The translations under genes and the position numbers were made by a program. Positions 1 through 57,994 of a stretch of DNA of 57,994 nucleotides are shown piece after piece. Origin of the DNA: a virus; the IMG/VR virus record IMGVR_UViG_3300044971_003295, positions 1 through 57,994 of that record; one strand, given 5' to 3'. Within the stretch, counting starts at the first letter, position 1, and each line of letters begins with the position of its first letter. The notes below the pieces were generated by a model. The model made no database searches and was not told the DNA's origin. It saw only the letters and a program-made list of their open reading frames with translations.

Positions 1-842
1 TTCGGATGCGGCGTAAAAGCTAGTAGCAGTAAAGTTTGTTGCCGAAACCCAAGACTGAAACGACGTGTAACTGACGCTATAGGTGTTAGTGTTACCTTTT
101 CTAGTGTAGGCAGGGTTGTTATAGGTAAACCTAGAGTATGTAGTTCCAGCAGTGTAGTTAGTGGCTAGTTTAAAGTAACTAACTGAGCTTGTGTAGACTG
201 CAAATACACTGTACGGAGTTGAAGAAGTGTAGGGCGTGGAAGCGGTATATAAACCGCCAGCTAACGTGTAGCTAGTTGCTCCTTGAGTGTATGTGGTGAC
301 TCCAGCAGTAAACGTATCTGCGCTTGAGGTAAAGGTATCCGCACCTTTAGTGTACGTCGCAGTTCCTACTGAGTATTGTGGCCCGCCGATGCTATATGTA
401 GTATCGCCTTTGGTATACCCGGTTGCGCCGGATGTGTATGTAGGTGCACTAGACGTGTATGTTGTTGCTCCGGATGTGTAGTTTGTATTTCCTGGTATGC
501 TGTTAAATGTTGAGTCAGTGGTGACCATCCACCAGTCGGAACTGCTTTGCACCCAGATGGCAGCGGAAGCGCCGTTGCCGACGTCAACAATGCTAAGGAT
601 GTTGTCCTGGGTTGGCATTGAAATTGTAGCGATTGGGTATGAAGACCCTACTAATGGAGTTGCGGTTGCGGTTGCTTTTGCTTTGCCGGAGTTCACTTCG
701 ATAACTCCCGAGATGGCGTCCCATTTGCTACCGTCAGTTGCTGTTCCTAGTGAGCCGGTAGTGTTTGACCTTGCGGCAAAGTTATCGTAAAACCGTTTTC
801 TTACTGAAGATACGGCACCTAAAAATACGTCTTTAATAGCCA

Positions 843-843
<1 letters not shown>
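1..843 (-). CDS. tail fibre/adhesin-like protein, 3' end outside window
   Basis: The reading frame is open from an ATG at 843 to the left edge (281 codons, no stop), so the C-terminus is missing. The first ~115 residues look like a globular attachment domain (start MAIKDVFLGAVSSVRKRFYD). The rest is rich in Tyr and Thr and repeats short units of the type YTSGATTYT and YTKGxDTFT, as in beta-structured fibre shafts. The start overlaps the stop of the collagen-like gene by one base (TAATG), which implies translational coupling in a fibre operon. The plus-strand frames here lack these features. Receptor binding is inferred from context. Confidence 0.75.
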
Positions 844-2861
<2,018 letters not shown>

Positions 2862-2892
2862 GATAAGTCCTTCTGTTGCTTATATCTTACTA

Positions 2893-4434
2893 TTAGCCAA
2901 CTACTACAACACGGTAACTGTCAGCAGAAACGTTTGCAGTTGCAACCCAAGTTAAGGTTACGGCTGCGGTATTGGTTCTAGCTACATCAACTTCAACCTG
3001 CTCATAGGTGCTTAGTTCGTATACCTGAACGTTCACGTCCCTAGAAGCCATGCCGTGAGTAACAACCCAAGTGACTACGTTGCTGGCTGGCTGTAGAAGG
3101 GTGTTGTTTTCAGCATATTTGGTAGTGAATCCGAGGTTGGTTTTAGCGCCAGCGGCGGTTGAGGAGCCAGTACCACCGTCTGCAACAGCAATGTCAGTAC
3201 CATTCCATACACCAGTAGCGATAGTTCCAAGGGTAGTAATGGTGTTCTGACCAACGTAGGTTGAAGCAATGTCAACGCTGTCACCGTTAGCGGTGATTCG
3301 GTCGGCTGTGCCTACTACGTTTAGCGTGTTTCCAGTCTTGGTAAGACCGTCGCCTGCAGTAATCTGACCTAGGCCAGTGAACTGAGTAAACGTAAGAGCG
3401 GTAGTGCCAACAGTTACTGCACCGTCGTTAGTAAGTACCCAGCCAGAATCTGCGTTAGCCGTACCTTCTTCAACGAATACTGCAAAGTTTCCAGTTACTT
3501 CAGCGTTTGCATCTGCGTCTGTTGAACGTACAGGTGCACCAGTAGCCTGAACTACGTAGATACCGTTCTGTGAGCCAGTAGACTGGTTTTTGATAAGAAT
3601 GCGGTCTCCGGTAGCAAGCGTTACACCGTCAACCGTTGAACCATCAGCAAATGCTGATGCCAAAGTTCCAGTTGCAGTTGTAGCTACACGGACAGATGCT
3701 TTCCAGTCAATTCCCTGTGCTGCTGAGTCAACGTATGCCTTGGTTGCGGCGTCTGTTGCATCGGTAGGAGTTCCAAGACCGGTGATCTTGTTGGTGCCCA
3801 TCGCGATGGCACCAGTCATGGTACCGCCAGCTAGGGCCAGCTTTGCATCAAGCTGAGTCTGAACTGAGCTGGTAACGCCATCGACGTAGTTAAGCTCGGT
3901 GGCAGTGGCAGTAAGAACTACATCCTCGTTAATCTTTGGTGAGGTGAGTGTCTTGTTGGTTAGGGTCTGGGTGTTAGTTGTTCCAACTACTGCACCAGTA
4001 GCACCGTGCGCTTCTGTTGCACTTGTGTGGGTTGTGAGGTTGCCTGCAACTGTTGATGCTGAACCATATGCATCATATGTGTTCGTGGTTACAGAGATTG
4101 CACCAGTTGTGTCGTTGTAGGTAAGACCAGTTCCAACTGCGTTACCGATAGCGTCCTGAGCACGCTCGTCAGTGAAGTACTTGTTGGTCGAGCCTTCTTC
4201 AATGACGTCAGTAGTTAGTGCGTCAATAGCAGTGGTAATCTGAGTAGCGGTGTCGCCACCAGCAGCTAGAGAGACCCAAGCGCTACCGTTCCAGAGGGTG
4301 ATCTGGTTGGTGTCGGTGTCGTAGTAGATTTGACCTGCTACCGGGCTTGATGGCGCGGTGGATAGGTTTTGGATTCTTGCATTAAGAAGCTCATTCTTAT
4401 TAAGATTGAGCCCTGTTAAAAATGAGCGTGACAT
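2893..4434 (-). CDS. tail fibre / minor tail protein
   Basis: A 513-residue protein rich in Thr, Ala, Gly and Asn. Its start (MSRSFLTGLNLNKNELLNAR, then GQIYYDTDTNQITLWNGSAW near residues 35-55) matches the start of the collagen-like protein in layout and in the NGSAW/TGSAW motif. The remainder looks like repeated beta-strand fibre sequence (for example TNTQTLTNKTLTSPKI), a pattern common in phage fibre shafts and knobs. It sits in the minus-strand fibre operon between genes of the same class. The receptor is unknown. Confidence 0.8.
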   Translation of the reverse strand: MSRSFLTGLNLNKNELLNARIQNLSTAPSSPVAGQIYYDTDTNQITLWNGSAWVSLAAGGDTATQITTAIDALTTDVIEEGSTNKYFTDERAQDAIGNAVGTGLTYNDTTGAISVTTNTYDAYGSASTVAGNLTTHTSATEAHGATGAVVGTTNTQTLTNKTLTSPKINEDVVLTATATELNYVDGVTSSVQTQLDAKLALAGGTMTGAIAMGTNKITGLGTPTDATDAATKAYVDSAAQGIDWKASVRVATTATGTLASAFADGSTVDGVTLATGDRILIKNQSTGSQNGIYVVQATGAPVRSTDADANAEVTGNFAVFVEEGTANADSGWVLTNDGAVTVGTTALTFTQFTGLGQITAGDGLTKTGNTLNVVGTADRITANGDSVDIASTYVGQNTITTLGTIATGVWNGTDIAVADGGTGSSTAAGAKTNLGFTTKYAENNTLLQPASNVVTWVVTHGMASRDVNVQVYELSTYEQVEVDVARTNTAAVTLTWVATANVSADSYRVVVVG

Positions 4435-4443
4435 TTGATTTCC

Positions 4444-4797
4444 TTAGGATAGATAAGCAATTCCAGAAATAGTTGCTGAAAATGCAATGGTTAATGAGTT
4501 TGAGTTGGTGTGCGTTACTGCGCCTTCAACCATGGTGTTGGCGCTATCAAACACCGTTACATTTGGTCGAAAGTTTAAATTGTGTGCGATTGTCCAAGTA
4601 GCAGAGGCTGCTGCTTGGTTGTGAGTGTAGGAGACTAAAGCTGGAATATCTCCTGAAATAAGCCCTCCCGGACCTGTGGCTCCTGTAGGTCCGGTCGGTC
4701 CTTGAACGCCTTGAGGGCCTCCATAGGCGATTGTTACACTATTGCCAGTCTTATCGATCTGGACAATATTTGGTTTATCTTCGTATTCGACCGGCAT
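4444..4797 (-). CDS. small virion protein with short collagen-like stretch
   Basis: A 117-residue protein with a short Gly-X-Y segment at about residues 30-46 ([19 protein letters not shown]), then a beta-rich C-terminal domain (ATWTIAHNLNFRPNVTVFDS) typical of small phage fibre knobs. Its start overlaps the stop of the next upstream gene (TTAAT on the plus strand), so the two are coupled. It is probably part of the fibre or baseplate complex. Confidence 0.7.
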   Translation of the reverse strand: MPVEYEDKPNIVQIDKTGNSVTIAYGGPQGVQGPTGPTGATGPGGLISGDIPALVSYTHNQAAASATWTIAHNLNFRPNVTVFDSANTMVEGAVTHTNSNSLTIAFSATISGIAYLS

Positions 4798-5162
4798 TAA
4801 CGAGTAACCTCCGGCCTTACTACGAAGTTTCCCTGTACCAATCTGCTGACTACACCTGATACAGGAGCTATTAGTTCCAGATCGTAAACGTGAATACCTG
4901 GGGTCAGGTTTGCGGTTACTGATGCTGGAACAGACATGGTGACGGTGCCTGCGGCTCCGCCTAAAGTTATGTATGTGTTCTCGGTGGTGAGAACTAGAAG
5001 TGTGGTGCTGGCGTCAACAGTGGCTCTGACGTGCATTCTCGCTGTGTATCCTGTGACGTTGATTGCCACTTTAGCAGAAGTTTTCCAGGTGATGGTACGC
5101 GAAAACGTCGCGCCTTGGTCGGCAACGATGTTATAGAGTCCTGCTGGTGGGCAACAGCTCAT
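4797..5162 (-). CDS. virion structural protein (baseplate-type beta domain)
   Basis: A 121-residue protein, first gene of the minus-strand fibre operon. After a Cys-Cys-Pro start it has DQGATFSRTITWKT, a pattern often seen in small phage baseplate or upper-fibre proteins, followed by alternating beta strands. Its promoter region is shared with the divergent gene at 5234. A GAGG ribosome site lies ~6 nt before the ATG. The role is inferred from position and fold pattern. Confidence 0.65.
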   Translation of the reverse strand: MSCCPPAGLYNIVADQGATFSRTITWKTSAKVAINVTGYTARMHVRATVDASTTLLVLTTENTYITLGGAAGTVTMSVPASVTANLTPGIHVYDLELIAPVSGVVSRLVQGNFVVRPEVTR

Positions 5163-5199
5163 GATGCCTCAATTCGGAAGAAAGGTGTAGTCCCTATTA

Positions 5200-5228
5200 T
5201 TGTACAACAAATATGGGAATGTTAGAAT
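5200..5228 (+). promoter_or_regulatory. divergent promoter region; leaderless rightward promoter
   Basis: Rightward: TTGTAC (5200-5205), 17-nt spacer, TAGAAT (5223-5228), then five bases to the ATG at 5234, so the transcript probably starts at or next to the start codon. The -35 lies in the palindrome TTGTACAA (5200-5207), whose other strand supplies a TACAAT-like -10 for the leftward fibre operon. The two promoters therefore overlap. Confidence 0.55.
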
Positions 5229-5233
5229 GTGGT

Positions 5234-6163
5234 ATGGACCTAAAGACCTTTAAAGACCTGGGTGGAGAGACCTGGCGGGTTAGACGGCTCATCTCAAAAG
5301 ATGACCCGCATTGGTCAGCGTTTAACCCATCTATAGGGCTAAACCCTGATGGAAGTTTGATTGCACTATTTAGATCCAGCAACTATGTAATTGACCCGAA
5401 TAATGGCTCAATAATCATAGTTCAAGGTAATAAAGTAAGAAATCGTTTGTATTTTTCTCCGCTGGATAGCGAGTTTAAACCCGTTGAGCTTACTGAAATA
5501 CATATAATAAACTCTCCATTCCCCTTGGTTAGAGGAGTAGAAGATGCAAAACTTTATTATAGAGATAGCTCCTGGTACTTCACTGGAGTAATTAAAGAAT
5601 CTGATTACTGCCCTACACCTAAACTTGCAACTTTTAAACTTTTGTCACCTAATTCTGCTGAATTACTAAGAATATGGGACTTAACCGCCGAAATTACGGA
5701 GAAAAACTGGATGGCTCCAAGGGACAATAAAAATTTTGATTTTATATACGGTCCAACTTCTGTAGTAAAAAATAACAAAATAGTTGAGGTAAGAGAGTTA
5801 TCTGACTCGATTAGAAAAATTAGAGGCAACACTAACCTATTAGACCTGCCGGACGGATCGTATCTGTCTGTTGTGCATGAGACTAGAGGGGTTAGAAGTG
5901 CTGAGTACTATGACCCTAAATCTTTTAGCGTAAGGTCTAGCGTTCTAAGGGAGTACTCTCATAGGTTTGCGTTCTACTCGTCTGGCGGAGTTCTGATAAA
6001 ATTATCAAAGCAGTTTTGTTTTGAAAGTCCTGGCATAGAGTATGCAGCAGGATTAATCCTTAAAGATGGGTACATATACGTGTCGTACGGTAAAAAGGAT
6101 ATTAGGTCTCATGTTGCTAAAATTAGTATGGATTTAGTTTTGGATATGTTGGAGGAAGTATAA
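5234..6163 (+). CDS. glycosidase-like five-bladed beta-propeller protein (GH130-like)
   Basis: A 309-residue protein with the sugar-active propeller pattern: FNPSIGLNPDG near residue 27, RGVEDAKLYYRDSSWYFTG near residue 100, EKNWMAP near 155, a GNTNLLDLPDGSYLSVVHE strand near 205, and SPGIEYAAGLILKDGYIYVSYGKKD near 280. This resembles GH130 phosphorylases and related propellers. Start ATG 5234 is preferred over 5213 because a promoter -10 ends five bases before it. Its place beside the fibre genes suggests a role on host surface glycans or on glycosylated virions. Catalytic residues cannot be assigned with certainty. Confidence 0.6.
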   Translation: MDLKTFKDLGGETWRVRRLISKDDPHWSAFNPSIGLNPDGSLIALFRSSNYVIDPNNGSIIIVQGNKVRNRLYFSPLDSEFKPVELTEIHIINSPFPLVRGVEDAKLYYRDSSWYFTGVIKESDYCPTPKLATFKLLSPNSAELLRIWDLTAEITEKNWMAPRDNKNFDFIYGPTSVVKNNKIVEVRELSDSIRKIRGNTNLLDLPDGSYLSVVHETRGVRSAEYYDPKSFSVRSSVLREYSHRFAFYSSGGVLIKLSKQFCFESPGIEYAAGLILKDGYIYVSYGKKDIRSHVAKISMDLVLDMLEEV

Positions 6164-6390
6164 TGTTAGATTTATTAGAGGACACCGACGTACGTACAAA
6201 TGATTCTAATGAAAACGAACAATTTGCTCATTATGCTGAAAAGGCCTCTGTAACTGAGGGGTATATTATGGGAACTCCAGTAATGGCTATATGCGGTAAA
6301 ATCTTTGTCCCCTCTAGAGACCCCGAAAAATTAAGGGTGTGTCCCCCTTGCAAAGAAATTTTAGATGCACTATTCTTATCTAGCGAGTAA
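6163..6390 (+). CDS. DUF3039-like small zinc protein
   Basis: A 75-residue protein with FAHYAEKASVTEGYIMGTPV, then CGKIFVPSRDPEKLRVCPPCKE. This matches the actinobacterial DUF3039 pattern (Cys...CPxC, VPxRDPE). The cysteines at about residues 44, 59 and 62 could bind metal. It overlaps the upstream stop (TAATG), so it is co-translated with the propeller gene. Function unknown; the family supports an actinobacterial host. Confidence 0.75.
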   Translation: MLDLLEDTDVRTNDSNENEQFAHYAEKASVTEGYIMGTPVMAICGKIFVPSRDPEKLRVCPPCKEILDALFLSSE

Positions 6391-6456
6391 TACTAGGTAT
6401 TTAAAAACTAGAGTATACTTGTAAAACTATCAATCCCTAACTCTAAGGCGGCACAA

Positions 6457-8496
6457 TTGTCTCTGTTCTCTTTTGAACTCAATAAAGAATTTGTAGCTGA
6501 ATATAAGAGCAAAGAATCTCCTTTCGGATACAAAGATGCCGCTGGCAACTCTGTAGGCGAAATCACATTCTTGCGAACATATTCACGTAAAAAGGAAGAT
6601 GGTACCAAAGAAACATGGGCAGAAGTCTGCGAACGTGTTACCAACGGTACTTACTCTATCCAGAAAGACCACGCAAAGCAGAACCGCTTGCCATGGTCAG
6701 ACGCTAAGGCTGCGGCCTCGGCAAAAGAGTTTTTCGACTCTCTATTCAATCTAAAGTGGTCACCACCTGGCCGTGGTCTTTGGGTTATGGGAACAGATAT
6801 TGTAAATCGTCAGAAGAACTCTGCGGCTCTTCAGAACTGTGCATTTGTCTCGACCCTAGAGATGACCAAGCAGAACCCTGGTAAGCCATTCGCGTTCCTT
6901 ATGGAAGCCTCGATGCTCGGCGTGGGAGTTGGCTTTGATGACAAGGGTGCTGACAAGAACTTTGAAATCTATGAGCCAGCTGGGTTCCAGGAATATGTAA
7001 TTCCGGACACCAGAGAAGGTTGGATGGAGTCAACTGTTGCTCTTATCAACTCGTTCCTAAAGCCAGACCAGCCAATCTGGGAGTTCAACTATGACCAGAT
7101 TCGTCCGTACGGTGCCCCGATTGCTACCTTCGGTGGAACCGCGTCAGGTCCAGACCCGTTGTTTGCACTTCACGGGAAGATTCGTGCAATTTTCTTAGGT
7201 CGTAAGGGTCAGCTCCTAACTACTGTCGACATTGCCGACATTGGTAACTTAATCGGTAGGTGTGTAGTTTCTGGAAACGTCCGTCGTTCGGCAGAACTTC
7301 TAATCGGTCGCATTGATGACGATAACTTCTTGAACCTTAAGAATGCAGAGGCGTTCCCGGAGCGTAACTCGTATGACCCAGAGACTCCAGGATGGGGTTG
7401 GATGTCAAACAACTCGGTCATGGTAAGCGTTGGTACTGACTTCTCAAAGATTATCGATGGCATTATCCGCAACGGTGAGCCAGGCGTAATCTGGGAAGAT
7501 GTGTCAAAGGCTTATGGCCGTCTAGGTGACCCAATCAACAACAAGGACCACCGCATCATGGGCTACAACCCTTGTGCAGAGCAGTCTCTCGAAAGCTATG
7601 AGATGTGTACCTTGGTTGAAACATACCTAAACCGCCACGAGAGTAAGGAAGACTACCTTCGTACTTTGAAGTTTGCTTACCTCTACGCTAAGACCGTAAC
7701 TCTCATGCCTACCCACTGGGAAGAGACCAACGCAATTATGCAGCGCAACCGTCGCATCGGAACTTCGATGTCTGGTATCGCTAACTTTGCTGACATCCAT
7801 GGGCTTCCGGCTCTTCGTACTTGGATGGACGAGGGCTACGCAGTTATCAAGAAGTACGATGTCACTTACTCGGAGTGGCTAGGTATTCGCGAGTCAATCA
7901 AGACTACGACCGTCAAGCCGTCGGGCACCGTGTCGATTCTTGCAGGCGAGAGCCCAGGCGTTCACTGGACTCCAGGTGGCGAGTACTTTATGCGTGCTAT
8001 CCGCTTTGGTAACAATGACCCGATGCTTCCGCTATTCAAGATGGCTAACTACAATGTAGAGCCAGCTTCAGAGAGTCCAGAGACTACCTCGGTAGTGTTC
8101 TTCCCAATCAAGTCAGGTGCAAAGCGTGCAGAGCGCGGCGTTACTATCTTTGAGAAGATGGCACTTGCTGCTACTGCCCAGCGTTACTGGTCAGACAACT
8201 CGGTGTCAGTCACCATCTCGTTTGACCCAGAGACGGAAGCTCAGCACGTTGAGTCTGTGCTTCACATGTATGACGGTCAGCTCAAGACGGTATCGTTCTT
8301 GCCATCTGGTAACTACACCTACCCTCAAATGCCTTACACCCAGATTACAAAAGAAGAGTATGAGAGCGCGGCTGAGAAGTTGTTCCCTATCTCGTTTGAT
8401 GGCGTCTACCAGGGTCTAGGCGTTGAAGCTATTGGCGAAGCCTACTGCACCACAGACGCATGTGAAGTAAAGCTCATCAAGGAAAACCAGAAGTAA
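6457..8496 (+). CDS. nrdJ: class II (adenosylcobalamin-dependent) ribonucleotide reductase
   Basis: A 679-residue RNR catalytic subunit that makes deoxynucleotides from ribonucleotides. Visible family motifs are NCAFVSTLEM near residue 126, GVGVGFDDKGA near 157, GNVRRSAE near 273, the NPCAEQSLESYEMC active-site region near 371, and a C-terminal CTTDAC pair. No small subunit is present, as expected for class II enzymes. Start is TTG 6457 after an AAGG site, giving MSLFSFELNKEFV as in actinophage homologues. It works with the phage dNMP kinase, ThyX and thioredoxin. Confidence 0.92.
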   Translation: MSLFSFELNKEFVAEYKSKESPFGYKDAAGNSVGEITFLRTYSRKKEDGTKETWAEVCERVTNGTYSIQKDHAKQNRLPWSDAKAAASAKEFFDSLFNLKWSPPGRGLWVMGTDIVNRQKNSAALQNCAFVSTLEMTKQNPGKPFAFLMEASMLGVGVGFDDKGADKNFEIYEPAGFQEYVIPDTREGWMESTVALINSFLKPDQPIWEFNYDQIRPYGAPIATFGGTASGPDPLFALHGKIRAIFLGRKGQLLTTVDIADIGNLIGRCVVSGNVRRSAELLIGRIDDDNFLNLKNAEAFPERNSYDPETPGWGWMSNNSVMVSVGTDFSKIIDGIIRNGEPGVIWEDVSKAYGRLGDPINNKDHRIMGYNPCAEQSLESYEMCTLVETYLNRHESKEDYLRTLKFAYLYAKTVTLMPTHWEETNAIMQRNRRIGTSMSGIANFADIHGLPALRTWMDEGYAVIKKYDVTYSEWLGIRESIKTTTVKPSGTVSILAGESPGVHWTPGGEYFMRAIRFGNNDPMLPLFKMANYNVEPASESPETTSVVFFPIKSGAKRAERGVTIFEKMALAATAQRYWSDNSVSVTISFDPETEAQHVESVLHMYDGQLKTVSFLPSGNYTYPQMPYTQITKEEYESAAEKLFPISFDGVYQGLGVEAIGEAYCTTDACEVKLIKENQK

Positions 8497-8510
8497 TATC
8501 TGTAAAGCAG

Positions 8511-8540
8511 GAAAGCCGTCCTTCGGGGCGGCTTTTTTGT
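8511..8540 (+). terminator. intrinsic terminator after RNR
   Basis: AAGCCGTCC and GGGCGGCTT pair around a TTCG loop and are followed by six T. Confidence 0.9.
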
Positions 8541-8553
8541 TATCAATTTGTAA

Positions 8554-8603
8554 TTGCCTCTTGCGTAAATTAAGAGGCCAAGATAGGCTTTTTCTAGTGC
8601 CAA
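8554..8603 (+). promoter_or_regulatory. candidate promoter of the WhiB-like gene
   Basis: TTGCGT, a 17-nt spacer and TAGGCT lie just downstream of the RNR terminator. This is the same -35 and spacing as the cassette promoters at 38-53 kb. An alternative is TTGTAA, 17 nt, TAAGAG a few bases upstream. A long leader runs to the ATG at 8628. Confidence 0.45.
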
Positions 8604-8627
8604 CAAGCAGAAAATAAGGAACTAAAT

Positions 8628-8951
8628 ATGCCAGCGTTTGAGTCGTTTTTCCCAGAAGATTATCCAGATTTTGAAGAATTTGGGACTCCTCCCTGCGCTA
8701 CGAGCGACCCTGACTCCTTCTTTTCTGAAGACCATCCTGATGGAATGAAAAAGATTCGGCCTATCTACCGCTATGAGCGTGAAGCAAAGCAAATATGCCT
8801 AGAGTGTCCTTATATGAAACGATGCTTGCAGTTTGCTTTGGACAACCCCGACGTGCAAGGTATCTGGGGAGCAACCACTGAGCAGCAGCGAATTAAGATA
8901 AGGAAGGGTATTCCGGTTTCCATAGCCCTGCCCTCAAGTAAACATCGCTAA
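8628..8951 (+). CDS. WhiB-family iron-sulphur transcription regulator
   Basis: A 107-residue protein with the WhiB layout: one Cys near residue 22 (PPCATSDPDSFF), then CLECPYMKRC (residues ~63-71), for four cluster-binding cysteines, followed by the GIWGATTEQQR turn and a basic C-terminus (KIRKG). Family members bind a 4Fe-4S cluster and the main sigma factor. Phage versions are known to redirect host transcription or cause exclusion. An AAGGAAC site precedes the ATG. Confidence 0.92.
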   Translation: MPAFESFFPEDYPDFEEFGTPPCATSDPDSFFSEDHPDGMKKIRPIYRYEREAKQICLECPYMKRCLQFALDNPDVQGIWGATTEQQRIKIRKGIPVSIALPSSKHR

Positions 8952-8958
8952 AATGAGG

Positions 8959-9009
8959 TAAAATAGTATTGCCTGGGAGAGGGTGCTAATTAACCATACC
9001 TATCCCGGG
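8959..9009 (+). promoter_or_regulatory. -10 box and 5'-terminal stem-loop before the membrane gene
   Basis: TAAAAT (8959-8964) places +1 near 8971. CCTGGGA (8972-8978) then pairs with TCCCGGG (9003-9009), and the 3' arm runs into the GGGAG ribosome site of the gene at 9016. A clear -35 is missing. A stem at +1 also occurs in the cassette array. Confidence 0.45.
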
Positions 9010-9015
9010 AGAATT

Positions 9016-9276
9016 ATGTACATATTAAAAACCATCCTAAAGCGTACTGTCGCTTTGGTGATTCTAAAAGTCAGTGCAGTTCTAGCCGCCGGTTCTATCG
9101 GTGGCGTTGAGCTGTGGCAGTCAGCCCTTATCGCCGCGTTTGTCGGTGTCATGGAAGTTGCTGAATCTCTAGCCCGTGCCTATGTTGTAGACGGAAATCT
9201 AAGCGAAGACGAGATCAACGTTGCGTTCGCATCGTCTGCTGAAGCTGAAGTTGCTAAGAACAAGGGCGTCAACTAG
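9016..9276 (+). CDS. small membrane protein (holin-like)
   Basis: An 86-residue protein with two hydrophobic segments (about residues 10-24 and 32-48) and a charged C-terminus (SEDEINVAFASSAEAEVAKNKG). Start ATG 9016 follows a GGGAG site; longer starts lack one. Size and layout fit a holin or another small phage membrane protein, but it is away from the lysis operon, so its function is open. Confidence 0.65.
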   Translation: MYILKTILKRTVALVILKVSAVLAAGSIGGVELWQSALIAAFVGVMEVAESLARAYVVDGNLSEDEINVAFASSAEAEVAKNKGVN

Positions 9277-9283
9277 TTCAATA

Positions 9284-9319
9284 AAAAAAGAACCCCCTGC
9301 GAAAGCAGGGGGTTTTTTC
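9284..9319. terminator. bidirectional terminator
   Basis: AACCCCCTGC and GCAGGGGGTT pair around GAAA, with A-run and T-run flanks. It serves the convergent genes on both sides. Confidence 0.9.
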
Positions 9320-9323
9320 TTAA

Positions 9324-9794
9324 TTAGATTATGTCTTCGCCTTTGAGTTTAGTTCTGGCTACTCCATAGTACAAAGGGTTAGCTGAGCTCAGGCCCATAG
9401 CTTTTGCAATCTTAGTGAGCGAGATACCTTTGTCTTCGTATTCGAAGCGAAGTGCTTCGTGATACTGGTCTGTCCCGTAAGTCTTGGCAGTTTGAATTCT
9501 TTCGACTGCTTCCTGAATTTCGGTTGGTGTTGCCTTGCTACGAGTTCTTTTAGCTGCTACTGGAATCTCGGCCATGATTACTCGGCGTCGAACTCCTGCG
9601 TATGTGACCTCAAGCTTCTTGGCTAGAGCCAACAGGCTACCGCCCTTCGAGTAGTACTCAACGAGAAGTTCCGTATAGGTCCTAGATGCGTCATGCTGAG
9701 GAGACTTGGTGTCTCTTGATCCGTATGCCTTTTTGGCTAGTGGCAGTACCGGAGCGATTTTCTCCGCGTACTCTTCTAGTAGTTCGTCTTTCAT
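9324..9794 (-). CDS. helix-turn-helix DNA-binding protein
   Basis: A 156-residue protein with two HTH-like segments: GGSLLALAKKLEVTYAGVRRRV near residue 52 and GISLTKIAKAMGLSSANPLYYG near residue 123, joined by a basic stretch (KRTRSKATPTE). It is the only minus-strand gene among plus-strand neighbours and diverges from the small basic gene at 9916, a common layout for a regulator. Target unknown. Confidence 0.65.
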   Translation of the reverse strand: MKDELLEEYAEKIAPVLPLAKKAYGSRDTKSPQHDASRTYTELLVEYYSKGGSLLALAKKLEVTYAGVRRRVIMAEIPVAAKRTRSKATPTEIQEAVERIQTAKTYGTDQYHEALRFEYEDKGISLTKIAKAMGLSSANPLYYGVARTKLKGEDII

Positions 9795-9915
9795 ATTTGC
9801 TCCTTAGTGCTGGAAGATATAACTCACTATAATCAGGTTAAATAATACTTGTCAAGTACTTTACAAAAGAATTATTTGTGTGTTAGCATGTTCAAATCTA
9901 AAGAAAGGAATGACC

Positions 9916-10047
9916 ATGGCAAAAGGTAAAGGCGGCGGTCCTGCCCCTAAAAAGGGTGGCAATGATGACCGCAACAACAAGAAGGCGTTTAAGAAGCGTC
10001 CGAAGATATTTGACGCAATCAAGCGTCGTCTAATCACTAAGTCATAG
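9916..10047 (+). CDS. small basic protein
   Basis: A 43-residue protein that is Lys/Arg rich (MAKGKGGGPAPKKGGNDDRN, later AFKKRPKIFDAIKRRL). An AGAAAGGA site sits ~5 nt before the ATG at 9916. A TTTACA / 17 nt / TTAGCA promoter is possible upstream. It may bind nucleic acid; no family recognised. Confidence 0.6.
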   Translation: MAKGKGGGPAPKKGGNDDRNNKKAFKKRPKIFDAIKRRLITKS

Positions 10048-10052
10048 TTTGC

Positions 10053-10064
10053 TATAATTGATGC
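10053..10064 (+). promoter_or_regulatory. extended -10 of a leaderless promoter
   Basis: TGCTATAAT, with TATAAT at 10053-10058, lies six bases before the ATG at 10065. No ribosome site fits between them. Confidence 0.5.
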
Positions 10065-10445
10065 ATGGGATACACAGGCGATAAGAAGCGAGAATACCAG
10101 CTCGACTACGTGACTAAGCGCAAGCGCGACTGGATTAAGTCTCAGGGCGGTAAATGTAAGAAGTGCGGGTCAACCAGCAATCTAGAGGTTGACCACATTG
10201 ATGAGAATGACAAGACATTTAACCCCCGTGACATATGGTCTCGTAGCGAAGAAGTTCGTAAGAAAGAGCTTCAACACTGTCAAGTCTTATGTGAAACATG
10301 CCATCAAAACAAAACAGACTCGTACAATAAAGATAAGAAAGAAGCGGCTATCATTGCTTGTGGTACTCCAGAGAAGTACAGTAGTGGGTGCAGGTGCTTT
10401 GTTTGCCGTCAGGACCATGTGTTTGCTTGGCGAAACTTGGTCTAG
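10065..10445 (+). CDS. HNH endonuclease-type protein
   Basis: A 126-residue protein with KCKKCGSTSNLEVDHIDEND near residues 29-48 and CQVLCETCHQNK near 73-84, the two Cys pairs and DH core of HNH nucleases, plus a further C-terminal CxC...CxxC set (GCRCFVCRQDH). It lies just upstream of the tmRNA gene. It may be a homing-type nuclease or a packaging/restriction HNH; the sequence does not decide. Confidence 0.75.
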   Translation: MGYTGDKKREYQLDYVTKRKRDWIKSQGGKCKKCGSTSNLEVDHIDENDKTFNPRDIWSRSEEVRKKELQHCQVLCETCHQNKTDSYNKDKKEAAIIACGTPEKYSSGCRCFVCRQDHVFAWRNLV

Positions 10446-10471
10446 CTTTTAATACAACTAAATATAGAAAC

Positions 10472-10803
10472 GGGGATGACAGGTTTCGACTGGCATCTGA
10501 AGTTTGGTGAAGCAAGCCGAGATGGCGGAGTCTCGTAAAACCGCTAAAAGAAATAAATGCTGAATCACGTTCTGCATTCGCTCTAGCTGCTTAGTAGCAG
10601 TTAGAACCCCTAGAAAAGCACTAATCCTAAGTGGGCAGCTAGGCTTTAAATAAATAGGATAACCCGCACCACGTCCATGCTGGAGACGTAAAACTGTAGC
10701 ACCAGGAGATGTGGCAGTGCAGTCTCCGAAATATTCACTGCCTAAGCTTGTAGAAGAACAAATCGAATATGTTAGGACGCGGGTTCAATTCCCGCCATCT
10801 CCA
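10472..10803 (+). ncRNA. ssrA: transfer-messenger RNA (tmRNA)
   Basis: The ends pair as a tRNA-like acceptor (GGGGATG 10472-10478 with CATCTCC 10796-10802, discriminator A). The 3' part has a T arm (GCGGG TTCAATT CCCGC), and GACAGGTTTCGACTGG marks the 5' domain. The tag frame after CGTAAAA reads PLKEINAESRSAFALAA and then TAG TAG; the AFALAA end matches actinobacterial tags. tmRNA rescues stalled ribosomes and tags products for proteolysis. The 3' end is not followed by CCA. A TATAGA box lies 3 nt upstream of position 10472. Confidence 0.93.
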
Positions 10804-10804
10804 C

Positions 10805-10834
10805 TTGACAACCGTAAGAAAAGAATGTTAATGT
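10805..10834 (+). promoter_or_regulatory. promoter directly after tmRNA
   Basis: TTGACA (10805-10810), an 18-nt spacer and TAATGT (10829-10834) start two bases after the tmRNA 3' end. They would drive the non-coding stretch that follows. Confidence 0.5.
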
Positions 10835-10840
10835 ATAAGT

Positions 10841-11026
10841 AACTGCTAGATTCAGCTGAGGAATCGCCCATAGCAACCTGAGTAGTATCCGAACCAATAG
10901 TACCCCGCAAGGCGTTGAGTAGTAAGAGAACCAATATGGAATGCATCGGAATCTGAGGTCGCGCTCGGATAGTACGTTTATTAGATGGATATCAGCGAAT
11001 CCCCCTGTGGAAACACAGGGGGTTTT
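10841..11026 (+). ncRNA. candidate small structured RNA with own promoter and terminator
   Basis: No convincing reading frame is present. Supported pairings are GATTC...GAATC near 10850-10866 and the long-range TATCCGA (10886-10892) with TCGGATA (10965-10971). The block ends in a strong terminator. A tRNA fold does not fit. The function is unknown; a phage sRNA is the simplest reading. Confidence 0.45.
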
Positions 11027-11030
11027 GCTT
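10999..11030 (+). terminator. intrinsic terminator
   Basis: CCCCCTGTG and CACAGGGGG pair around GAAA, followed by TTTTGCTTT. Confidence 0.9.
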
Positions 11031-11049
11031 TATGGTATGGTAGGTGACT

Positions 11050-11388
11050 ATGGCTAGAAAAAAGCAATCTGTTCCTAGCGGTCCAAGGCCGAACGACAAC
11101 TGGGTGATTGAGACAGAGATTCAGATCAACGGTCGCAATGTCGTGCCTGGAACTGAACTGAAGATAGAAGGAGAGCGTGGACGCTTCCTTTTCATGAGAT
11201 ACGTAGTCAACGGGGAAATCTCTTGGATAGACGTGCATGGCGGGTCAAAAGGCTATGAGCACACAAGAAGCTTTAGACTTGACAGGGTAAAGCGTGTACA
11301 CTATAAAAATCAAAGTACAACGAATCTTGCCAAAGAATACAAGGAAAAACTTAAGGCTAAACGGGATGAAAGTCCGGACGCCGTATAA
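11050..11388 (+). CDS. hypothetical protein
   Basis: A 112-residue protein, basic at both ends (MARKKQSVPSGPRPNDNW at the start, KEYKEKLKAKRDE at the end) with a beta-rich middle (IQINGRNVVPGTELKIEGER). The GTELKIEG...RFLFMRYVVNGEISWIDV pattern suggests a small SH3-like beta barrel. ATG 11050 has only a weak AGGTG site. It leads the run into the dNMP kinase. Confidence 0.7.
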   Translation: MARKKQSVPSGPRPNDNWVIETEIQINGRNVVPGTELKIEGERGRFLFMRYVVNGEISWIDVHGGSKGYEHTRSFRLDRVKRVHYKNQSTTNLAKEYKEKLKAKRDESPDAV

Positions 11389-11423
11389 ACTTGGGGTTAA
11401 GGTTATACAAGAAAAGAGATGAA

Positions 11424-11966
11424 ATGATTATTGGATTGTCAGGTTGGGCGCGTTCGGGTAAAGATACTGTTGCCAATCACCTTGTGGATAACTTTGGCTT
11501 TGTCAAGGTGTCCTTTGCAGAGCCTATGCGCGAGGCTTTAGTCCGCCTAAATCCTACGATTTCAATAAACGGGCTTCGCACGGAGCTTGCTTCTGCCGTT
11601 CGACTAATAGGCTGGGAGGACCTTAAATCCCAGAGCCCCGAAGTTCGTGGCCTCATGCAACGTTTCGGGACTGAAATTGGTCGAGAGATGTTTGGACAGG
11701 ACTTCTGGGTAAACCTAGCCCTGTCACGCGTGGAGCCTGGAGCGAACGTAGTTATCCCCGACTGTCGCTACCCTAACGAAGCCGACGCCATTAAGGCAAC
11801 CGGCGGTGTCGTGTGGAGAGTAGAACGTAACGGAGTTGGTCCAGCCAATGACCACGATTCAGAAAGAGCTCTAGACTCTTACAAGTTTGACCAGCGCCTA
11901 GCCAACTACGAAACTTTCGACGTCCTTAATGGATTAGTAGATGACTTGGTGGCTAGTGTCCTATAG
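11424..11966 (+). CDS. deoxynucleoside monophosphate kinase
   Basis: A 180-residue P-loop kinase. The Walker A motif GWARSGKDT is at residues 7-15. FGTEIGREMFGQDFWV and VIPDCRYPNEADAIK follow the phage dNMP kinase pattern, with an Asp-Arg substrate region. It phosphorylates dNMPs to feed DNA synthesis, together with the class II RNR and ThyX. Start ATG 11424 places the P-loop near the N-terminus as in the family; the upstream TTG start lacks a ribosome site. Confidence 0.85.
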   Translation: MIIGLSGWARSGKDTVANHLVDNFGFVKVSFAEPMREALVRLNPTISINGLRTELASAVRLIGWEDLKSQSPEVRGLMQRFGTEIGREMFGQDFWVNLALSRVEPGANVVIPDCRYPNEADAIKATGGVVWRVERNGVGPANDHDSERALDSYKFDQRLANYETFDVLNGLVDDLVASVL

Positions 11967-12303
11967 CAGTCTGTGGAAGGTTATCTACTTAGATGAGGAC
12001 AGGCAGTCTGAGTTTGTGTGGTACTGCAAGGCAGATAAGAAGAATAAGGCCATGAGCCTGTTTGTGCTTGAGCATGGTACTGAAAACTTTATCTGCGACG
12101 TCTTTATTGCTGATGAAGACGAGGTAGAGGCTTATGAGCAGGGATTCAATGCTGGTGGGGACTGGGAATACCAAAAGGCCTATGAGTCTGGTAAGGCTGT
12201 TCTTATTAAAAGAATGCTTGATACTCTGGACGGGACCAAGGTACCATGGAAACGTAAAGTAATTAAACGACTAATAGAGAAAGTGTGCTACGAAGGTGAC
12301 TGA
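11941..12303 (+). CDS. hypothetical protein, paralogue of 18830-19282
   Basis: A 120-residue acidic protein. SLWKVIYLDEDRQ aligns with KLWRVEVEYIDEDV of the gene at 18830, and both have a later AYxxGFxxGxDxxxxYxxAxE pattern (here AYEQGFNAGGDWEYQKAYE). The start overlaps the dNMP kinase end by 26 nt; GTG 11956 is an alternative. Function unknown. Confidence 0.65.
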   Translation: MTWWLVSYSSLWKVIYLDEDRQSEFVWYCKADKKNKAMSLFVLEHGTENFICDVFIADEDEVEAYEQGFNAGGDWEYQKAYESGKAVLIKRMLDTLDGTKVPWKRKVIKRLIEKVCYEGD

Positions 12304-12514
12304 AAAAGAAGAATACACAACGATTGACATCGAGCCTAAGGACGAGGACCAGAAGCTGGCAATGCTTATCCTGATGAACGAAGGCGCTCTGCGCGAGCGT
12401 GAGCGTGTCATTGAAATCCTTAAGGAAGAACTAAAGGAGTCCCTGGACCCGATTGAAGGTACTAAGGGCGGATGGCGAGAGCATCTTATTGCTCGTATCA
12501 AAGGAGAGAAGTAG
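12296..12514 (+). CDS. small hypothetical protein
   Basis: A 72-residue, charged, mostly helical protein (EDQKLAMLILMNEGALRERERVIEILKEELK). It overlaps both neighbours. Its last codons (ATCAAAGGAGAGAAG, reading IKGEK) double as the ribosome site of the next gene, a device repeated at 18357-18664. Confidence 0.65.
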   Translation: MTEKEEYTTIDIEPKDEDQKLAMLILMNEGALRERERVIEILKEELKESLDPIEGTKGGWREHLIARIKGEK

Positions 12515-12708
12515 TGACTGATACCCCCATACATGACAACCTTTCGTCAGACTTTAACGCTTCTAGGTCATGGTGGAAGCACCAAGGCGCATTGGAGGAG
12601 CTCAAGTTAACGTTGACGTTCCTAAGGAAGATTAAGAAGCCAACTAAGCAGACTGAAGAGATTATTCAGATTTTGCAGAAAAGACTAGATGAATTTGGAA
12701 GAAAGTAA
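12514..12708 (+). CDS. small hypothetical protein
   Basis: A 64-residue protein from GTG 12514 (the G of the upstream TAG is shared). Helical, with SRSWWKHQGALEELKLTLTFLRKIKKPTKQTEEIIQ. Start chosen for the AAAGGAGAG site 10 nt upstream. Function unknown. Confidence 0.65.
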   Translation: MTDTPIHDNLSSDFNASRSWWKHQGALEELKLTLTFLRKIKKPTKQTEEIIQILQKRLDEFGRK

Positions 12709-13378
12709 CGACCCTGGGTTAGCCCTGCTCTATGCCCGTGTGTCGACGCAATTACAGGTCAATGACGGAGTTTCGTTAGATGTGCAGGAGAGGCAGCTCA
12801 TAAACGCGGCTGAGTTTCATGGCTTCACTAAGTGGGAGTTAGTTCGTGAGGAAGGCCGTTCTGGTAAGAACATTACCGGCCGACCTGCGCTCGTCGACGC
12901 CCTTAAGAGGTTAGAGTCTGGAGACGCTCAGGCGTTACTGGTAACTCGTATTGACCGCTTGGCTCGTAGTACAACGGACTTCTTGGACATCGTAGACAGG
13001 GCCAACGCTAAGGGCTGGCGATTAATCATGCTAGACCTAAACCTGGATACTTCTTCGTACCAGGGGCGCTTCGTGGTGACCATTATGTCTGCGCTGGCTG
13101 AGATGGAGCGTGGCATTATTGCTGCGCGTCAGAAAGATGTGCACAAAGACCGCCGCGCTCGCGGAATTGTTTGGGGAGTGGACATGGGGCCAAAAAACAA
13201 AACTCCCGACGTCCTTAAGGATAGAATCCTTGCCGAGCGATTCAAGGGATTGTCGTACCGAGAGATTGCCAACGGACTAAATGCTGATGGGATACTTTCG
13301 CAAAACGGTGGGAAGTGGTATCCTACGACCGTAAAGAATATCGTAGACGCCATTATTGGAGGAGAAGAGAGTGCCTAG
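12689..13378 (+). CDS. serine recombinase (resolvase/invertase type)
   Basis: A 229-residue protein with the catalytic domain start LLYARVSTQ (nucleophile Ser near residue 18), SLDVQERQL, the RxGxSGKNITGRP region, the VTRIDRLARSTTDF helix and a C-terminal HTH (FKGLSYREIANGLNADGI). It is far shorter than large serine integrases, so resolution or inversion of phage DNA is more likely than integration. No paired att or inversion sites were found. It overlaps both neighbours. Confidence 0.85.
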   Translation: MNLEESNDPGLALLYARVSTQLQVNDGVSLDVQERQLINAAEFHGFTKWELVREEGRSGKNITGRPALVDALKRLESGDAQALLVTRIDRLARSTTDFLDIVDRANAKGWRLIMLDLNLDTSSYQGRFVVTIMSALAEMERGIIAARQKDVHKDRRARGIVWGVDMGPKNKTPDVLKDRILAERFKGLSYREIANGLNADGILSQNGGKWYPTTVKNIVDAIIGGEESA

Positions 13379-13856
13379 TTTAGGTGGAGAAACATCAGTA
13401 TCTGCAACGGATGTGTGGTTAACACCACCTGCAATCATTAAGGCTTTGGGGCAGTTTGACTTAGACCCTTGTGCATCCCTGGACCGCCCGTGGGACACCG
13501 CTGGGCATCACTACACCATTGAAGACGATGGTTTGAAGCAGGAGTGGTTTGGTCGTGTGTGGTGCAATCCTCCGTATGGAAAAGCTATGGCTCCTTTCCT
13601 TGAGAAGATGGTTGCTCATGGTAACGGAGTAGTTCTAATCTTTGCTCGCACTGAGACAAAAGCTTTCTTTGATTATGTGTGGGACAAGGCAGACGCCATT
13701 CTATTTATGAAGGGCCGTGTGAAGTTTCACCTACCGGATGGATCGCAGGGTGGCACAGCTGGGGCTCCTAGCGTTCTAATTGCTTATGGCGCAGAGAACG
13801 TAAAGGCACTGGAGACCTGTGGAATTCCTGGAAAAATAGTTTATTTAAATACTTGA
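13371..13856 (+). CDS. phage DNA N6-adenine methyltransferase (Dam-like)
   Basis: A 161-residue protein from GTG 13371 after GGAGGAGAAG. TDVWLTPPAIIKALGQFDLDPCAS at residues ~12-35 and the catalytic WCNPPYG (DPPY-type motif IV) near residue 64 match the phage Dam family. It probably protects phage DNA from host restriction or marks it. It is the first of two methyltransferases in 2 kb. Confidence 0.85.
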   Translation: MPSLGGETSVSATDVWLTPPAIIKALGQFDLDPCASLDRPWDTAGHHYTIEDDGLKQEWFGRVWCNPPYGKAMAPFLEKMVAHGNGVVLIFARTETKAFFDYVWDKADAILFMKGRVKFHLPDGSQGGTAGAPSVLIAYGAENVKALETCGIPGKIVYLNT

Positions 13857-13888
13857 CACGTTGTCGTCGACGTTCCTATAATCTGAAT
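13853..13888 (+). promoter_or_regulatory. consensus leaderless promoter
   Basis: TTGACA (13853-13858), an 18-nt spacer and TATAAT (13877-13882), then six bases to ATG 13889. Both boxes match consensus exactly. The spacer contains TCGACG repeats. No ribosome site fits, so the mRNA should be leaderless. Confidence 0.8.
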
Positions 13889-14371
13889 ATGCAAACATTT
13901 CTCCCATATGACGACTTCTACAAAGTCGCAGAAGTACTAGACAACAAGCGCCTCAACAAGCAGATTCTTGAGTGCTACCAAATCCTAAACGTTCTATCCA
14001 ATGACGACCCTCGCGCTGGCTGGCGCAATCATCCTGCTGTCAAGATGTGGCGCGGGTTCGAGATGGGCCTATATCAATACACCTTCGTGATGATTGAAGA
14101 AGCTAACAAGCGTGGCATCAAGACAGACAAGAACGTAGCTAACCTTGAGGCCCTGCACGCACGTGCTTACAAGGACTGGGGCTATGGCATCCCTACCTGG
14201 TTCGATAACGTCGACGTCCTTAATAAAGTAACAACGACACACAAAGCCAACCTCTACAATAAGGACCCGGAATACTATGTAGACTTTGGTAGTGCAGTAA
14301 TGGATGCCAACAATGCTCCGTGCTGTGAAAAATGCAGTTACTATTGGGTGACTCACGTTAAGGACAGTTGA
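13889..14371 (+). CDS. pyrimidine dimer DNA glycosylase (Pyr_excise family)
   Basis: A 160-residue protein starting MQTFLPYDDFYKVAEVLDNK, then RLNKQILECYQIL, the hallmark of the family (T4 DenV relatives; the N-terminal amine after Met removal is the nucleophile in DenV). It would cut UV-damaged DNA. Start fixed by the promoter -10 six bases upstream. The stop overlaps the next ATG. Confidence 0.85.
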   Translation: MQTFLPYDDFYKVAEVLDNKRLNKQILECYQILNVLSNDDPRAGWRNHPAVKMWRGFEMGLYQYTFVMIEEANKRGIKTDKNVANLEALHARAYKDWGYGIPTWFDNVDVLNKVTTTHKANLYNKDPEYYVDFGSAVMDANNAPCCEKCSYYWVTHVKDS

Positions 14372-14547
14372 TGCCAAGATATGAATACAAGTGCGCCAAG
14401 TGCGAGGACACAATCATCGTGTCCCGTAGTATTCATGACGACGACCCTGGCTACACTTGCGAGAAGTGCAATGAGCCTATGCAACAGGTGATGGGCAATA
14501 TCTCCCTATCTTTTAAGGGCACCGGCTGGTCTGGTAAGAGTAATTGA
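14371..14547 (+). CDS. FmdB-type zinc ribbon protein
   Basis: A 58-residue protein: MPRYEYKCAKCEDTIIVSRS, then CEKCNEPMQQVMG. Two CxxC knuckles form a zinc ribbon of the FmdB/putative regulatory family. Coupled to both neighbours by overlaps. Confidence 0.8.
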   Translation: MPRYEYKCAKCEDTIIVSRSIHDDDPGYTCEKCNEPMQQVMGNISLSFKGTGWSGKSN

Positions 14548-14699
14548 AAAACTGGCTTAAGGGTGCTTGGTGCTTTCTTCGGAGGCACAAACTTACAGTT
14601 GGAGCTGCGTGTCCTGTGACAGGAATTAGGGTATTGACGTGCGAACGCTGTAAGATAGACAACATGCCTACACACAGCAGAGGAATGAGTTTTGACTAA
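14544..14699 (+). CDS. small Cys-containing protein
   Basis: A 51-residue protein from TTG 14544 with GGTAAGAG upstream: MKNWLKGAWCFLRRHKLTVG, then CPVTGIRVLTCERCKID. Two Cys pairs could bind zinc. Short and with a rare start, so moderate confidence; tight overlaps on both sides support it. Confidence 0.5.
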   Translation: MKNWLKGAWCFLRRHKLTVGAACPVTGIRVLTCERCKIDNMPTHSRGMSFD

Positions 14700-14806
14700 T
14701 GGCTAAAGCTGGATACCCGTGCCGAAGGCATCGAATTAGGTTTACTGGCAGTGTCTGCCCGAAGTGCTACAACGAGCGTAGAAAAGCTGAAAGAACCATT
14801 AAATGA
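14699..14806 (+). CDS. very small zinc-type protein
   Basis: A 35-residue protein (MAKAGYPCRRHRIRFTGSVC, then PKCYNERRKAERTIK) with one CxxxH and one CxxC that could form a zinc knuckle. Start and stop each overlap a neighbour by a few bases. Confidence 0.5.
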   Translation: MAKAGYPCRRHRIRFTGSVCPKCYNERRKAERTIK

Positions 14807-15399
14807 AAATACTAAACTTGTACGCCGGAATCGGAGGCAACAGAAGATTCTGGGGTGACGAGCATAAAGTCACTGCTGTAGAGTATGACCCACAGATTGC
14901 CGCGGTCTACGCTGACTTGTACCCGAAAGATACTGTGGTAGTTGGTGACGCACACCAGTACTTACTGGAGCACCATGACGAGTTCGACTTCATCTGGTCT
15001 TCTCCTCCTTGCCAGAGCCACTCTTCTTTCAGATTCAACATCGGCGTAAGGTTCAGAGGCACTGAGCCGAAGTATCCGGACATGAGTTTGTATGAGGAGA
15101 TTATCTTCTTGAAGTATCACTCGAATGCGCTGTGGGTTGTTGAGAACGTTGTTCCTTACTATCCTGCAATGGCAGACCCGCAGAAGATTAACAGGCACCT
15201 TTATTGGGCTAACTTTGAGATTGGTGAGTTGCCTAAGATTGTCGAGAACCTCAGAGACATACAAATCCCTGGACTTCAAAAGCTTCACGGGGTAGATTTA
15301 AGCAAGTACAAACTGACAAACAAAAGACAGATTCTAAGAAACTGTGTCCACGGAGAAACCGGGCTGGCTATTCTGGAATCTGCAATCAAGAGCAAATAA
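14803..15399 (+). CDS. DNA cytosine-5 methyltransferase, short form
   Basis: A 198-residue protein with motif I LNLYAGIGGNRRFWG, motif IV SSPPCQSHS (catalytic Cys) and motif VI VVENV. The usual long target-recognition domain and motifs IX-X are largely absent, so it is shorter than typical C5 enzymes. It may be a minimal phage version or need a partner. With the Dam-like gene at 13371 it suggests double marking of phage DNA. Confidence 0.75.
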   Translation: MKILNLYAGIGGNRRFWGDEHKVTAVEYDPQIAAVYADLYPKDTVVVGDAHQYLLEHHDEFDFIWSSPPCQSHSSFRFNIGVRFRGTEPKYPDMSLYEEIIFLKYHSNALWVVENVVPYYPAMADPQKINRHLYWANFEIGELPKIVENLRDIQIPGLQKLHGVDLSKYKLTNKRQILRNCVHGETGLAILESAIKSK

Positions 15400-15412
15400 G
15401 GAGTTGGCCATA

Positions 15413-15550
15413 GTGTCAGAAGGATTCGAGCGTATACCGTTTTTGAAGGCATATAAGATGCTTAGGGCAATTGGCATAAAGCCTTTAAAGGCCGTCTATT
15501 GGGCTGCTTGGGGGCTTAAGCAGTACGTAATTAAGTCAAATAAGAAATAA
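15413..15550 (+). CDS. small basic protein
   Basis: A 45-residue protein from GTG 15413 with AAGGAG ten bases upstream: MSEGFERIPFLKAYKMLRAI, later LKAVYWAAWGLKQYVIKSNKK. Amphipathic and basic; possible membrane association. Function unknown. Confidence 0.5.
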   Translation: MSEGFERIPFLKAYKMLRAIGIKPLKAVYWAAWGLKQYVIKSNKK

Positions 15551-15585
15551 GCCCAGCGTGGTATCCTGATTAGACGGAGGTCATT

Positions 15586-15951
15586 ATGGGTATGCCTAAG
15601 CAGGTCAAGATAGGGCCTCAGGTATTCACTGTCGTCGAGCGTTCTAAAGCTGACGATGGAATGCTTAATGATGGCTGTTTTGGCTACACCATGGACATGT
15701 CTAATCTCATTGTCGTCGACGTCGATATTCACGTCACTAAAAAGCAAGTAACTCTCTTGCACGAAATCATGCACGCTTGTAGGATGGTATTCGAAGGTCC
15801 AAGCAAGCCTAGCAAGTCTGACGATGCAGATACTTGGGAACATCATTTTATTGGGGTGTGGGAATCTTCTTTGCTACTTGTGCTTCGAGAGAATCCAGAT
15901 ATAGTAAAGTGGTTGCTATCAGATGGTGGGACAGTTCCACCAAAGAAATAA
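15586..15951 (+). CDS. putative metallopeptidase-like protein
   Basis: A 121-residue protein with LLHEIMHACRMVF near residue 62: an HExxH zinc motif as in ImmA/IrrE-type and small phage metalloproteases. A GGAGG site precedes ATG 15586, and a TGGTATCCT extended -10 lies just upstream. Substrate unknown. Confidence 0.6.
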   Translation: MGMPKQVKIGPQVFTVVERSKADDGMLNDGCFGYTMDMSNLIVVDVDIHVTKKQVTLLHEIMHACRMVFEGPSKPSKSDDADTWEHHFIGVWESSLLLVLRENPDIVKWLLSDGGTVPPKK

Positions 15952-15969
15952 AGATTACATGGAGATAGA

Positions 15970-16641
15970 ATGACGACAGACAAACCTCACTACGATGTGC
16001 TTATCGCGACGCCTGGAAAGATGTTGCACGCTGAATACACTTCCAGTCTTGTAGATACAATTCGCTGGTTGGAGTCTGAGGGTAAGACATACAAGTTTCT
16101 AAACAAGCAGGGCTCCTTAATCTCTAGCACTCGCGAATCGACTGCGCTTGACTCGTACACTCCAAACTGGGAGACGCGTGAAGTTGGTGGCGGTGCCTAC
16201 ACCTACGGCAAAATCTTTTGGATTGACTCAGACGTTCAGTGGGACGTAGAAGCATTCAAGAAGATTTATGAATCAGACCTAGACATTGTTGGTGGTCTTT
16301 ATCAGACTGCCCCAGACGGTCGAGTTGCTCTAGCGTTCTTTGACGGACTTGGTCAGCCAACGGTTGTTCGTGAGCAAGACTTCATGATGATGGATGGCGA
16401 CATCCACGAAGCGTACGGAATCGGTTTTGGTTTCGTTGCTATGAAGTCTGGTGTCTTTGAGAAGTGTGATCGACCTTGGTTCTTGATGGAGCGTATCAAT
16501 TGGGCGCACCTGGACTTTCCATTGAACATCGGTGAAGATTATTCGTTCTGTGTGAACGCTCGTAGGAACGGGTTCAAAACTTATGTGGACTCAACCGTAA
16601 AGGTTATGCACCACAAGGAAACTGTCTATTTCATTAGGTAG
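15970..16641 (+). CDS. glycosyltransferase-like protein (GT-A fold)
   Basis: A 223-residue protein. IFWIDSDVQWDVEAFKKI near residue 77 gives a DxD-like motif after a hydrophobic strand. GIGFGFVAMKSGVFEKCDRPWF and GEDYSFCVNARRNGFKTYVD are typical GT-A acceptor-side features. It could glycosylate DNA, virion protein or host surface. It is followed by a tRNA gene. Confidence 0.7.
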   Translation: MTTDKPHYDVLIATPGKMLHAEYTSSLVDTIRWLESEGKTYKFLNKQGSLISSTRESTALDSYTPNWETREVGGGAYTYGKIFWIDSDVQWDVEAFKKIYESDLDIVGGLYQTAPDGRVALAFFDGLGQPTVVREQDFMMMDGDIHEAYGIGFGFVAMKSGVFEKCDRPWFLMERINWAHLDFPLNIGEDYSFCVNARRNGFKTYVDSTVKVMHHKETVYFIR

Positions 16642-16647
16642 ACACAA

Positions 16648-16721
16648 CGGGAGTTAGCTCAGCCGGTTAGAGCCCCGAACTCATAATTCGGTCGTCGCGG
16701 GTTCAAGTCCCGCACTCCTGA
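16648..16721 (+). tRNA. tRNA with CAU anticodon (Met, or Ile after lysidine)
   Basis: Acceptor CGGGAGT/ACTCCTG (7 pairs, one G-T), D arm GCTC...GAGC, anticodon arm CCGAA CTCATAA TTCGG and T arm GCGGG TTCAAGT CCCGC. The variable region is short. No encoded CCA. It starts with C1, which pairs with G72, so it is not a standard initiator. Confidence 0.92.
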
Positions 16722-16722
16722 C

Positions 16723-16757
16723 TTGACAGAAATCATCGACGTCAGTAAGGTACTTAT
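16723..16757 (+). promoter_or_regulatory. leaderless promoter abutting the tRNA
   Basis: TTGACA (16723-16728), 17 nt, TAAGGT (16746-16751), six bases, ATG 16758. The tRNA 3' end and the -35 share ACTTGACA, exactly as at the tmRNA 3' end. Confidence 0.65.
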
Positions 16758-16940
16758 ATGACAAATGCAGAGCTTGAGAAACTTCTAAAGGAAGCTAGGT
16801 TCATCAGACAGCAAGAACGTAAACGTCTGTATGAAAAAGCTAAGCGTGCTCGAAAAGCCTCCGGTACTCCAATGGCAGAGAGAGCCGACTTAAAATCGGT
16901 ACAGTGCGAGTTCGAGTCTCGCGCGGAGGACAATGGGTAG
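16758..16940 (+). CDS. small basic helical protein overlapping a tRNA gene
   Basis: A 60-residue protein (MTNAELEKLLKEARFIRQQE, then RKRLYEKAKRARKAS). The first ~35 codons look coding. The last ~25 codons coincide with the tRNA-like sequence 16858-16930, so the C-terminus may simply be readthrough of RNA-gene DNA. The leaderless promoter supports the start. Confidence 0.55.
   Translation: MTNAELEKLLKEARFIRQQERKRLYEKAKRARKASGTPMAERADLKSVQCEFESRAEDNG
16858..16930 (+). tRNA. tRNA-Leu (UAA anticodon), unusual short variable arm
   Basis: Acceptor CCTCCGG pairs with GCGGAGG except the last pair (G-G). D arm CTC...GAG with GG in the loop; anticodon arm GCCGA CTTAAAA TCGGT gives anticodon TAA; variable region of five bases; T arm GCGAG TTCGAGT CTCGC. 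Leu tRNAs normally have a long variable arm, so this is atypical or decaying. It lies inside the 3' end of a reading frame. Confidence 0.65.
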
Positions 16941-17121
16941 GATACCAGACATGCCTAACTTAGAACGCTGCCCTAAATGCGCTAAGTTCGTAAACAGCAA
17001 GAACTTGGACGCCCTTGTTGAGCAGGATATTCAAGGGAACTTGGTAACTTATTGTAGTTACGTCTGCCTAAATTCGGACGTTGTGAGGCTACATAGTGAA
17101 GAGCCTGAAATAATCTATTAG
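16933..17121 (+). CDS. small zinc-type protein
   Basis: A 62-residue protein with CPKCAKFVNSKNLDALV and, later, YCSYVC, so four Cys may bind zinc. ATG 16933 follows GGAGGA inside the tRNA 3' end; ATG 16951 is possible. Function unknown. Confidence 0.6.
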   Translation: MGRIPDMPNLERCPKCAKFVNSKNLDALVEQDIQGNLVTYCSYVCLNSDVVRLHSEEPEIIY

Positions 17122-17181
17122 TCCTGTACTTCGGGGGCTTTCTGTGCTATTGTGTCATCATACGCAGAGAAGGTGATTTTA

Positions 17182-17379
17182 ATGGATGAAATTCTTGTAG
17201 GCAAAAAAGTGTCTATAGACTTTGGGCCGTCTTCGGCAATAATTCATGTCGAAATTGTGGAAGTAAATCCTGTATACTTAGTGGCTGTGGACGCGAATAA
17301 CAGACTTCGCTACATCCCGCTTACGGCAGTAAACATGATTACACTAAACAAAGGTCAACTAGGTAATGATTCAAATTGA
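17182..17379 (+). CDS. small hypothetical protein (beta-rich)
   Basis: A 65-residue protein from ATG 17182 (AGAAGGTG upstream), MDEILVGKKVSIDFGPSSAI. It has the look of a small SH3-like barrel. Overlaps the start of thyX by 14 nt. A TGCTATTGT extended -10 lies at 17145-17153. Confidence 0.6.
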   Translation: MDEILVGKKVSIDFGPSSAIIHVEIVEVNPVYLVAVDANNRLRYIPLTAVNMITLNKGQLGNDSN

Positions 17380-18064
17380 GTTTAGATCAGATGTAACCGT
17401 TCAGCTTGTCGACGCTAATGCGTCAGATAAATCAGTTGCCATGTCTGCGCGTATCTCAACCGGAGGTGCGTCAGTCGACGAGGCAAAAGATGCTGGGCTA
17501 ATTAACTACCTAATGCGTGACCGTCATGGTACTCCGTTTGAGCACAACTCATTTACGTTCCGTATCGAAGCCCCTATCTTTGTGTTCCGTGAATTCATGC
17601 GTCACCGTATTGCTTCGTACAACGAAGAGTCTGGACGTTACAAGGAACTAGACCCTGTGTTCTACATTCCGGACCCTGAGCGTAAGTTGATTCAGATTGG
17701 TAAGACTGGTGCTTACGAGTTCATCGAGGGGACTGACGACCATTACAAGACTACGTACGCTTGCTTGAAAGAGAGCAGTGTACAATCTTATGGTTACTAT
17801 CAGGACATGCTTGAAGCAGGTGTTGCTCGTGAGGTCGCTCGTATGTGTCTTCCGGTGAACCTATACTCTTCTATGTATGTCACCATGAACGCTCGTGCGC
17901 TTATGAACTTCCTATCGCTACGCACCAAGCGTGATGATTCAAAGTTCCCTAGCTATCCTCAGCGCGAAATCGAAATGGTCGCTGAGAAGATGGAAGAATT
18001 CTTCGCAGAGAAGATGCCTGTAACTCACTCAACATTCAACAAGAACGGACGCGTGGCACCATAA
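17366..18064 (+). CDS. thyX: flavin-dependent thymidylate synthase
   Basis: A 232-residue protein with the ThyX signature RHRIASYNEESGRY near residue 79 (RHRxxSxNExSxRY), preceded by FEHNSFTFR. It converts dUMP to dTMP with FAD, NADPH and methylene-folate, completing the dNTP supply module. It overlaps its neighbours at both ends. Confidence 0.95.
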   Translation: MIQIEFRSDVTVQLVDANASDKSVAMSARISTGGASVDEAKDAGLINYLMRDRHGTPFEHNSFTFRIEAPIFVFREFMRHRIASYNEESGRYKELDPVFYIPDPERKLIQIGKTGAYEFIEGTDDHYKTTYACLKESSVQSYGYYQDMLEAGVAREVARMCLPVNLYSSMYVTMNARALMNFLSLRTKRDDSKFPSYPQREIEMVAEKMEEFFAEKMPVTHSTFNKNGRVAP

Positions 18065-18357
18065 TGGCTGACGACAAACTATTTGAAGACCCTGATGAAG
18101 CTGTAGTCAGCAAAGTACAGCACGCTGTCCAACTTGCTATGAAAGCTCGTAAGGGGTTAGAAGACGCTTCGCATGAAGCCATTGACGCTGCTACTACCTT
18201 TGGCTATGAACTTGGTGTCATAGACAGAGAGCAAGAGATTCTTGATTGGATTGAAGAGAACCGTTCTGCTATTGAGATTGAGCCTGGTAATAACATCTAC
18301 CGTGACCACTTTAACTCAGAGTCGTTGATTGCGTTTATCAAGGGAGAGAACAAATGA
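18064..18357 (+). CDS. hypothetical acidic protein
   Basis: A 97-residue helical protein (MADDKLFEDPDEAVVSKVQH...). Ends in FIKGENK, where ATCAAGGGAGAGAA is the ribosome site for the overlapping next gene. Function unknown. Confidence 0.65.
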   Translation: MADDKLFEDPDEAVVSKVQHAVQLAMKARKGLEDASHEAIDAATTFGYELGVIDREQEILDWIEENRSAIEIEPGNNIYRDHFNSESLIAFIKGENK

Positions 18358-18524
18358 GATTTATCCGTTGGTGGAAAAAACTTTGGCGACCTATGACCTA
18401 CGCCGAAATGACTATGAGGATTGGTACTGTAAGCCACAATCAGCAGGTCACGCAAGACGAATATATTGGTTCAGACAGTGGCACAGAGCGTTCTATTGAC
18501 CGTATCAAGGGAGAGAAAAAGTGA
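18354..18524 (+). CDS. small hypothetical protein
   Basis: A 56-residue protein (MRFIRWWKKLWRPMTYAEMT...), Trp and basic at the N-terminus. Ends in RIKGEKK, again encoding the next ribosome site. Overlaps both neighbours by 4 nt. Confidence 0.6.
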   Translation: MRFIRWWKKLWRPMTYAEMTMRIGTVSHNQQVTQDEYIGSDSGTERSIDRIKGEKK

Positions 18525-18664
18525 GTTTATGGCAAGCGTGGCGATGGGCTGGAGTTCTTGCTAAACACAGCGAACTAAGCCGCTGGCAGTTACTAAAAGT
18601 AGTTAGACATTACGCTATTTGGGCTTACTTTCAGATGGCACTTATCAAGGGGGAGAACAAGTAA
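18521..18664 (+). CDS. small hypothetical protein
   Basis: A 47-residue protein from GTG 18521 (MSLWQAWRWAGVLAKHSELS...), Trp rich and amphipathic, ending in ALIKGENK. The third gene in a row with this C-terminal ribosome-site tail. Confidence 0.6.
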   Translation: MSLWQAWRWAGVLAKHSELSRWQLLKVVRHYAIWAYFQMALIKGENK

Positions 18665-18843
18665 TGAATCGAACTGACATGGATGCGCTGGTAGATGGAA
18701 TTGCGCTGTTCTTTGTGTTCAATGGGGTACTTGGCTTAGCAATCAGAACAGACCTGCTGTGGTTCTGTGGTCTGCTTATCCTTACTGGCCTAGGAATTAG
18801 ATGGGTCTACAGGGCTATTAAGAGGATGAATGACAATGGATAA
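18664..18843 (+). CDS. small membrane protein
   Basis: A 59-residue protein from ATG 18664. Two hydrophobic segments (ALFFVFNGVLGLAI and LLWFCGLLILTGLGI) and a basic end (YRAIKRMNDNG). Function unknown. Confidence 0.65.
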   Translation: MNRTDMDALVDGIALFFVFNGVLGLAIRTDLLWFCGLLILTGLGIRWVYRAIKRMNDNG

Positions 18844-19282
18844 GCTTTGGAGAGTCGAAGTTGAATACATTGACGAAGACGTTAGCTCCGACGTCATTAA
18901 GGAAATACACTACGTAAAGGCTGAAAGCGAGTCTGAGGTTGTAGAGGACTTTGAATGGGCTAAGTCGTTGTTTGTTACGCAAGCAAGTGAGCTTGAGGTT
19001 CAGGCTTATGACTCTGGGTTCATTGAGGGTTGGGATAGCAATGAAGACTACAGAGTTGCAAAAGAGCGTCTTGATGCTTATGATGGAACCGCTAGTCGAA
19101 TCGTAGACTTCGGTGACGACTTTGACCCCGTTTTTGAAGAGGTGTTTACCTGCGGAATCTGTAGGGTCACGCTGGCTAACATGTCGCTGATTAGTGGTAA
19201 GAAGATTCCGGTAGAGGGCTACAAGACTATGTGGAACGTGTGCCAGAGCTGTTCGGATATCGTAGACGCCCTTGATGAGTGA
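18830..19282 (+). CDS. hypothetical protein, paralogue of 11941-12303
   Basis: A 150-residue acidic protein. KLWRVEVEYIDEDV and AYDSGFIEGWDSNEDYRVAKE match the gene at 11941. The extra C-terminal part has CGICRVTLANMSLISGKK and CQSCSDI, a zinc-ribbon-like pair of CxxC motifs absent from the paralogue. Confidence 0.7.
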   Translation: MTMDKLWRVEVEYIDEDVSSDVIKEIHYVKAESESEVVEDFEWAKSLFVTQASELEVQAYDSGFIEGWDSNEDYRVAKERLDAYDGTASRIVDFGDDFDPVFEEVFTCGICRVTLANMSLISGKKIPVEGYKTMWNVCQSCSDIVDALDE

Positions 19283-19490
19283 GTTTGAGCGCGTAACCTG
19301 GAAAGACCACTACGCCAGGGGTTTTGTTGCGGGGCAAAAAAATATAAAAGAAAGCTTGACACAGAAGATTCGAGCAGTTAGATTTGAGACTGCAAACCCA
19401 GACGCAAGGGACTGGGCAGAGAAACTACTGAAAGAGATTGAAGATGAGCATGGTAGAGACGGAAGCGGAAGCGAAAATAATAACTCCTGA
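19275..19490 (+). CDS. small hypothetical protein
   Basis: A 71-residue protein (MSEFERVTWKDHYARGFVAG...). Helical and charged, with a YARGFVAGQ motif like the GF..G element in the preceding protein. Overlaps both neighbours. Confidence 0.6.
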   Translation: MSEFERVTWKDHYARGFVAGQKNIKESLTQKIRAVRFETANPDARDWAEKLLKEIEDEHGRDGSGSENNNS

Positions 19491-20007
19491 GCTATCCAGA
19501 CGTTGGGAGCTGGAGGCTAAGCTTGCCTACATTCGCAAGGAGGCTGCTAAGGTTGGTGTCTTGGTTGAGACCAAAGCTAAGTTCGACACAGGTATAAGTG
19601 GCATTTTCAGATGTACTAGCGAAATTCATATCATAGACCCAAAGAGTTCTAGAATTGCTAGCGTATTTGGGTCTATGGCACTTAGGTCATCTGCTGTCGC
19701 TGGGGCTATTGAGGCTGAGTTTGCTCGTAAATGGAGCTCTGAACTGTGGGTGCTTAGAGAGTTGTTGGTTAAAGTTACTCGCGACATGGTCAATGAACCT
19801 GAGTGGTCTGTCCTAAACTCAGAAGACAGGCCCCCAAAAATTACTCTCTGGAAAGATGGCAATGTGTCTGGCAAAGATTTGTATAAGCACAGCGACGTTG
19901 CTTATGGTGGTTGGTTGTCTGACGACGATATCCTATCTCCGTACAGAGTGGTACACTATCCTACTGACTTCAAAAAAGAATTTGACTTCTACACCAGAGA
20001 GTTCTAA
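19444..20007 (+). CDS. hypothetical protein
   Basis: A 187-residue protein from ATG 19444 (AAAGAG eight bases upstream). N-terminal helix (ELSRRWELEAKLAYIRKEA), then a mixed domain with no recognised motif. Its start lies inside the previous gene by 47 nt, so a later start (ATG 19450) is also possible. Confidence 0.6.
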   Translation: MSMVETEAEAKIITPELSRRWELEAKLAYIRKEAAKVGVLVETKAKFDTGISGIFRCTSEIHIIDPKSSRIASVFGSMALRSSAVAGAIEAEFARKWSSELWVLRELLVKVTRDMVNEPEWSVLNSEDRPPKITLWKDGNVSGKDLYKHSDVAYGGWLSDDDILSPYRVVHYPTDFKKEFDFYTREF

Positions 20008-20021
20008 GAAAGGCAATAAAA

Positions 20022-20327
20022 ATGGCAATAGAAGAAATTAAGTCTGAGGCAGAAATCTCTGACGGAACCGTGATGCTTTACTTCACTGCTGTGTGGTGTG
20101 GCCCTTGTAGGATGCTGGGACCTGTGATGGTATCGTTCGAAGAGAAGTATGCTGAAGTGGTCGACGTCCTTAAGGTTGATGTAGACGAGGCTCCAGCCCT
20201 AGCTGAGAAGTATGAGGTTAGGGGAGTGCCGACGTTGGTATTGATTAAGGATGGGGAAGTTGTGCACCAGATTACTGGTGCTAAGCCATTGCCCGGGCTT
20301 GAAAAAGAATTTGGCGAGTTTTTGTAA
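20022..20327 (+). CDS. thioredoxin
   Basis: A 101-residue thioredoxin fold with active site WCGPC near residues 27-31 (AVWCGPCRMLGPVM), cis-Pro region RGVPTLVLIKDGE and C-terminal helix. It probably reduces the phage class II RNR. AAGGCAAT lies upstream of ATG 20022. Confidence 0.93.
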   Translation: MAIEEIKSEAEISDGTVMLYFTAVWCGPCRMLGPVMVSFEEKYAEVVDVLKVDVDEAPALAEKYEVRGVPTLVLIKDGEVVHQITGAKPLPGLEKEFGEFL

Positions 20328-20412
20328 ACGTCGGCTGTTTATGTAAAGTCTGTCTTATACTAAAAAGGTGATGTTTGCTCATACATCTCATCTCCTTTCA
20401 GTGTGGGAAAAA

Positions 20413-20455
20413 GGAACCCCCCTATCTATCTAGAATAGATGGGGGGTTTCTTTCT
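20413..20455. terminator. bidirectional terminator
   Basis: AACCCCCC...GGGGGGTT with an inner ATCTAT/ATAGAT stem and T-rich flanks. It separates the convergent thioredoxin and endolysin units. Confidence 0.85.
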
Positions 20456-20512
20456 GGAGGCTTACTTATTACGCGCTCTATGACTGAGTCAAAGTTGCAC
20501 CTTTATGCCTAC

Positions 20513-21409
20513 CTAGCCTAGTTTGGACCATGTCTTTGGTCCAACGATTCCGTCCGGAAGAGTGATGTCTTTAAACTTCTTCTGGAAAGTAATAGTCGCG
20601 ACGTGAGTTGTTCTGTCGAAAACGCCAGTAACTGGAACGCCGAGTTTGCTCTGCAAGTACGCAACCGATGCACCCTTTGAACCGAGCTTTAGTTCTGCCT
20701 TGAATGCTGGCTTAGTTGCAGGAACTACAACTGCTGGTTTTGCTACAGGTGGAACTTCTGCTTTAGGAGTTGGGGTCACAGGTGCTGGTGCTTTCGCAGC
20801 AACCTTAGCTGCAAGTCTTTCTGCTTCCACTTTCTCTGCCTGTGCTTCGTTGTGCTCTGGTGCTGGTGCTACTGGGTCATCATCAGTTGCAACAACACCT
20901 GCAGTTGCAATGGCTGCTTCTTTAGCAATCAAAGCCTTGAAGAATGCGATTGGCTCAATAAAGTTCTTACCAACGTTGTTCCATGCGTAGCTCTTGCCAA
21001 GCTGGAACTCCCAGTGGAGGTGCTTGCCAGTTGACATGCCAGTTGTGCCCATCTTGCCAAGAGGAGTGCCAGCTTCAATCTTCTGACCAACCTTAACTTT
21101 GATGGTGCCCTTCTGCATGTGTGCAAAGTTTGAGACGTAGAACTTGCCGTCAATTTTCATAAGAAGTTGGACGTAGTAACCGAAACCGCCAGGTTCTCCG
21201 TTTGCTTGCTTGGTCTTAGATGGACCTGCGAATACGACCTTTGCGTCGTAGGGTGCTTCAATCCAGCAAGGTTCGTGCTTCGACCAGATGTCGGTTCCGT
21301 TGTGATGCTTCTTTTCTTTCGTGACAGGGTGGATACGCATACCCATTAGGCTGGTGACCTTGAAGTCTTTGCCTAGTTTCCCGTCGATAGGGTATTGTGC
21401 TTTAGCCAT
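20513..21409 (-). CDS. endolysin: M23 peptidase with peptidoglycan-binding domain
   Basis: A 298-residue protein. M23/LytM zinc motifs HHNGTD (near residue 36) and KHLHWEF (near 133) mark a glycyl-glycine type endopeptidase domain. An Ala/Pro/Lys linker (~185-235) leads to a C-terminal PG_binding_1 repeat (KGASVAYLQSKLGVPVTGVF). No signal peptide. It is the last gene of the minus-strand lysis-type operon with a holin-like gene upstream. Confidence 0.88.
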   Translation of the reverse strand: MAKAQYPIDGKLGKDFKVTSLMGMRIHPVTKEKKHHNGTDIWSKHEPCWIEAPYDAKVVFAGPSKTKQANGEPGGFGYYVQLLMKIDGKFYVSNFAHMQKGTIKVKVGQKIEAGTPLGKMGTTGMSTGKHLHWEFQLGKSYAWNNVGKNFIEPIAFFKALIAKEAAIATAGVVATDDDPVAPAPEHNEAQAEKVEAERLAAKVAAKAPAPVTPTPKAEVPPVAKPAVVVPATKPAFKAELKLGSKGASVAYLQSKLGVPVTGVFDRTTHVATITFQKKFKDITLPDGIVGPKTWSKLG

Positions 21410-21451
21410 TAATAATCCTTATGTAATAGGGGTAATCTAATTCTAAACCTT

Positions 21452-21655
21452 TTACAGATTGGCTATTTCCCTGTTGGCATACTCTCTGCGATAAGTACCA
21501 ATGAAAGAGCGCTGATAAGTCTCGAACTCTACGCGTGTGTGTGGTCGAACTCTATAATACTCTTTGGCAGAGTTATAGGCCATTTCCGCTAGTTCTTTCT
21601 TATCAGGCTCATTCATAAGTCTGAAGTATCTAATTATCTGCTTTACTGTCTTCAT
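21452..21655 (-). CDS. small hypothetical protein
   Basis: A 67-residue charged helical protein (MKTVKQIIRYFRLMNEPDKK...). GAGGAGAGAG precedes the ATG. It lies between the holin-like and endolysin genes; role unknown. Confidence 0.65.
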   Translation of the reverse strand: MKTVKQIIRYFRLMNEPDKKELAEMAYNSAKEYYRVRPHTRVEFETYQRSFIGTYRREYANREIANL

Positions 21656-21791
21656 TTGTTTCTCTCTCCTCTATATAGGTTATAACGAATTTAATTCGCT
21701 TAAGCCACCAAAATTTTCTCCCCTGTAAAGCCTCTAACTTCCCTAACTCGTAATGTGCTTCTGCCCATAGTTGCTCGGTAGTTTTTGGCAT
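21630..21791 (-). CDS. small hypothetical protein
   Basis: A 53-residue protein (MPKTTEQLWAEAHYELGKLE, then ALQGRKFWWLKRIKFVITYI). The AGAAGGA ribosome site is encoded in the last codons of the holin-like gene. It overlaps the next gene by 26 nt. Amphipathic; may contact the membrane. Confidence 0.6.
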   Translation of the reverse strand: MPKTTEQLWAEAHYELGKLEALQGRKFWWLKRIKFVITYIEERETNEDSKADN

Positions 21792-21796
21792 TCAGG

Positions 21797-22039
21797 TTAC
21801 TTTTCCTTCTTGTTAGCCTTGCGTTGTTTGGGAGTTCCGTCGTAGACGAAACCGTCTTTGTCGCCGTCTTTTGGTTCGGCTGGATTTCTTAGCGGATAGG
21901 TCGCTACCCATACTGCGAGGGTGCCCATAATGCAGTAGCCAACGATGGTCTTTGCAGACCCTTCGAGAACTACCCACGCTACGAACATACCTAGCAGAGT
22001 CCATGCTTGACCTAATAGGTCGTTAATGAATTTCTTCAT
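21797..22039 (-). CDS. holin-like membrane protein
   Basis: An 80-residue protein with two hydrophobic segments (LGMFVAWVVL and IVGYCIMGTLAVWVATYPL) and a highly charged C-terminus (DKDGFVYDGTPKQRKANKKEK), the layout of small phage holins. It is next to the endolysin gene and overlaps the stop of the 857-residue gene. Confidence 0.7.
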   Translation of the reverse strand: MKKFINDLLGQAWTLLGMFVAWVVLEGSAKTIVGYCIMGTLAVWVATYPLRNPAEPKDGDKDGFVYDGTPKQRKANKKEK

Positions 22040-24612
22040 TAGTTGCTCCTTCTTGGTGTGTTTGATGTGCTTGCTGATGCTGATGCGCTTGCTGAGGCCG
22101 CGGCTGAAGCGGCTGATGCTGCGGCTGCTTGTACTGCTTGAACCGCGGCTCCAGTTGCGATAACCGACGCAATAACTGTCTTTTCCGCTTCTTCACGAAC
22201 TGCTGGTGCCATGTCAGCACCAATGTTTCCTAGGTCATTGAATGCTTCTAGAACTGCCGCTGCTGTTTCTCCAAGGAGAGGAATGGCTGCAAGTTCTGAT
22301 GGGATTTGTGGGTCGTCTGCCTGAGCAGCAACTGCTAGTGCTTCTAGTGCTTGCTGGTACTCTGGTGAGCCTTGCTCTGCGGACTCAAGGACTGCCTCTG
22401 CTTCGGTAACAAGTTCTTCAACTTGTTCTTCGCTTAGTTCTCTAGGGTCGCCTTCAGGAATCTCTGGAGCCTTAGGCTCTTCTGGCTCATACTCTGGGAT
22501 GGAGTCGAGCTCGTCCTGTGCAATGTCTACTGCATCCTGAGCCTTTTCGACGTCAGTTTGAGCTGACTGCTCGTCTGCATCTGAGTCGTTGAAAGTTGTT
22601 TCAGCCTCTTGGAAATTCTCTAGGGCTACGTCGTAGTCTCCCTTGATGGAGTCGACGTCTGATGAAACTTCGTCAAAAGATTCTTGAGCTGCTGTGAATT
22701 TAGATCCGGCTGTTTCATAGACTTCTAATGAAGCTTCGTAAGAAGTACGCTTAATAATACTAGTATTTTCTAGATTTGTCAAGTCGGCTTCTTCAGTATT
22801 GAAGGTTGCTAAGGCTTCTTCGTAAGAAGTCTGTGCGGCCGTAAGCTCCTCCTCTTTGTCTTGCGCGGCTTTATTAGAAGTTGAGGCGGCGGCCGTGGCG
22901 GTGGCTAAGTTTTGCTGGGCAGTTTGTTCTGCTTGCTGGGCGGAAGTTAGGTTAGCCTCACTGGATTGAACAACTAACAGAAGCGCGGGGTCCTTGATGA
23001 ATTGTGGTTCTGCGGTGGAGTAAGTCAGGGTTCCAACTAGACGCTTATACGAACCACCGCAAGAGTCGCCCCAAACGCCGTTGTCGGCAGCAAGGGTGAT
23101 AGTGTTTCCGCCTAAGGTGGGGGAAACGTTAGTTCCGCAGGATGGGTTGTCAATAGCCTCGTAGCGTAGGTTGCTTGAGATAAAGGTTCCGCCGTTGGGG
23201 GCGGTGTAGGTTGACTCTCCACCCTCGTTGATGTTAACTTGCATGGTTCCAGTTGTGGTTGAACCTTGGGTCGAACCTGTAATCCAGCCTAAGGTGAAAC
23301 GAACGTTGTTGGCTGCAGGGCCGTAAGTTCCTGCCCAGAATCCATTGTCGATTCCGTAGACTGCTATGCGAACTTTAGCAACTTCGGTAGTTGTGTTCGT
23401 GTTCCCCTGAAGGGTGACATCTCTCCACGAATGAACTTCGTTAGAAGTTACTGAGTCCTGGTGGATCAGGTTATTGTTTGCATCGTAGAAGTAGATGCGT
23501 AGGCTGTAGGTGTCTGGAATTGGCCCTTGATTTATAGAGTTCTGGTCTTGGTTCCAGATACCAACCGTGAACGTATAGTTGGCTATTTGTCTTGGGTAAA
23601 GCAGGATGTCCTGATAAACCTCTGTACCTATGTAAGAAAAGTGCAGGTGCCCTGGGTGAATCTCTGGCTGTCCGTTTTGTCCTGAACCGTCACCAATCCA
23701 CGGTGTCCCTGTCATAAAGTTGTTATCAGGAATTTGGTAAGAAGTTGGTTGGACGGTGTAGCTTGGCGCAACGTAGTTAGGGTTAGGAACCTGTGACGAG
23801 TTGTAGTTAGCCTGTGCAGTCTGTAAGGCTAATTGTGCGGTTAGGGTAGCCTGCTGTGCTTGGGCATAGGCAGACTGCTTTGTGGCAACGTTAGCCTGGG
23901 CAGAGGCTCTTGTGTTCTGGGCTGTCTGAAGATTTGATGTGGCTGAGGTTAGGTTGGTTTGGGCTGTGTCTAAGGCAACCTGGGCATCGTTCCTGATTTG
24001 CTCCTGCTGGGTCACTGACGCGTCAGCATCCCTCATATCCTCTGTGGCTGTGTCTAGGTCGGCCTTGGCTGCATCGAGGGCGTCCTGAGCCTCCTGGACC
24101 CTCTCCTGAGCTGTATCAACAGCATCGCTGGCTGAATCAAACTTGGCCTTGGCTGAATCTAGGGCATCTTGGGCTTTGTCTAGGGCAGACTGATTTCTTA
24201 TTTTTAATGCTTGCGCTAAGCTGAGGTCTGTGGTAGCCTTACTAAGTTGAGCCTTAGCCTCTGCCAATTTGGTACTTGCTTTGGCAAGCATATCTTGATA
24301 TTCTTGTTCAGAAGAAGGAGCATTAAAAAATGGAAATCTCGTTTGTGATTGAGTGGGCGTCTGTCCTAATAGGCTTTGTATTAGGGTTGTTGACGTTCTT
24401 TGTTGGTGCAGTGGTAGTTGCTTATCGTATGAAGAAGTCTGAGCTTTCTGAGGTATATAAGGCCTCTGGAAAGCAGAAGAAGTAGAGGCTGTAGCTGCCT
24501 GTGCGCATAGCAGAGGGTAGCAGAATAAAAGGGTCGCAGTCAGTATCTGTGGCCCTTTTAGCGTCTTTCTTGGCTTCGGGTGCTCTCCCTCACCCTTGTT
24601 AGGGTGAAGCAC
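22039..24612 (-). CDS. large coiled-coil protein with signal-like N-terminus and beta domain
   Basis: An 857-residue protein from GTG 24612 (AAAGGA six bases upstream). Residues ~18-40 are hydrophobic and end in an AQAATA-type cleavage site. Coiled coil rich in Ala, Gln and Asp lies at ~107-270. A beta-rich region with lectin-like sequence (GHLHFSYIGTEVYQDILLYP) lies at ~270-537. A second coiled coil covers ~537-710, and an acidic then Ala/Ser-rich tail follows. It may be an exported or surface protein, or a fibre. ATG 24291 is an alternative start, favoured if the antisense gene at 24330 is real. Confidence 0.7.
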   Translation of the reverse strand: MLHPNKGEGEHPKPRKTLKGPQILTATLLFCYPLLCAQAATASTSSAFQRPYIPQKAQTSSYDKQLPLHQQRTSTTLIQSLLGQTPTQSQTRFPFFNAPSSEQEYQDMLAKASTKLAEAKAQLSKATTDLSLAQALKIRNQSALDKAQDALDSAKAKFDSASDAVDTAQERVQEAQDALDAAKADLDTATEDMRDADASVTQQEQIRNDAQVALDTAQTNLTSATSNLQTAQNTRASAQANVATKQSAYAQAQQATLTAQLALQTAQANYNSSQVPNPNYVAPSYTVQPTSYQIPDNNFMTGTPWIGDGSGQNGQPEIHPGHLHFSYIGTEVYQDILLYPRQIANYTFTVGIWNQDQNSINQGPIPDTYSLRIYFYDANNNLIHQDSVTSNEVHSWRDVTLQGNTNTTTEVAKVRIAVYGIDNGFWAGTYGPAANNVRFTLGWITGSTQGSTTTGTMQVNINEGGESTYTAPNGGTFISSNLRYEAIDNPSCGTNVSPTLGGNTITLAADNGVWGDSCGGSYKRLVGTLTYSTAEPQFIKDPALLLVVQSSEANLTSAQQAEQTAQQNLATATAAASTSNKAAQDKEEELTAAQTSYEEALATFNTEEADLTNLENTSIIKRTSYEASLEVYETAGSKFTAAQESFDEVSSDVDSIKGDYDVALENFQEAETTFNDSDADEQSAQTDVEKAQDAVDIAQDELDSIPEYEPEEPKAPEIPEGDPRELSEEQVEELVTEAEAVLESAEQGSPEYQQALEALAVAAQADDPQIPSELAAIPLLGETAAAVLEAFNDLGNIGADMAPAVREEAEKTVIASVIATGAAVQAVQAAAASAASAAASASASASASTSNTPRRSN
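24330..24485 (+). CDS. candidate antisense membrane protein gene
   Basis: A 51-residue protein (MEISFVIEWASVLIGFVLGL, then LTFFVGAVVVAYRMKKSELS) with one clear membrane segment and a basic tail. GAAGAAGGAG lies 9 nt before the ATG, an ideal ribosome site. It is antisense to the N-terminal part of the 857-residue frame, which is low-complexity there. A stem with AAAAGGG/CCCTTTT follows at 24525-24557. Confidence 0.45.
   Translation: MEISFVIEWASVLIGFVLGLLTFFVGAVVVAYRMKKSELSEVYKASGKQKK
24525..24557. terminator. possible bidirectional terminator
   Basis: AAAAGGG pairs with CCCTTTT with an inner CAG/CTG. It lies inside the 857-residue frame and just downstream of the antisense gene. Confidence 0.4.
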
Positions 24613-24678
24613 TTGTAGTCCTTTTCTAGATTGTGTGGGGTGTTATACGTCTATTTTACCCTTTATTTGTGTTGGCTA

Positions 24679-24951
24679 TTAATCTTCGTTGACTGCAAGA
24701 TTGAGCAACCAAACGATGAAAGACAATACTGCTACAACTAGACCTACTGTGCAGTATCCGCTAAATTTTCCAAACCATGCAACGCAAAGTGTGCCGACAA
24801 TTAGGAGTGCAAGACCTGCAAGTATGAACCCCCCTTTAATTTTATTTTCGAGAGATATTAGGCCAAAAGCTATAATAAAAGGCCACCCTAAAATGGCTGC
24901 TATTGGTATAATAATTAGCTCTAAAGAGTGGTCGCTTGTACTTTTTCCCAT
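24679..24951 (-). CDS. membrane protein
   Basis: A 90-residue protein with about four hydrophobic segments (LIIIPIAAILGWPFIIAFGL, FILAGLALLIVGTLCVAW, YCTVGLVVAVLSFIVWLL). First gene of the minus-strand lysis-type operon; AAAAGGA precedes the ATG. It could be a second holin or antiholin. Confidence 0.7.
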   Translation of the reverse strand: MGKSTSDHSLELIIIPIAAILGWPFIIAFGLISLENKIKGGFILAGLALLIVGTLCVAWFGKFSGYCTVGLVVAVLSFIVWLLNLAVNED

Positions 24952-24987
24952 GGTGTCCTTTTCGGTTGTTGAGGAGATACTATCAGA

Positions 24988-25016
24988 AATCTAACATTTT
25001 CGACGTACATTGTCAA
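24988..25016 (-). promoter_or_regulatory. promoter of the minus-strand lysis-type operon
   Basis: On the minus strand: TTGACA (25016-25011), 17-nt spacer, TAGATT (24993-24988). A strong sigma70-type match, 37 nt before the first gene. Confidence 0.75.
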
Positions 25017-25246
25017 ATCTTCATACCTTAGGATACTAGCAGAAAACTTTTTTGAAAATGCAAAAAAAGTGATAGTACCTCTAACTGAAATAGACTATTA
25101 TGACTATTATGACTTATATTCCTATACGCGTATGTGTGTGCGTATGGGGGTACCGTGAAACTGGTTCATAATAGTTCTAAAGTTAAATAGGTCTGTTTTA
25201 GTGTGGTATAGTTTTTGTAAGGTCAACCGAAAGGAAAAAAGGAAAT
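25017..25246. promoter_or_regulatory. intergenic regulatory region with repeats
   Basis: Between divergent operons. It contains the inverted repeat ACTTTTTT...AAAAAAGT (25046-25070), tandem GACTATTAT units (25093-25110, third copy degenerate) and, before the rightward gene, the extended -10 TGGTATAGT. No gene was seen. It could hold operators for both directions. Confidence 0.5.
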
Positions 25247-25708
25247 ATGGAAGACGACAAAGTTACGGGATTTAATTTTTTGGATGTGCCTCTGGCCGAG
25301 GCACTCCAAACTTTGTATGAGGTCGATAATGTGAAAAAAGGCAAAGAAGTTTGTGCCTGTGGTCATGCTCTCGACAAGCACCGAGATTTAGGAATCGGTC
25401 GAAGAAGTTGCGAGCCTGGGAAACAATATTGCCCATGCAAATCAGTCAAAGCAGTTCTGAGAACATCGGACACGAGGTTCTTCCTTCGGAAGACCATCGG
25501 TGGTGGAGCATTACACGCTTTGGTGATGGGAGTAGCGTCTGCTACAAAAGCCGGAGCCGATGTAGAATGGTTAGTAGAGATGAAGTGCGAGAAGTGCGGA
25601 ACTGCCGGACCAGTCTCTCCAGTACCAACAACTCAATATGGGATTGTGGTTTCTGAGGCATCAGGCTATGATGCTCTGTTATGTGTGAATTGCAGAGAGG
25701 CTAGATAG
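25247..25708 (+). CDS. zinc-containing hypothetical protein
   Basis: A 153-residue protein with CACGHALDKHRDLGIGRRSC plus YCPCKSV (residues ~38-70) and later MKCEKCGTAGPV...CVNC. The spacing suggests two zinc sites. AAAGGAAAAAAGG lies upstream. Starts a plus-strand operon of small proteins. Confidence 0.65.
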   Translation: MEDDKVTGFNFLDVPLAEALQTLYEVDNVKKGKEVCACGHALDKHRDLGIGRRSCEPGKQYCPCKSVKAVLRTSDTRFFLRKTIGGGALHALVMGVASATKAGADVEWLVEMKCEKCGTAGPVSPVPTTQYGIVVSEASGYDALLCVNCREAR

Positions 25709-25712
25709 AGCA

Positions 25713-25946
25713 ATGCTAGACAACGAAATTGAACGTCTACGCAAGTGTCCATCCTGTGATGGCGAAGGTCGTCAATGGGATACTCATGTCAAGGACTACA
25801 CAATCTCTTGCGCTAATTGTGCAGGTGAGGGAGCTGTCTGCGGCAACTGCTACAAAGATGTCTTTACCTGCGATGGCGAAGATGTTTGTTGGGAATTGGA
25901 CAAGGACGAGATTTTCGAGTACTATCCAGATGAAGAAGAAGAATAG
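25713..25946 (+). CDS. DnaJ-type zinc-finger protein
   Basis: A 77-residue protein with CPSCDGEGRQWD, CANCAGEGAVCGNC and CDG: CxxCxGxG repeats like the DnaJ cysteine-rich domain, then an acidic tail (ELDKDEIFEYYPDEEEE). No J domain. Confidence 0.7.
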   Translation: MLDNEIERLRKCPSCDGEGRQWDTHVKDYTISCANCAGEGAVCGNCYKDVFTCDGEDVCWELDKDEIFEYYPDEEEE

Positions 25947-25954
25947 GAACTGAA

Positions 25955-26269
25955 ATGGAAGAGCAACCGTCACGTAAAAAGCGTCGCAGTCGGACAGAGA
26001 TTCTGATTGACGATGCCATGAGCAATATCGAGCATGTGGAAGTCCAAACCGACTTCGGCGTTCTCAAGATTCTGTCTATGGGGGAAATGCCAATCGACCA
26101 AATGGTCATGTTCTCTCGTTCAGACAATGACGAGAAAATGCCAATCATGTTGGACTTTATCAAAATGTGCTTGGTAAATCCAGAAGATTGGGCTAAGATT
26201 GAAGAGCAACCTTTTGGTAAGGTGAATGGTATCCTCAAGCAGTGGATGGAAAAGAGTAGCGGAATTTAG
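25955..26269 (+). CDS. hypothetical protein
   Basis: A 104-residue protein: basic start (MEEQPSRKKRRSRTEILIDD), then FGVLKILSMGEMPIDQMVMF and a helical end (MLDFIKMCLVNPEDWAKIEE). The pattern has some likeness to phage tail-assembly chaperones, but no tail genes are adjacent. Confidence 0.6.
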   Translation: MEEQPSRKKRRSRTEILIDDAMSNIEHVEVQTDFGVLKILSMGEMPIDQMVMFSRSDNDEKMPIMLDFIKMCLVNPEDWAKIEEQPFGKVNGILKQWMEKSSGI

Positions 26270-26466
26270 TGAGCGACTCTGAAAGCAGAGTCTGTGGATG
26301 GTGCATGACTGGGTATCACGAATCCTGCAAACCAAAGATTGAGTTCTACGAAAAAGTGTGGTACTGTTACTGCACCAAATGCGACAATGACACAACGACA
26401 AAAGGAACAGATGAAAATGAGCAATCGTCTACAGAACCTCTTCTGGAAACTAACTCGGAAGAATAA
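26269..26466 (+). CDS. small Cys-rich protein
   Basis: A 65-residue protein from GTG 26269 with CGWCMTGYHESCKP and WYCYCTKCDND, a likely zinc-binding pattern. Overlaps the preceding stop. Confidence 0.6.
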   Translation: MSDSESRVCGWCMTGYHESCKPKIEFYEKVWYCYCTKCDNDTTTKGTDENEQSSTEPLLETNSEE

Positions 26467-26518
26467 GCCAAAACCATACGAGCATGGTCCTCGTTTTCTA
26501 GTAAGGAATGACAAGTGA
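26411..26518 (+). CDS. very small basic protein
   Basis: A 35-residue protein (MKMSNRLQNLFWKLTRKNKP...) with AAAGGA 4 nt before ATG 26411. It overlaps the previous gene by 56 nt in another frame and the next by 4 nt. Confidence 0.45.
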   Translation: MKMSNRLQNLFWKLTRKNKPKPYEHGPRFLVRNDK

Positions 26519-26733
26519 ATTTTTTCACCAACTGGTTCAAGAAAGAGCCAACTACCAAAAAGCAATTTAAGCATGAAGAGCAGAGCCTAGAAACTTTGCT
26601 CTCGGTGAACGACAACGGCTGTTGCAAAACAGAAAAGGCTGAAGCACCAAAACCAAAGCCAGCACCAAAAGTTGCACCAGCAAAAAAGCCAGTAGCAAAA
26701 AAGCCAGCACCTAAGAAGCCAAAGGCCGAGTAA
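26515..26733 (+). CDS. small Lys/Pro/Ala-rich protein
   Basis: A 72-residue protein from GTG 26515. The C-terminal half is a KPAPKKPxAKK-type histone-like tail, as in nucleic-acid-binding tails of actinobacterial proteins. N-terminus MNFFTNWFKKEPTTKKQFKH. Confidence 0.6.
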   Translation: MNFFTNWFKKEPTTKKQFKHEEQSLETLLSVNDNGCCKTEKAEAPKPKPAPKVAPAKKPVAKKPAPKKPKAE

Positions 26734-26984
26734 TGTTGGTGACCCCAAAGGTCGCAGCGAACCATCATCAGGTCTACCCATCCATGATTAGTTACATGGC
26801 GCAAAGAGGCTACATCACAAAGCATTATATCTACGGCAATAAAAGAAACTACGCTGTGGATTTAGATGAAGTCACTCTGCAACTTGAGTTAGGCTATGAC
26901 CGAAAGCGAAAGCCTTTGTATAATCAAAACTGGTCTAGGCAACTACGAAACAAAGACGGCACTTTTGCCAAAAAGACACCATAA
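26733..26984 (+). CDS. small hypothetical protein
   Basis: An 83-residue basic protein (MISYMAQRGYITKHYIYGNK, later RDGTFAK-like NKDGTFAKKTP). Overlaps the previous stop (TAATG). Function unknown. A GC stem and T-run terminator follows. Confidence 0.6.
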   Translation: MLVTPKVAANHHQVYPSMISYMAQRGYITKHYIYGNKRNYAVDLDEVTLQLELGYDRKRKPLYNQNWSRQLRNKDGTFAKKTP

Positions 26985-27004
26985 CTGAAATCAGTTTTAT
27001 AGAA

Positions 27005-27054
27005 CCCCCCGCGGAATCCAGAACCCTTGGATTCTCGGGGGTTTTCTTTTGTTT
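27005..27054 (+). terminator. intrinsic terminator
   Basis: CCCCGCGGAATCC...GGATTCTCGGGG stem followed by TTTTCTTTTG. Confidence 0.85.
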
Positions 27055-27156
27055 CTAAATGGAAAAGTGTACCTGTGGCTCACCTCGCGCCCAAAAAACT
27101 TTTCAAACCACCCTCATAATGGTATTCGTTGGAAGTCTATAAAAGAGTTCCATCCG

Positions 27157-27262
27157 GAAGAGACGCCTACTTGCAACGAACGTTCGTTAGAAGTTCTAGC
27201 AGCCAGGTGCCCGGCCAGGCCATGTCTCTCCCCGCGGCCTGGTCGGGTCTTAACAATATAAT
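27157..27262 (+). promoter_or_regulatory. intergenic region with palindrome, stem and -10 box
   Basis: Holds the perfect 14-bp palindrome AACGAACGTTCGTT (27175-27188), a GC stem (CCCGGCCAGGCC with GGCCTGGTCGGG, 27210-27246) and TATAAT (27257-27262). GAAGAGACGCCTA occurs at 27157 and again inside the next gene at 27329. Confidence 0.45.
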
Positions 27263-27283
27263 AAAACGAAAGACGGCCCGTAG

Positions 27284-28216
27284 ATGTCCCAGGAAATTTC
27301 AACCGACCCCCTTTTTCAGAAGCCTGAAGAAGAGACGCCTATTATAGAAATCAATGAACCGATTAACCTACGTCCAGACCTTTCGGAACTAGGTATCGAA
27401 GAGCATGACCGTGGTATCTGTGAAGACTCTTACGAGAACCGTGCTGTCTTACGTCGAGCAAAACTAAATTGGATTCCTGTCTACGCAACTAACGGAATCC
27501 CAACCGGACTCATCCAAGCAGTCTCCGAAGAGATGTCGACGCAAAAACGAATCATGTCTCTTCATGAGAAGAAGCCGATCCTCGCGAACCCTGACAATAA
27601 GAATTCTGATTATATAACTGGACTTGACTTAATAGCCGAACCCGCGACAGACTACCTCGTACCACCTTGGGTGATAGGAGCAACCAGAGCATGGATCAAA
27701 GAACAAGAAACGGGACTAACGTCGGCGCGAAGGAAGCCGGCCGCACTTCCCATGAGATGTGCTGCAGTGAAGGAGGATGGGATCCGCTGCCAACTTTGGA
27801 CGAGCGGACGTCCACAAGATGACGGCCTTTGCCGCATTCACTTAAGAAGTTTGAAGCACCGGCCCGGAGATGACATCGAACGAGCTCGTGCGAAGTTGAC
27901 CCAAGCTGCACCGTACGCCGTCGATATGCTGGAACAACTAATGGACACCGCGGAATCAGAACCGGTCAAGCTGAAGGCAGCAACCGAAATCCTCGACCGC
28001 GCAGGCGTGCATGCAGGATTCGATTTGAACACCAAGATTGACGTTGACGTCCGGCCTGCAGCTAGCATTATTATGGAACGCCTCAACCGACTCGCTATCA
28101 ACGCAACCGACGCAGCGGCCCGCTTAGCGGACGCAGGGGTTCAACCGCAGGGTGACCCGAACATTATAGAAGCGGAAGTTGTTGAAACCGAGGGGACAGG
28201 ATCCGACGATGAGTAA
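27284..28216 (+). CDS. putative terminase small subunit / DNA packaging protein
   Basis: A 310-residue protein. The C-terminal part (ARAKLTQAAPYAVDMLEQLM, then SEPVKLKAATEILDRAGVHA) is a helical pattern often annotated as small terminase in actinophages. A CAAVKEDGIRCQLWTSG...CRIH segment could bind zinc. Codon use and GC are higher than in flanking genes, as for the next two genes. The large terminase is 28 kb away, so the pairing is inference. Confidence 0.5.
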   Translation: MSQEISTDPLFQKPEEETPIIEINEPINLRPDLSELGIEEHDRGICEDSYENRAVLRRAKLNWIPVYATNGIPTGLIQAVSEEMSTQKRIMSLHEKKPILANPDNKNSDYITGLDLIAEPATDYLVPPWVIGATRAWIKEQETGLTSARRKPAALPMRCAAVKEDGIRCQLWTSGRPQDDGLCRIHLRSLKHRPGDDIERARAKLTQAAPYAVDMLEQLMDTAESEPVKLKAATEILDRAGVHAGFDLNTKIDVDVRPAASIIMERLNRLAINATDAAARLADAGVQPQGDPNIIEAEVVETEGTGSDDE

Positions 28217-28409
28217 ACTTTTAACGGACGCTCTATTAGAAGAGGCGACGCAGCTAGCTCAGCAGCTCCAAGATGACATCAAGTTAGCATCAACCCGCAT
28301 TGAGCATGTAAGATTAACAGCAAGAGCAAATGAAGCCGCGCTGCTTGCGGAGAGACTGAAGGAATTAAATAAAAATGACGTCGACACCGAAACCCAAGAA
28401 ACCGTCTAA
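28209..28409 (+). CDS. small coiled-coil protein
   Basis: A 66-residue helical protein (MSKLLTDALLEEATQLAQQL...). Start ATG 28209 overlaps the previous gene by 8 nt. Its first codons carry the ACTTTTAACGGA motif that recurs to 29.3 kb. Confidence 0.6.
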   Translation: MSKLLTDALLEEATQLAQQLQDDIKLASTRIEHVRLTARANEAALLAERLKELNKNDVDTETQETV

Positions 28410-29184
28410 GCGCGAGCTCAGGGACCGGATCGTCCAGGTAGCAACTTCTTACGAAGGTTATCAAGCCGCAGCGGGATCCGCGGACATCTTCTCATCAAAA
28501 GTTGGGAAGCCCGGAGCTCACTGGAACGGAATCTACGTCGACGTTGTCTTGATGGAGGCAGGCCTCGAGCTCCCAACAACTCACGTAGCCACCGCGGCAG
28601 CGTTGAGGTATTACATGATCAGCGGCCGACTTCACACGAAGCCGAAGCCAGGCGATGTCGCCTTCTTCGTATTTCCAACGGACGGCGAGACTGGCCCGTA
28701 CAACCAGATGCACGTCGGGATTGTAACCGGCAGCGAGAACTTCTTACGAGACGGTTCGTTCAAAGTCATCGAAGGCCAGATCGATCCCGGCCTCCCGAAG
28801 TCTGGACTCCGACCAAAGAACGGCGTGCATGTACGCACGAGATATGCAACCGACGTCGTTGGATTTGGTCGGCCTGCACTGAAGCCAAAAGTTTTAACCG
28901 ATGAGCTGCAGCAGCCTGAACTTCTAACGAAGCCCGTCATCAAAGCCAGCATCATGAAACCGGGACTCAAGCACAGGCAAGTAGCGTTGCTCCAGCAGGA
29001 GCTGAAGGCAGCGAGACTTTTCACGGGCACGTACACAGGCATTCTTGATGCGAGGACCATGGCCGCCGTCGCGAGTTTCCAACGGACCATTGGTTACGTG
29101 GGAAGTGAGGCGTCCGGCGTGCCAGACCGCCAGACTTTGGAACGGCTAGCTCAGATCCGCCAAACTTTTAACGTAACTGATTAA
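28375..29184 (+). CDS. CHAP-like protein with peptidoglycan-binding domain; catalytic Cys absent
   Basis: A 269-residue protein. Residues ~15-165 follow the CHAP/NlpC layout (HWNGIYVDVVLMEAG, GDVAFFVF, MHVGIVTG) with the His kept, but the position of the nucleophile Cys is Asn. A PG_binding_1 repeat (HRQVALLQQELKAARLF) lies near residue 203. It may bind the wall without cutting it, as a virion or tail-associated protein. Confidence 0.65.
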   Translation: MTSTPKPKKPSKRELRDRIVQVATSYEGYQAAAGSADIFSSKVGKPGAHWNGIYVDVVLMEAGLELPTTHVATAAALRYYMISGRLHTKPKPGDVAFFVFPTDGETGPYNQMHVGIVTGSENFLRDGSFKVIEGQIDPGLPKSGLRPKNGVHVRTRYATDVVGFGRPALKPKVLTDELQQPELLTKPVIKASIMKPGLKHRQVALLQQELKAARLFTGTYTGILDARTMAAVASFQRTIGYVGSEASGVPDRQTLERLAQIRQTFNVTD

Positions 29185-29469
29185 AGCAGAGAGGTCGAGG
29201 GACCGGCCGGGAGACTCGAGCAACTTTTAACGGAGTTCTATAAAAAGATGAGAGCTGCGGGGATCCGGCCGCGGACCCACTTTTAACGGACGTCTACGTG
29301 AAAAGTTTCAGAAGGCGAGCTCATCCAGGGGGCGGAGAAAACACCGCATAACACTAAATCGCTGACGTGTCAAATCGGCGTGGTACACTGTCCCCTATAT
29401 TATTAATATAAGAAATAAAGAAAGACGGCGAGTCGGCCTGCTAACGCGAGAGGCCTGTAAGGAGAACCG
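29185..29469 (+). promoter_or_regulatory. intergenic region with repeats and promoter
   Basis: No gene seen. Contains ACTTTTAACGGA twice (near 29221 and 29279), the extended -10 TGGTACACT, the 15-bp palindrome TATATTATTAATATA and a GGCCT...AGGCC stem before an AAGGAGAA ribosome site. Confidence 0.45.
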
Positions 29470-29628
29470 ATGACCTTCATCGAAAGCAACTACGTCGAAT
29501 GTGAGGCCTGCTGGGGTGCAGGACGCCTAACCGATGAAGAACTCGACACGTGGGAGTGGTGCCCAGTGTGCGACGGTACAGGCGAGGTAGAGGTCGAGCC
29601 AGAAGACTCAACCGATGAGGAAATTTAA
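29470..29628 (+). CDS. small zinc-finger protein (CxxCxGxG)
   Basis: A 52-residue protein with CEACWGAGR and CPVCDGTGE, two DnaJ-type cysteine repeats forming one zinc site, then an acidic tail. AAGGAGAA precedes the ATG at 29470. Confidence 0.7.
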   Translation: MTFIESNYVECEACWGAGRLTDEELDTWEWCPVCDGTGEVEVEPEDSTDEEI

Positions 29629-29662
29629 AATCATCAAATAAAAAATGTTTTACCATTAGGGT

Positions 29663-29896
29663 ATGGAACATTTGGAAATTCACGTCATCACAACTGAGTA
29701 CTCTGCTGAGTTGGCACTTGACGCTGGCTTGCTGGAAGAAGACGACACAGAACTCGTCTGCGACCACTGCGAGAAAAACCTTGGTAGCGACCCCGAGACC
29801 TACAAGTTCTCGCCTTTCTGTATCGCTATGAACGACAAAGAAGTCTGGTTCGTCTGCCTAGATTGCTCAGCCCCGCTGATTTACCCCGCTGGCTAG
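29663..29896 (+). CDS. small hypothetical zinc-type protein
   Basis: A 77-residue acidic protein with CDHCEKNLG and, later, VCLDCSAP, a likely zinc knuckle. A TAGGGTATGG sequence just before ATG 29663 suggests a short leader. Confidence 0.6.
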   Translation: MEHLEIHVITTEYSAELALDAGLLEEDDTELVCDHCEKNLGSDPETYKFSPFCIAMNDKEVWFVCLDCSAPLIYPAG

Positions 29897-30004
29897 AACT
29901 TCTCACGAAGAAATCGTTTGTTTATACTTCTAAATTATCTCTCTACGCGAAAATCCTCGTTATCATTTCGTTATCAAACTTTCCACGAAAAGCCCTATCT
30001 CGAT

Positions 30005-30034
30005 TTGCTTTATGTCGGGGGGTAGGCGTAATGT
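30005..30034 (+). promoter_or_regulatory. promoter of the MoxR-VWA region
   Basis: TTGCTT, 18-nt spacer, TAATGT. Upstream lies the block TTCGTTATCAAACTTT (29967 on), which recurs before the gene at 36003. Confidence 0.5.
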
Positions 30035-30067
30035 AGTCCTTGTTCAGTTATCAGAGAGGAAAACAAA

Positions 30068-30568
30068 ATGGCTGAAAACACAAATCCAAGTGCTACAAAG
30101 GTAGGCGAGGCTCTTTATTTAGAGTTCCGCAAGGGCGTAAATACTGCCCAAGTAATCATCACTCCCGAGGCTCTAACTTCGGCAGGTGTCTATGTTCCAA
30201 CTTCTACTTGGCGTAGGCAGATTTCACAATGGTCGCCACGCAAACAATGGTCGCTCTATACCCCAGAGGGCGAAGTCGTTAGAAGTCGTAGCGAGAACGC
30301 AAAACTTTCGGGTTCGCTAGGAATTGGCAACTCGTCTGCTGGTGCTTACGAGTATGCGACAGAGGCTCTATTGCCTCTCACCACAACACTCAACAACCTA
30401 ATCAACAACGAGTGGGCTTTGTTTGAGAAACCTATTGTTGTAGAGTTCTCGGAAGAGGACTTGGCAAACACAATCAACAACGAAACCCCACAAGCCCTTA
30501 TTCGCAGAATACTCCGAGTTCGCAAAGAGTTCGGTTTCCCAGAAGAACTAATCGCAGAAGAAAAGTAA
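30068..30568 (+). CDS. hypothetical protein upstream of MoxR-VWA pair
   Basis: A 166-residue protein (MAENTNPSATKVGEALYLEF...). Mixed fold, no motif recognised. GAGAGGAAAAC precedes the ATG. 14 nt separate it from the ATPase gene, so it is probably co-expressed and may be its substrate or adaptor. Confidence 0.7.
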   Translation: MAENTNPSATKVGEALYLEFRKGVNTAQVIITPEALTSAGVYVPTSTWRRQISQWSPRKQWSLYTPEGEVVRSRSENAKLSGSLGIGNSSAGAYEYATEALLPLTTTLNNLINNEWALFEKPIVVEFSEEDLANTINNETPQALIRRILRVRKEFGFPEELIAEEK

Positions 30569-30582
30569 GAGAGGACTTTCTA

Positions 30583-31641
30583 ATGACTACAACAACAACA
30601 ATCCAAACAGCAGAGTTTGAGGCTATGACCCCAACTAAGCGACTAGAACTTGCTGATAGACTTTATGAGGGTCTTGGCAATCTACTCGCTATGGTCGGTT
30701 CGCAAAACACAGGGTTCTACCCAACTGCCTCTGACTACGCAGACTTGCTAGAAACCCACAAGGGTAAAGCAAGCGAACTTACCAAGCGTAATGCCTCTGA
30801 CCCGACAGCGAAAGCAAAGGCGGAAGATGTGAGCATTGAGGCATTGGTTGGCGAGAACTCCTACGCCCGACCTAATGGCGAACTTTACTACTCTCGTATG
30901 TGGGGCGACCACCAAGACATACAGGTTCTACGCAAAGCCCGAGAGAACAAGCAGTTCATCTTGCTCTATGGAAGTCCTGGCTGTGGCAAAACTGCTCTCG
31001 TTGAGGGTGCGTTCCAAGACGACCTATACACTTTGCTCGGCACAGGCGACACAGAGGTTTCAGACTTTGTTGGTTCTTATGTTCAGACCCCGAGTGGTGG
31101 ATTTGAGTGGATTGACGGAGTTCTAACCCGAGCAGTAGAAGAGGGCAAAGTTCTTCTGATTGACGAGGTTGGTCTGATTGACCCGAAAGTTATGTCGCTT
31201 ATCTATGGACTAATGGACGGACGAGACGAACTAATCATCACCACCAATCCCGAGCGTGGAACTATCAAAGCAAAAGCAGGGTTCTATGTAATCTGTGCCA
31301 CGAACCCTAATGCGCCTGGGGTTCGCCTATCAGAGGCTCTGCTATCTCGCTGTGTAGTTCAGGCAGAAATGACTACTGATTGGAACTTGGCAAAGAAGTT
31401 GGGCGTTCCTGCCTCAATCACAACTGCCTCACAGAACTTGTCGAAAAAGCAGAAGTCGGGTGAAGTTTCTTGGTCGCCACAAATGCGAGAACTCCTAGCG
31501 TTCCGAGACTTGGCAAACACTTTCGGCACTAAGTTCGCAATCGCAAACTTGCTGGCAGTAGCCCCAGAAATGGACAGGGCTGTTGTAGCAGATGTATTCA
31601 CCCGAGTATTCGGTGAAGAGTGTCTGCCAGCAAAAATCTAG
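30583..31641 (+). CDS. MoxR-type AAA+ ATPase
   Basis: A 352-residue protein. Walker A GSPGCGKT at 130-137, Walker B LLIDEVG at 191-197, sensor-1 ICATNPN near 238 and an arginine-finger region (LSEALLSRC). MoxR ATPases act as chaperones with VWA-domain partners to remodel or activate a target complex. The partner gene follows at 31768. Confidence 0.88.
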   Translation: MTTTTTIQTAEFEAMTPTKRLELADRLYEGLGNLLAMVGSQNTGFYPTASDYADLLETHKGKASELTKRNASDPTAKAKAEDVSIEALVGENSYARPNGELYYSRMWGDHQDIQVLRKARENKQFILLYGSPGCGKTALVEGAFQDDLYTLLGTGDTEVSDFVGSYVQTPSGGFEWIDGVLTRAVEEGKVLLIDEVGLIDPKVMSLIYGLMDGRDELIITTNPERGTIKAKAGFYVICATNPNAPGVRLSEALLSRCVVQAEMTTDWNLAKKLGVPASITTASQNLSKKQKSGEVSWSPQMRELLAFRDLANTFGTKFAIANLLAVAPEMDRAVVADVFTRVFGEECLPAKI

Positions 31642-31659
31642 ATAACCTCTCTTGTCTAG

Positions 31660-31703
31660 TCGGGGCAGGGTAGTCAGAAATGGCTACCCTGTTTCTGCCC
31701 CGA
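31660..31703 (+). terminator. hairpin after the ATPase gene
   Basis: TCGGGGCAG pairs with CTGCCCCGA, with an alternative inner CAGGGTAG/CTACCCTG. No T-run. Confidence 0.6.
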
Positions 31704-31704
31704 T

Positions 31705-31733
31705 TTGACTTGATGTATAAGAGGGCGTAAAGT
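31705..31733 (+). promoter_or_regulatory. cassette-type promoter
   Basis: TTGACT, 17-nt spacer, TAAAGT. Confidence 0.65.
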
Positions 31734-31767
31734 AAATACCACAAAGTCATTTATGAAAGGAAACGAA

Positions 31768-33585
31768 ATGGCACATCTAATAAACAACTCTGATAAAGAG
31801 CGTAAGACCCCGAGCGAGTGGTTGGGCGTTGGTGCGAGCATTGGCAAAGTAGTCAATGATTGGGCTATGCGAGACGACCTCGTTGTATTTGTTGGCGAGG
31901 AATTGTCGGCTAACGCACCTGCTCTATTCGACCCTGCCAAAGCAGAGATTGAGGTCAATACCAAAATCGCTTTCGGCAACTACGCTAACCCGACTTGGAT
32001 TGGCGACTTCACAGACAGGGATTGCCAATTCGACTTTCCCCGAGCAACAGGGGCAATCTTTCACGAAAGCCTACACGCCAGATTTACTCGCTGGTCATTA
32101 GAGCAATCATCAAAGGACTTAGAGCCTCGGGTCAATGAGATACTTCACCTGCTAGAAGAGGGTCGCATTGAGGCTATGGGCGTTCGTGTAATGCCAGAGA
32201 ACAAAGAGTTCCTACGCACCTCGGCGTTAGAGATTGTCCTAGCAAGCCTAGACCAGAGTGAAGAACCTATTGGTTCGGTTCGTGGTATGGCGAAAGTTGC
32301 CTCGCTCGTTGGTGCGAGAATTGACGCTGGCGTTCTACGCTTGCGAGATGTATCAGATGTGATTGACCTAATCAAAGAGGGTCTAGGTGAGGCTCTTTAC
32401 GAAGAACTACGCTCTATCTGGTCGCAAGCACAACGCCACTACCAGCACAACAACGCAGAACCTCTTTACGCTCTTGCGAAGATGTGGGATAAGTTGGTCG
32501 AAGAAGAGGCAGACAAGAGGGGCGAACCTAAGGGCGGTGGCGGTGGTTGCGGTGGTCTCTCTGTGCCAGCAGATAGCCCACTTGGTAAAGCAATCAAAGA
32601 GGCTCTTGACGAGGCGAAAGACCAATCAGAGATTGGTGCGAACTCGGCTCTCGCTGACCAGCAGACCAAAGAAGATTGGGAAAAAGAGGCTAAGGAAAAA
32701 GCGAACTCTGCCAAGCAACAGCACGAACACAAGAAAACTGCCGAGCAGGTATTCGGGCGTAAAGCAGACGGAACTAGCGAAATGGAAACTAGCGGTTCTC
32801 ACTCCACGCTGAAAGAAACTCGCAAGCCCACTTCGGCAGAACGAGTTGGTGCGGTCAAGATTGCCCAGATGTTAGAAAAGGCAAAGTATCGTGAGCGTGA
32901 TTTGACGATTGTTGGTTCGGTAGTTCCTGCTGGCAAACTACGCACGAAGTTATTGGTTCAGGCACAGGCTCTCAAAGAGCGTGGCGTTCTAACTCCTGTT
33001 GAGGCGTGGCGAAAGAAAACTCGCAAGCAGACAGACGAGCCTACGCTGACGATTGGCGTAATGGTTGATGTGTCTGGTTCTATGGGGAACGCTATGAACC
33101 CTATGGCGAGTATGGCTTGGATTATGTCCGAGGCTGGAAAACGAGTTCAGGCTAAGTCGGCTATGGTCTATTATGGCGAGGGCGTGTTTCCAACTTTGCG
33201 AGTTGGCGAACGCCTAGATGAAGTCAAAGTTTACTCGGCGGTGGACGGAACTGAAAAGTTTGATAAAGCGTTTCAGGCTCTCAATGGAACTTTGGACTTG
33301 CTCTATGGCTCGGGTGCGAGATTGCTCGTTGTAGTTTCAGACGGGGCTTACACCACCGAAGAACAGCGAGCCTGTAAGAAGTGGATAAAGGAGTGCGACA
33401 AGAACGGAGTTGCTGTGGTCTGGCTCAACTTTGATAAGAGTTGGGGCGAGGGCTACATCAAGGACTTTCTCAATGGCACGACAGGCGAGTATCTTCTGAT
33501 TGGCGACAAGCCCGAAGAAGTTGCCACCGAGATTGGCAAGAGGGCAAGCAAATCGCTCTCGGCAATCGGCAAGCGGAACGCCTAA
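31768..33585 (+). CDS. metallopeptidase-like plus VWA domain protein (DUF2201-like)
   Basis: A 605-residue protein. FHESLHARF gives an HExxH zinc motif at residues 99-103, with a later EEGRIEAM glutamate region. A charged linker (~260-370) leads to a VWA domain whose MIDAS motif DVSGSM starts near residue 434 and whose SDGAYT strand lies near 524. This layout matches DUF2201-type proteins, which pair with MoxR ATPases. Start ATG 31768 follows AAAGGAAAC. A role in a phage-encoded remodelling or proteolytic machine is inferred. Confidence 0.8.
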   Translation: MAHLINNSDKERKTPSEWLGVGASIGKVVNDWAMRDDLVVFVGEELSANAPALFDPAKAEIEVNTKIAFGNYANPTWIGDFTDRDCQFDFPRATGAIFHESLHARFTRWSLEQSSKDLEPRVNEILHLLEEGRIEAMGVRVMPENKEFLRTSALEIVLASLDQSEEPIGSVRGMAKVASLVGARIDAGVLRLRDVSDVIDLIKEGLGEALYEELRSIWSQAQRHYQHNNAEPLYALAKMWDKLVEEEADKRGEPKGGGGGCGGLSVPADSPLGKAIKEALDEAKDQSEIGANSALADQQTKEDWEKEAKEKANSAKQQHEHKKTAEQVFGRKADGTSEMETSGSHSTLKETRKPTSAERVGAVKIAQMLEKAKYRERDLTIVGSVVPAGKLRTKLLVQAQALKERGVLTPVEAWRKKTRKQTDEPTLTIGVMVDVSGSMGNAMNPMASMAWIMSEAGKRVQAKSAMVYYGEGVFPTLRVGERLDEVKVYSAVDGTEKFDKAFQALNGTLDLLYGSGARLLVVVSDGAYTTEEQRACKKWIKECDKNGVAVVWLNFDKSWGEGYIKDFLNGTTGEYLLIGDKPEEVATEIGKRASKSLSAIGKRNA

Positions 33586-33601
33586 CCGATAGGTTTGGTT
33601 T

Positions 33602-33630
33602 GGGGCTAGGTATCGTTTCCACCTAGCCCC
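33602..33630 (+). terminator. hairpin after the VWA gene
   Basis: GGGGCTAGGT pairs with ACCTAGCCCC around a nine-base loop. No T-run. Confidence 0.65.
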
Positions 33631-33638
33631 GAGCCGAT

Positions 33639-33667
33639 TTGACTAACCGATACAAAGAGAGGACAAT
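33639..33667 (+). promoter_or_regulatory. cassette-type promoter
   Basis: TTGACT, 17-nt spacer, GACAAT, then seven bases to ATG 33675; either leaderless or using AAGGG. Confidence 0.55.
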
Positions 33668-33674
33668 AAGGGTT

Positions 33675-33950
33675 ATGACTAGAAGTTGGTTTACAGAGTA
33701 TTCATACGGCGATGAAGATGAACTTGCCGTCTACGAAACTAGTTGGTGGACGAGGGCTATGTGGGATAACATACACCACAGAGATACAGAGTGGGGCATT
33801 GTGCTTGCCGACCACTACGACAAGAAAGTCCACGACTTCTCGAAAGTAGACAGAGATGAGGGCGAACTAGTTTGCCAGACCTGCGAACTAACCCCAGAGG
33901 AACTAGACATAAAGCCCACCAAAACAGACGAGGACATTATTTATTCTTGA
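33675..33950 (+). CDS. small hypothetical protein
   Basis: A 91-residue acidic protein (MTRSWFTEYSYGDEDELAVY...) with a late CQTCELTPEEL pair. Start set by the promoter. Function unknown. Confidence 0.65.
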   Translation: MTRSWFTEYSYGDEDELAVYETSWWTRAMWDNIHHRDTEWGIVLADHYDKKVHDFSKVDRDEGELVCQTCELTPEELDIKPTKTDEDIIYS

Positions 33951-33951
33951 C

Positions 33952-33981
33952 TTGACTTAGGTTGAGAAGTGTGAATAATAG
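33952..33981 (+). promoter_or_regulatory. promoter
   Basis: TTGACT, 18-nt spacer, TAATAG; GAGAGGAAAAC follows before the next ATG. Confidence 0.5.
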
Positions 33982-34005
33982 AAGTAGGCAGAGAGAGGAA
34001 AACAA

Positions 34006-34674
34006 ATGCCAAACTGGGTATCAAACTGGGTAAGCGTTCAGGGCAAGAAAGCAGATGTCGAACGATTTATCGAAAAAGCACAACAGCCTCGTCCAACAGG
34101 TATCAACGAGGAAACAGGCGAGTTGGAATACTCGTCAGACGAGCAAGAGGTCTTGTCGTTCTGGAACTTTATTGCCCCACCAGAAGAGGCAGTAAAGAGT
34201 GGCGAATACTTTGGCACTCGGGGTTTCATTGATGGCGAGTCAAAGGGCGACAGCCCTAACAACTGGTATTCGTGGAACAATCGTGAGTGGGGAACGAAAT
34301 GGGACGCTTGCCACCTAGACCCTCACGAAATCGAAGTTGAGGGCGACAACGCCACAAAGTCCTACTCGTTTGAGACAGCGTGGGGTATCCCCGAGCCTGT
34401 GTTTGAGGCTATGGTCGAACAGCACCCCGAACTCAATTTCGACTTTGAGTGCGAAGAAGAGCAGGGTTGGGGTGCGGAGTATCGCGGCGAAGAGGGCGAA
34501 ATCTCTTTGGTCAAACAATGGGACATACCAAACAGCCACGCCGACTATGTTGAGCGTGATAGAGAAAGTAATTGTAATTGTGCTTGGAGTGAGGACACCG
34601 AGGATTGGTATGCGGATTGCCCACTACCCGAGGGTGGAACTGCTGGCGAAGAGGCACAGATTATTTACCAATAA
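34006..34674 (+). CDS. YubB/DUF1281-like ferredoxin-fold protein
   Basis: A 222-residue protein starting MPNWVSNWVSVQGKKADVER, the conserved opening of YubB-like proteins (MPNWCxNxLxVxG), followed by WYSWNNREWGTKWDACH and SFETAWGIPEPVFEAM, also typical. Common on plasmids and phages; function unknown. Confidence 0.8.
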   Translation: MPNWVSNWVSVQGKKADVERFIEKAQQPRPTGINEETGELEYSSDEQEVLSFWNFIAPPEEAVKSGEYFGTRGFIDGESKGDSPNNWYSWNNREWGTKWDACHLDPHEIEVEGDNATKSYSFETAWGIPEPVFEAMVEQHPELNFDFECEEEQGWGAEYRGEEGEISLVKQWDIPNSHADYVERDRESNCNCAWSEDTEDWYADCPLPEGGTAGEEAQIIYQ

Positions 34675-34682
34675 ATGAACTT

Positions 34683-34711
34683 GACGCACCTCGCAAGAGG
34701 TGTGTAAGTTT
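34683..34711 (+). promoter_or_regulatory. candidate promoter with dyad in spacer
   Basis: TTGACG, 17 nt, GTAAGT. The spacer is a perfect dyad, CACCTC GCAA GAGGTG, which could be an operator or an RNA hairpin. Confidence 0.4.
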
Positions 34712-34732
34712 GTTTATAGAAAGCGAGGACAA

Positions 34733-35065
34733 GTGGCAACATCAACAATAAAAGACCTAATCCAATGGGCAGAGGGCAGAGACCCTGACGAGCCTGTGCT
34801 GTGGTATCTATGGACTAAGGACGAGATAGCAGACCGCTTTCCAGACGGACAGCACATCACCAACGAAGAGGCAGACAGGGTTCTAGACGCTTTCTCATTT
34901 CCCGACTACTCTTGGGACGGAATAAACGAGAACTTTTGCGAGGCTCTTGACGAAGAGTTCGGCAGGTTTCGTTGCCAAGATTGCGGTGATTACGACAAAG
35001 AGGCACAGGTGGTAAATGACGAAACTACTTGTCGTGGTTGCGGTGAGGAAAAGGAAGTCGTCTGA
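34733..35065 (+). CDS. small zinc-ribbon protein, tandem paralogue A
   Basis: A 110-residue protein from GTG 34733 (GAGGACAA upstream). IKDLIQWAEGRDPDEPVLWY, FPDGQHITNEEADRVLDAF and a C-terminal CQDCGDYDKEA...CRGCGEEKEVV align with the next gene. Overlaps it by one base (TGATG). Confidence 0.7.
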   Translation: MATSTIKDLIQWAEGRDPDEPVLWYLWTKDEIADRFPDGQHITNEEADRVLDAFSFPDYSWDGINENFCEALDEEFGRFRCQDCGDYDKEAQVVNDETTCRGCGEEKEVV

Positions 35066-35391
35066 TGTACACGACCATAAAAGAACTCATTGAGAAGTTG
35101 TCCAAGCAAGACGAAAATGAGAAAATCTATGCGATTATCTGGGATAAGACAGACCTAATGCCTGACTTGCCAGACGGACAAGAGTGGTCAGAGGCACAAA
35201 TCACCAAAGTCTTTGATAACTTTTCGATTGACGACAACTCTTGGGAAGCAATCGGTCTTGACGAACAACACGCCAGAACCTCATTGGAAGAGTTCCGGTG
35301 CGAAAACTGCTACGATTTTGACCTACGAACAATTCAGGCTGGAAGCCACCGAGAGTGTCCGACCTGTGGCGAAGAGGAAGAGGTTGTCTAG
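35065..35391 (+). CDS. small zinc-ribbon protein, tandem paralogue B
   Basis: A 108-residue protein. IKELIEKLSKQDENEKIYAI, LPDGQEWSEAQITKVFDNF and CENCYDFDLRT...CPTCGEEEEVV match the preceding gene, so the pair arose by tandem duplication and has diverged. Function unknown. Confidence 0.7.
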   Translation: MYTTIKELIEKLSKQDENEKIYAIIWDKTDLMPDLPDGQEWSEAQITKVFDNFSIDDNSWEAIGLDEQHARTSLEEFRCENCYDFDLRTIQAGSHRECPTCGEEEEVV

Positions 35392-35696
35392 TGCGAAAGA
35401 TATACCGAATAGTCGGTTTTCGTGATAAAGAGACCGAAATGGGGTATGGCGACCTACTAAACAAGGTCGTTGAGGTCAAAAATAGCGTAAAAGTCGAAGT
35501 AAATGCTGATACCGCTGTGTTTTGGCAAGAAAAACACCCAAATTTGGAGTTTGGGCAGGTTTTTACGATAAATTATGTCTTTGGTTCGCAGGTAGGCAAC
35601 CGAACTTTCGGATTTTACGAGGATTTGCCTGAAATGGTCGCAGAAAACTCAATTCAGATGAAGTTTTTAGGCGAGGAAGAAGAGAAAATTGTCTGA
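35391..35696 (+). CDS. hypothetical protein
   Basis: A 101-residue protein from GTG 35391, overlapping the upstream TAG by one base. Beta-rich, MRKIYRIVGFRDKETEMGYG at the start. Function unknown. Confidence 0.6.
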   Translation: MRKIYRIVGFRDKETEMGYGDLLNKVVEVKNSVKVEVNADTAVFWQEKHPNLEFGQVFTINYVFGSQVGNRTFGFYEDLPEMVAENSIQMKFLGEEEEKIV

Positions 35697-35925
35697 TTTG
35701 GTCGGAAAATACGCAAAAATCGTCAAATACGAGCCTTTTGTGGATAGAAGTGCGCCTCTAATAGTCAAAAAAGGCACGATTTACGAGATTTTGGCCTATA
35801 AAGACGGTATGAGGGGAAAATACTACTATTTTCGGGAAAGACGGGCAGGATTGGGCAGTTATGCGATTTATGAGGCCGAAATTGAGTTTGAGGTCGTAGA
35901 AATCGAAGAAAATGTGTTTTCGTGA
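35689..35925 (+). CDS. small hypothetical protein
   Basis: A 78-residue protein from TTG 35689 (overlap of 8 nt). GKYAKIVKYEPFVDRSAPLI and IYEILAYKDGM suggest a small SH3-like barrel. The rare start lowers confidence slightly. Confidence 0.55.
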   Translation: MSDLVGKYAKIVKYEPFVDRSAPLIVKKGTIYEILAYKDGMRGKYYYFRERRAGLGSYAIYEAEIEFEVVEIEENVFS

Positions 35926-35944
35926 TAAGTTCGTTATCTAACTT

Positions 35945-35975
35945 TTGACGAAAAAGCCCAAAAAGGGGCTATGAT
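35945..35975 (+). promoter_or_regulatory. promoter with dyad in spacer
   Basis: TTGACG, 19 nt, TATGAT. The spacer contains AGCCC...GGGCT. A block shared with 29967-29995 overlaps the -35. Confidence 0.5.
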
Positions 35976-36002
35976 TATACAAACGAGCAAAAAGGAGTAA
36001 AA

Positions 36003-36374
36003 ATGGGCGACAGGTCTCACATTGTAATTCGGACAAGCAACCCTGCTGATACGATTACCCTCTACGGACATTGGGCAGGAACTACCAACATTGACGCTGT
36101 GCGAAGTGTTATGAGCCGAACAAAAATAGTGGGCGACATTTCGTATCTAACCGCAGAGTTGTTTTACGAGTTTGCGGTTGTTGAGGGCAAATACACAGGT
36201 GTCGGGTTCGACAGTTATGGTATCTGGGTTGGTGATGATGACGGTGCTTGGGCAGACAATCCGAGCGTTTATGTAAATGCCGAAGACGGAACTTTCGACT
36301 ATGAGGGCGAAACCGAAGAGGGCGAAGAAGAAGAAGAAAATGTAATGCTTGACCAAGACATAATTCACCGCTAA
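36003..36374 (+). CDS. hypothetical protein
   Basis: A 123-residue protein starting MGDRSHIVIRTSNPADTITL, then YGHWAGTTNIDAVRSVM. It resembles a widespread actinophage family of unknown role. Acidic tail (ETEEGEEEEEN). AAAGGAG upstream. Confidence 0.7.
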   Translation: MGDRSHIVIRTSNPADTITLYGHWAGTTNIDAVRSVMSRTKIVGDISYLTAELFYEFAVVEGKYTGVGFDSYGIWVGDDDGAWADNPSVYVNAEDGTFDYEGETEEGEEEEENVMLDQDIIHR

Positions 36375-36401
36375 GATAGACACATCAAACGAGAGGCAAA
36401 A

Positions 36402-36593
36402 ATGGCAAAGGCAAACTTTTACCGCTTTGCGGTGTATGGCATTTCAGGAGTAGAACGCATTGAGGTAATTGCTACCAGCGTTCCCGAGGCGGTCAAAACT
36501 GCCGAAGAGTGGGAACTTGACGGACAGCGACCAATCAAGGTAGAACTAATGAGTAGCACAGCAAGCAAATACGAAATGCTAGGAACGGAATAG
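36402..36593 (+). CDS. small hypothetical protein
   Basis: A 63-residue protein (MAKANFYRFAVYGISGVERI, with a following SVPEAVKTAEEWEL helix). Likely ferredoxin-like beta-alpha fold. GAGAGGC upstream. Confidence 0.6.
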   Translation: MAKANFYRFAVYGISGVERIEVIATSVPEAVKTAEEWELDGQRPIKVELMSSTASKYEMLGTE

Positions 36594-36595
36594 AA

Positions 36596-36901
36596 ATGCG
36601 TTATCGTGTAGCACTAGGCGAGGTTATTCGTGAGGAACGATTAGCACAGCAACTATTCCAGCGAGAGATTGCTCGTAGAGGCGTAATCTCGGTTGGACAC
36701 CTCAGCGATGTTGAGCGAGGTCAGAAAGAGATTTCGTCTGAACTCTTAGACGGAGTTGCGGGTGGGCTTGGCGTAAAAGCATACGAACTCGTAATACGAG
36801 CAGGTCTAAAAATGGCAGGACAAGAGATACCAGACACGCCAGCCGAACTGCTCGACACCGCACTACAATTTGGATTTGACAAAGAACTCACAAATCACTA
36901 A
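36596..36901 (+). CDS. Xre-family HTH regulator
   Basis: A 101-residue protein: LGEVIREERLAQQLFQREIA, then GHLSDVERGQKEISSELLDG is a classic Xre/Cro helix-turn-helix, close to actinobacterial ClgR-like regulators. It sits two bases after the previous stop. It is a candidate repressor for the spacer dyads in the promoters downstream. Confidence 0.85.
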   Translation: MRYRVALGEVIREERLAQQLFQREIARRGVISVGHLSDVERGQKEISSELLDGVAGGLGVKAYELVIRAGLKMAGQEIPDTPAELLDTALQFGFDKELTNH

Positions 36902-36940
36902 ACTCATTACATCAAGCAACACCAAAAACTAGGAGAAAAA

Positions 36941-37420
36941 ATGTCAGAAAAAATTTCAGTTCAGGGTCTAGTGGCAACAACACCACGACACCTCATTACG
37001 CAAGACGGACTACCGATTACCTCGTTCCGTATGGCAAGCACTCACCGCAAGTTCGACAGAGTTAGCAAAAAGTGGGTGGACGGCGAAACTAATTGGTATA
37101 CCATTACGGCGTTTCGTCAGTTGGCAATCAACATAGCAGGTTCGGTTTCTAAGGGCGAGCGAGTTATGGTCAGCGGTGCGTTGCGAGTTCGTGATTGGGA
37201 TAACGGCGAGCGAGCAGGAACTTCTGTTGAGATTGAGGCAGAGGCAGTTGGACACGACCTAAATTGGGGAACAGGAACTTTCACCAGAACTATTCTTGTG
37301 CGTGAACCAGATGAAGAGCCAGACGAGCCAGAAACCTTTGCTAAGATTGTAGTAGAGCCAGAGGCTTTGACTATGCCACCAACCAAAGAAACACCAGCAC
37401 CAGAACCAGAAATGGTCTGA
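36941..37420 (+). CDS. ssb: single-stranded DNA-binding protein
   Basis: A 159-residue OB-fold protein: ISVQGLVATTPRHLITQDGL, ITSFRMASTHRKFDR, ETNWYTITAFRQLAINIAGS and KGERVMVSGALRVRDW follow the SSB pattern. The acidic, Pro-rich tail (PAPEPEMV) replaces the usual DDDIPF end. AGGAGAAAAA upstream. Confidence 0.9.
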   Translation: MSEKISVQGLVATTPRHLITQDGLPITSFRMASTHRKFDRVSKKWVDGETNWYTITAFRQLAINIAGSVSKGERVMVSGALRVRDWDNGERAGTSVEIEAEAVGHDLNWGTGTFTRTILVREPDEEPDEPETFAKIVVEPEALTMPPTKETPAPEPEMV

Positions 37421-37427
37421 TAGAATT

Positions 37428-37503
37428 GGAGTGTCGGGTTTGCCCCCTCGTTTATCCCGACACTCCATAGCCAATCGGGTTTGCCCCCTCATTTACCGAT
37501 TGG
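37428..37503 (+). other. twin hairpins with identical loop
   Basis: GGAGTGTCGGG/CCCGACACTCC (37428-37466) and CCAATCGG/CCGATTGG (37471-37503) have unrelated stems but nearly the same loop, GTTTGCCCCCTCRTTTAY. Stem covariation with loop conservation marks a structured RNA, probably in the ssb 3' UTR. Confidence 0.6.
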
Positions 37504-37513
37504 CAAAAGAAAG

Positions 37514-37545
37514 CCCCTGCGTTGAGTTTACTCCGCAGGGGTTTT
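37514..37545 (+). terminator. intrinsic terminator
   Basis: CCCCTGC and GCAGGGG around a 14-base loop, followed by TTTTCGCTTTCTT. Confidence 0.85.
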
Positions 37546-37615
37546 CGCTTTCTTGTAGCAGCCAGAAATAAAAAATAAAAACCGCTAATAAGTTATGAAC
37601 CTGTTATCCGCCAAC

Positions 37616-37645
37616 TTGCCACCAACGCCATTTCTTCGCTATAAT
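37616..37645 (+). promoter_or_regulatory. promoter
   Basis: TTGCCA, 18-nt spacer, TATAAT. Confidence 0.65.
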
Positions 37646-37672
37646 AATTACACAAGCAAACGAGAGGACACA

Positions 37673-37936
37673 ATGCTTTCACCACTAGAAAAATACCCAG
37701 ACCAATCGCTAACAGAACTATTGCCACAATGGTTATGGGGAATTACCATAAAGAATTACAAAGACAAAATTGTAAAACGAGTTCTATGGCAAGACGGAAG
37801 TATTACGCTTACTTTCTGGGAACGACCAGAACTGCGAACCTACCAATACGAACACACAAACACAATGGACTTTCCAACAACAGCCGAGTATGTCGCTTGG
37901 TTGCCAACACTAGAAAATTGGAACGGAGTAAAGTAA
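37673..37936 (+). CDS. small hypothetical protein
   Basis: An 87-residue protein from ATG 37673 (GAGAGGACAC upstream). MLSPLEKYPDQSLTELLPQW, later VLWQDGSITLTFWERPELRT. Coupled to the next gene by TAATG. Function unknown. Confidence 0.65.
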   Translation: MLSPLEKYPDQSLTELLPQWLWGITIKNYKDKIVKRVLWQDGSITLTFWERPELRTYQYEHTNTMDFPTTAEYVAWLPTLENWNGVK

Positions 37937-38160
37937 TGGGATACAGCAACTACCCCGAGGGGTCAATGATGGGGTCAGGCATTTATTCAGTAGAAGTTGA
38001 GTATGATGAGTTCTTCTGCGAAAATTGCGAAAAGACCAACGAAGAGGGAACAACCTCAACTGATGATTGGGGCAACTACATTGTTGAGTGCGAGTTCTGT
38101 AATTACACGCACAAGGAGAGTAGCCTGAAACAAGACCGAGACGACTACTACCAAGATTAG
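37936..38160 (+). CDS. small zinc-type protein
   Basis: A 74-residue protein with FCENCEKTNEEG and VECEFCNYTHKESS, a CxxC...CxxC zinc ribbon. Acidic tail. A pseudoknot begins 5 nt after its stop. Confidence 0.65.
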   Translation: MGYSNYPEGSMMGSGIYSVEVEYDEFFCENCEKTNEEGTTSTDDWGNYIVECEFCNYTHKESSLKQDRDDYYQD

Positions 38161-38165
38161 TCAAA

Positions 38166-38192
38166 CAACCCGAGCAAGTTGTAAAACTGCTC
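38166..38192 (+). ncRNA. H-type pseudoknot 1
   Basis: Stem 1 CAAC (38166-38169)/GTTG (38178-38181); stem 2 GAGCA (38172-38176)/TGCTC (38188-38192); A-rich loop 3. A competing CCCGAG/CTCGGG stem (38169-38174 with 38200-38205) is possible here only. Confidence 0.75.
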
Positions 38193-38206
38193 ACCACGCC
38201 TCGGGC

Positions 38207-38255
38207 GGAAAAATAAAAAATTTTTGCTGCTACGCAGCAAAAAATAAAAAATAAA
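38207..38255. repeat. A-rich block with CTNCG palindrome
   Basis: Perfect 10-bp stem TTTTTGCTGC/GCAGCAAAAA with loop TAC (38221-38243), flanked by AAATAAAA. Confidence 0.85.
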
Positions 38256-38290
38256 AGCCTCATTTATAAAATGAACCCGCCGACCCCGAC

Positions 38291-38342
38291 TTGCTAATGT
38301 CGCCCAAGTGTGTTTAGATTGTAGTGTGGAACAACCCCCACA
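38291..38342 (+). promoter_or_regulatory. cassette promoter and 5' stem-loop
   Basis: TTGCTA, 17 nt, TTAGAT; TGTGG/CCACA stem (38325-38342) starts at the predicted +1. Upstream box CATTTATAAAA then CGCCGACCCCGA. Confidence 0.7.
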
Positions 38343-38357
38343 AATGAGGAGAACAAA

Positions 38358-38801
38358 ATGTCGGAAACTAACTACAACCCAGACTTCCTAACCGAAGACC
38401 AAATCCGTATCAACTTGCTACAAGAGCAAGCAACAGCACAGGCAACAGAGTTGTCGAACACCATTGACCGCCTAAAATCAAAGACACAGCGAGTAAGCGA
38501 CCTCAATGATGAAAAGTATCGTGCCTTTGAGATTATCAAAGACGCAATCGAAAGCGACGACATTGAGGCTGACGCTGATTGGCTCAAAGAAGTTGCCGAG
38601 GTATTCAGTTGGGAACTCAAACGAGAAGTAAATGTGAGGTTCACAATCACAGGAACGGCTAGTGTAAGTCTGCCTTACGGCAAGGAACTAAGCGACTTCT
38701 CTTTCAGTTCGTCAGATGTTTCGATTGATTGTGATGGCTGGAACAATGATGCCGAGGTATCTGTCGAAGACCACCAACTCGAAGACATAGACGAAGAGTA
38801 A
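38358..38801 (+). CDS. hypothetical coiled-coil protein
   Basis: A 147-residue protein. N-terminal coiled coil (DQIRINLLQEQATAQATELS...) and a beta-rich, acidic C-terminus (FTITGTASVSLPYGKELSDF). Similar architecture is common in actinophage early genes. GAGGAGAAC upstream. Confidence 0.7.
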   Translation: MSETNYNPDFLTEDQIRINLLQEQATAQATELSNTIDRLKSKTQRVSDLNDEKYRAFEIIKDAIESDDIEADADWLKEVAEVFSWELKREVNVRFTITGTASVSLPYGKELSDFSFSSSDVSIDCDGWNNDAEVSVEDHQLEDIDEE

Positions 38802-38807
38802 ACCTGC

Positions 38808-38834
38808 GACCTGAGCAAGTCCTAAAACTGCTCA
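38808..38834 (+). ncRNA. H-type pseudoknot 2
   Basis: Stem 1 GAC/GTC (38808-38810, 38819-38821); stem 2 TGAGCA/TGCTCA (38812-38817, 38829-38834). Starts 6 nt after the stop. Confidence 0.75.
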
Positions 38835-38849
38835 ACAAACACCGCCGCG

Positions 38850-38900
38850 AAAAATAAAAAATTTTACGGGGCTACGCCCCGTAAAAATAAAAATCAAAAT
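38850..38900. repeat. A-rich block with CTNCG palindrome
   Basis: 11-bp stem TTTTACGGGGC/GCCCCGTAAAA, loop TAC (38862-38886). Confidence 0.85.
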
Positions 38901-38933
38901 CTTCATTTATAAATGAACACGCCGACCCCCGAC

Positions 38934-38991
38934 TTGACTTATGTTGCGTTGTGTGGTTTGATTATAGAGTAGGGCAAATCGACAATCCTAC
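38934..38991 (+). promoter_or_regulatory. cassette promoter and 5' stem-loop
   Basis: TTGACT, 17 nt, TTTGAT; GTAGG/CCTAC stem at 38969-38991. Confidence 0.7.
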
Positions 38992-39007
38992 AAAGGAGAT
39001 GGTTGCT

Positions 39008-39355
39008 ATGAGCAACGACAACAACGAGGGTGTAAAGCCCGACAACATTTCAGACAGCCCTGAAATTGTTGTTATCACCAGCACCAAAGTTCGCAAGGCT
39101 CACGCCGACTTTGTTCAGGCAAAGTTAGACGAGAACAACGCAAAGGAACGCAAGGCAAAAGCCGAGGCAATTCTTCGTGAGGCTCTCGGTGAGTTCGGCA
39201 AAGTTGGATACTTTGGCAAGACCAAAGCGTTCAGCCTTGTATCAAGCAAGAACACCAGCGTCAAGCGTGATGTTCTAGAAGAAAAATACCCTGTCGCTTT
39301 CGCAGACGAAGAAGTGTGGAACATCACTCCTTACGACTACATACGCACAGCGTAG
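39008..39355 (+). CDS. hypothetical protein
   Basis: A 115-residue protein from ATG 39008 (AAAGGAG nine bases upstream). Helical and charged (KVRKAHADFVQAKLDENNAK), then FGKVGYFGKTKAFSL. Function unknown. Confidence 0.7.
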   Translation: MSNDNNEGVKPDNISDSPEIVVITSTKVRKAHADFVQAKLDENNAKERKAKAEAILREALGEFGKVGYFGKTKAFSLVSSKNTSVKRDVLEEKYPVAFADEEVWNITPYDYIRTA

Positions 39356-39361
39356 TTCTTC

Positions 39362-39390
39362 ACAACCTAAGCAAGTTGTAAAAAGGCTTA
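39362..39390 (+). ncRNA. H-type pseudoknot 3
   Basis: Stem 1 ACAAC/GTTGT (39362-39366, 39375-39379); stem 2 TAAGC/GCTTA (39368-39372, 39386-39390), a double change that keeps pairing. A further AGGTGTG/CACACCT hairpin lies at 39414-39437. Confidence 0.8.
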
Positions 39391-39450
39391 CCTTGTTAGG
39401 TTGGGTAGGTGGTAGGTGTGTTCTGTGAGGCACACCTATCACCGCCGCCG

Positions 39451-39580
39451 AAAAATAAAAAATTTCCGCTACGCGGAAATAAAAATAAATTTTCCGCTAC
39501 GCGGAAAAATAAAAAAAATAAATTTCCTCGTTAGCGGGGCTACGCCCCGCGACCGAGGAAATAAAAAATAAAATCAAAAC
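39451..39580. repeat. A-rich block with three CTNCG palindromes
   Basis: Stems at 39462-39480, 39490-39508 and a two-part stem at 39523-39561 (outer TTTCCTCG/CGAGGAAA, inner GCGGGGC/GCCCCGC), all with loop TAC. Confidence 0.85.
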
Positions 39581-39613
39581 CATCATTTATAAAAATGACG
39601 CCGCCGACCCCGT

Positions 39614-39665
39614 TTGCGTATCGTTGCGTTTTGTGGTTAGATTATAGTGTGAGGACAATCTCACA
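39614..39665 (+). promoter_or_regulatory. cassette promoter and 5' stem-loop
   Basis: TTGCGT, 17 nt, TTAGAT; TGTGAG/CTCACA stem at 39648-39665. Confidence 0.75.
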
Positions 39666-39679
39666 AGAAACGAGGAAAA

Positions 39680-40021
39680 ATGTCGGAAAAGGTTATCATC
39701 ACAATCCAAATGGACGCTCAGGAAGTCTGGTCTAATGTGCTAGGTTCTGCTTGGGAAGATTGGGATTGGTGGGAAAAAATCAAATACAGCGAAGGTTCTG
39801 ATTGGGATAAGGTAGGCGAAATTACGCTTTCGATTACCGACCCAAATGACGAGGAAAAGGTTATTACCAAAACCCTCGGCGTTCAGGATTTGGCAAAGGC
39901 TTACGCCGAGTTAGCCTCTAAGAACTACGGCGGAACAAATCTAGACATACACGACCTAGACGCTGTGTATGGCGATTGCGTCTTACAGCAAGCAGTTCTC
40001 GGTGATGTTGTCTATGGATAA
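39680..40021 (+). CDS. hypothetical protein
   Basis: A 113-residue protein (MSEKVIITIQMDAQEVWSNV...). Trp-rich acidic middle (AWEDWDWWEKIKY). CGAGGAAAA upstream. Function unknown. Confidence 0.65.
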   Translation: MSEKVIITIQMDAQEVWSNVLGSAWEDWDWWEKIKYSEGSDWDKVGEITLSITDPNDEEKVITKTLGVQDLAKAYAELASKNYGGTNLDIHDLDAVYGDCVLQQAVLGDVVYG

Positions 40022-40052
40022 CACTCGACAATCGTTGAGGAAGATAGCCCGA

Positions 40053-40094
40053 GTGTTCTACGGAATAGGAAACTTTTTTATGTCCGTAGAACAC
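40053..40094 (+). other. intercistronic hairpin
   Basis: GTGTTCTACGGA and TCCGTAGAACAC pair perfectly (12 bp) around an 18-base loop containing TTTTTT, between two genes of one cassette. Confidence 0.65.
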
Positions 40095-40129
40095 AGGGTT
40101 TATCTGAAACAACGCAGAAAGGAAAAGTA

Positions 40130-40504
40130 ATGAAAACGAGTTGGGATACAAACCGCAAAAAGAACCTAATTCCGAATTACAAGATTGACGAAAAACTAAA
40201 AACCTTTGAGAGTTTTGAGAATTACAACAGAACTATCACCGCTGTTCGTAATGGCTCTCTCTACTCAATCACTCATTGGGATACAGTAATTCTGAATTAT
40301 GATGTTGATAACTCAGAAATCTTGTTCTTCCGGTCTTACTACATCAGCAACACAACAAGTAAATTGGTTGGCAGACTTATCCGAGCATTTCCGCAAGGAA
40401 CTTTTGATAGACTGCTAGAACGGCAACGACCACAAGACCGCTCACGCCTAATGCGTATGCGTAAAGGCAGTAGCAACCAACAGCCAGAAATCATTTACGC
40501 CTAA
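40130..40504 (+). CDS. hypothetical protein
   Basis: A 124-residue basic protein (MKTSWDTNRKKNLIPNYKID...). SITHWDTVILNYDVDNSEIL suggests a beta domain. AAAGGAAAAG upstream. Function unknown. Confidence 0.65.
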   Translation: MKTSWDTNRKKNLIPNYKIDEKLKTFESFENYNRTITAVRNGSLYSITHWDTVILNYDVDNSEILFFRSYYISNTTSKLVGRLIRAFPQGTFDRLLERQRPQDRSRLMRMRKGSSNQQPEIIYA

Positions 40505-40508
40505 CATT

Positions 40509-40547
40509 TGCCCTCACCGCAAGGTGGGGGCATTTGGCGTTCCAAAT
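40509..40547 (+). terminator. 3' hairpins
   Basis: TGCCC.CACC GCAA GGTG.GGGCA (GNRA loop, 40509-40532), then ATTTGG/CCAAAT (40532-40547) and an A-rich block. Confidence 0.65.
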
Positions 40548-40605
40548 AAAAAATAAAAAATAAAATCAAAAGCCTCATTTAGAAAAAGACACCGCCAGCC
40601 CCGAG

Positions 40606-40657
40606 TTGCGAAATGTCGTAGGTTCGTGAGAAGATTATTATGCGAGTATCTCTCGCA
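40606..40657 (+). promoter_or_regulatory. cassette promoter and 5' stem-loop
   Basis: TTGCGA, 18 nt, GAAGAT; TGCGAG/CTCGCA stem at 40641-40657. Confidence 0.65.
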
Positions 40658-40675
40658 GAAAACGAGGTGATTACT

Positions 40676-40924
40676 ATGGCAGAAATGCCCAATCTACACA
40701 TCTGGACTTCTAACCACACTTACTTACGAGATGGCACAAATCAAGTAAGTATGAGCGTTAGAACCTACATCAAAAACCTTGATGATGACTACAACAACAG
40801 CACAGCAATTTCCGAGGCACAAGTTATTTTTAGCGTTGAGGGATTTGCTAGGTTTGTCGGAGAGATGAACGAACATCTCGAAAAAATCAAGGCTGAGGTA
40901 GCCGAGGTTTCCGAAGTAGCGTAG
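40676..40924 (+). CDS. small hypothetical protein
   Basis: An 82-residue protein from ATG 40676 (CGAGGTG upstream). LHIWTSNHTYLRDGTNQVSM, then a helical end. Function unknown. Confidence 0.65.
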   Translation: MAEMPNLHIWTSNHTYLRDGTNQVSMSVRTYIKNLDDDYNNSTAISEAQVIFSVEGFARFVGEMNEHLEKIKAEVAEVSEVA

Positions 40925-40965
40925 CCAGACCCAAGCCCACCCGAAAGGGTGGGTGAGGGGTCGGC
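40923..40965 (+). terminator. 3' compound hairpin
   Basis: CCCACCC GAAA GGGTGGG inside an outer GACCC/GGGTC stem, beginning at the stop codon. Confidence 0.7.
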
Positions 40966-41053
40966 AAAAATAAAAAATTTTGCGCTACGCGCAAAAATAA
41001 AAAAAAATAGAATTACACCGCTGCGCGGTGAAATTCTAAATAAAAAATAAAAA
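40966..41053. repeat. A-rich block with two CTNCG palindromes
   Basis: TTTTGCGC/GCGCAAAA, loop TAC (40978-40996), and TAGAATT.CACCGC/GCGGTG.AATTCTA, loop TGC (41008-41038). Confidence 0.85.
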
Positions 41054-41086
41054 CCTTCATTTATAAAATGAACGCCGTCGCCCCGT

Positions 41087-41138
41087 TTGCGTAATGTCGC
41101 CATTTCCGATAAACTAGAACTACGGAGTGTGTCCGTAG
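41087..41138 (+). promoter_or_regulatory. cassette promoter and 5' stem-loop
   Basis: TTGCGT, 17 nt, TAAACT; CTACGGA/TCCGTAG stem at 41120-41138. Confidence 0.75.
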
Positions 41139-41151
41139 AAAACGAGGAGTA

Positions 41152-41373
41152 ATGAGTTGTAAGTGTGAAGACCGCCCCGCTTGCGGTTGCCTTAGCGAAA
41201 GCGGATACTACGATTACGCCGACCCACACGACTACGCAGACGAACAGCGTGAAAAGATGTTCTCTGACGAAGACGGCTGTGAAATGTGCGGTGTTCGCTG
41301 GAACAGGCAAGACAACGAAGACGACATAACTCAGGGTTTCCACGCTGAGTGTGCCGACACTATCGTAATCTAA
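41152..41373 (+). CDS. small Cys-rich protein
   Basis: A 73-residue protein (MSCKCEDRPACGCLSESGYY) with a later CEMCGVRW, likely zinc-binding. GAGGAG upstream. Confidence 0.65.
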   Translation: MSCKCEDRPACGCLSESGYYDYADPHDYADEQREKMFSDEDGCEMCGVRWNRQDNEDDITQGFHAECADTIVI

Positions 41374-41381
41374 CAAAAACC

Positions 41382-41409
41382 TAACCTGAGTAAGTTATCA
41401 AACTGCTCA
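41382..41409 (+). ncRNA. H-type pseudoknot 4 (intercistronic)
   Basis: Stem 1 TAAC/GTTA; stem 2 TGAGTA/TGCTCA with a U-G wobble. The next gene's ribosome site follows 14 nt later. Confidence 0.8.
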
Positions 41410-41434
41410 CCCAACAAAAATGAGAGGAAACAAA

Positions 41435-41599
41435 GTGCCAAAATACAGAATAACCTCAACTATTCAGTTTGAGTTTGAGGGAGAGTTTGCCAACGAAGCA
41501 GAAGCAGAAAAGTTTGCTGGCAACTACGACAACCTACAATACTCAATGCCTGTCGAACTAGACATTGAGGAACTAGAAGACGAGGAAGAAGATGAGTGA
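41435..41599 (+). CDS. small acidic protein
   Basis: A 54-residue protein from GTG 41435 (GAGAGGAAAC upstream): MPKYRITSTIQFEFEGEFAN, then an acidic end. Overlaps the next gene by 8 nt. Confidence 0.6.
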   Translation: MPKYRITSTIQFEFEGEFANEAEAEKFAGNYDNLQYSMPVELDIEELEDEEEDE

Positions 41600-41843
41600 A
41601 ACCAGAGAAAACCCATACTTGTCTTACTCGCTAGATAGTCTAGGAACTATCGCACAGCAATACGCTCTAATGCTTGGTGGTGGGCAAACCACGCTAGGCA
41701 ACGGCGACAATCTAGGCGAGGCATACGAACAAGTATGCGAGGCAATCGAAAGTCGTCAGGAAACGGATTATTGTAAGCACGGAAACTTCCGTTGGACAGA
41801 CCACGATATTCCTTGCGGTGCTTGCGAGTTTGGCGAGGACTAA
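41592..41843 (+). CDS. small hypothetical protein
   Basis: An 83-residue protein (MSETRENPYLSYSLDSLGTI) with CKHGNFRWTDHDIPCGACEF at the end, a possible zinc site. Function unknown. Confidence 0.65.
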   Translation: MSETRENPYLSYSLDSLGTIAQQYALMLGGGQTTLGNGDNLGEAYEQVCEAIESRQETDYCKHGNFRWTDHDIPCGACEFGED

Positions 41844-41848
41844 CCAGC

Positions 41849-41886
41849 AACCAGATACCAGCCGAAAGGTTGGTATTTGGTGTTGC
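41849..41886 (+). terminator. 3' hairpin with GAAA loop
   Basis: ATACCAGCC GAAA GGTTGGTAT inside GCAAC/GTTGC. Confidence 0.65.
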
Positions 41887-41935
41887 GAAAAATAAAAAAT
41901 TTGCTTCGCAAATAAAAAATAAAAATCAAAAGCAC
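41887..41935. repeat. A-rich block with CTNCG palindrome
   Basis: ATTTGC/GCAAAT, loop TTC (41899-41913). Confidence 0.8.
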
Positions 41936-41963
41936 AGATAAAAAAGCATCGCCAGCCCGCCGC

Positions 41964-42016
41964 TTGACTTTCCAAGCGTTTCGTAGTTAGATAGTAATGT
42001 GAGGACTACACTCACA
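41964..42016 (+). promoter_or_regulatory. cassette promoter and 5' stem-loop
   Basis: TTGACT, 17 nt, TTAGAT; TGTGAG/CTCACA stem at 41998-42016. Confidence 0.75.
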
Positions 42017-42034
42017 GAAAACGAGGATAGTAGT

Positions 42035-42319
42035 ATGTGCGACAACCCTGAACACAACCACGAAATACCTGAAATGAGCGAGGCAGAAGTAGAAAAACTG
42101 TTTATGCTCGCAGGTGCGTTGGTGCTAGGTATTCAGTATTCCTTTGACCCGTCAGTAAATTTCCAAGAAGCACCAGAGGAAATTATAGAAATGGGGAAAT
42201 GGGAAATGATGGTCAGAACCATAAGTATCAAAAACGAACTAGGTGAACTGATAGACACAATCCTAGAACGGCAAAGCGACAACAAATTTGAGAACATAAT
42301 CAAAGACTTTGATTTGTAA
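42035..42319 (+). CDS. small hypothetical acidic protein
   Basis: A 94-residue protein from ATG 42035 (CGAGGATAG upstream). MCDNPEHNHEIPEMSEAEVE could bind metal through Cys and His; the rest is helical. Confidence 0.65.
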   Translation: MCDNPEHNHEIPEMSEAEVEKLFMLAGALVLGIQYSFDPSVNFQEAPEEIIEMGKWEMMVRTISIKNELGELIDTILERQSDNKFENIIKDFDL

Positions 42320-42324
42320 GAGCA

Positions 42325-42352
42325 CGACCTAAGCAAGTCGCAAAAAGGCTTA
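42325..42352 (+). ncRNA. H-type pseudoknot 5 (intercistronic)
   Basis: Stem 1 CGAC/GTCG; stem 2 TAAGC/GCTTA. Starts 5 nt after the stop, before the next gene's GAGAGGAAC. Confidence 0.8.
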
Positions 42353-42381
42353 CCCACCTAAACGAGAGGAACAGATAACTA

Positions 42382-42723
42382 ATGGCAGACTTTTACGGCG
42401 TATCAGTTTTGCTACCCCACGCAAAGGCTATTGCTTGGGATACTTGCCACAAGATTTATATCTTGATGGACAACGAACAAGTAATAAAAATGCGTGAATA
42501 CGGCTACGGCGACGAAAATGACCCAGACAGCCTAATCACCGCAGAGCAAATGACCAAGCAAGAAATGTTAGACACTATCCAAAAGTGGTATAACAGCAGT
42601 TGCTCATTACGCTTTATCAACGCAGTATCAACTGTGCCAGAAGGCACAGACCCAAATGAAGGGTTCGAAGTTATTATCGGTCAATTTGACGACGAGGACG
42701 ACGACACCGACGACGAGTATTAG
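42382..42723 (+). CDS. hypothetical acidic protein
   Basis: A 113-residue protein (MADFYGVSVLLPHAKAIAWD...) ending in a run of Asp (DDEDDDTDDEY). Function unknown. Confidence 0.65.
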   Translation: MADFYGVSVLLPHAKAIAWDTCHKIYILMDNEQVIKMREYGYGDENDPDSLITAEQMTKQEMLDTIQKWYNSSCSLRFINAVSTVPEGTDPNEGFEVIIGQFDDEDDDTDDEY

Positions 42724-42733
42724 ACCCCCCTCG

Positions 42734-42761
42734 CAACCTGAGCAAGTTGATAAACTGCTCA
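42734..42761 (+). ncRNA. H-type pseudoknot 6
   Basis: Stem 1 CAAC/GTTG; stem 2 TGAGCA/TGCTCA. Confidence 0.75.
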
Positions 42762-42777
42762 CTAAACACACCGCCGC

Positions 42778-42840
42778 AAAAATAAAAAATTGCGCTCCGC
42801 GCAAAAAATAAAATTGCCGCTGCGCGGCAAAATAAAAATC
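42778..42840. repeat. A-rich block with two CTNCG palindromes
   Basis: TTGCGC/GCGCAA, loop TCC (42790-42804); TTGCCGC/GCGGCAA, loop TGC (42814-42830). Confidence 0.85.
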
Positions 42841-42877
42841 AAAACCAGCATTTATAAAATGCAGGCCGTCGCCCTCG

Positions 42878-42928
42878 TTTGACGGACACGTCCGTTTGTG
42901 ACAGACTAGTTATGCGGACACCGTCCGT
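42878..42928 (+). promoter_or_regulatory. cassette promoter with operator-like dyad and 5' stem-loop
   Basis: TTGACG, 17 nt, CAGACT. ACGGACACGTCCGT overlaps the -35. The mRNA begins with TGCGGAC/GTCCGTA (42912-42928), nearly the same dyad. Confidence 0.7.
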
Positions 42929-42944
42929 AGAAATCGAGGACAAA

Positions 42945-43388
42945 TTGGAAACTGAAACAGAGAGAGTCTGTGTCTTAGAAATCAACTCAGACTGCACTTG
43001 CGAAGAGTATGACGAAGAAACAGGCGAAAGCAAAGTAGACGACAACGGCTATCCCGTTATGTCTAATTATTGCTACGGTTGCTACGATGACGACCTAGTG
43101 GCCTTGAAGTATGACGTATTACCTGAGTGGCTTGGAGCAAACGGTTGGGATACCGACACCAGAGTTACAATCAGAGGCTCAAGGATGGGTTGGACAAACG
43201 ATAGCGGGTATCTAACTACCACAATCGAATCAGCAGAAAAATTGCTTGATAAGTTGCGTATCAACGGCGACTACACCTTGCGATTCTATCGCAAGGGTAA
43301 GAACCTTGAAGTTGTAAGGTCAAGCCACGACGAACTTGGAGCGTTGTTTGAGTTTGAGTTAGCCGAAGAAAGTGATGAAGATTACTAA
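42945..43388 (+). CDS. hypothetical protein
   Basis: A 147-residue protein from TTG 42945 (CGAGGAC upstream; upstream ATGs lie in the 5' stem). CTCEEYDEETGESKVDDNGY and a CYGCYDDD segment, then RGSRMGWTNDSGYLTTTIES. The WTNDSGY region recurs in phage hypotheticals. Confidence 0.6.
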   Translation: METETERVCVLEINSDCTCEEYDEETGESKVDDNGYPVMSNYCYGCYDDDLVALKYDVLPEWLGANGWDTDTRVTIRGSRMGWTNDSGYLTTTIESAEKLLDKLRINGDYTLRFYRKGKNLEVVRSSHDELGALFEFELAEESDEDY

Positions 43389-43398
43389 CAGTAGTCTA

Positions 43399-43426
43399 CC
43401 TAGCCCTGCCGAAAGGCAGGGTTAGG
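43399..43426 (+). terminator. 3' hairpin with GAAA loop
   Basis: CCTA.CCCTGCC GAAA GGCAGGG.TAGG. Confidence 0.7.
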
Positions 43427-43439
43427 CCACTTGCGGCGG

Positions 43440-43485
43440 AAAAATAAAAAATGCGCTACGCGCAAAAATAAAAAATAAAAATCAA
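43440..43485. repeat. A-rich block with CTNCG palindrome
   Basis: TGCGC/GCGCA, loop TAC (43452-43464). Confidence 0.8.
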
Positions 43486-43520
43486 AAGCTCAATTAGAAA
43501 AGCATCGCCCGCCCGCCGAC

Positions 43521-43570
43521 TTGCGTAATGTTGCCGTTTGTGAAAGAATTGTCTTGCGGGACTATCCGCA
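43521..43570 (+). promoter_or_regulatory. cassette promoter and 5' stem-loop
   Basis: TTGCGT, 17 nt, AAGAAT; TGCGG/CCGCA stem at 43555-43570. Confidence 0.75.
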
Positions 43571-43584
43571 GAAACGAGGAAATC

Positions 43585-44052
43585 ATGGGATTAGACATGT
43601 ATCTTTCGGTTCGCAAATACGCTTCGGAGTATTCAGGCGACATACCGAAAGCCGACATCGAACAGGCAATTCGCCTATTCGGTTTCAATCCGTCAGAAAT
43701 GGGTTCGGGCTACACCGCCGCAGAAATCAGACTGACCGCTATCTATTGGCGTAAAGAGAACGCTATTCACAACTGGTTTGTGAAAAATGTTCAAGACGGA
43801 ATAGATGAGTGCCAAAAAGCGATGGTATCAAGAGAGCAACTAGAAAAACTGAAATCGGAGTGTGAGGTTGTTCTAGCCTTTCCAGAGAAAGCAAGTAGTG
43901 TCTTACCGACAGCCAGCGGGTTATTCTTTGGTGGAACGGAGTTTGATGACTGGTATTATGAAGGCATCAAGATAACTCGCGACAAACTCGCTAAGATACT
44001 CACCGACCCGACCTTCAAAGATTGTGAATTTGAATACCAATCTAGTTGGTGA
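43585..44052 (+). CDS. conserved phage protein (MGLDMYL family)
   Basis: A 155-residue protein starting MGLDMYLSVRKYASEYSGDI, a recognisable opening in many phage and plasmid hypotheticals; AEIRLTAIYWRKENAIHNWF and VLPTASGLFFGGTEFDDWYY also fit. Function unknown. CGAGGAAATC upstream. Confidence 0.75.
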   Translation: MGLDMYLSVRKYASEYSGDIPKADIEQAIRLFGFNPSEMGSGYTAAEIRLTAIYWRKENAIHNWFVKNVQDGIDECQKAMVSREQLEKLKSECEVVLAFPEKASSVLPTASGLFFGGTEFDDWYYEGIKITRDKLAKILTDPTFKDCEFEYQSSW

Positions 44053-44058
44053 TAACCG

Positions 44059-44086
44059 CCCTGCCCTCTCTACGGAGAGGGTAGGG
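44059..44086 (+). terminator. 3' hairpin with UACG loop
   Basis: CCCTGCCCTCTC TACG GAGAGGGTAGGG (12 bp, one G-T). Confidence 0.7.
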
Positions 44087-44096
44087 TCATTGCCGC

Positions 44097-44155
44097 GAAA
44101 AATAAAAAATGCGCTTCGCGCAAAAAAATAAAAATTTCGCTGCGCGAAATAAAAG
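44097..44155. repeat. A-rich block with two CTNCG palindromes
   Basis: TGCGC/GCGCA, loop TTC (44110-44122); ATTTCGC/GCGAAAT, loop TGC (44134-44150). Confidence 0.85.
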
Positions 44156-44193
44156 CAAAACCTCAATTAGAAAAGCATCGTCGTTCGCGCCGT

Positions 44194-44244
44194 TTGACTA
44201 AATCGCCAAACTATGAAAGACTAGTTATGCGAACGCCGTTCGCA
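44194..44244 (+). promoter_or_regulatory. cassette promoter and 5' stem-loop
   Basis: TTGACT, 17 nt, AAGACT; TGCGAAC/GTTCGCA stem at 44228-44244. Confidence 0.75.
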
Positions 44245-44257
44245 GAAACGAGGAAAA

Positions 44258-44626
44258 ATGTCTGAAACAAAGAAAGCAGTTGTTGTTCAGCCGAACGGAA
44301 CTGCCGAAGTTATTGAGTTTACCAGCGATACCGCTCTGGCAACTCTACAAAAAGCAGTAGACGGCTACATCGAACCCGTATCCCTTGACGAGAATTTCGT
44401 TATGTGGGTAAACGAAGAAGGGCTACTACGCAACGACCTAGTATCAAACTATGTCGGAGCAATTCTTTACCAAGAGGTATTCCAAATTCCAAATCCAATC
44501 AACGGCACTATCGTCTTTACAGGCGGAACTGACGAAGAGGGCTACACGCAGGGTCTAACCACCGCACAAGTATTCGCAGCGTTGAGTATGGCGGATGTAG
44601 CCTACAAAGCATCAAACCAGCAATAA
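44258..44626 (+). CDS. hypothetical protein (DUF3846-like)
   Basis: A 122-residue protein: VVVQPNGTAEVIEFTSDTAL, LQKAVDGYIEPVSLDENFVM, WVNEEGLLRNDLVSNYVGAI and INGTIVFTGGTDEEG follow the pattern of DUF3846 phage and plasmid proteins. Function unknown. Confidence 0.7.
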   Translation: MSETKKAVVVQPNGTAEVIEFTSDTALATLQKAVDGYIEPVSLDENFVMWVNEEGLLRNDLVSNYVGAILYQEVFQIPNPINGTIVFTGGTDEEGYTQGLTTAQVFAALSMADVAYKASNQQ

Positions 44627-44640
44627 GTTTCCCTCGAAAT

Positions 44641-44684
44641 CACCTGAGCAAGTGGCTAAACTGCTCTCTCCTTGCCTTTGGCAA
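44641..44684 (+). ncRNA. H-type pseudoknot 7 and small hairpin
   Basis: Stem 1 CAC/GTG; stem 2 GAGCA/TGCTC (44641-44666). TTGCC/GGCAA hairpin with loop TTT follows at 44672-44684. Confidence 0.7.
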
Positions 44685-44728
44685 AAATAAAAATTTGCGC
44701 TTCGCGCAAAAATAAAAAATAAAAACAC
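44685..44728. repeat. A-rich block with CTNCG palindrome
   Basis: TTTGCGC/GCGCAAA, loop TTC (44694-44710). Confidence 0.85.
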
Positions 44729-44757
44729 ATTTAGAAAAGCAAGCCGCTCGACCCGAT

Positions 44758-44806
44758 TTGCGTTTAGTCGCGTTCTGTGGCAAACTGATTATGCGGACAC
44801 TCCGCA
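44758..44806 (+). promoter_or_regulatory. cassette promoter and 5' stem-loop
   Basis: TTGCGT, 17 nt, CAAACT; TGCGGA/TCCGCA stem at 44792-44806. Confidence 0.75.
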
Positions 44807-44819
44807 GAAACGAGGAAAA

Positions 44820-45449
44820 ATGTTTATTGTCGAAGACATAAGAACTTGGTTTACGCCCTCAACTATCGACGAGTATCGTAGACTAATAAAACAGCCAACT
44901 CACAAAATAAATAGTGAAGATGAAGTTTGGAACAACTCTCTAAGTCTTTCTCAGTTTGTAGTCTACGGATACCCTAAGCCGAGAGATTACGGACAGGTAA
45001 ACTCAGGCTACCAACGCACTTCCGAGCCTATGAAACTAGGGTTGGTATCGCCAGAAGATTACGAGTGGCAAATTGCCGTAGAAAACTACTACCAATCAAA
45101 CTTGTTCGGTCAATACATACTGAACGATGAGATTAGAGAGCCAAAACTTGCCAAAAGTAAGTATCGCCTACACTACGCTAGGTTGCTACTTCCGTTCAAG
45201 CCCTTCCATTGGTCAAGTAGAGATTATTGGTCAAAAGAAGGCTCTCCGTTTATTCCCTGCTACTACATAGAGCGACTAGACGAAACAGGCAAAAAGGTCA
45301 GGAAATACATAGATTACTTTGCCGTAGACAACGCTTTCGTCTTAGAGCCTACGGGTTGGAACAAATCAGGCAGACGCTCACACACAATCCCCGAAGATTG
45401 GCTGAGTGGCAGACTTGATGGACTAGACGGATACGCCAAATTCGCATAA
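44820..45449 (+). CDS. hypothetical protein
   Basis: A 209-residue protein (MFIVEDIRTWFTPSTIDEYR...), one of the largest in the array. Tyr/Trp rich with RLHYARLLLPFKPFHWSSRD and GWNKSGRRSHTIPEDWL. CGAGGAAAA upstream. Function unknown. Confidence 0.65.
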   Translation: MFIVEDIRTWFTPSTIDEYRRLIKQPTHKINSEDEVWNNSLSLSQFVVYGYPKPRDYGQVNSGYQRTSEPMKLGLVSPEDYEWQIAVENYYQSNLFGQYILNDEIREPKLAKSKYRLHYARLLLPFKPFHWSSRDYWSKEGSPFIPCYYIERLDETGKKVRKYIDYFAVDNAFVLEPTGWNKSGRRSHTIPEDWLSGRLDGLDGYAKFA

Positions 45450-45455
45450 CCCACG

Positions 45456-45477
45456 CCCTACACCGCAAGGTGTAGGG
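45456..45477 (+). terminator. 3' hairpin with GCAA loop
   Basis: CCCTACACC GCAA GGTGTAGGG. Confidence 0.75.
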
Positions 45478-45490
45478 TTTGGCGTTTGCG

Positions 45491-45540
45491 GAAAATAAAA
45501 AAAATTCGCTGCGCGAATAAAATAAAAAATAAAAAATCAA
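45491..45540. repeat. A-rich block with CTNCG palindrome
   Basis: ATTCGC/GCGAAT, loop TGC (45504-45518). Confidence 0.8.
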
Positions 45541-45577
45541 AAAACACATTTACAAAAAACACGCCGCGCCCGCCCGT

Positions 45578-45662
45578 TTGACTTTCACCGCTATCGGTGG
45601 CAAACTATAAATGTAGAGCGGCGGCCTTTCGTTCCCCCCCCCCTGATACCGCCGCTCTACAC
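45578..45662 (+). promoter_or_regulatory. cassette promoter and long 5' stem-loop
   Basis: TTGACT, 17 nt, CAAACT; spacer dyad CACCG/CGGTG. A 13-bp stem TGTAGAGCGGCGG/CCGCCGCTCTACA (45612-45662) starts at +1 and has a loop with a long C-run. Confidence 0.8.
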
Positions 45663-45683
45663 CTACAAATCGAGAGGAATAAA

Positions 45684-46055
45684 ATGTCGCTAGATTGGAA
45701 CGCGTCAAAAGTCCCAAACATAGATTGGGACAACGAAGATGAGTCAAACCGAGTTGGTCGGTTCGCCTTTGTCTTGATGTTTCTCGGTATCGGTTCGGTA
45801 TCGGAAACCAATGTTGCCGAAGTAATTGTTCGCAACAAAATCCACGAGGCTTTGTTCGGGCCAGCGTATTACTACATAGACGAGGCCACAGGCGTTCGCA
45901 AGAGCGCTTACGACGCCGAGTTTATTCGCAAAATGGTCGGATACAGCACCAATGTTAGCACCGAGCCAAGAGCGAAGTGGCTAAAGCGTATGACCGACAG
46001 CGCAATCGCAGACCAAGTTAGGCAAGCCCCCCAAGCCGAGCCAGCGTTAGTCTAA
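45684..46055 (+). CDS. hypothetical protein
   Basis: A 123-residue protein from ATG 45684 (GAGAGGAAT upstream). VGRFAFVLMFLGIGSVSETN is hydrophobic; HEALFGPAYYYIDEATGVRK follows. Function unknown. Confidence 0.65.
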   Translation: MSLDWNASKVPNIDWDNEDESNRVGRFAFVLMFLGIGSVSETNVAEVIVRNKIHEALFGPAYYYIDEATGVRKSAYDAEFIRKMVGYSTNVSTEPRAKWLKRMTDSAIADQVRQAPQAEPALV

Positions 46056-46061
46056 GCACCA

Positions 46062-46088
46062 AGACCTGAGTATGTCTAAAACTGCTCA
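46062..46088 (+). ncRNA. H-type pseudoknot 8 (intercistronic)
   Basis: Stem 1 AGAC/GTCT; stem 2 TGAGTA/TGCTCA (U-G wobble). Confidence 0.8.
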
Positions 46089-46112
46089 CCCACTCCAACA
46101 GCAAGGACAAAA

Positions 46113-46292
46113 ATGCCAAAAAAATCAGTAGTTGATACGAGTGCCAAAGTGTGCGAAATGTGCCTACGAAATCCAGCAAAGGTTGATGTAGTAGTGCCAA
46201 TGGGCTTAGGCGAAAACTACGGCTGGGCTTATTGCGAAATGTCGCTATGCGCCGTATGTGTCGAAAGTCTGCCAGACCTGAAAACCAAATAG
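46113..46292 (+). CDS. small zinc-type protein
   Basis: A 59-residue protein with CEMCLRNPAKVDVVVPMG and CEMSLCAVCVESL. AAGGACAA upstream. Function unknown. Confidence 0.65.
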   Translation: MPKKSVVDTSAKVCEMCLRNPAKVDVVVPMGLGENYGWAYCEMSLCAVCVESLPDLKTK

Positions 46293-46297
46293 AACCG

Positions 46298-46323
46298 CAC
46301 CTGAGCAAGTGATAAAACTGCTC
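46298..46323 (+). ncRNA. H-type pseudoknot 9
   Basis: Stem 1 CAC/GTG; stem 2 GAGCA/TGCTC. Confidence 0.7.
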
Positions 46324-46326
46324 GCC

Positions 46327-46380
46327 TCAAAAAATAAAATAAAAAATTGCGCTCCGCGCAAAATAAAAAATAAAAGCAAA
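46327..46380. repeat. A-rich block with CTNCG palindrome
   Basis: TTGCGC/GCGCAA, loop TCC (46347-46361). Confidence 0.85.
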
Positions 46381-46415
46381 ATCCTCATTTAGAAAAGCAT
46401 CGCCGTCGCCGCCGT

Positions 46416-46467
46416 TTGCGAATGTCAGCGTTATGTGGCAAACTGATAGTGCGGAACAACCCCCGCA
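46416..46467 (+). promoter_or_regulatory. cassette promoter and 5' stem-loop
   Basis: TTGCGA, 17 nt, CAAACT; TGCGG/CCGCA stem at 46450-46467. Confidence 0.75.
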
Positions 46468-46480
46468 GAAATGAGCAATC

Positions 46481-47155
46481 GTGGAAACAGCAACTACCGC
46501 AACACTTGAGGTTCTAAATAAAATGTTCCTCGAAAACACTGGTCGCAGTTTTTTGGACAGTGGCAATGCCTACGGTCGGCACTTTGAACGCCAGCAGTCG
46601 ATTAGTAACGCCGAGCGTGAGCAGGGAAAAACCAGCGTCGATGAATGGGGAAACATCACCGTTCCATTATTCCCAGCAATTTCGGCTGTGGTTGAGTATG
46701 ACCCTGAACTAAATGAACAGTGGAAAAAATTCGATGCCGAACACCCTGACGATTCTTGGCACGATACGATGGGAATGTTCTTAGATGAACTAGGCGTTTC
46801 AAGGACTGGCGACCTTTACAGTGACAGTTTCCGCTACGGGGTCAATTCTTACAACAGCGAAAACTACCTGAGCCAAGATTTCCAAGCCGAGATTTTTGCT
46901 TACGGTTTCGAGATGTATGCCCTGCTTCAGATTCACGGTGGCACTGACATTCGCGGAGGATACACCGCACCCGTAGTGTTCAAGTGCGACTGGGAATCCT
47001 TAGTGACTCTAGGGCAGACAGCGTTCCTGAACTGTGCCGAATGTGATTTTGATTTAGTGATGAATGTTGTTGACGGTATCGTCGAATCAACTGACGACAT
47101 ACCTGACAACTGGGAACTGAAAAACGGTTGCCCACGCTGTAAATCGAAATTCTAA
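46481..47155 (+). CDS. hypothetical protein with C-terminal zinc ribbon
   Basis: A 224-residue protein from GTG 46481. FLNCAECDFDLVMNVVDG and NGCPRCKSKF near the C-terminus form a CxxC/CxxC ribbon. The ribosome site is weak (ATGAG). Function unknown. Confidence 0.65.
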   Translation: METATTATLEVLNKMFLENTGRSFLDSGNAYGRHFERQQSISNAEREQGKTSVDEWGNITVPLFPAISAVVEYDPELNEQWKKFDAEHPDDSWHDTMGMFLDELGVSRTGDLYSDSFRYGVNSYNSENYLSQDFQAEIFAYGFEMYALLQIHGGTDIRGGYTAPVVFKCDWESLVTLGQTAFLNCAECDFDLVMNVVDGIVESTDDIPDNWELKNGCPRCKSKF

Positions 47156-47165
47156 CCCCGAACCA

Positions 47166-47198
47166 CCGCCGAGCATTAGACCCCCTAATGCTCGGCGG
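47166..47198 (+). terminator. 3' hairpin with C-rich loop
   Basis: CCGCCGAGCATTAG/CTAATGCTCGGCGG, 14 bp, loop ACCCC. Confidence 0.75.
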
Positions 47199-47209
47199 AA
47201 TCGGCGTTC

Positions 47210-47262
47210 AAAAATAAAAAAATTCGCTACGCGAATAAAAATAAAAAATAAAAAATAAAATC
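47210..47262. repeat. A-rich block with CTNCG palindrome
   Basis: ATTCGC/GCGAAT, loop TAC (47222-47236). Confidence 0.8.
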
Positions 47263-47301
47263 AAAAGCTCAATTATAAATCGTCGTCGTCGGCCAGGTCG
47301 T

Positions 47302-47352
47302 TTGACTCGCGACCGCCGATGCGATAGTCTGGTGATGCGGGTCGCCCCCGCA
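47302..47352 (+). promoter_or_regulatory. cassette promoter and 5' stem-loop
   Basis: TTGACT, 17 nt, TAGTCT; spacer ends TCGC/GCGA; TGCGGG/CCCGCA stem at 47336-47352. Confidence 0.75.
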
Positions 47353-47366
47353 GAAAAGAGTGGAAA

Positions 47367-47798
47367 ATGATTGTACAAATTGTTGAAATGGAGAGAGACG
47401 AAGGTTGCGAGCACTTGGATGATGGCAAGTGCCAGCAGCACCGCATCGTTGGAGAAATCGACACAGACTCAGTGTTCTGGGCCTACGCCGAATTTCTAGA
47501 CAACGGCGAGTGGGTAAGAGATGACGGCGTTGTTTCTTACCAGCGCGACAGCATCGCCGTCCCTAACCTTGAGTATGACCCCGATGTTGCCTTGTTCTTT
47601 GCGGGTCAAGGTTTGGCCAAGGTTGGTGACACCAGAGATTATGACGATTGGGTCAAACTACAGAAACAGGTCAACTGGGAAAATCGAGTTGATGGCGAGT
47701 GCGAGATTTGCCACCACGCCTATCCAGCGAACTGCACTTGCCCGAGCGATGTGGACTGTCCAAATTGCTTAGCAGGCTCAGTCTGCATCTTTCACTAG
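47367..47798 (+). CDS. hypothetical Cys-rich protein
   Basis: A 143-residue protein with a C-terminal CEICHHAYPANCTCPSDVDC then PNCLAGSVC cluster, probably two zinc sites. N-terminus MIVQIVEMERDEGCEHLDDG. Function unknown. Confidence 0.65.
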   Translation: MIVQIVEMERDEGCEHLDDGKCQQHRIVGEIDTDSVFWAYAEFLDNGEWVRDDGVVSYQRDSIAVPNLEYDPDVALFFAGQGLAKVGDTRDYDDWVKLQKQVNWENRVDGECEICHHAYPANCTCPSDVDCPNCLAGSVCIFH

Positions 47799-47803
47799 CA
47801 ACA

Positions 47804-47831
47804 CCGCCTGAGTATGCGGAGAAACTGCTCA
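47804..47831 (+). ncRNA. H-type pseudoknot 10 (intercistronic)
   Basis: Stem 1 CCGC/GCGG, the most divergent stem; stem 2 TGAGTA/TGCTCA. Confidence 0.8.
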
Positions 47832-47852
47832 CCCAACAATAAGGAGAAACTG

Positions 47853-48014
47853 ATGACCAAAAAAGATTATCAACTTATCGCCCAAGCAATCGCTGATACT
47901 TGGTGCGATGCCGCGGCACAACTTGCCATTGCCGAGAACATCGCTAAAGCATTGGCAGACACCAACCCGTTATTTGATAGAGACCGCTTTCTAGCAATGT
48001 GCGGAGTGGCCTGA
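47853..48014 (+). CDS. small helical protein
   Basis: A 53-residue protein from ATG 47853 (AAGGAGAAAC upstream): MTKKDYQLIAQAIADTWCDA... Similar small helical proteins are common in actinophages. Function unknown. Confidence 0.65.
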   Translation: MTKKDYQLIAQAIADTWCDAAAQLAIAENIAKALADTNPLFDRDRFLAMCGVA

Positions 48015-48020
48015 ACCACG

Positions 48021-48040
48021 CCCCAGCCGAAAGGCTGGGG
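48021..48040 (+). terminator. 3' hairpin with GAAA loop
   Basis: CCCCAGCC GAAA GGCTGGGG. Confidence 0.75.
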
Positions 48041-48051
48041 AACAGGCGTTC

Positions 48052-48112
48052 AAAAAATAAAAATAAAAATAAAAATAAAAATTTACGGCTGCGCCGCAAA
48101 AATAAAAATAAA
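48052..48112. repeat. A-rich block with imperfect CTNCG palindrome
   Basis: TTTACGGC/GCCGCAAA, loop TGC, one A-C mismatch (48082-48100). Confidence 0.75.
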
Positions 48113-48147
48113 AGCTCATTTACAAAAAGCACGCGCCGCTCGGTCGT

Positions 48148-48176
48148 TTGCGTAATGTTGCGTTTCGTGGCAAACT
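48148..48176 (+). promoter_or_regulatory. cassette promoter
   Basis: TTGCGT, 17 nt, CAAACT; spacer and -10 contain TTGC...GCAA. No 5' stem here. Confidence 0.7.
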
Positions 48177-48211
48177 ATAAGAGCAGCACCACAACCAAAC
48201 AAGGAGATCAG

Positions 48212-48451
48212 ATGCAAATCACTCACGTAGCAAAGACGGACAGCGGAGATTACACAATTTCTTCGCTACCTTGCCCAAAGTGTTCGGTAGTATTCACCAC
48301 CGAAATCACGGGCGAGCAGTTGTTCAAAATCAACAACAACGCCCTAATTCAAGACATCGGCTTAGACCTTACCGCAGACCAGCGAGAGCAGTTTATCTCA
48401 GGGTATTGCGGAACGTGCTGGGCTGAAGAATTCTTTGGGGATGAGGACTAA
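48212..48451 (+). CDS. small zinc-type protein
   Basis: A 79-residue protein from ATG 48212 (AAGGAGATC upstream) with SLPCPKCSVVF and SGYCGTCWAEEFF, a zinc ribbon. The Lys-Asn-rich upstream frame is the A-rich repeat block, not protein. Overlaps the next ATG. Confidence 0.7.
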   Translation: MQITHVAKTDSGDYTISSLPCPKCSVVFTTEITGEQLFKINNNALIQDIGLDLTADQREQFISGYCGTCWAEEFFGDED

Positions 48452-48573
48452 TGGCACAAGCAGGATACATCAATTGCTCGGGCTGCGGGCGTTTGTTCAG
48501 CGCAGAGAGCAAAGATGAAATGGACTTGCTACTCTCGCACACCTGCGAAGACGAGGAAGGAGAAGAAGAATGA
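48451..48573 (+). CDS. very small zinc-type protein
   Basis: A 40-residue protein (MAQAGYINCSGCGRLFSAES...) with CxxC and a later HTC, like a single zinc finger, then an acidic end. Confidence 0.55.
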   Translation: MAQAGYINCSGCGRLFSAESKDEMDLLLSHTCEDEEGEEE

Positions 48574-48716
48574 ACCCCGAACTCGCGAAAAAATTCGTAG
48601 CAATTCTCAATGCTTACGAAGACCGAGAGATTAGTGCCGAAGAAGCACTAATCCGTATCCAAATCGCCGTAGCCAACGCTAACGAAGATGCGGAACACAA
48701 CGAAATCACTCTCTAA
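48570..48716 (+). CDS. small helical acidic protein
   Basis: A 48-residue protein (MNPELAKKFVAILNAYEDRE...). GAAGGAGAAG lies upstream inside the preceding gene. Function unknown. Confidence 0.55.
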   Translation: MNPELAKKFVAILNAYEDREISAEEALIRIQIAVANANEDAEHNEITL

Positions 48717-48727
48717 CGCTGCCCGAA

Positions 48728-48749
48728 GCCCACACCGAAAGGTGTGGGC
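48728..48749 (+). terminator. 3' hairpin with GAAA loop
   Basis: GCCCACACC GAAA GGTGTGGGC. Confidence 0.75.
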
Positions 48750-48761
48750 CTTGGCGTTTGC

Positions 48762-48820
48762 GAAAAATAAAAAAAAATAAAATTTGCGGCTGCGCCGCAA
48801 AAATAAAAAATAAAACCAAA
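48762..48820. repeat. A-rich block with CTNCG palindrome
   Basis: TTTGCGGC/GCCGCAAA, loop TGC (48783-48801). Confidence 0.85.
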
Positions 48821-48854
48821 AGCTCATTTACAAAAGACACGCCGCTCCGCCCGT

Positions 48855-48935
48855 TTGACTTCCGTTGCCGTATGTGGCAAACTAGTATTGCCAGGCAGTA
48901 AGTAATCCCCCCCCTTTCGTTGCTTACTGCCTGGC
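48855..48935 (+). promoter_or_regulatory. cassette promoter and long 5' stem-loop
   Basis: TTGACT, 17 nt, CAAACT; spacer dyad TTGCC/GGCAA. 13-bp stem GCCAGGCAGTAAG/CTTACTGCCTGGC (48890-48935) with a C-run loop. Confidence 0.8.
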
Positions 48936-48952
48936 CTTATCTAAGGAGATAG

Positions 48953-49135
48953 ATGACCACCGCAACCACCGACAGAATAGAAATGTTGAGCCGAAACTTG
49001 GCCAGACACCAAATCATTATTTCGCTACTAAGCAAAAAACAGAAATGCGATGAAAGCGAAAAACCCTGCGACATTTGCTACGGATTTGATTTAGCAATCA
49101 AACTTGTCCAAGACCAACTAGAACCCGAGAATTAG
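48953..49135 (+). CDS. small protein with Cys pair
   Basis: A 60-residue helical protein (MTTATTDRIEMLSRNLARHQ...) with KCDESEKPCDICYGF. AAGGAGATAG upstream. Function unknown. Confidence 0.6.
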   Translation: MTTATTDRIEMLSRNLARHQIIISLLSKKQKCDESEKPCDICYGFDLAIKLVQDQLEPEN

Positions 49136-49143
49136 GAGAACCA

Positions 49144-49311
49144 ATGATACCTTGCGAAGTGTGCGGAAAGGACACCGCCGACACAGGCGAGCCTTGTGAT
49201 GAGTGTATGAACCCGTCATTCACCAAGCCAGACTTTGGCAGCAGACCTGCTGATGAGTATTTCGCCTACATAAAGAGCGACGCTTACATCGCCTATCTCA
49301 ACAGCAACTAG
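49144..49311 (+). CDS. small zinc-type protein
   Basis: A 55-residue protein with MIPCEVCGKDTADTGEPCDE and CM, a CxxC...CxxC finger. AGGAGAACC spans the previous stop. Confidence 0.6.
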   Translation: MIPCEVCGKDTADTGEPCDECMNPSFTKPDFGSRPADEYFAYIKSDAYIAYLNSN

Positions 49312-49321
49312 CACCGAGCCG

Positions 49322-49345
49322 CCCTGCCACTTTCGAGTGGCAGGG
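49322..49345 (+). terminator. 3' hairpin with TTCG loop
   Basis: CCCTGCCACT TTCG AGTGGCAGGG. Confidence 0.75.
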
Positions 49346-49360
49346 TTTCGGCTTTGCGGA

Positions 49361-49428
49361 AAATAAAAATTGCTGCTCCGCAGCAAAAATAAAATTTGCT
49401 GCTCCGCAGCAAAAATAAAAATCTAAAA
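49361..49428. repeat. A-rich block with two CTNCG palindromes
   Basis: TTGCTGC/GCAGCAA (49370-49386) and TTTGCTGC/GCAGCAAA (49395-49413), loops TCC. Confidence 0.85.
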
Positions 49429-49462
49429 GCTCATTTATAAAAGACACGCGCCGCTCGGTCGT

Positions 49463-49491
49463 TTGACTAAGTGCCGTAATTGTGAAAGACT
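49463..49491 (+). promoter_or_regulatory. cassette promoter
   Basis: TTGACT, 17 nt, AAGACT. Confidence 0.7.
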
Positions 49492-49497
49492 ATTCTT

Positions 49498-49711
49498 GGA
49501 CCCAAACGCTGGCTGGTAAAGGCTATGGGCGTTGGCTATGGCGGTCATAGCAATCGGCTTACCAGAGCCGACACAAGATAGCGGAGAGAGTGAATAAAAT
49601 ACCGCTCGCGACCTTAGGCAGTTGCTACCGATTACAAGCCTATAACTGCGTAAGGTGCTAGGGAGAGCAACCCCCTAGCACCGAACTCCAACCCAACAAC
49701 AAGGAGATACA
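49498..49711 (+). ncRNA. long structured leader RNA
   Basis: A 214-nt non-coding leader, against 20-100 nt in other cassettes. Pairings: CTGGTAA/TTACCAG (49513-49519, 49559-49565), GCTATG/CATAGC (49535-49551), AGCGG/CCGCT (49580-49606), ACCTTA.GCAGTT/AACTGC.TAAGGT (49611-49656) and GGTGCTAGGG/CCCTAGCACC (49654-49682). The last two compete for GGT at 49654-49656. CGGCT/AGCCG (49555-49570) competes with the first. Riboswitch-like or sRNA; ligand unknown. Confidence 0.55.
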
Positions 49712-49954
49712 ATGCCAGAAACACAAATACTCGCAAGGTATGAAGAAGACGGGCTTGCCTGTGAGATTACTTGCGAAAACGGAGAGTATTGGTTTGTAGA
49801 TACTTACCGCACCACCGAAGATAACGAGATGGTATGGCTCAACAATACCGGCTCGCTTACCACCTACGCCGAAGCGTTCGACGCCTTCCGTCTAGACCTA
49901 GACTGCTTCTTCGGCAAGGAGTTTCACCCAACAATGCTAGTCCGCAACAAGTAG
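49712..49954 (+). CDS. small hypothetical protein
   Basis: An 80-residue protein (MPETQILARYEEDGLACEIT...). AAGGAGATAC upstream. Its expression may be controlled by the structured leader. Function unknown. Confidence 0.65.
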   Translation: MPETQILARYEEDGLACEITCENGEYWFVDTYRTTEDNEMVWLNNTGSLTTYAEAFDAFRLDLDCFFGKEFHPTMLVRNK

Positions 49955-49960
49955 CAACCA

Positions 49961-49990
49961 CCGACCCCTGCCGAAAGGCAGGGTGTTCGG
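49961..49990 (+). terminator. 3' hairpin with GAAA loop
   Basis: CCCTGCC GAAA GGCAGGG with outer CCGA/TCGG. Confidence 0.75.
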
Positions 49991-49995
49991 CGTTT

Positions 49996-50050
49996 CAAAT
50001 AAAAAATTTGCGGCTGCGCCGCAAAAAATAAAAAGCGGCTACGCCGCAAA
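49996..50050. repeat. A-rich block with two CTNCG palindromes
   Basis: TTTGCGGC/GCCGCAAA, loop TGC (50007-50025); GCGGC/GCCGC, loop TAC (50035-50047). Confidence 0.85.
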
Positions 50051-50090
50051 ATCAAAAGCTCATTTACAAAAGACACGCCGCTCCCCCGAT

Positions 50091-50119
50091 TTGCGAAGTG
50101 TGCCAAATTATGTAATGAT
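50091..50119 (+). promoter_or_regulatory. cassette promoter
   Basis: TTGCGA, 17 nt, AATGAT. No clear 5' stem. Confidence 0.65.
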
Positions 50120-50153
50120 TAGATGGGGAACTATCAAAAACAAGGAGAACCTG

Positions 50154-50420
50154 ATGAACAATCAACCACTCAGCGCCACAATCAACAAAGCCCGAGCAAT
50201 CACTTATGTTGCCAGCAACAACCCTGATGCCTTCACCACCGCTCAACTAATCCAGATTATCAAATACGCTAACGCTGTCCTTCACACCACCAGCATAGCC
50301 TTATACCCAGACGGCTTGCCGAAAACGCCTGCTGATGTGAAAGACCAACTAGAGTCAGTAATTGCCAGAGAAGTAGCAATCTTTGAGAGAGAAGTTAGAG
50401 CAACTCTGCCTAAATTCTAA
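50154..50420 (+). CDS. small helical protein
   Basis: An 88-residue protein from ATG 50154 (AAGGAGAACC upstream): MNNQPLSATINKARAITYVA..., helical and mildly basic. Function unknown. Confidence 0.65.
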   Translation: MNNQPLSATINKARAITYVASNNPDAFTTAQLIQIIKYANAVLHTTSIALYPDGLPKTPADVKDQLESVIAREVAIFEREVRATLPKF

Positions 50421-50422
50421 CC

Positions 50423-50464
50423 CCGAACTGCCCTGCCTAGTCCCCCCACTAGGCAGGGTTTCGG
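50423..50464 (+). terminator. 3' hairpin with six-C loop
   Basis: CCCTGCCTAGT/ACTAGGCAGGG, loop CCCCCC, with outer CCGAA/TTCGG. Confidence 0.8.
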
Positions 50465-50467
50465 CGT

Positions 50468-50548
50468 GAAAAAAATTTGCCGCTGCGCGGCAAAAAAATT
50501 TGCCGCTGCGCGGCAAAAATAATTTTGCGGCTGCGCCGCAAATAAAAT
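50468..50548. repeat. A-rich block with three CTNCG palindromes
   Basis: TTTGCCGC/GCGGCAAA twice (50476-50494, 50499-50517) and TTTGCGGC/GCCGCAAA (50524-50542), loops TGC. Confidence 0.85.
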
Positions 50549-50820
50549 CGCTCAACGCGCTTCGCTTGGCCGCCGCGATCTTCCCCGGGTCGATAGCTGA
50601 ACGCTCCTTCGTCGCTTTTCAGCCTCCCCGGGTTCAGACGCTGCTGCCTTCGCTTCGGCGTTTCGCGAATAAAAATGCCGCTTTGCTTCGCTCAGCTGCT
50701 TAGGTCTCCACGGCCGGCGGGCAATCCCGGCTTCGCTGCGCTCATCGGGATGCACCTTGGCCGGGTCGAACCACGCAGCCTCCGCTCGCGACGCGGCAAA
50801 ATAAAAAATAAAATCTAAAT
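50549..50820. repeat. GC-rich mosaic of short inverted repeats, non-coding
   Basis: About 250 bp of GC-rich DNA made of short palindromes such as CGCTTCGCTTGG, CGCTTCGGCG and CTTCGCTGCGCTC, with CTNCG centres. No frame has a ribosome site or protein-like content. It interrupts the A-rich block of one cassette and resembles 53284-53850. Confidence 0.6.
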
Positions 50821-50858
50821 CTAAATCTCATTTACAAAAGACACGCTGCTCCGCCCGT

Positions 50859-50908
50859 TTGACTAACGTGCCGTTTCGTGATTGACTTAGTGTGCGGGCA
50901 AGCCCGCA
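50859..50908 (+). promoter_or_regulatory. cassette promoter and 5' stem-loop
   Basis: TTGACT, 17 nt, TTGACT; TGCGGGC/GCCCGCA stem at 50893-50908 with two bases between the arms. Confidence 0.7.
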
Positions 50909-50926
50909 GAAAACGAGGTGATGTAA

Positions 50927-51139
50927 ATGAGTTTCGGAATTGATGTTCGGTATCCCGATGTCTTTGTCCAACTTACGGGCGAAGATGGGAACTCCGTTTC
51001 CATTATGGGTCGGGTTGCTAAGGCACTAAGAGATGCTGATGTGCCTAAGGAAGAAATTGACGAATACTACGCTCAATCAATGAGCGGAGATTACGACAAT
51101 CTTCTACGCACCGCTGCCGAGTGGGTATCGGTAGGGTAA
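50927..51139 (+). CDS. small hypothetical protein
   Basis: A 70-residue protein (MSFGIDVRYPDVFVQLTGED...) with AKALRDADVPKEEIDEYYAQ, a pattern of small actinophage proteins. CGAGGTGATG upstream. Confidence 0.65.
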   Translation: MSFGIDVRYPDVFVQLTGEDGNSVSIMGRVAKALRDADVPKEEIDEYYAQSMSGDYDNLLRTAAEWVSVG

Positions 51140-51145
51140 TCTCCA

Positions 51146-51173
51146 ACACCTGAGCAAGTGTCTAAAAGGCTCA
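51146..51173 (+). ncRNA. H-type pseudoknot 11 (intercistronic)
   Basis: Stem 1 ACAC/GTGT; stem 2 TGAGC/GCTCA. Confidence 0.8.
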
Positions 51174-51198
51174 CAACCCTAACAAGAAAAGAAAAGAG

Positions 51199-51402
51199 AT
51201 GAAAATGGGCGGACATAAATCCGAACTCTTCACCGCCGATAGCCCAGGCTATCGAGTGCGGTTCAGAGAATACGCCAAAAATTGGTGGCTATACGAAGAC
51301 AGCAAAGGCAAGGAGTGGGTCAAGAAATTTGACGACCCCAGCTCAGCCAAATCGTTTGCCAACAATCTAATCACGACTAATCTGATTTTGTCTGGTTTGT
51401 AG
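51199..51402 (+). CDS. small hypothetical protein
   Basis: A 67-residue basic protein (MKMGGHKSELFTADSPGYRV...), a possible small beta domain plus helix. The ribosome site is AAAAGAG; ATG 51205 is possible. Confidence 0.6.
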   Translation: MKMGGHKSELFTADSPGYRVRFREYAKNWWLYEDSKGKEWVKKFDDPSSAKSFANNLITTNLILSGL

Positions 51403-51411
51403 CGAGTGCTG

Positions 51412-51440
51412 AGAAAGGCGACCTTTGCGGTCGCCTTTCT
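51412..51440 (+). terminator. 3' hairpin
   Basis: AGAAAGGCGACC/GGTCGCCTTTCT, 12 bp. Confidence 0.8.
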
Positions 51441-51509
51441 TGGCGTTTCGCACAAATAAAAAATAAAACCAAAAACCTCATTTACAAAGGACACGCCGTC
51501 CCCGCCGAA

Positions 51510-51538
51510 TTGACTAAGTGCCGCAATTGTGGCAAACT
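51510..51538 (+). promoter_or_regulatory. cassette promoter
   Basis: TTGACT, 17 nt, CAAACT; spacer dyad TGCC/GGCA. Confidence 0.7.
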
Positions 51539-51584
51539 GAAAGAGCAACACCTAACCCAAGCACCGCTAACAAAGGAAGACAAA

Positions 51585-51791
51585 ATGCCTGAATACAAAC
51601 TAACAGCAGCAAAAAAGAACCAAATCGCTTCGGTATTCTTCTCAGCACCATCAAACCAAGACGCAATTCTAAAAGCAGTATTTCGTATCTTAGACAACGC
51701 TCGCCTAGACCCTAATAGTTGTTGGGCAATTGGCAAGGTCACCCTAAGCGACAGCAAAGGCGAAACAATTTCAGAAATTCCAGCCAAATAG
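51585..51791 (+). CDS. small hypothetical protein
   Basis: A 68-residue protein from ATG 51585 (AAAGGAAGAC upstream): MPEYKLTAAKKNQIASVFFS... Function unknown. Confidence 0.6.
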   Translation: MPEYKLTAAKKNQIASVFFSAPSNQDAILKAVFRILDNARLDPNSCWAIGKVTLSDSKGETISEIPAK

Positions 51792-51795
51792 GAAA

Positions 51796-51829
51796 GCACC
51801 GACCCCTGCCGAAAGGCAGGGTTAGGTGC
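51796..51829 (+). terminator. 3' hairpin with GAAA loop
   Basis: CCCTGCC GAAA GGCAGGG inside GCACC/GGTGC. Confidence 0.75.
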
Positions 51830-51837
51830 GTTGGCGG

Positions 51838-51895
51838 AAAATAAAAAATTTGCGGCTGCGCCGCAAAAAATAAAAAATGCGGCTGCGCCGCAAAA
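51838..51895. repeat. A-rich block with two CTNCG palindromes
   Basis: TTTGCGGC/GCCGCAAA (51849-51867) and TGCGGC/GCCGCA (51878-51892), loops TGC. Confidence 0.85.
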
Positions 51896-51935
51896 GCAAA
51901 AGCTTCATTTAGAAAAGACACGCGCCGCCCGCCGT

Positions 51936-52020
51936 TTGCGTTTGTCTGCCGTCTATGGCAGACTTAGACCATAACAGAATACCTAGCAGGGTAGGCAACC
52001 CCCCCGCCTGCCCTGCTAGG
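51936..52020 (+). promoter_or_regulatory. cassette promoter with spacer dyad and 5' stem-loop
   Basis: TTGCGT, 17 nt, CAGACT; dyad GTCTGCC/GGCAGAC. CCTAGCAGGG/CCCTGCTAGG with inner AGGC/GCCT and a C-run loop at 51982-52020. Confidence 0.75.
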
Positions 52021-52047
52021 ACAATCCAACTAACTAGGAGAAAAAAA

Positions 52048-52284
52048 ATGTTATTTACCGCAATTATGCTATGTGCCTTGACGCTAGCAACTTTCGTTTC
52101 TAATTCGGTTATCAGCACACTATTTGCCGAAGCAATCCACTTGGGAAGTGCCGAAGAAATTTGGTTGTTCGGCAGTATTTGGTTTGTGTTGCTTATCAAT
52201 TCCGTAGTCTTAGCAGGTGTGGCAATCAAAGAAATTATGGACTACAACGACAACCGCCCACGCTATCCACTCCGCAACAGATAA
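52048..52284 (+). CDS. small membrane protein
   Basis: A 78-residue protein from ATG 52048 (TAGGAGAAAA upstream): MLFTAIMLCALTLATFVSNS is a first membrane segment and IWFVLLINSVVLAGVAI a second; basic C-terminus. It could be a holin-like or inner-membrane factor. Confidence 0.65.
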   Translation: MLFTAIMLCALTLATFVSNSVISTLFAEAIHLGSAEEIWLFGSIWFVLLINSVVLAGVAIKEIMDYNDNRPRYPLRNR

Positions 52285-52286
52285 CC

Positions 52287-52326
52287 CCGAAATGCCCTGC
52301 CTAGTTTACGCTAGGCAGGGTTTCGG
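52287..52326 (+). terminator. 3' hairpin
   Basis: CCGAAA and CCCTGCCTAG pair with CTAGGCAGGG and TTTCGG; a 16-bp stem with a two-base bulge. Confidence 0.8.
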
Positions 52327-52336
52327 CGTTGCGGAT

Positions 52337-52380
52337 CAAAAATAAAAATGCGGCTGCGCCGCAAAAATAAAAAATAAAAC
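52337..52380. repeat. A-rich block with CTNCG palindrome
   Basis: TGCGGC/GCCGCA, loop TGC (52349-52363). Confidence 0.85.
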
Positions 52381-52418
52381 CAAAAGCTCATTTACAAAAG
52401 ACACGCCGCCCCCGTTGT

Positions 52419-52467
52419 TTGCGTTTGTCGCTATTCTATGTTTAGATAGTAGTGCGGAACTACCCGC
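52419..52467 (+). promoter_or_regulatory. cassette promoter and 5' stem-loop
   Basis: TTGCGT, 17 nt, TTAGAT; GCGG/CCGC stem at 52454-52467. Confidence 0.7.
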
Positions 52468-52487
52468 CTAATTAGGAGATGATGTAA

Positions 52488-52802
52488 GTGCCAGAACTAG
52501 AAAGCAAATTCACTTGGTCCGTATTCTCAGACAACAACTGCCAATGCGGACAAGAACACTCTTTCGAGACAGACAAACTGCCAGACATTAGCCAGCCCGT
52601 AGTTATCCAAGATGTTTGGAATTGCGGAGAAGTTTGGTATAACTTCTTCTCAAACGGGGATAACGAATTCTACGCAGACCCGAAACACGAACTCTGCCCC
52701 GTCTGCCAGACGAACGCTATGCCGAAAGACCAAGCGAGTTGGTGTGATGAGTGTGTAGCCTTAGACGAACGCCGAGCCGAGCGAGCGTTATACGGAGAAT
52801 AA
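52488..52802 (+). CDS. hypothetical zinc-type protein
   Basis: A 104-residue protein from GTG 52488 (AGGAGATG upstream): CQCGQEHSFETDKLPD, CPVCQTNAMPKDQASWCDEC. Two zinc sites are likely. Function unknown. Confidence 0.65.
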   Translation: MPELESKFTWSVFSDNNCQCGQEHSFETDKLPDISQPVVIQDVWNCGEVWYNFFSNGDNEFYADPKHELCPVCQTNAMPKDQASWCDECVALDERRAERALYGE

Positions 52803-52812
52803 CCACCAAGCC

Positions 52813-52850
52813 ACTTGCCTAGTATCTACCCCCCTAGATACTAGGCAAGT
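52813..52850 (+). terminator. 3' hairpin with six-C loop
   Basis: ACTTGCCTAGTATCTA/TAGATACTAGGCAAGT, 16 bp, loop CCCCCC. Confidence 0.85.
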
Positions 52851-52858
52851 TTGGCGGC

Positions 52859-52915
52859 GGAAAATAAAAAATTTGCGGCTGCGCCGCAAAATAAAACCAA
52901 AAATAAAAAATAAAA
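52859..52915. repeat. A-rich block with CTNCG palindrome
   Basis: TTTGCGGC/GCCGCAAA, loop TGC (52872-52890). Confidence 0.85.
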
Positions 52916-52954
52916 TCAAAAGCACCATTAGAAAAGCCACGCCGCTCCCGCCGT

Positions 52955-52983
52955 TTGCGTTTGTCTGCCGTCTATGGCAGACT
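52955..52983 (+). promoter_or_regulatory. cassette promoter with spacer dyad
   Basis: TTGCGT, 17 nt, CAGACT; the spacer is nearly identical to the one at 51936 (GTCTGCC/GGCAGAC). Confidence 0.7.
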
Positions 52984-53025
52984 TAGAGCGTAGCACCACC
53001 ACACCCTAAATCAAAGGAAATCACA

Positions 53026-53157
53026 ATGCCAGAGTATCTTGGACTATGCCAAACCTGCGCCGAACGACACCCTGAACACCGACCAGCCGTTGCTATCTAT
53101 TGGACACTTCTAGGTGGTATGTGTGCCGAACACTTCGCAACTTATGAACAAAACTAA
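53026..53157 (+). CDS. small Cys-containing protein
   Basis: A 43-residue protein (MPEYLGLCQTCAERHPEHRP..., then GGMCAEHFATYEQN). CxxC and C/H residues suggest one zinc site. AAAGGAAATC upstream. Last gene of the array. Confidence 0.6.
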   Translation: MPEYLGLCQTCAERHPEHRPAVAIYWTLLGGMCAEHFATYEQN

Positions 53158-53170
53158 ATAACACCGAGCC

Positions 53171-53211
53171 ACTCACCGAGTATCTACCCCCCCCCCAGAT
53201 ACTCGGTGAGT
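53171..53211 (+). terminator. 3' hairpin with ten-C loop
   Basis: ACTCACCGAGTATCT/AGATACTCGGTGAGT, 15 bp, loop A plus ten C. Confidence 0.85.
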
Positions 53212-53221
53212 TTCGGCGGCG

Positions 53222-53283
53222 GAAAATAAAAAAAATTTTTTCCGCTTACGCGGAAAAATAAATTTTGCTGCTCCGCAGCAAAA
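53222..53283. repeat. A-rich block with two palindromes
   Basis: TTTTTCCGC/GCGGAAAAA, loop TTAC (53237-53258; the only four-base loop); TTTTGCTGC/GCAGCAAAA, loop TCC (53263-53283). Confidence 0.85.
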
Positions 53284-53850
53284 TAAAATGAGCTCGCGCA
53301 GCTCGCACTCATTTTCAAAACCAAAGGCAAAATGAGCTCGCGCAGCTCGCACTCATTTTCAAAGCTCGGTGCTCGTACCTGTGCTTGGCTTCCAGCCGCG
53401 AGCAAGTCGCGTCTTCAGCCTACGCACGGTACTCGACACCTTGATGGCATCCCTCGCACAAGTGCTCGGTATGCTTGTTCGCAACTGCATCCGCAGTATG
53501 CTCACGCGGTACTCGCTGCGCTCGTCCGCCCATTGAAAGCATGGCAGCTCGCTCCACTCGCCTCGCGGTCCAGAGCCGGGAAACCCGTCTCTTCCCGCTT
53601 CGCCGGGAGCTCGGCCCTTTTTACGCATTACTCGCAGGCGCTCGTAATGCTGTTCGCAACTGCATCCGCAGTATGCTCACTCGGAGCTCGCGTTGCTCGC
53701 CCGATTGTTTGAGGCATGGTACCCGTCCCCCCTAAGCTCGCTACGCTCGCGGGGACGGCCCCTTTAGACGCATCATTCGCCGTTGCTCATGATGCTGCTC
53801 GCTCCCGCATCCGCGGTCGCTCCCTGAGTGTTCGCTACGCTCACCTGTAT
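53284..53850. repeat. GC-rich repeat mosaic, non-coding
   Basis: Starts with two 35-bp copies (53285-53319 and 53329-53363) of a hairpin with AAAATGAG/CTCATTTT arms. A 29-bp unit recurs at 53477-53505 and 53652-53680. Many short palindromes such as CTCGCTACGCTCG and CTCGCTGCGCTCG. Frames over it lack ribosome sites and normal composition. Possibly a decayed insertion, a site-specific locus, or a replication or packaging element. Confidence 0.55.
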
Positions 53851-53866
53851 TTCTTGGAATAGGTGC

Positions 53867-53879
53867 TATACTGTATGAC
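53867..53879 (+). promoter_or_regulatory. extended -10 of a leaderless promoter
   Basis: TGCTATACT, seven bases before ATG 53880. Confidence 0.5.
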
Positions 53880-54122
53880 ATGGAAGACAATACAATCGAC
53901 AGTACCGATGACCTACAAAAGGGAATCGAAGACTCAAAGAACCTTGTTCTATATGCCTACAGCAAATGGATTAAGGGAGACTACAAGCCGACAGACCAAG
54001 CGCGGGAAGATTTAGTCAATATTGAAGTCAATTTTAGAATTGCTGGCAGCGTCCTCGATTATGAACAGCACGGCAAACTTTCCCAGTTTAGACAGGAATG
54101 TTTAGTAGCCTTAGGAATGTAG
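53880..54122 (+). CDS. small hypothetical protein
   Basis: An 80-residue helical acidic protein (MEDNTIDSTDDLQKGIEDSK...). Start set by the -10 box. Followed by a terminator, so monocistronic. Confidence 0.65.
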   Translation: MEDNTIDSTDDLQKGIEDSKNLVLYAYSKWIKGDYKPTDQAREDLVNIEVNFRIAGSVLDYEQHGKLSQFRQECLVALGM

Positions 54123-54140
54123 ACCTAGCCAGTCAGAAGA

Positions 54141-54167
54141 AAACTCTCAGAAATCTGAGAGTTTTTT
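54141..54167 (+). terminator. intrinsic terminator
   Basis: AAACTCTCAGA/TCTGAGAGTTT, then TTT. Confidence 0.9.
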
Positions 54168-54168
54168 C

Positions 54169-54280
54169 TTGCTTTCGGGCCAAACCTTACGGTAAACTAT
54201 TAGGACACCCCTGGAAAGGTGTACGGGAGACCCCAACAAGATACGACCGAGTACTAACTACCAAGGAAAGGTAGGTCGAG
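54169..54280 (+). promoter_or_regulatory. promoter and structured leader of the NlpC/P60 gene
   Basis: TTGCTT, 18 nt, TAAACT (54193-54198). The leader has ACACC/GGTGT and, over the ribosome site, CTACC AAGGAAA GGTAG extended by CGACC/GGTCG with a bulge, so AAGGAAA sits in a loop. It may be translationally controlled. No known riboswitch class was matched with confidence. Confidence 0.5.
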
Positions 54281-54281
54281 A

Positions 54282-54932
54282 ATGAAAAGGTTACTGATAA
54301 CTGGAGCTGTACTAGGAATGACCATGTCCATCACTGGATGTGTAACTCCGAATGCGGCTGCGGAACCTATACAAGTAAATAAAGCGTTGAGCGTAAGTTC
54401 AACAACTGCTGAAGATCCACTAGCGTTTGCGGATGATGCCAAAAGAATACCGAGCATCACTCCTGTTGACAGCATCGTAGAAAGTGAGCGGAAGCAGGGC
54501 ATTGTTCGTAAGCTATATGACAATACCGTCAAGATCAACCAAATTGTAGCTAAGCTGAAGAAGACTGCAGGCAAGACCTGGTATGTTTTCTCAGGAGCGA
54601 CTCCCGGTGGTTGGGACTGTTCGGGTCTAGTCATGTGGGCATACGGACAAGTGGGAGTAACACTCGAACACAGAGCTTCGTTACAGGCTAAAGCCGGTAC
54701 CGTAGTTAAAGAACCTGTGATCGGAGATATTGTTGCTTACTTCTACCGAGGCAGTAAGAGCGCATTCCATGTTGGAATCTATATTGGAGATGGAAAAGTA
54801 ATCCATGCACCAAGACCAGGTACCAGCACGAGAATCGAATCTGCTACCAAGGGAGAGTTCAATACCCCAGGCGTGAAGGTCAAGTACATACGGCTTGTCC
54901 CTCAGGTCATCGATGGGAAACTGACTCTGTAA
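54282..54932 (+). CDS. NlpC/P60 lipoprotein (cell-wall endopeptidase)
   Basis: A 216-residue protein. Signal peptide MKRLLITGAVLGMTMSITGC ends in a lipobox Cys. The NlpC/P60 domain follows: GGWDCSGLVMWAYGQVG gives the catalytic Cys (near residue 112) and AFHVGIYIGDGKVIHAP the His. A membrane-anchored hydrolase is unusual for a phage; it may remodel the wall, prevent superinfection or act in virion entry. Confidence 0.85.
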   Translation: MKRLLITGAVLGMTMSITGCVTPNAAAEPIQVNKALSVSSTTAEDPLAFADDAKRIPSITPVDSIVESERKQGIVRKLYDNTVKINQIVAKLKKTAGKTWYVFSGATPGGWDCSGLVMWAYGQVGVTLEHRASLQAKAGTVVKEPVIGDIVAYFYRGSKSAFHVGIYIGDGKVIHAPRPGTSTRIESATKGEFNTPGVKVKYIRLVPQVIDGKLTL

Positions 54933-54987
54933 GCACAAAGTCAAGGTGGAACAGCTACACGCTGCTTGGCTCACAACTTAATATTGC

Positions 54988-55018
54988 GGAAGACCCTGGC
55001 GTTTTGCTGGGGTCTTCC
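54988..55018 (+). terminator. intrinsic terminator
   Basis: GGAAGACCC/GGGTCTTCC, then TGTTTCT. Confidence 0.8.
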
Positions 55019-55032
55019 TGTTTCTATAGTGC

Positions 55033-55044
55033 TATGATGTAGAC
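55033..55044 (+). promoter_or_regulatory. extended -10 of a leaderless promoter
   Basis: TGCTATGAT, six bases before ATG 55045. Confidence 0.55.
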
Positions 55045-55257
55045 ATGGAAATTTTTATATACGGAATGATAGTTCTAGGAGTCGTAGTATTCTTTTGCGC
55101 AGCGCTCCTAGCCGCCTTAGCTATGCTAAGTGCCGCCTTTGTAGGTGACCCAGAATTTGAATTCGAAAGCTATCTAGACGATAAGCCTAAAGAAGACATG
55201 CCGATGCCGTTACTTGGTGTCGTCCAACCAAAAGAGAAAAGAGATACAAATGCCTAG
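55045..55257 (+). CDS. small membrane protein
   Basis: A 70-residue protein: MEIFIYGMIVLGVVVFFCAA and LLAALAMLSAAFVG form one or two membrane helices, followed by an acidic tail. Overlaps the next gene by 8 nt. Possibly a holin or spanin-like factor. Confidence 0.65.
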   Translation: MEIFIYGMIVLGVVVFFCAALLAALAMLSAAFVGDPEFEFESYLDDKPKEDMPMPLLGVVQPKEKRDTNA

Positions 55258-55420
55258 TTGGCTAATCAAGATTAGAGACATCATCTGGTCGTCAGTGTTT
55301 GCGGTAGTGCTTTCAGTTGCTGCCGTCTTAGTTGCAATCATTGCCCCTGGCGCATTGTCATTGTCAATTTCCCTAGGACTAGCAGCAGTCACATCAGCTC
55401 TTCTAGCTCAGAGAGTCTAA
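55250..55420 (+). CDS. small membrane protein (holin-like)
   Basis: A 56-residue protein from ATG 55250 (AGAGAT upstream): VFAVVLSVAAVLVAIIAPGA and LSISLGLAAVTSALLAQRV form two membrane helices. It lies between wall-active genes, so a lysis role is plausible. Confidence 0.65.
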   Translation: MPSWLIKIRDIIWSSVFAVVLSVAAVLVAIIAPGALSLSISLGLAAVTSALLAQRV

Positions 55421-55468
55421 AGTACTATACAATAGGAACGTCAACCATAACAGTTAGGAAGGCCCCTC

Positions 55469-55963
55469 ATGTCTGAGGAACTCAAACCAGATGTAGAACT
55501 AGAGATTGTTGCTGAGCCAGTCGTAGAAGAAGCTGAGCCAGTCGTAGAAGAAGTTGAGCCAGAGCCTGTAGCAGTAGCTCCAGAACCTCCAAGGCGGACC
55601 ATTGTCCCTGTGCCTGTCAACATCGAAGAGGTCATTGCAAGACTTGAGGAAGAAGCGGTTAAGCCTGCAGGTCCTTTCGTCATTAGTGCTGATGCCGAAG
55701 TAGATACAGTCAAGGTGTCAGCTATCAAGTTCAAGAACCTAAGTGCACGTCGTTCGATTAGTGTCTACCACACCCAGCGTCGTCTTAAAGAACTAGGATA
55801 TGCCGAAGCTGGTGCAGATCGCGAAGGATTCTATGCGGAGGGTACTAAAGTAGCTATGGAGAAGTTCCAAGCTGACAAAGGGCTTGCGGTAGAAGGTATG
55901 CCGAATCTAGAGACCTTAGAAAAGCTTTTTGATGGTGATGTGAATGTTAAGGTAGAAGAATAG
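55469..55963 (+). CDS. peptidoglycan-binding-like protein with acidic repeat
   Basis: A 164-residue protein. N-terminal repeats of the type VEEAEPVV (residues ~10-40) and Pro/Glu-rich sequence lead to a C-terminal PG_binding_1-like repeat (YHTQRRLKELGYAEAGADRE, GFYAEGTKVAMEKFQADKGL). No signal peptide. TATACAAT lies 35 nt upstream and GGAAGG before the ATG. Probably virion-associated or part of lysis. Confidence 0.7.
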   Translation: MSEELKPDVELEIVAEPVVEEAEPVVEEVEPEPVAVAPEPPRRTIVPVPVNIEEVIARLEEEAVKPAGPFVISADAEVDTVKVSAIKFKNLSARRSISVYHTQRRLKELGYAEAGADREGFYAEGTKVAMEKFQADKGLAVEGMPNLETLEKLFDGDVNVKVEE

Positions 55964-56025
55964 GGTATATAAGGGTTCAACTCTAGCAGCCACCCCTAGA
56001 CAAATATACTGTAATCTAACCCTGA

Positions 56026-56036
56026 TACAATAAATC
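56026..56036 (+). promoter_or_regulatory. -10 of a leaderless promoter
   Basis: TGATACAAT (TACAAT at 56026-56031), five bases before ATG 56037. Confidence 0.5.
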
Positions 56037-57449
56037 ATGGCTAAAAGTTTAATGGAGACCATATCTCTCCTCCCCCCTGAAGAACAGGCGCTGGCACTTG
56101 CCGGTATGGATCCCGATGCATTGCTGTGGGATTGGTCAGTATGGGGTAGACCCGAACAACAGGCACCTGCCGGTGACGACTGGGCTATCTGGGCATACAT
56201 TGCCGGACGTGGTGCAGGTAAAACCAGGACAGCTGCTGAGTGGGTCCGAGAGCAGGCTAAGTATACGACTGAAGGTCAGAGGCGCTTTGCCCTGGTTGCC
56301 CGTACTGCTGCCGACGTACGTGACGTCATCGTCGAAGGTGAATCCGGGATCATGAATGTGACCCCTCCATCTGAACGTCCACTCTACGAACCTTCAAAGC
56401 GAAGGCTGACTTGGCCAAACGGTAATACCGCGACATGCTTCACAGCCGATGAGCCCGACTCACTACGTGGTCCTCAGTTCAGTCATGCATGGGGCGATGA
56501 GGTTGCCGCCTGGAGACAAACTCCAGATGCCGCAGGTATGACAGCTTTCGATAACCTTCGTGTTGGAACCCGTCTTGGAGCTAACCCAAAGATCATGGTC
56601 ACCACCACGCCTAAGCGGGTGCCTCTGCTTTATAAGCTCATCGAGGAAGCTAAGACTGGCCGTGTCGTTATTACCAGGGGATCGACCCTGGACAATTCGG
56701 GTAACCTATCCGGTGCCTACCTCGATGCCATCACTGGTGTCTATGCCGGGACTCGCCTAGCCGCTCAGGAACTGTATGGTGAGATGCTTGACGATGTTGA
56801 AGGCGCACTTTGGACTGAAGAAATGCTTGAAGCCGGTCGTGAAGGCTACATGCCACTAGGTACACCACTGCGCATCATTGGCGTTGACCCCAGCGTTGCC
56901 GAGAACCCTCGAGATGAATGTGGGATTGTTGTTTGCGCTTCGACATCTGATCGAGACCTTTATAAGCGTCAAGCCTGGGTCCTCGAAGATGCTTCAGTCT
57001 TAGGCTCGCCGGATAAGTGGGCTAATAAGGTTGTTGAGATGGCTCGCAAATGGGGATGCCCTGTCGTTGCCGAAGTGAACCAGGGTGGAGCCTTAGTTCG
57101 CAATGCCATTAATGCCATTGACCCCAACATCACAGTTCTTGAGGTCCACTCGAAACACGGTAAGGCTTTACGTGCCGAGCCTGTAACTCTAGCCTATGAA
57201 CAACGTCGTGTTCACCACATAGGCTACCTGGCTGATCTCGAAAGCCAGATGACTTCGTGGGTTCCAGGTGAAGGTAAGTCTCCAGACCGCGTTGACGCTC
57301 TAGTTCACGCCCTCACAGCCTTACTTATCAAGCCTCCATCAGGATTTACAGGTGGGCGCATCAGTGCTAAGTCTATGGCAGATAGAAAACTAGATTTAGG
57401 CAGGGGCACAGGCACAGGGCGCTCTGGAGGCATTTTCAGGGTAAGATAA
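56037..57449 (+). CDS. terL: terminase large subunit
   Basis: A 470-residue packaging motor. Walker A AGRGAGKT at 56-63; Walker B HAWGDEVAAW near 150; the coupling region VTTTPKRVPLL; nuclease-domain Asp in IGVDPSVAENPRDECG near 281 and DRVDALVHAL near 420. It cuts and translocates phage DNA into proheads. The 3' end of the gene is duplicated 122 bp downstream. Confidence 0.93.
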   Translation: MAKSLMETISLLPPEEQALALAGMDPDALLWDWSVWGRPEQQAPAGDDWAIWAYIAGRGAGKTRTAAEWVREQAKYTTEGQRRFALVARTAADVRDVIVEGESGIMNVTPPSERPLYEPSKRRLTWPNGNTATCFTADEPDSLRGPQFSHAWGDEVAAWRQTPDAAGMTAFDNLRVGTRLGANPKIMVTTTPKRVPLLYKLIEEAKTGRVVITRGSTLDNSGNLSGAYLDAITGVYAGTRLAAQELYGEMLDDVEGALWTEEMLEAGREGYMPLGTPLRIIGVDPSVAENPRDECGIVVCASTSDRDLYKRQAWVLEDASVLGSPDKWANKVVEMARKWGCPVVAEVNQGGALVRNAINAIDPNITVLEVHSKHGKALRAEPVTLAYEQRRVHHIGYLADLESQMTSWVPGEGKSPDRVDALVHALTALLIKPPSGFTGGRISAKSMADRKLDLGRGTGTGRSGGIFRVR

Positions 57450-57635
57450 GGCAAAATAGGGCTTTCTGGCGTCGAAGGGCGGAGTTGAACCTCAATAATA
57501 TTGATCCTATTTGATTATTAGGCAGGGGCACAGGCACAGGGCGCTCTGGAGGCATTTTCAGGGTAAGATAAGGCAAAATAGGCGTTTTTGGGGTCAATAG
57601 GCGGAGTTGAACCTTATTAGTATTGCCTTTATTCA
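57396..57635 (+). repeat. 122-bp tandem duplication at the terminase 3' end
   Basis: A 65-bp block (57396-57460), including the last ~18 terminase codons and stop, is repeated exactly at 57518-57582. The following ~57 bp are partly conserved (GGCGGAGTTGAACC in both). No gene in the second copy. Confidence 0.85.
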
Positions 57636-57690
57636 ATCAGCAGGGCAGGGCAGGGTAAAGCAAAACCCCTGCCTATTGGCAGGGGCTTCG
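57636..57690. terminator. terminator and short repeats
   Basis: GGCAGGGCAGGGCAGGG repeats are followed by CCCCTGCC TATT GGCAGGGG, between convergent genes. Confidence 0.7.
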
Positions 57691-57700
57691 CTCAGGCGTC

Positions 57701-57877
57701 TTACTTAGAATCGTAGTATCTAATAAGTCCATAGATAGCCCAGAGCATAATCGCAACACCAGAGTAGATGATGACTAAGAATTGCCCAGCCATTGGAGCA
57801 ATAATGATTAGCAAAATAGATAGAGCGATAATCGAAAACATAAAGCCCGAGATTGTAGCGAATTCTTTGTTAGACAT
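57701..57877 (-). CDS. small membrane protein
   Basis: A 58-residue protein (MSNKEFATISGFMFSIIALS, then ILLIIIAPMAGQFLVIIYSG) with two to three membrane segments. AAAGGGG lies before the ATG. Convergent with the terminase gene. Confidence 0.7.
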   Translation of the reverse strand: MSNKEFATISGFMFSIIALSILLIIIAPMAGQFLVIIYSGVAIMLWAIYGLIRYYDSK

Positions 57878-57922
57878 TTGATACCCCTTTACTTATTGAG
57901 CCTGCCCTTTGCCTGCCCTGAT

Positions 57923-57953
57923 GTAATCAGGCTACACCATAGACACGCCTAGT
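57923..57953 (-). promoter_or_regulatory. cassette-like promoter on the minus strand
   Basis: On the minus strand: TTGACT, about 16 nt, TAGCCT, upstream of the gene at 57877. The spacer GTGTCTATGGTG resembles array spacers. Confidence 0.45.
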
Positions 57954-57994
57954 CAAGCCAATTTTGATAACAGGTTGATAACGCTTGGCAGGGC

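Follow-up and report, generated by a model that had tools for sequence, protein, structure and literature searches.

A small H-type pseudoknot behind the stop codons of phage genes, a candidate mRNA 3'-end cap

The viral DNA stretch analyzed here in its entirety (57,994 nt, hereinafter the window) contains 11 copies, all on the plus strand, of an H-type pseudoknot located shortly downstream of stop codons, and the same structure recurs in phages whose hosts belong to at least six bacterial groups. Both interleaved helices are supported by covariation, and the presence of the pseudoknot in these sequences, far beyond chance expectation, is beyond doubt. The pseudoknot has no entry in Rfam 15 and, as far as could be shown, no description in the literature searched. 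Judging from sequence and position, it may well be an mRNA 3'-end cap that would block 3'-5' decay and insulate the cistron, with RNA polymerase not being stopped.

A scan of the window with filters off, using the covariance model R1 (built from relatives and some of the window copies), identifies exactly 11 copies with scores of 30-42 bits and E-values from 2e-9 to 3e-6, the next match having an E-value of 0.76; a separate motif search of the window counted 12 matches. The initial annotation had listed the same 11 plus-strand sites, with starts off by at most 1 nt, as occurrences of the core CCTGAGCAAG...AAACTGCTCA; this core recurs as a family but is exact only in the copies at 38807 and 42734. 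The proposed division into five copies within cassettes and six at cassette ends holds, with the cassettes being delimited by predicted promoters. The stops are TAA or TAG in 11/11 cases, as had been noted, whereas the distance from the stop to stem 1 (S1) is 4-13 nt rather than 5-14 nt. The window features are as follows.

38166..38193, plus strand: pseudoknot copy 1, 5 nt past TAG (gene end 38160), C.A mismatch in the first S2 pair, cassette end, R1 33.0 bits
38807..38834, plus strand: pseudoknot copy 2, 5 nt past TAA (gene end 38801), cassette end, R1 38.8 bits
39363..39390, plus strand: pseudoknot copy 3, type B (AAAAG, S2 UAAGC/GCUUA), 7 nt past TAG (39355), cassette end, R1 35.3 bits
41382..41409, plus strand: pseudoknot copy 4, 8 nt past TAA (41373), between two genes of one cassette, R1 38.7 bits
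42325..42352, plus strand: pseudoknot copy 5, type B, 5 nt past TAA (42319), inside cassette, R1 35.0 bits
42734..42761, plus strand: pseudoknot copy 6, consensus form, 10 nt past TAG (42723), cassette end, R1 42.1 bits
44640..44667, plus strand: pseudoknot copy 7, 13 nt past TAA (44626) of a DUF3846 gene, cassette end, R1 31.8 bits
46062..46088, plus strand: pseudoknot copy 8, 6 nt past TAA (46055), inside cassette, R1 30.2 bits
46297..46324, plus strand: pseudoknot copy 9, 4 nt past TAG (46292), cassette end, R1 35.7 bits
47804..47831, plus strand: pseudoknot copy 10, 5 nt past TAG (47798), inside cassette, R1 35.1 bits
51146..51173, plus strand: pseudoknot copy 11, type B, 6 nt past TAA (51139), inside cassette, R1 38.0 bits
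40509..40532, plus strand: alternative element, a GC-rich hairpin without a pseudoknot in the same post-stop slot, 4 nt past the stop at 40504

Similar hairpins are found behind the stops at 40924, 41843, 43388, 44052, 45449, 47155, 48014, 49311 and 50420. The two elements are exchangeable: the post-stop slot of a window gene contains either a pseudoknot or a GC hairpin, never both, and every structured slot inside a cassette (5/5) is occupied by a pseudoknot. The SSB gene mentioned in the initial annotation is indeed present upstream (36941-37417), but the structure behind it is an ordinary terminator-like hairpin and not the pseudoknot.

Covariation and sequence constraints

The 28-nt consensus comprises a 4-bp S1, a C as loop 1 (L1), a 6-bp S2, A or T as L2, and a 6-nt L3 ending in AAAC. 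In an alternative form, AAAAG is combined with a 5-bp S2; the type B copies in the window (39363, 42325 and 51146) represent this form, with the S2 signature GCYYA. The features originally discerned in the window alone, namely an H-type fold with a freely covarying S1, an A-rich L3 and a position behind stops, extend far outside this phage. Across 113 copies in which the S1 arms were not selected by the search, so that the counts are unbiased, Watson-Crick pairing of these arms is observed in 113/113, 111/113 and 87/113 cases (plus 9 G-U in the last), compared to 54, 32 and 49 expected, and a fifth S1 pair is at expectation; the pairing counts from alignment A1, in contrast to this set, come from rows selected for pairing. 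For S2, the core and a compensated variant are each represented in at least 120 viral stretches, a variant with a single A.C mismatch in 13, and one with a scrambled 3' arm in none, so that pairing is required. The claim that S2 changes with pairing kept is true both in this phage and far beyond it, with the exception of the C.A mismatch in the copy at 38166.

The C of L1, the AAA of L3 and the ends of S2 are strictly conserved. A change in either L1 or the AAA of L3 leaves 0 viral stretches, and the conservation of these unpaired positions, as strict as that of the pairing, suggests a specific tertiary fold. Nested folding gives modest energies (about -2 to -6 kcal/mol for S2 by itself), and in some copies RNAfold favors S2 together with an inner helix. 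However, a nested hairpin in place of the pseudoknot was rejected: three inner pairs are possible in 15/305 variants, whereas three S1 pairs are present in 305/305, S1 being required for inclusion in this set, such that the 113-copy comparison is the unbiased test. A reversed-sequence control is unsuitable for this motif because a mirrored pseudoknot still pairs.

Placement relative to genes and spread among phages

The placement of the pseudoknot is strand-specific, as for an RNA element. An open reading frame stop is located within 30 nt on the 5' side on the same strand for 333/496 copies, compared to 56 on the opposite strand and 31 for random nearby positions. Among 388 measured distances to the stop, none fall at 0-3 nt, 8 are at 4 nt, 66 at 5 nt, 58 at 6 nt and 20 at 7 nt, and a single copy lies at -1; the pattern is reproduced in 38 additional copies. 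The distribution breaks off abruptly below 4-5 nt, a limit that would match the boundary of a terminating ribosome, and tapers off gradually toward longer distances, far beyond 15 nt. TGA stops are depleted (12/232, against 261/1208 in uncoupled background genes). As expected of a REP-like 3' stabilizer, the structure lies close behind the stops of unrelated genes, which encode RNR, SSB, UvsX, DnaB, Hsp20, minor head proteins and DUF932; no preference for one gene family was found. Downstream, there is a gene, a tRNA or an operon end. A gene starts within 60 nt of only 161/496 copies, and many others precede tRNAs or convergent ends; the tRNA 5' ends, 2-13 nt past the pseudoknot, belong to tRNA-Asp in many contigs, tRNA-Gly in Arthrobacter phages and tRNA-Trp in a Corynebacterium phage.

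Viral contigs carry the family very frequently, with at least 120 stretches per variant and approximately 1,600 by extrapolation for one variant; a phage record carries 1-12 copies. Isolate phages with the pseudoknot infect Actinobacteria, Firmicutes, Alpha- and Gammaproteobacteria and Cyanobacteria (e.g., Arthrobacter phage Amigo, Lactobacillus phage Lj965, Ruegeria phage DSS3phi2 and Microcystis phage Ma-LMM01), and crAss-like phages carry it as well. A search of plasmids returned no match.

Several other assignments were considered and rejected. R1 excludes from the family the BLAST hits inside a Phocaeicola terminase. In crAss phages, two BLAST hits coincide with tmRNA annotations, but ARAGORN detects no tmRNA in 41 motif-bearing bacterial loci and, for cr7_1, only a weak 'tmRNA*' that overlaps a tRNA. 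Matches in Ignavibacteria are CRISPR spacers rather than repeats, and no reverse transcriptase that could indicate RT-Cas1 acquisition from RNA was found in that genome. A ToxI-type antitoxin mimic seems unlikely, ToxI repeats being unlike single pseudoknots scattered behind stops.

Possible functions

Among the roles listed in the initial annotation, 3'-end protection appears to be the best fit across all contexts. In 3' UTRs, REP hairpins act as barriers to exoribonucleases and stabilize the mRNA (PMC12306157). By the same logic, a compact pseudoknot just 3' of the stop codon of a presumably transcribed message would cap the upstream cistron. When a ribosome has the stop codon in its A site, the opening pair of S1 would be barely past the mRNA-entry helicase, and therefore the pseudoknot would stay folded during translation, with near-zero single-stranded RNA between it and the ribosome. 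After a downstream cut by an endonuclease or by RNase P at an adjacent tRNA, where the new mRNA 3' end would be created at the pseudoknot, or at the end left by a terminator, the structure would halt 3'-5' exoribonucleases and the open reading frame would be preserved. Since RNA polymerase would not be stopped, unlike at a terminator hairpin, the element could be used inside cassettes. Given that S1 consists of 4 bp and the nested energies are modest, the exonuclease block would need tertiary structure. Against the cap, a mechanical block alone need not keep the S2 sequence so strongly conserved.

The same positions would also suit an element acting on translation, which would slow termination or recycling, lower expression, or keep ribosomes that have terminated from sliding on to the next start; we regard this as possible but unlikely. 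Control of reinitiation, one of the roles in the initial annotation, is likewise possible. The sharp lower limit of the spacing, at 4-5 nt, is suggestive of the ribosome, five window copies lie between genes of one cassette, and the window phage encodes its own tmRNA. Furthermore, ribosome stalling and reduced translation are caused by REPs located no more than 15 nt from a stop, according to a passage in PMC12306157 citing Liang 2015. The upper spacing tail, however, runs far past 15 nt, there is nothing to insulate before tRNAs and convergent ends, with a close downstream gene start in a minority of cases, and the pseudoknot follows genes whose products are needed in quantity (RNR, SSB, head proteins).

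A binding site for a protein or a small ligand (operator or riboswitch), also proposed in the initial annotation, is doubtful. The strictly conserved positions in L1, L3 and S2 (the C, the AAA and the helix ends, respectively) are compatible with such a site, and the T2/T4 gene 32 pseudoknot is a known operator bound by gp32 (PMC3014915), but the fit is poor because the genes on either side of the pseudoknot bear no relation to one another across phages, with no gene or pathway in common. Moreover, with hosts in six bacterial groups, unrelated phages would all need to carry the same ligand if it were phage-borne, and the 1-nt L2 offers no obvious ligand pocket.

Replacement of an intrinsic terminator hairpin by the pseudoknot is improbable. 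T-runs near the pseudoknot are enriched (26/207 vs 5.6 expected), a run of 5 T occurs within 18 nt after 14/84 copies at convergent ends, and TTTTTG directly follows the pseudoknot in Lactobacillus phages. Nevertheless, T runs accompany a minority of the copies, 6/161 inside operons and none of the 11 in the window, where five copies lie inside cassettes with the next gene lacking an obvious promoter. Retroviral readthrough and frameshifting pseudoknots sit at the same distance from the stop, 5-8 nt, but recoding is largely refuted, and highly improbable, given that the median distance to closure is 9 codons in the zero frame and 7 and 4 codons in the other two, and that TGA, the leakiest stop, is depleted overall and absent from the 11 window stops.

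Returning to the 3'-end cap, we tentatively suggest that the pseudoknot could be a host-independent RNA device of unrelated tailed phages, with a fixed tertiary fold positioned precisely where the terminating ribosome ends, that would protect cistrons separately with transcription not terminated. By a similarly speculative analogy, such a device might be the bacterial 3' counterpart of exonuclease-resistant viral RNAs. If so, phages of at least six bacterial groups would share one small RNA part that defines message ends; gene-by-gene mRNA stability in dense phage operons without terminators would be explained; and the 28-nt element would provide a portable 3' cap for synthetic biology and a gene-end marker for viral metagenomes.

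Comparison with known RNA elements

The motif had not been recognized in the initial annotation, and no Rfam 15 family matches any tested copy at its gathering score, although GP20-b (RF03003), the nearest Rfam family, overlaps one corner of the group. GP20-b is a phage RNA found upstream of GP20-type scaffold genes in Firmicutes, and its first half can be read as a small pseudoknot of similar form whose L3 is of the UAAAA type. The RF03003 model matches the Lactobacillus-phage copies exactly at the pseudoknot with 24-26 bits (maximum 26.2, compared to the gathering score of 36.2), and other tested copies, including those in the window, give no match at threshold. GP20-b differs in its length of 62 nt and a second conserved module, and R1 misses its genuine members (E-values of 0.13 or worse). 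The pseudoknot described here lies upstream of a GP20/scaffold gene in Lactobacillus and Anoxybacillus phages, but not in the window or in nearly all other phages. The likely source of GP20-b is Weinberg 2017, which reportedly describes 224 motifs.

The T2/T4 gene 32 leader pseudoknot resembles this family as an H-type fold in a phage mRNA, with a 6-7-bp S2 spanned by a 1-nt loop 1 and with an A-rich L3. That pseudoknot, however, belongs to a 5' leader, where it serves gp32 in the repression of a single gene, whereas the family described here is located 3' of many unrelated genes. The REP/BIME elements of E. coli are likewise repeated structured RNAs shortly after stops, with roles in 3'-end protection and effects on translation (PMC12306157), but they are palindromic hairpins of bacterial chromosomes, as opposed to a pseudoknot with a free S1 in phage records. 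Finally, the STAXI motif is also pseudoknot-based and is found near phage and plasmid DNA-handling genes (PMC2864571); it consists of tandem pseudoknots with UUCG loops, whereas those described here are single, free of UUCG and tied to stop codons.

Fold and pairing of the knot

The recurrent element, here called the knot, is a 28-nt H-type RNA pseudoknot with the following layout:

Stem S1: columns 1-4/13-16
Loop L1: column 5
Stem S2: columns 6-11/23-28
Loop L2: column 12
Loop L3: columns 17-22

Pairing in S1 was assessed in 113 viral copies picked by CCTGAGCAAG...AAACTGCTC alone, so that three of the four S1 pairs are unselected. These are Watson-Crick in 113/113, 111/113 and 87/113 copies (plus 9 GU in the last), where composition predicts 54, 32 and 49; a fifth pair occurs only at expectation in the same copies, so that S1 comprises 4 bp. 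For S2, the viral collection was scanned with altered patterns and natural variation was treated as a mutant series. The G-C form (slightly looser pattern) and the compensated A-U form are each found in at least 120 viral stretches, and the single A.C mismatch in 13 (complete count); a scrambled S2 arm, AAA to TTT in L3 and C to A in L1 have no match in this collection. A second type, with AAAAG replacing AAACU, also occurs in at least 120 viral stretches. Unselected copies of the same contigs add further S2 pairs, UGGGUA/UACCCA, UGGACA/UGUCCA and UAGGCA/UGCCUA among them. In a 92-row alignment, the rows of which were selected for pairing, 96% of cells are paired and double changes number 221 vs 71 when shuffled.

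Copies in the window and placement behind stop codons

The window record (57,994 bases) carries terminase, endolysin, SSB, a tmRNA and two tRNAs. Its relevant features are:

10472-10806: the phage's own tmRNA gene, tag AESRSAFALAA
16648-16931: tRNA-Met and tRNA-Leu, near the tmRNA gene
36941-37420: SSB gene, with an ordinary hairpin and T run behind it (37513-37546), unlike later cassettes
38166-51173, + strand: eleven knots
40505-50450: cassettes closing with GC-rich hairpins without U runs, then AAAAATAAAAAAT tracts, short GCGC(T/A)CGCGC-type hairpins and the next promoter-like sequence

All eleven copies listed in the initial annotation are present where it placed them, each behind a TAA or TAG stop as it had claimed, and a full scan with R1, a covariance model built from relatives (some window copies included), finds exactly these eleven; the twelfth-best match has an E of 0.76. 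The placement after stops holds, but S1 begins 4-13 nt behind the stop rather than 5-14 nt. Between 38 and 51 kb, 11 stops have a knot behind them and 10 have a GC-rich hairpin, at similar spacing and never both, and all five structured boundaries within cassettes hold the knot (hypergeometric p about 0.02, with inferred cassette borders). This either-or use of the slot, together with the knot at every structured intra-cassette boundary, suggests that the two elements share a task at gene ends but differ towards RNA polymerase.

Among 496 copies, an ORF stop lies within 30 nt 5' of the knot on the same strand in 333, compared with 56 on the other strand and 31 for random nearby positions. TGA stops are depleted, an approximate result given that ORFs were called by length. 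No spacing is below 4 nt except for one copy at -1, and a peak at 5 and 6 nt is followed by a tail; 38 additional copies show the same pattern. The hard lower and soft upper limits look like steric exclusion, not a tuned distance. The ribosomal helicase sits near +11; when the A site holds the stop, a 5-nt spacer would presumably place the first S1 base near +12, counted from the P site and thus immediately beyond the helicase.

Distribution, gene context and proposed role

One fully specified version of the knot occurs in 66 viral stretches and makes up 5/120 of the stretches sampled for the general pattern, which extrapolates, with wide error, to ~1,600 viral stretches for the general pattern. 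In 47 viral records there are 1-12 copies each, often clustered. GTDB genomes yield 41 stretches with the motif vs about one by chance (an estimate); the plasmids scanned have no match. Copies are confirmed in isolate phages of Lentibacter, Roseobacter-group, Ruegeria, Erwinia, Moraxella, Arthrobacter, Corynebacterium, Bacillus, Anoxybacillus, Lactobacillus, Microcystis, Planktothrix, Acaryochloris and Cylindrospermopsis hosts, and crAss-like phages are carriers too. In uncultured crAssphage cr7_1 (stretch L166, NC_055895.1:20629-20985), the pseudoknot lies inside an annotated tmRNA that overlaps a tRNA-Cys call; this tmRNA label may be an annotation error. GTDB MAG contigs form two groups (L127, L131, L132, L155 vs L148, L151, L157, L158), each with conserved sequence upstream of the knot, which suggests putative gene families that recur in elements of Patescibacteria and other candidate phyla.

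In Ignavibacteria Ch128a (CP054675.1; stretches L159:1739-5930 and L164:6723-6764), a CRISPR array has about 139 spacers, of which 5 carry the knot, all in one orientation; several further spacers resemble 3'-end hairpins. Cas10 is encoded in this genome, which makes a type III system that targets RNA possible; a reverse transcriptase match was not found there. Should the array belong to such a system, its spacers would fit knots in phage transcripts.

Genes upstream of the knot include RNR, SSB, UvsX, DnaB, Hsp20, minor head proteins and many unknowns; downstream are a gene start within 60 nt (161 copies), a tRNA (44) or a convergent gene (84). Annotated examples are:

SSB - knot - tRNA-Gly: Arthrobacter phages
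RNR - knot - glutaredoxin: Roseobacter phage CRP-6
Minor head protein - knot - scaffold: Lj965 and A403
Knot - tRNA-Trp: P1201

We infer that a 3' cap against 3'-5' decay, which would still be folded while the gene is translated, accounts for every context, those with tRNAs included; there, RNase P would generate the mRNA 3' end directly behind the knot. The main rival is a role at the level of translation. A terminator, a ligand-binding element or a recoding signal fits less well.

Comparison with GP20-b

The copies tested match no Rfam family at threshold. No description of the knot family was found in the open literature covered, and its novelty is limited to that extent. The phage RNA family GP20-b (RF03003) overlaps Lactobacillus-phage copies of the knot with scores under the cut-off, and R1 does not find genuine GP20-b members. 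In Firmicutes genomes with Rfam GP20-b RNA (L430-L433), the second half of this RNA, with CGUGG/CCACG and a UAAAAAACGUA tail, also resembles a small pseudoknot. The knot family and GP20-b may have a common ancestor or a common fold.

Follow-up and report, generated by a model that had tools for sequence, protein, structure and literature searches.

A long leader upstream of a small gene in an actinophage, and the hairpin-first cassettes that surround it

In a region of small gene cassettes, one gene of the phage record described here is preceded by a leader that is 214 nt long and rich in potential stems. The question raised by this locus is what such a leader is: a switch controlling the gene downstream, a host for an RNA with a function of its own, a mere spacer, or a product of exchanges between cassettes. 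The last of these readings, in which the promoter, an orphan RNA segment and the usual hairpin of the cassette were brought together by recombination, is the one favored below, with an even chance of being correct.

The phage and its small cassettes

The window, i.e. the whole stretch of DNA that was analyzed, comprises the 57,994 bases of a virus record (IMG/VR record IMGVR_UViG_3300044971_003295). The terminase encoded in it shares 77.5% identity with that of the Actinomycetia phage DSL-LC01, the source of which is a lake. A tmRNA and two tRNAs are encoded in the window, the tmRNA gene being located at 10472-10804 and specifying the tag AESRSAFALAA; the closest relative has a tmRNA gene too. 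At the end of the terminase frame and beyond (57396-57639) lie two tandem 122-nt copies that are 86% identical.

Small cassettes make up the window from ~40.6 to 53.2 kb. Their parts are A-rich palindromes, a promoter, a leader, one small gene and a terminator-like hairpin, and their promoters are TTGAC/TTGCG-N17-AAACT-like. Between 48783 and 50542, the palindromes of the A-rich spacers score as minus-strand terminators, the genes there being on the plus strand. A 28-nt element harboring an inverted repeat, ACCTGAGCAAGT...AAACTGCTCAC, is present in seven copies in the window (41384, 42327, 42736, 44642, 46299, 47806 and 51148).

The gene that follows the focal leader encodes an 80 amino-acid protein to which no Pfam or PHROG family was matched. 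Its predicted fold comprises four strands and a helix (pLDDT 81.6). A search with this fold returned one uncharacterised phage protein (E 2e-5) and no significant match in the PDB. A PC4-like identity was considered, for which the PDB matches are weak, and it is not claimed.

The cassette promoter, termed P1, was scored with a matrix trained on 16 other cassette promoters, P1 itself being left out, and its 20.9 bits place it tied ninth on the plus strand of the window (Table 1). The focal leader runs from the predicted start downstream of this promoter (position 49463) to the gene at 49712. The preliminary description held that only this cassette has a long leader, which is borne out: with its 214 nt, it is the only one of the 18 scored window promoters (1/18) with a leader longer than 77 nt, the length of the next.

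Table 1. Features of the focal cassette and C-rich-loop hairpins of other cassettes (window coordinates).
Feature	Position	Strand	Remarks
Cassette promoter P1, TTGACT-N17-AAGACT	49463..49491	+	20.9 bits; start predicted at about 49497-49499
Inserted RNA segment X	49498..49589	+	Absent from the ortholog leader and from the ortholog's whole record; z -1.5
Three-way junction of X, predicted	~49505-49585	+	Hairpins 49522-49551 and 49554-49571
Promoter-like stretch, probably a decayed older promoter	49590..49649	+	Alignment score reached by 1.2% of random 60-mers
Putative 23-codon frame beginning with GTG	49590..49661	+	Stop inside the hairpin
ACCTTA/TAAGGT stem with inner CAGTT/AACTG stem	49611..49656	+	Outer-stem pair probabilities 0.46-0.90
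10-bp hairpin with C-rich loop	49654..49682	+	Inner seven pairs 0.99; counterpart of the ortholog's +1 hairpin
Ribosome site AAGGAG	49701..49706	+	From the sequence; pairing of GGAG the same whichever helix is forced
Small gene, 80 aa	49712..49954	+	86% identical ortholog; model pLDDT 81.6
C-rich-loop hairpin, start of another cassette transcript	45612..45661	+
C-rich-loop hairpin, start of another cassette transcript	48890..48935	+
C-rich-loop hairpin near another cassette's start	51982..52020	+	Ortholog hairpin: stem changed, still complementary

Hairpins at the start of the cassette transcripts

In 12 of 17 window cassettes, a helix of at least 4 bp begins within the first four bases of the predicted transcript, where shuffles would give 4.0 such cassettes (P 2.5e-5). 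The five others have no +1 helix, and the focal leader owes its place in the group of 12 solely to a weak 4-bp helix, such as 39% of shuffles have. The same holds among relatives: 46/64 distinct leaders start with a helix of the same minimum length, here beginning within the first five bases, versus 16.4 expected (P 1e-16), a value which, like the previous one, takes related leaders as independent and is thus too small. These 64 leaders originate from 40 fetched stretches and were retained at a matrix score of at least 17 and a leader length of at most 140 nt. The relatives' stretches in the survey bear the labels L190-L219, and the part of the window surveyed is 40.6-53.2 kb.

The stems of the cassettes vary in sequence and their complementarity is kept, which speaks for a structure in the RNA rather than for a DNA site common to the cassettes. 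Long perfect hairpins with C runs in the loop are found, besides the three that are listed in Table 1 for other cassettes, at 37427-37467, 47166-47198, 50431-50458, 52813-52850 and 53171-53211; they occur in leaders as well as after genes, and the opposite strand gave none. In the focal leader, the hairpin lies about as far from the ATG as it does in other leaders with a C-rich loop.

Stem-loops that stabilise a transcript from its 5′ terminus are exemplified by papA and ompA. Most cassettes resemble these, and B. subtilis mRNAs of the same kind, in carrying a hairpin on or close to the predicted first base of the transcript. The phage differs from them in using such hairpins across many small cassettes, often with a C-rich loop. 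A further difference is that the conserved hairpin of the focal leader is located ~157 nt from the predicted start, and is therefore not itself 5′-terminal in the focal transcript. By analogy with the 5′ hairpins described in E. coli and B. subtilis as stabilisers of mRNA (PMC3997798), the cassette hairpins probably protect mRNA 5′ ends. A literature search near hairpin-first leaders had mRNA-decay reviews among its matches and another gave no paper; absence of such leaders from print is not claimed. This hairpin-first architecture has better support, and is more general, than the composite reading of the focal leader.

Composition of the focal leader

A sole related locus was found for the 80 amino-acid protein, in record 3300028025_005184, where the ortholog is 86% identical and the terminase is 99% identical to that of the window. 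The leader of this ortholog is 56 nt long, directly follows its own strong promoter and forms a single hairpin of 15 bp, the loop of which is C-rich. The sequence GTAAGGTG is common to both leaders; the stem then differs, and is again complementary. The ~150 nt upstream of the hairpin in the window are absent from the whole record of the ortholog. As there is a single ortholog, insertion in the window and loss in the relative both fit.

The whole leader has a low folding energy (z -2.9), mostly because of its segment 49654-49711 (z -6.2, with 0/500 shuffles as low). The energy of the first 156 nt, 49498-49653, is ordinary (z -0.74), since 46/200 shuffles fold as well. Segment X, 49498-49589, has a z of -1.5, and 49505-49585, a sub-part chosen after the fact, a z of -2.5 (10/500 shuffles). 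If Watson-Crick helices that are perfect and at least 6 bp long are counted, the leader harbors 10 versus 2.9 (sd 1.7) in 500 shuffles, 0.2% of which reach 10; among 600 random 214-mers from the same palindrome-rich genome, 1.8% also do. In X, there are 4 possible helices versus 0.5 in shuffles.

The stretch between X and the hairpin, 49590-49649, resembles cassette promoter regions, in the register that the ortholog would predict. The cassette matrix recognizes no promoter in it; its mean alignment to 16 promoter stretches gives a score that is reached by 1.2% of 1368 random 60-mers. Compared with the ortholog, the nearest 30 nt and the nearest 50 nt match no better than chance (p 0.50 and 0.31, respectively), and longer stretches give p values of 0.0005-0.034. 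Judged from this resemblance, and with reserve, it is probably a decayed older promoter. A working second promoter before the hairpin, with TATAAC at 49641, was also considered, for which the cassette matrix gives nothing.

Several pieces of evidence thus suggest that the leader may be a composite resulting from cassette recombination, made of P1, an orphan RNA of ~90-150 nt and the usual hairpin of the cassette. Computation shows the observations on which this reading is built: the absence of the 5′ part in the ortholog; the strength of P1; the existence of the hairpin-first class; and a segment X for which no homologue was found. Searching 92 related phage records whole (selected by the author from the contigs to which the loci belong, with longer ones predominating) gave no homologue of X, and 394 actinobacterial genomes gave only short matches, an empty result which proves little without a positive genome, and very near records may be missing. 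Short matches were also all that was obtained from one Actinotalea genome, from similarity searches of phage records and from exact patterns in viral contigs; those viewed in context look chance-like and are mostly in coding sequence. A covariance model built from the single leader matched only itself in 100 sources, and peptide fragments in all six frames matched only themselves among 179 loci.

The relatives provide a precedent for an RNA at this position. In the related locus L029, a promoter of the cassette type stands before a manA RNA (RF01745, 62.2 bits, 9742-9919), after which comes the ortholog of window gene 50927, and in L030 a divergent manA copy occupies the same promoter-leader slot. 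The manA leader of L029 ends in one more copy of the 28-nt repeated element mentioned above. Matches to manA with E below 1e-11 are found in 13 of 49 related records, with 6 above the cut-off, and at the cut-off in 0/14 control genomes. In L230-L242, the RNA is located at 1501 to about 1685. By eye, it adjoins tRNA-gene-like sequences in L231-L233 and L235, and a terminator-like hairpin directly follows it in L230 and L237. Such neighborhoods are easier to reconcile with an RNA that stands alone than with a cis-regulator, and cast doubt on the cis-regulatory label of manA.

The focal leader is at the equivalent position, but neither its sequence nor its fold matches manA: there is no RF01745 match at E 10 in the window, nor in 48700-50200, and a model from nine relatives' manA copies scores at best -2.2 bits on the plus strand. 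The wcaG RNA (RF01761) is not among the matches to the leader region up to E 10. Two other long leaders of relatives, of 116 nt (L194, 6117-6232, plus strand) and 118 nt (L195, minus strand, promoter at 11566), are strongly folded (z -3.5 and -3.0, respectively), and we know of no family for either. When six leaders were compared with the focal one, none was alike beyond chance (best p 0.135).

The presence of manA in the slot of L029 and L030 makes a passenger RNA in the focal leader plausible, and lends weight to the suggestion, made in the preliminary description, of an independent phage RNA. X, taken as 49498-49589 or to 49653, would in that case be a structured RNA with its own job, produced from P1 and either processed out or kept within the mRNA. 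The strongly folded leaders of the relatives and the helix excess in X agree with it. However, X is neither manA nor a member of any Rfam family, no homologue of it was found, and the folding energy of 49498-49589 is unremarkable; we consider this possible but unlikely. That X is a non-functional spacer, i.e. recombination debris in a leader of which only the promoter and the ribosome site matter, is doubtful: X is a singleton sequence, absent in the ortholog, and lies in the part with ordinary energy, but the leader has an excess of helices, phage intergenic space is small, and the other leaders are short. A broader proposal, which we deem rather improbable, is that 49498-49589 (perhaps to 49653) represents a new phage RNA class in an exchangeable promoter-leader slot of freshwater actinophage cassettes, which relatives would fill with manA and with other strongly folded leaders, and at which structured RNAs in general would land.

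Pairing alternatives and a proposed history

All the stem halves named in the preliminary description were found at their positions: CTGGTAA at 49513 and TTACCAG at 49559; CGGCT at 49555 and AGCCG at 49566; ACCTTA at 49611 and TAAGGT at 49651; TAGGC at 49615 and GCCTA at 49638; and the halves of the last hairpin, GGTGCTAGGG at 49654 and CCCTAGCACC at 49673. These stems had been proposed to be mutually exclusive, with the logic of a riboswitch or of a regulated leader. Alternative pairings do exceed chance, as the leader contains 29 conflicting helix pairs versus 9.1 expected, a number reached by 1.3% of 300 shuffles. Taken individually, the alternatives are less clear-cut. The last two stems share bases as described, but their exclusivity is weak, with only three base pairs contested: ACCTTA/TAAGGT and the last hairpin are 0.6 kcal/mol apart, and the partition function gives 0.39-0.51 for the outer three pairs of this hairpin and 0.99 for the inner seven. 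CGGCT/AGCCG and CTGGTAA/TTACCAG overlap, but by a single common base, 49559; the probability of the former is 0.98, that of the latter, which is 3.9 kcal/mol worse, 0.001. Since TTACCAG otherwise fills the six-base loop of the CGGCT/AGCCG hairpin, both could coexist as a loop contact, outside the reach of nested programs. The TAGGC/GCCTA alternative has its two halves in place, but a pairing probability of 0.04.

Forcing five helices in turn hardly alters the predicted pairing of the ribosome site, its GGAG being unpaired at most 0.09 everywhere. The pairing of the AUG changes little across the forced states, most with CTGGTAA/TTACCAG, the forcing of which costs 7.3 kcal/mol in a longer stretch. 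The terminator scan reveals no plus-strand intrinsic terminator in the leader. The hairpin at 49654-49682 was considered as a candidate: it is followed by GAACTCC, without a run of U, and is missing from the scan list. With an unchanged ribosome site under forcing and no terminator, the supposed switch has no modelled output. Rfam searches at gathering level and at E 10 gave no leader match worth the name, so that no known aptamer is at hand, nor are there homologues to judge the conservation of a new one.

The focal leader does resemble riboswitches and phage translational operators, of which T4 gene 43 is given as an example (PMC3014915), in being a structured 5′ leader of a phage gene. It differs from them in having no recognised aptamer or operator and, in the model, no state-dependent access to the ribosome site; the computed folds do not include two states that alter this access or termination. 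The excess of conflicting pairings notwithstanding, the core of the hairpin and the ribosome site remain the same in all forced states, and the closest ortholog is devoid of the 5′ part of the leader, so that a riboswitch or thermosensor-like regulated leader is highly improbable. Control by a leader peptide, in which the 23-codon frame would be translated and ribosomes entering the hairpin would affect expression, is hardly credible: the frame ends inside the hairpin and GGAG stands just before its GTG, but merely 3 nt from it, no homologue of the peptide was found in 179 loci, and there is no terminator to attenuate.

Returning to a leader assembled by cassette recombination, its history may be pictured as follows. 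The early genes of this lineage would be organized as small cassettes, in which a promoter is followed by a hairpin on or close to the first transcribed base, then by a ribosome site, the gene and a terminator. The 80 amino-acid gene probably once had a short hairpin leader, as its ortholog still has. It now stands behind P1 and ~150 nt of other sequence, the older promoter having probably decayed since, if the order of events is as we infer. The transcript would begin with the orphan RNA X, from the predicted start, and close with the ordinary hairpin and the ribosome site. By analogy with known 5′ stem-loop stabilisers, the hairpin most likely slows mRNA decay, and X may be either a folded 5′ part able to do the same job or a passenger.

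If true, this would mean that most early transcripts of the lineage start with a hairpin, and that whole structured RNAs, manA included, slot between a standard promoter and a gene. The cassettes would then offer a simple test bed for the roles of 5′ hairpins in actinobacteria.
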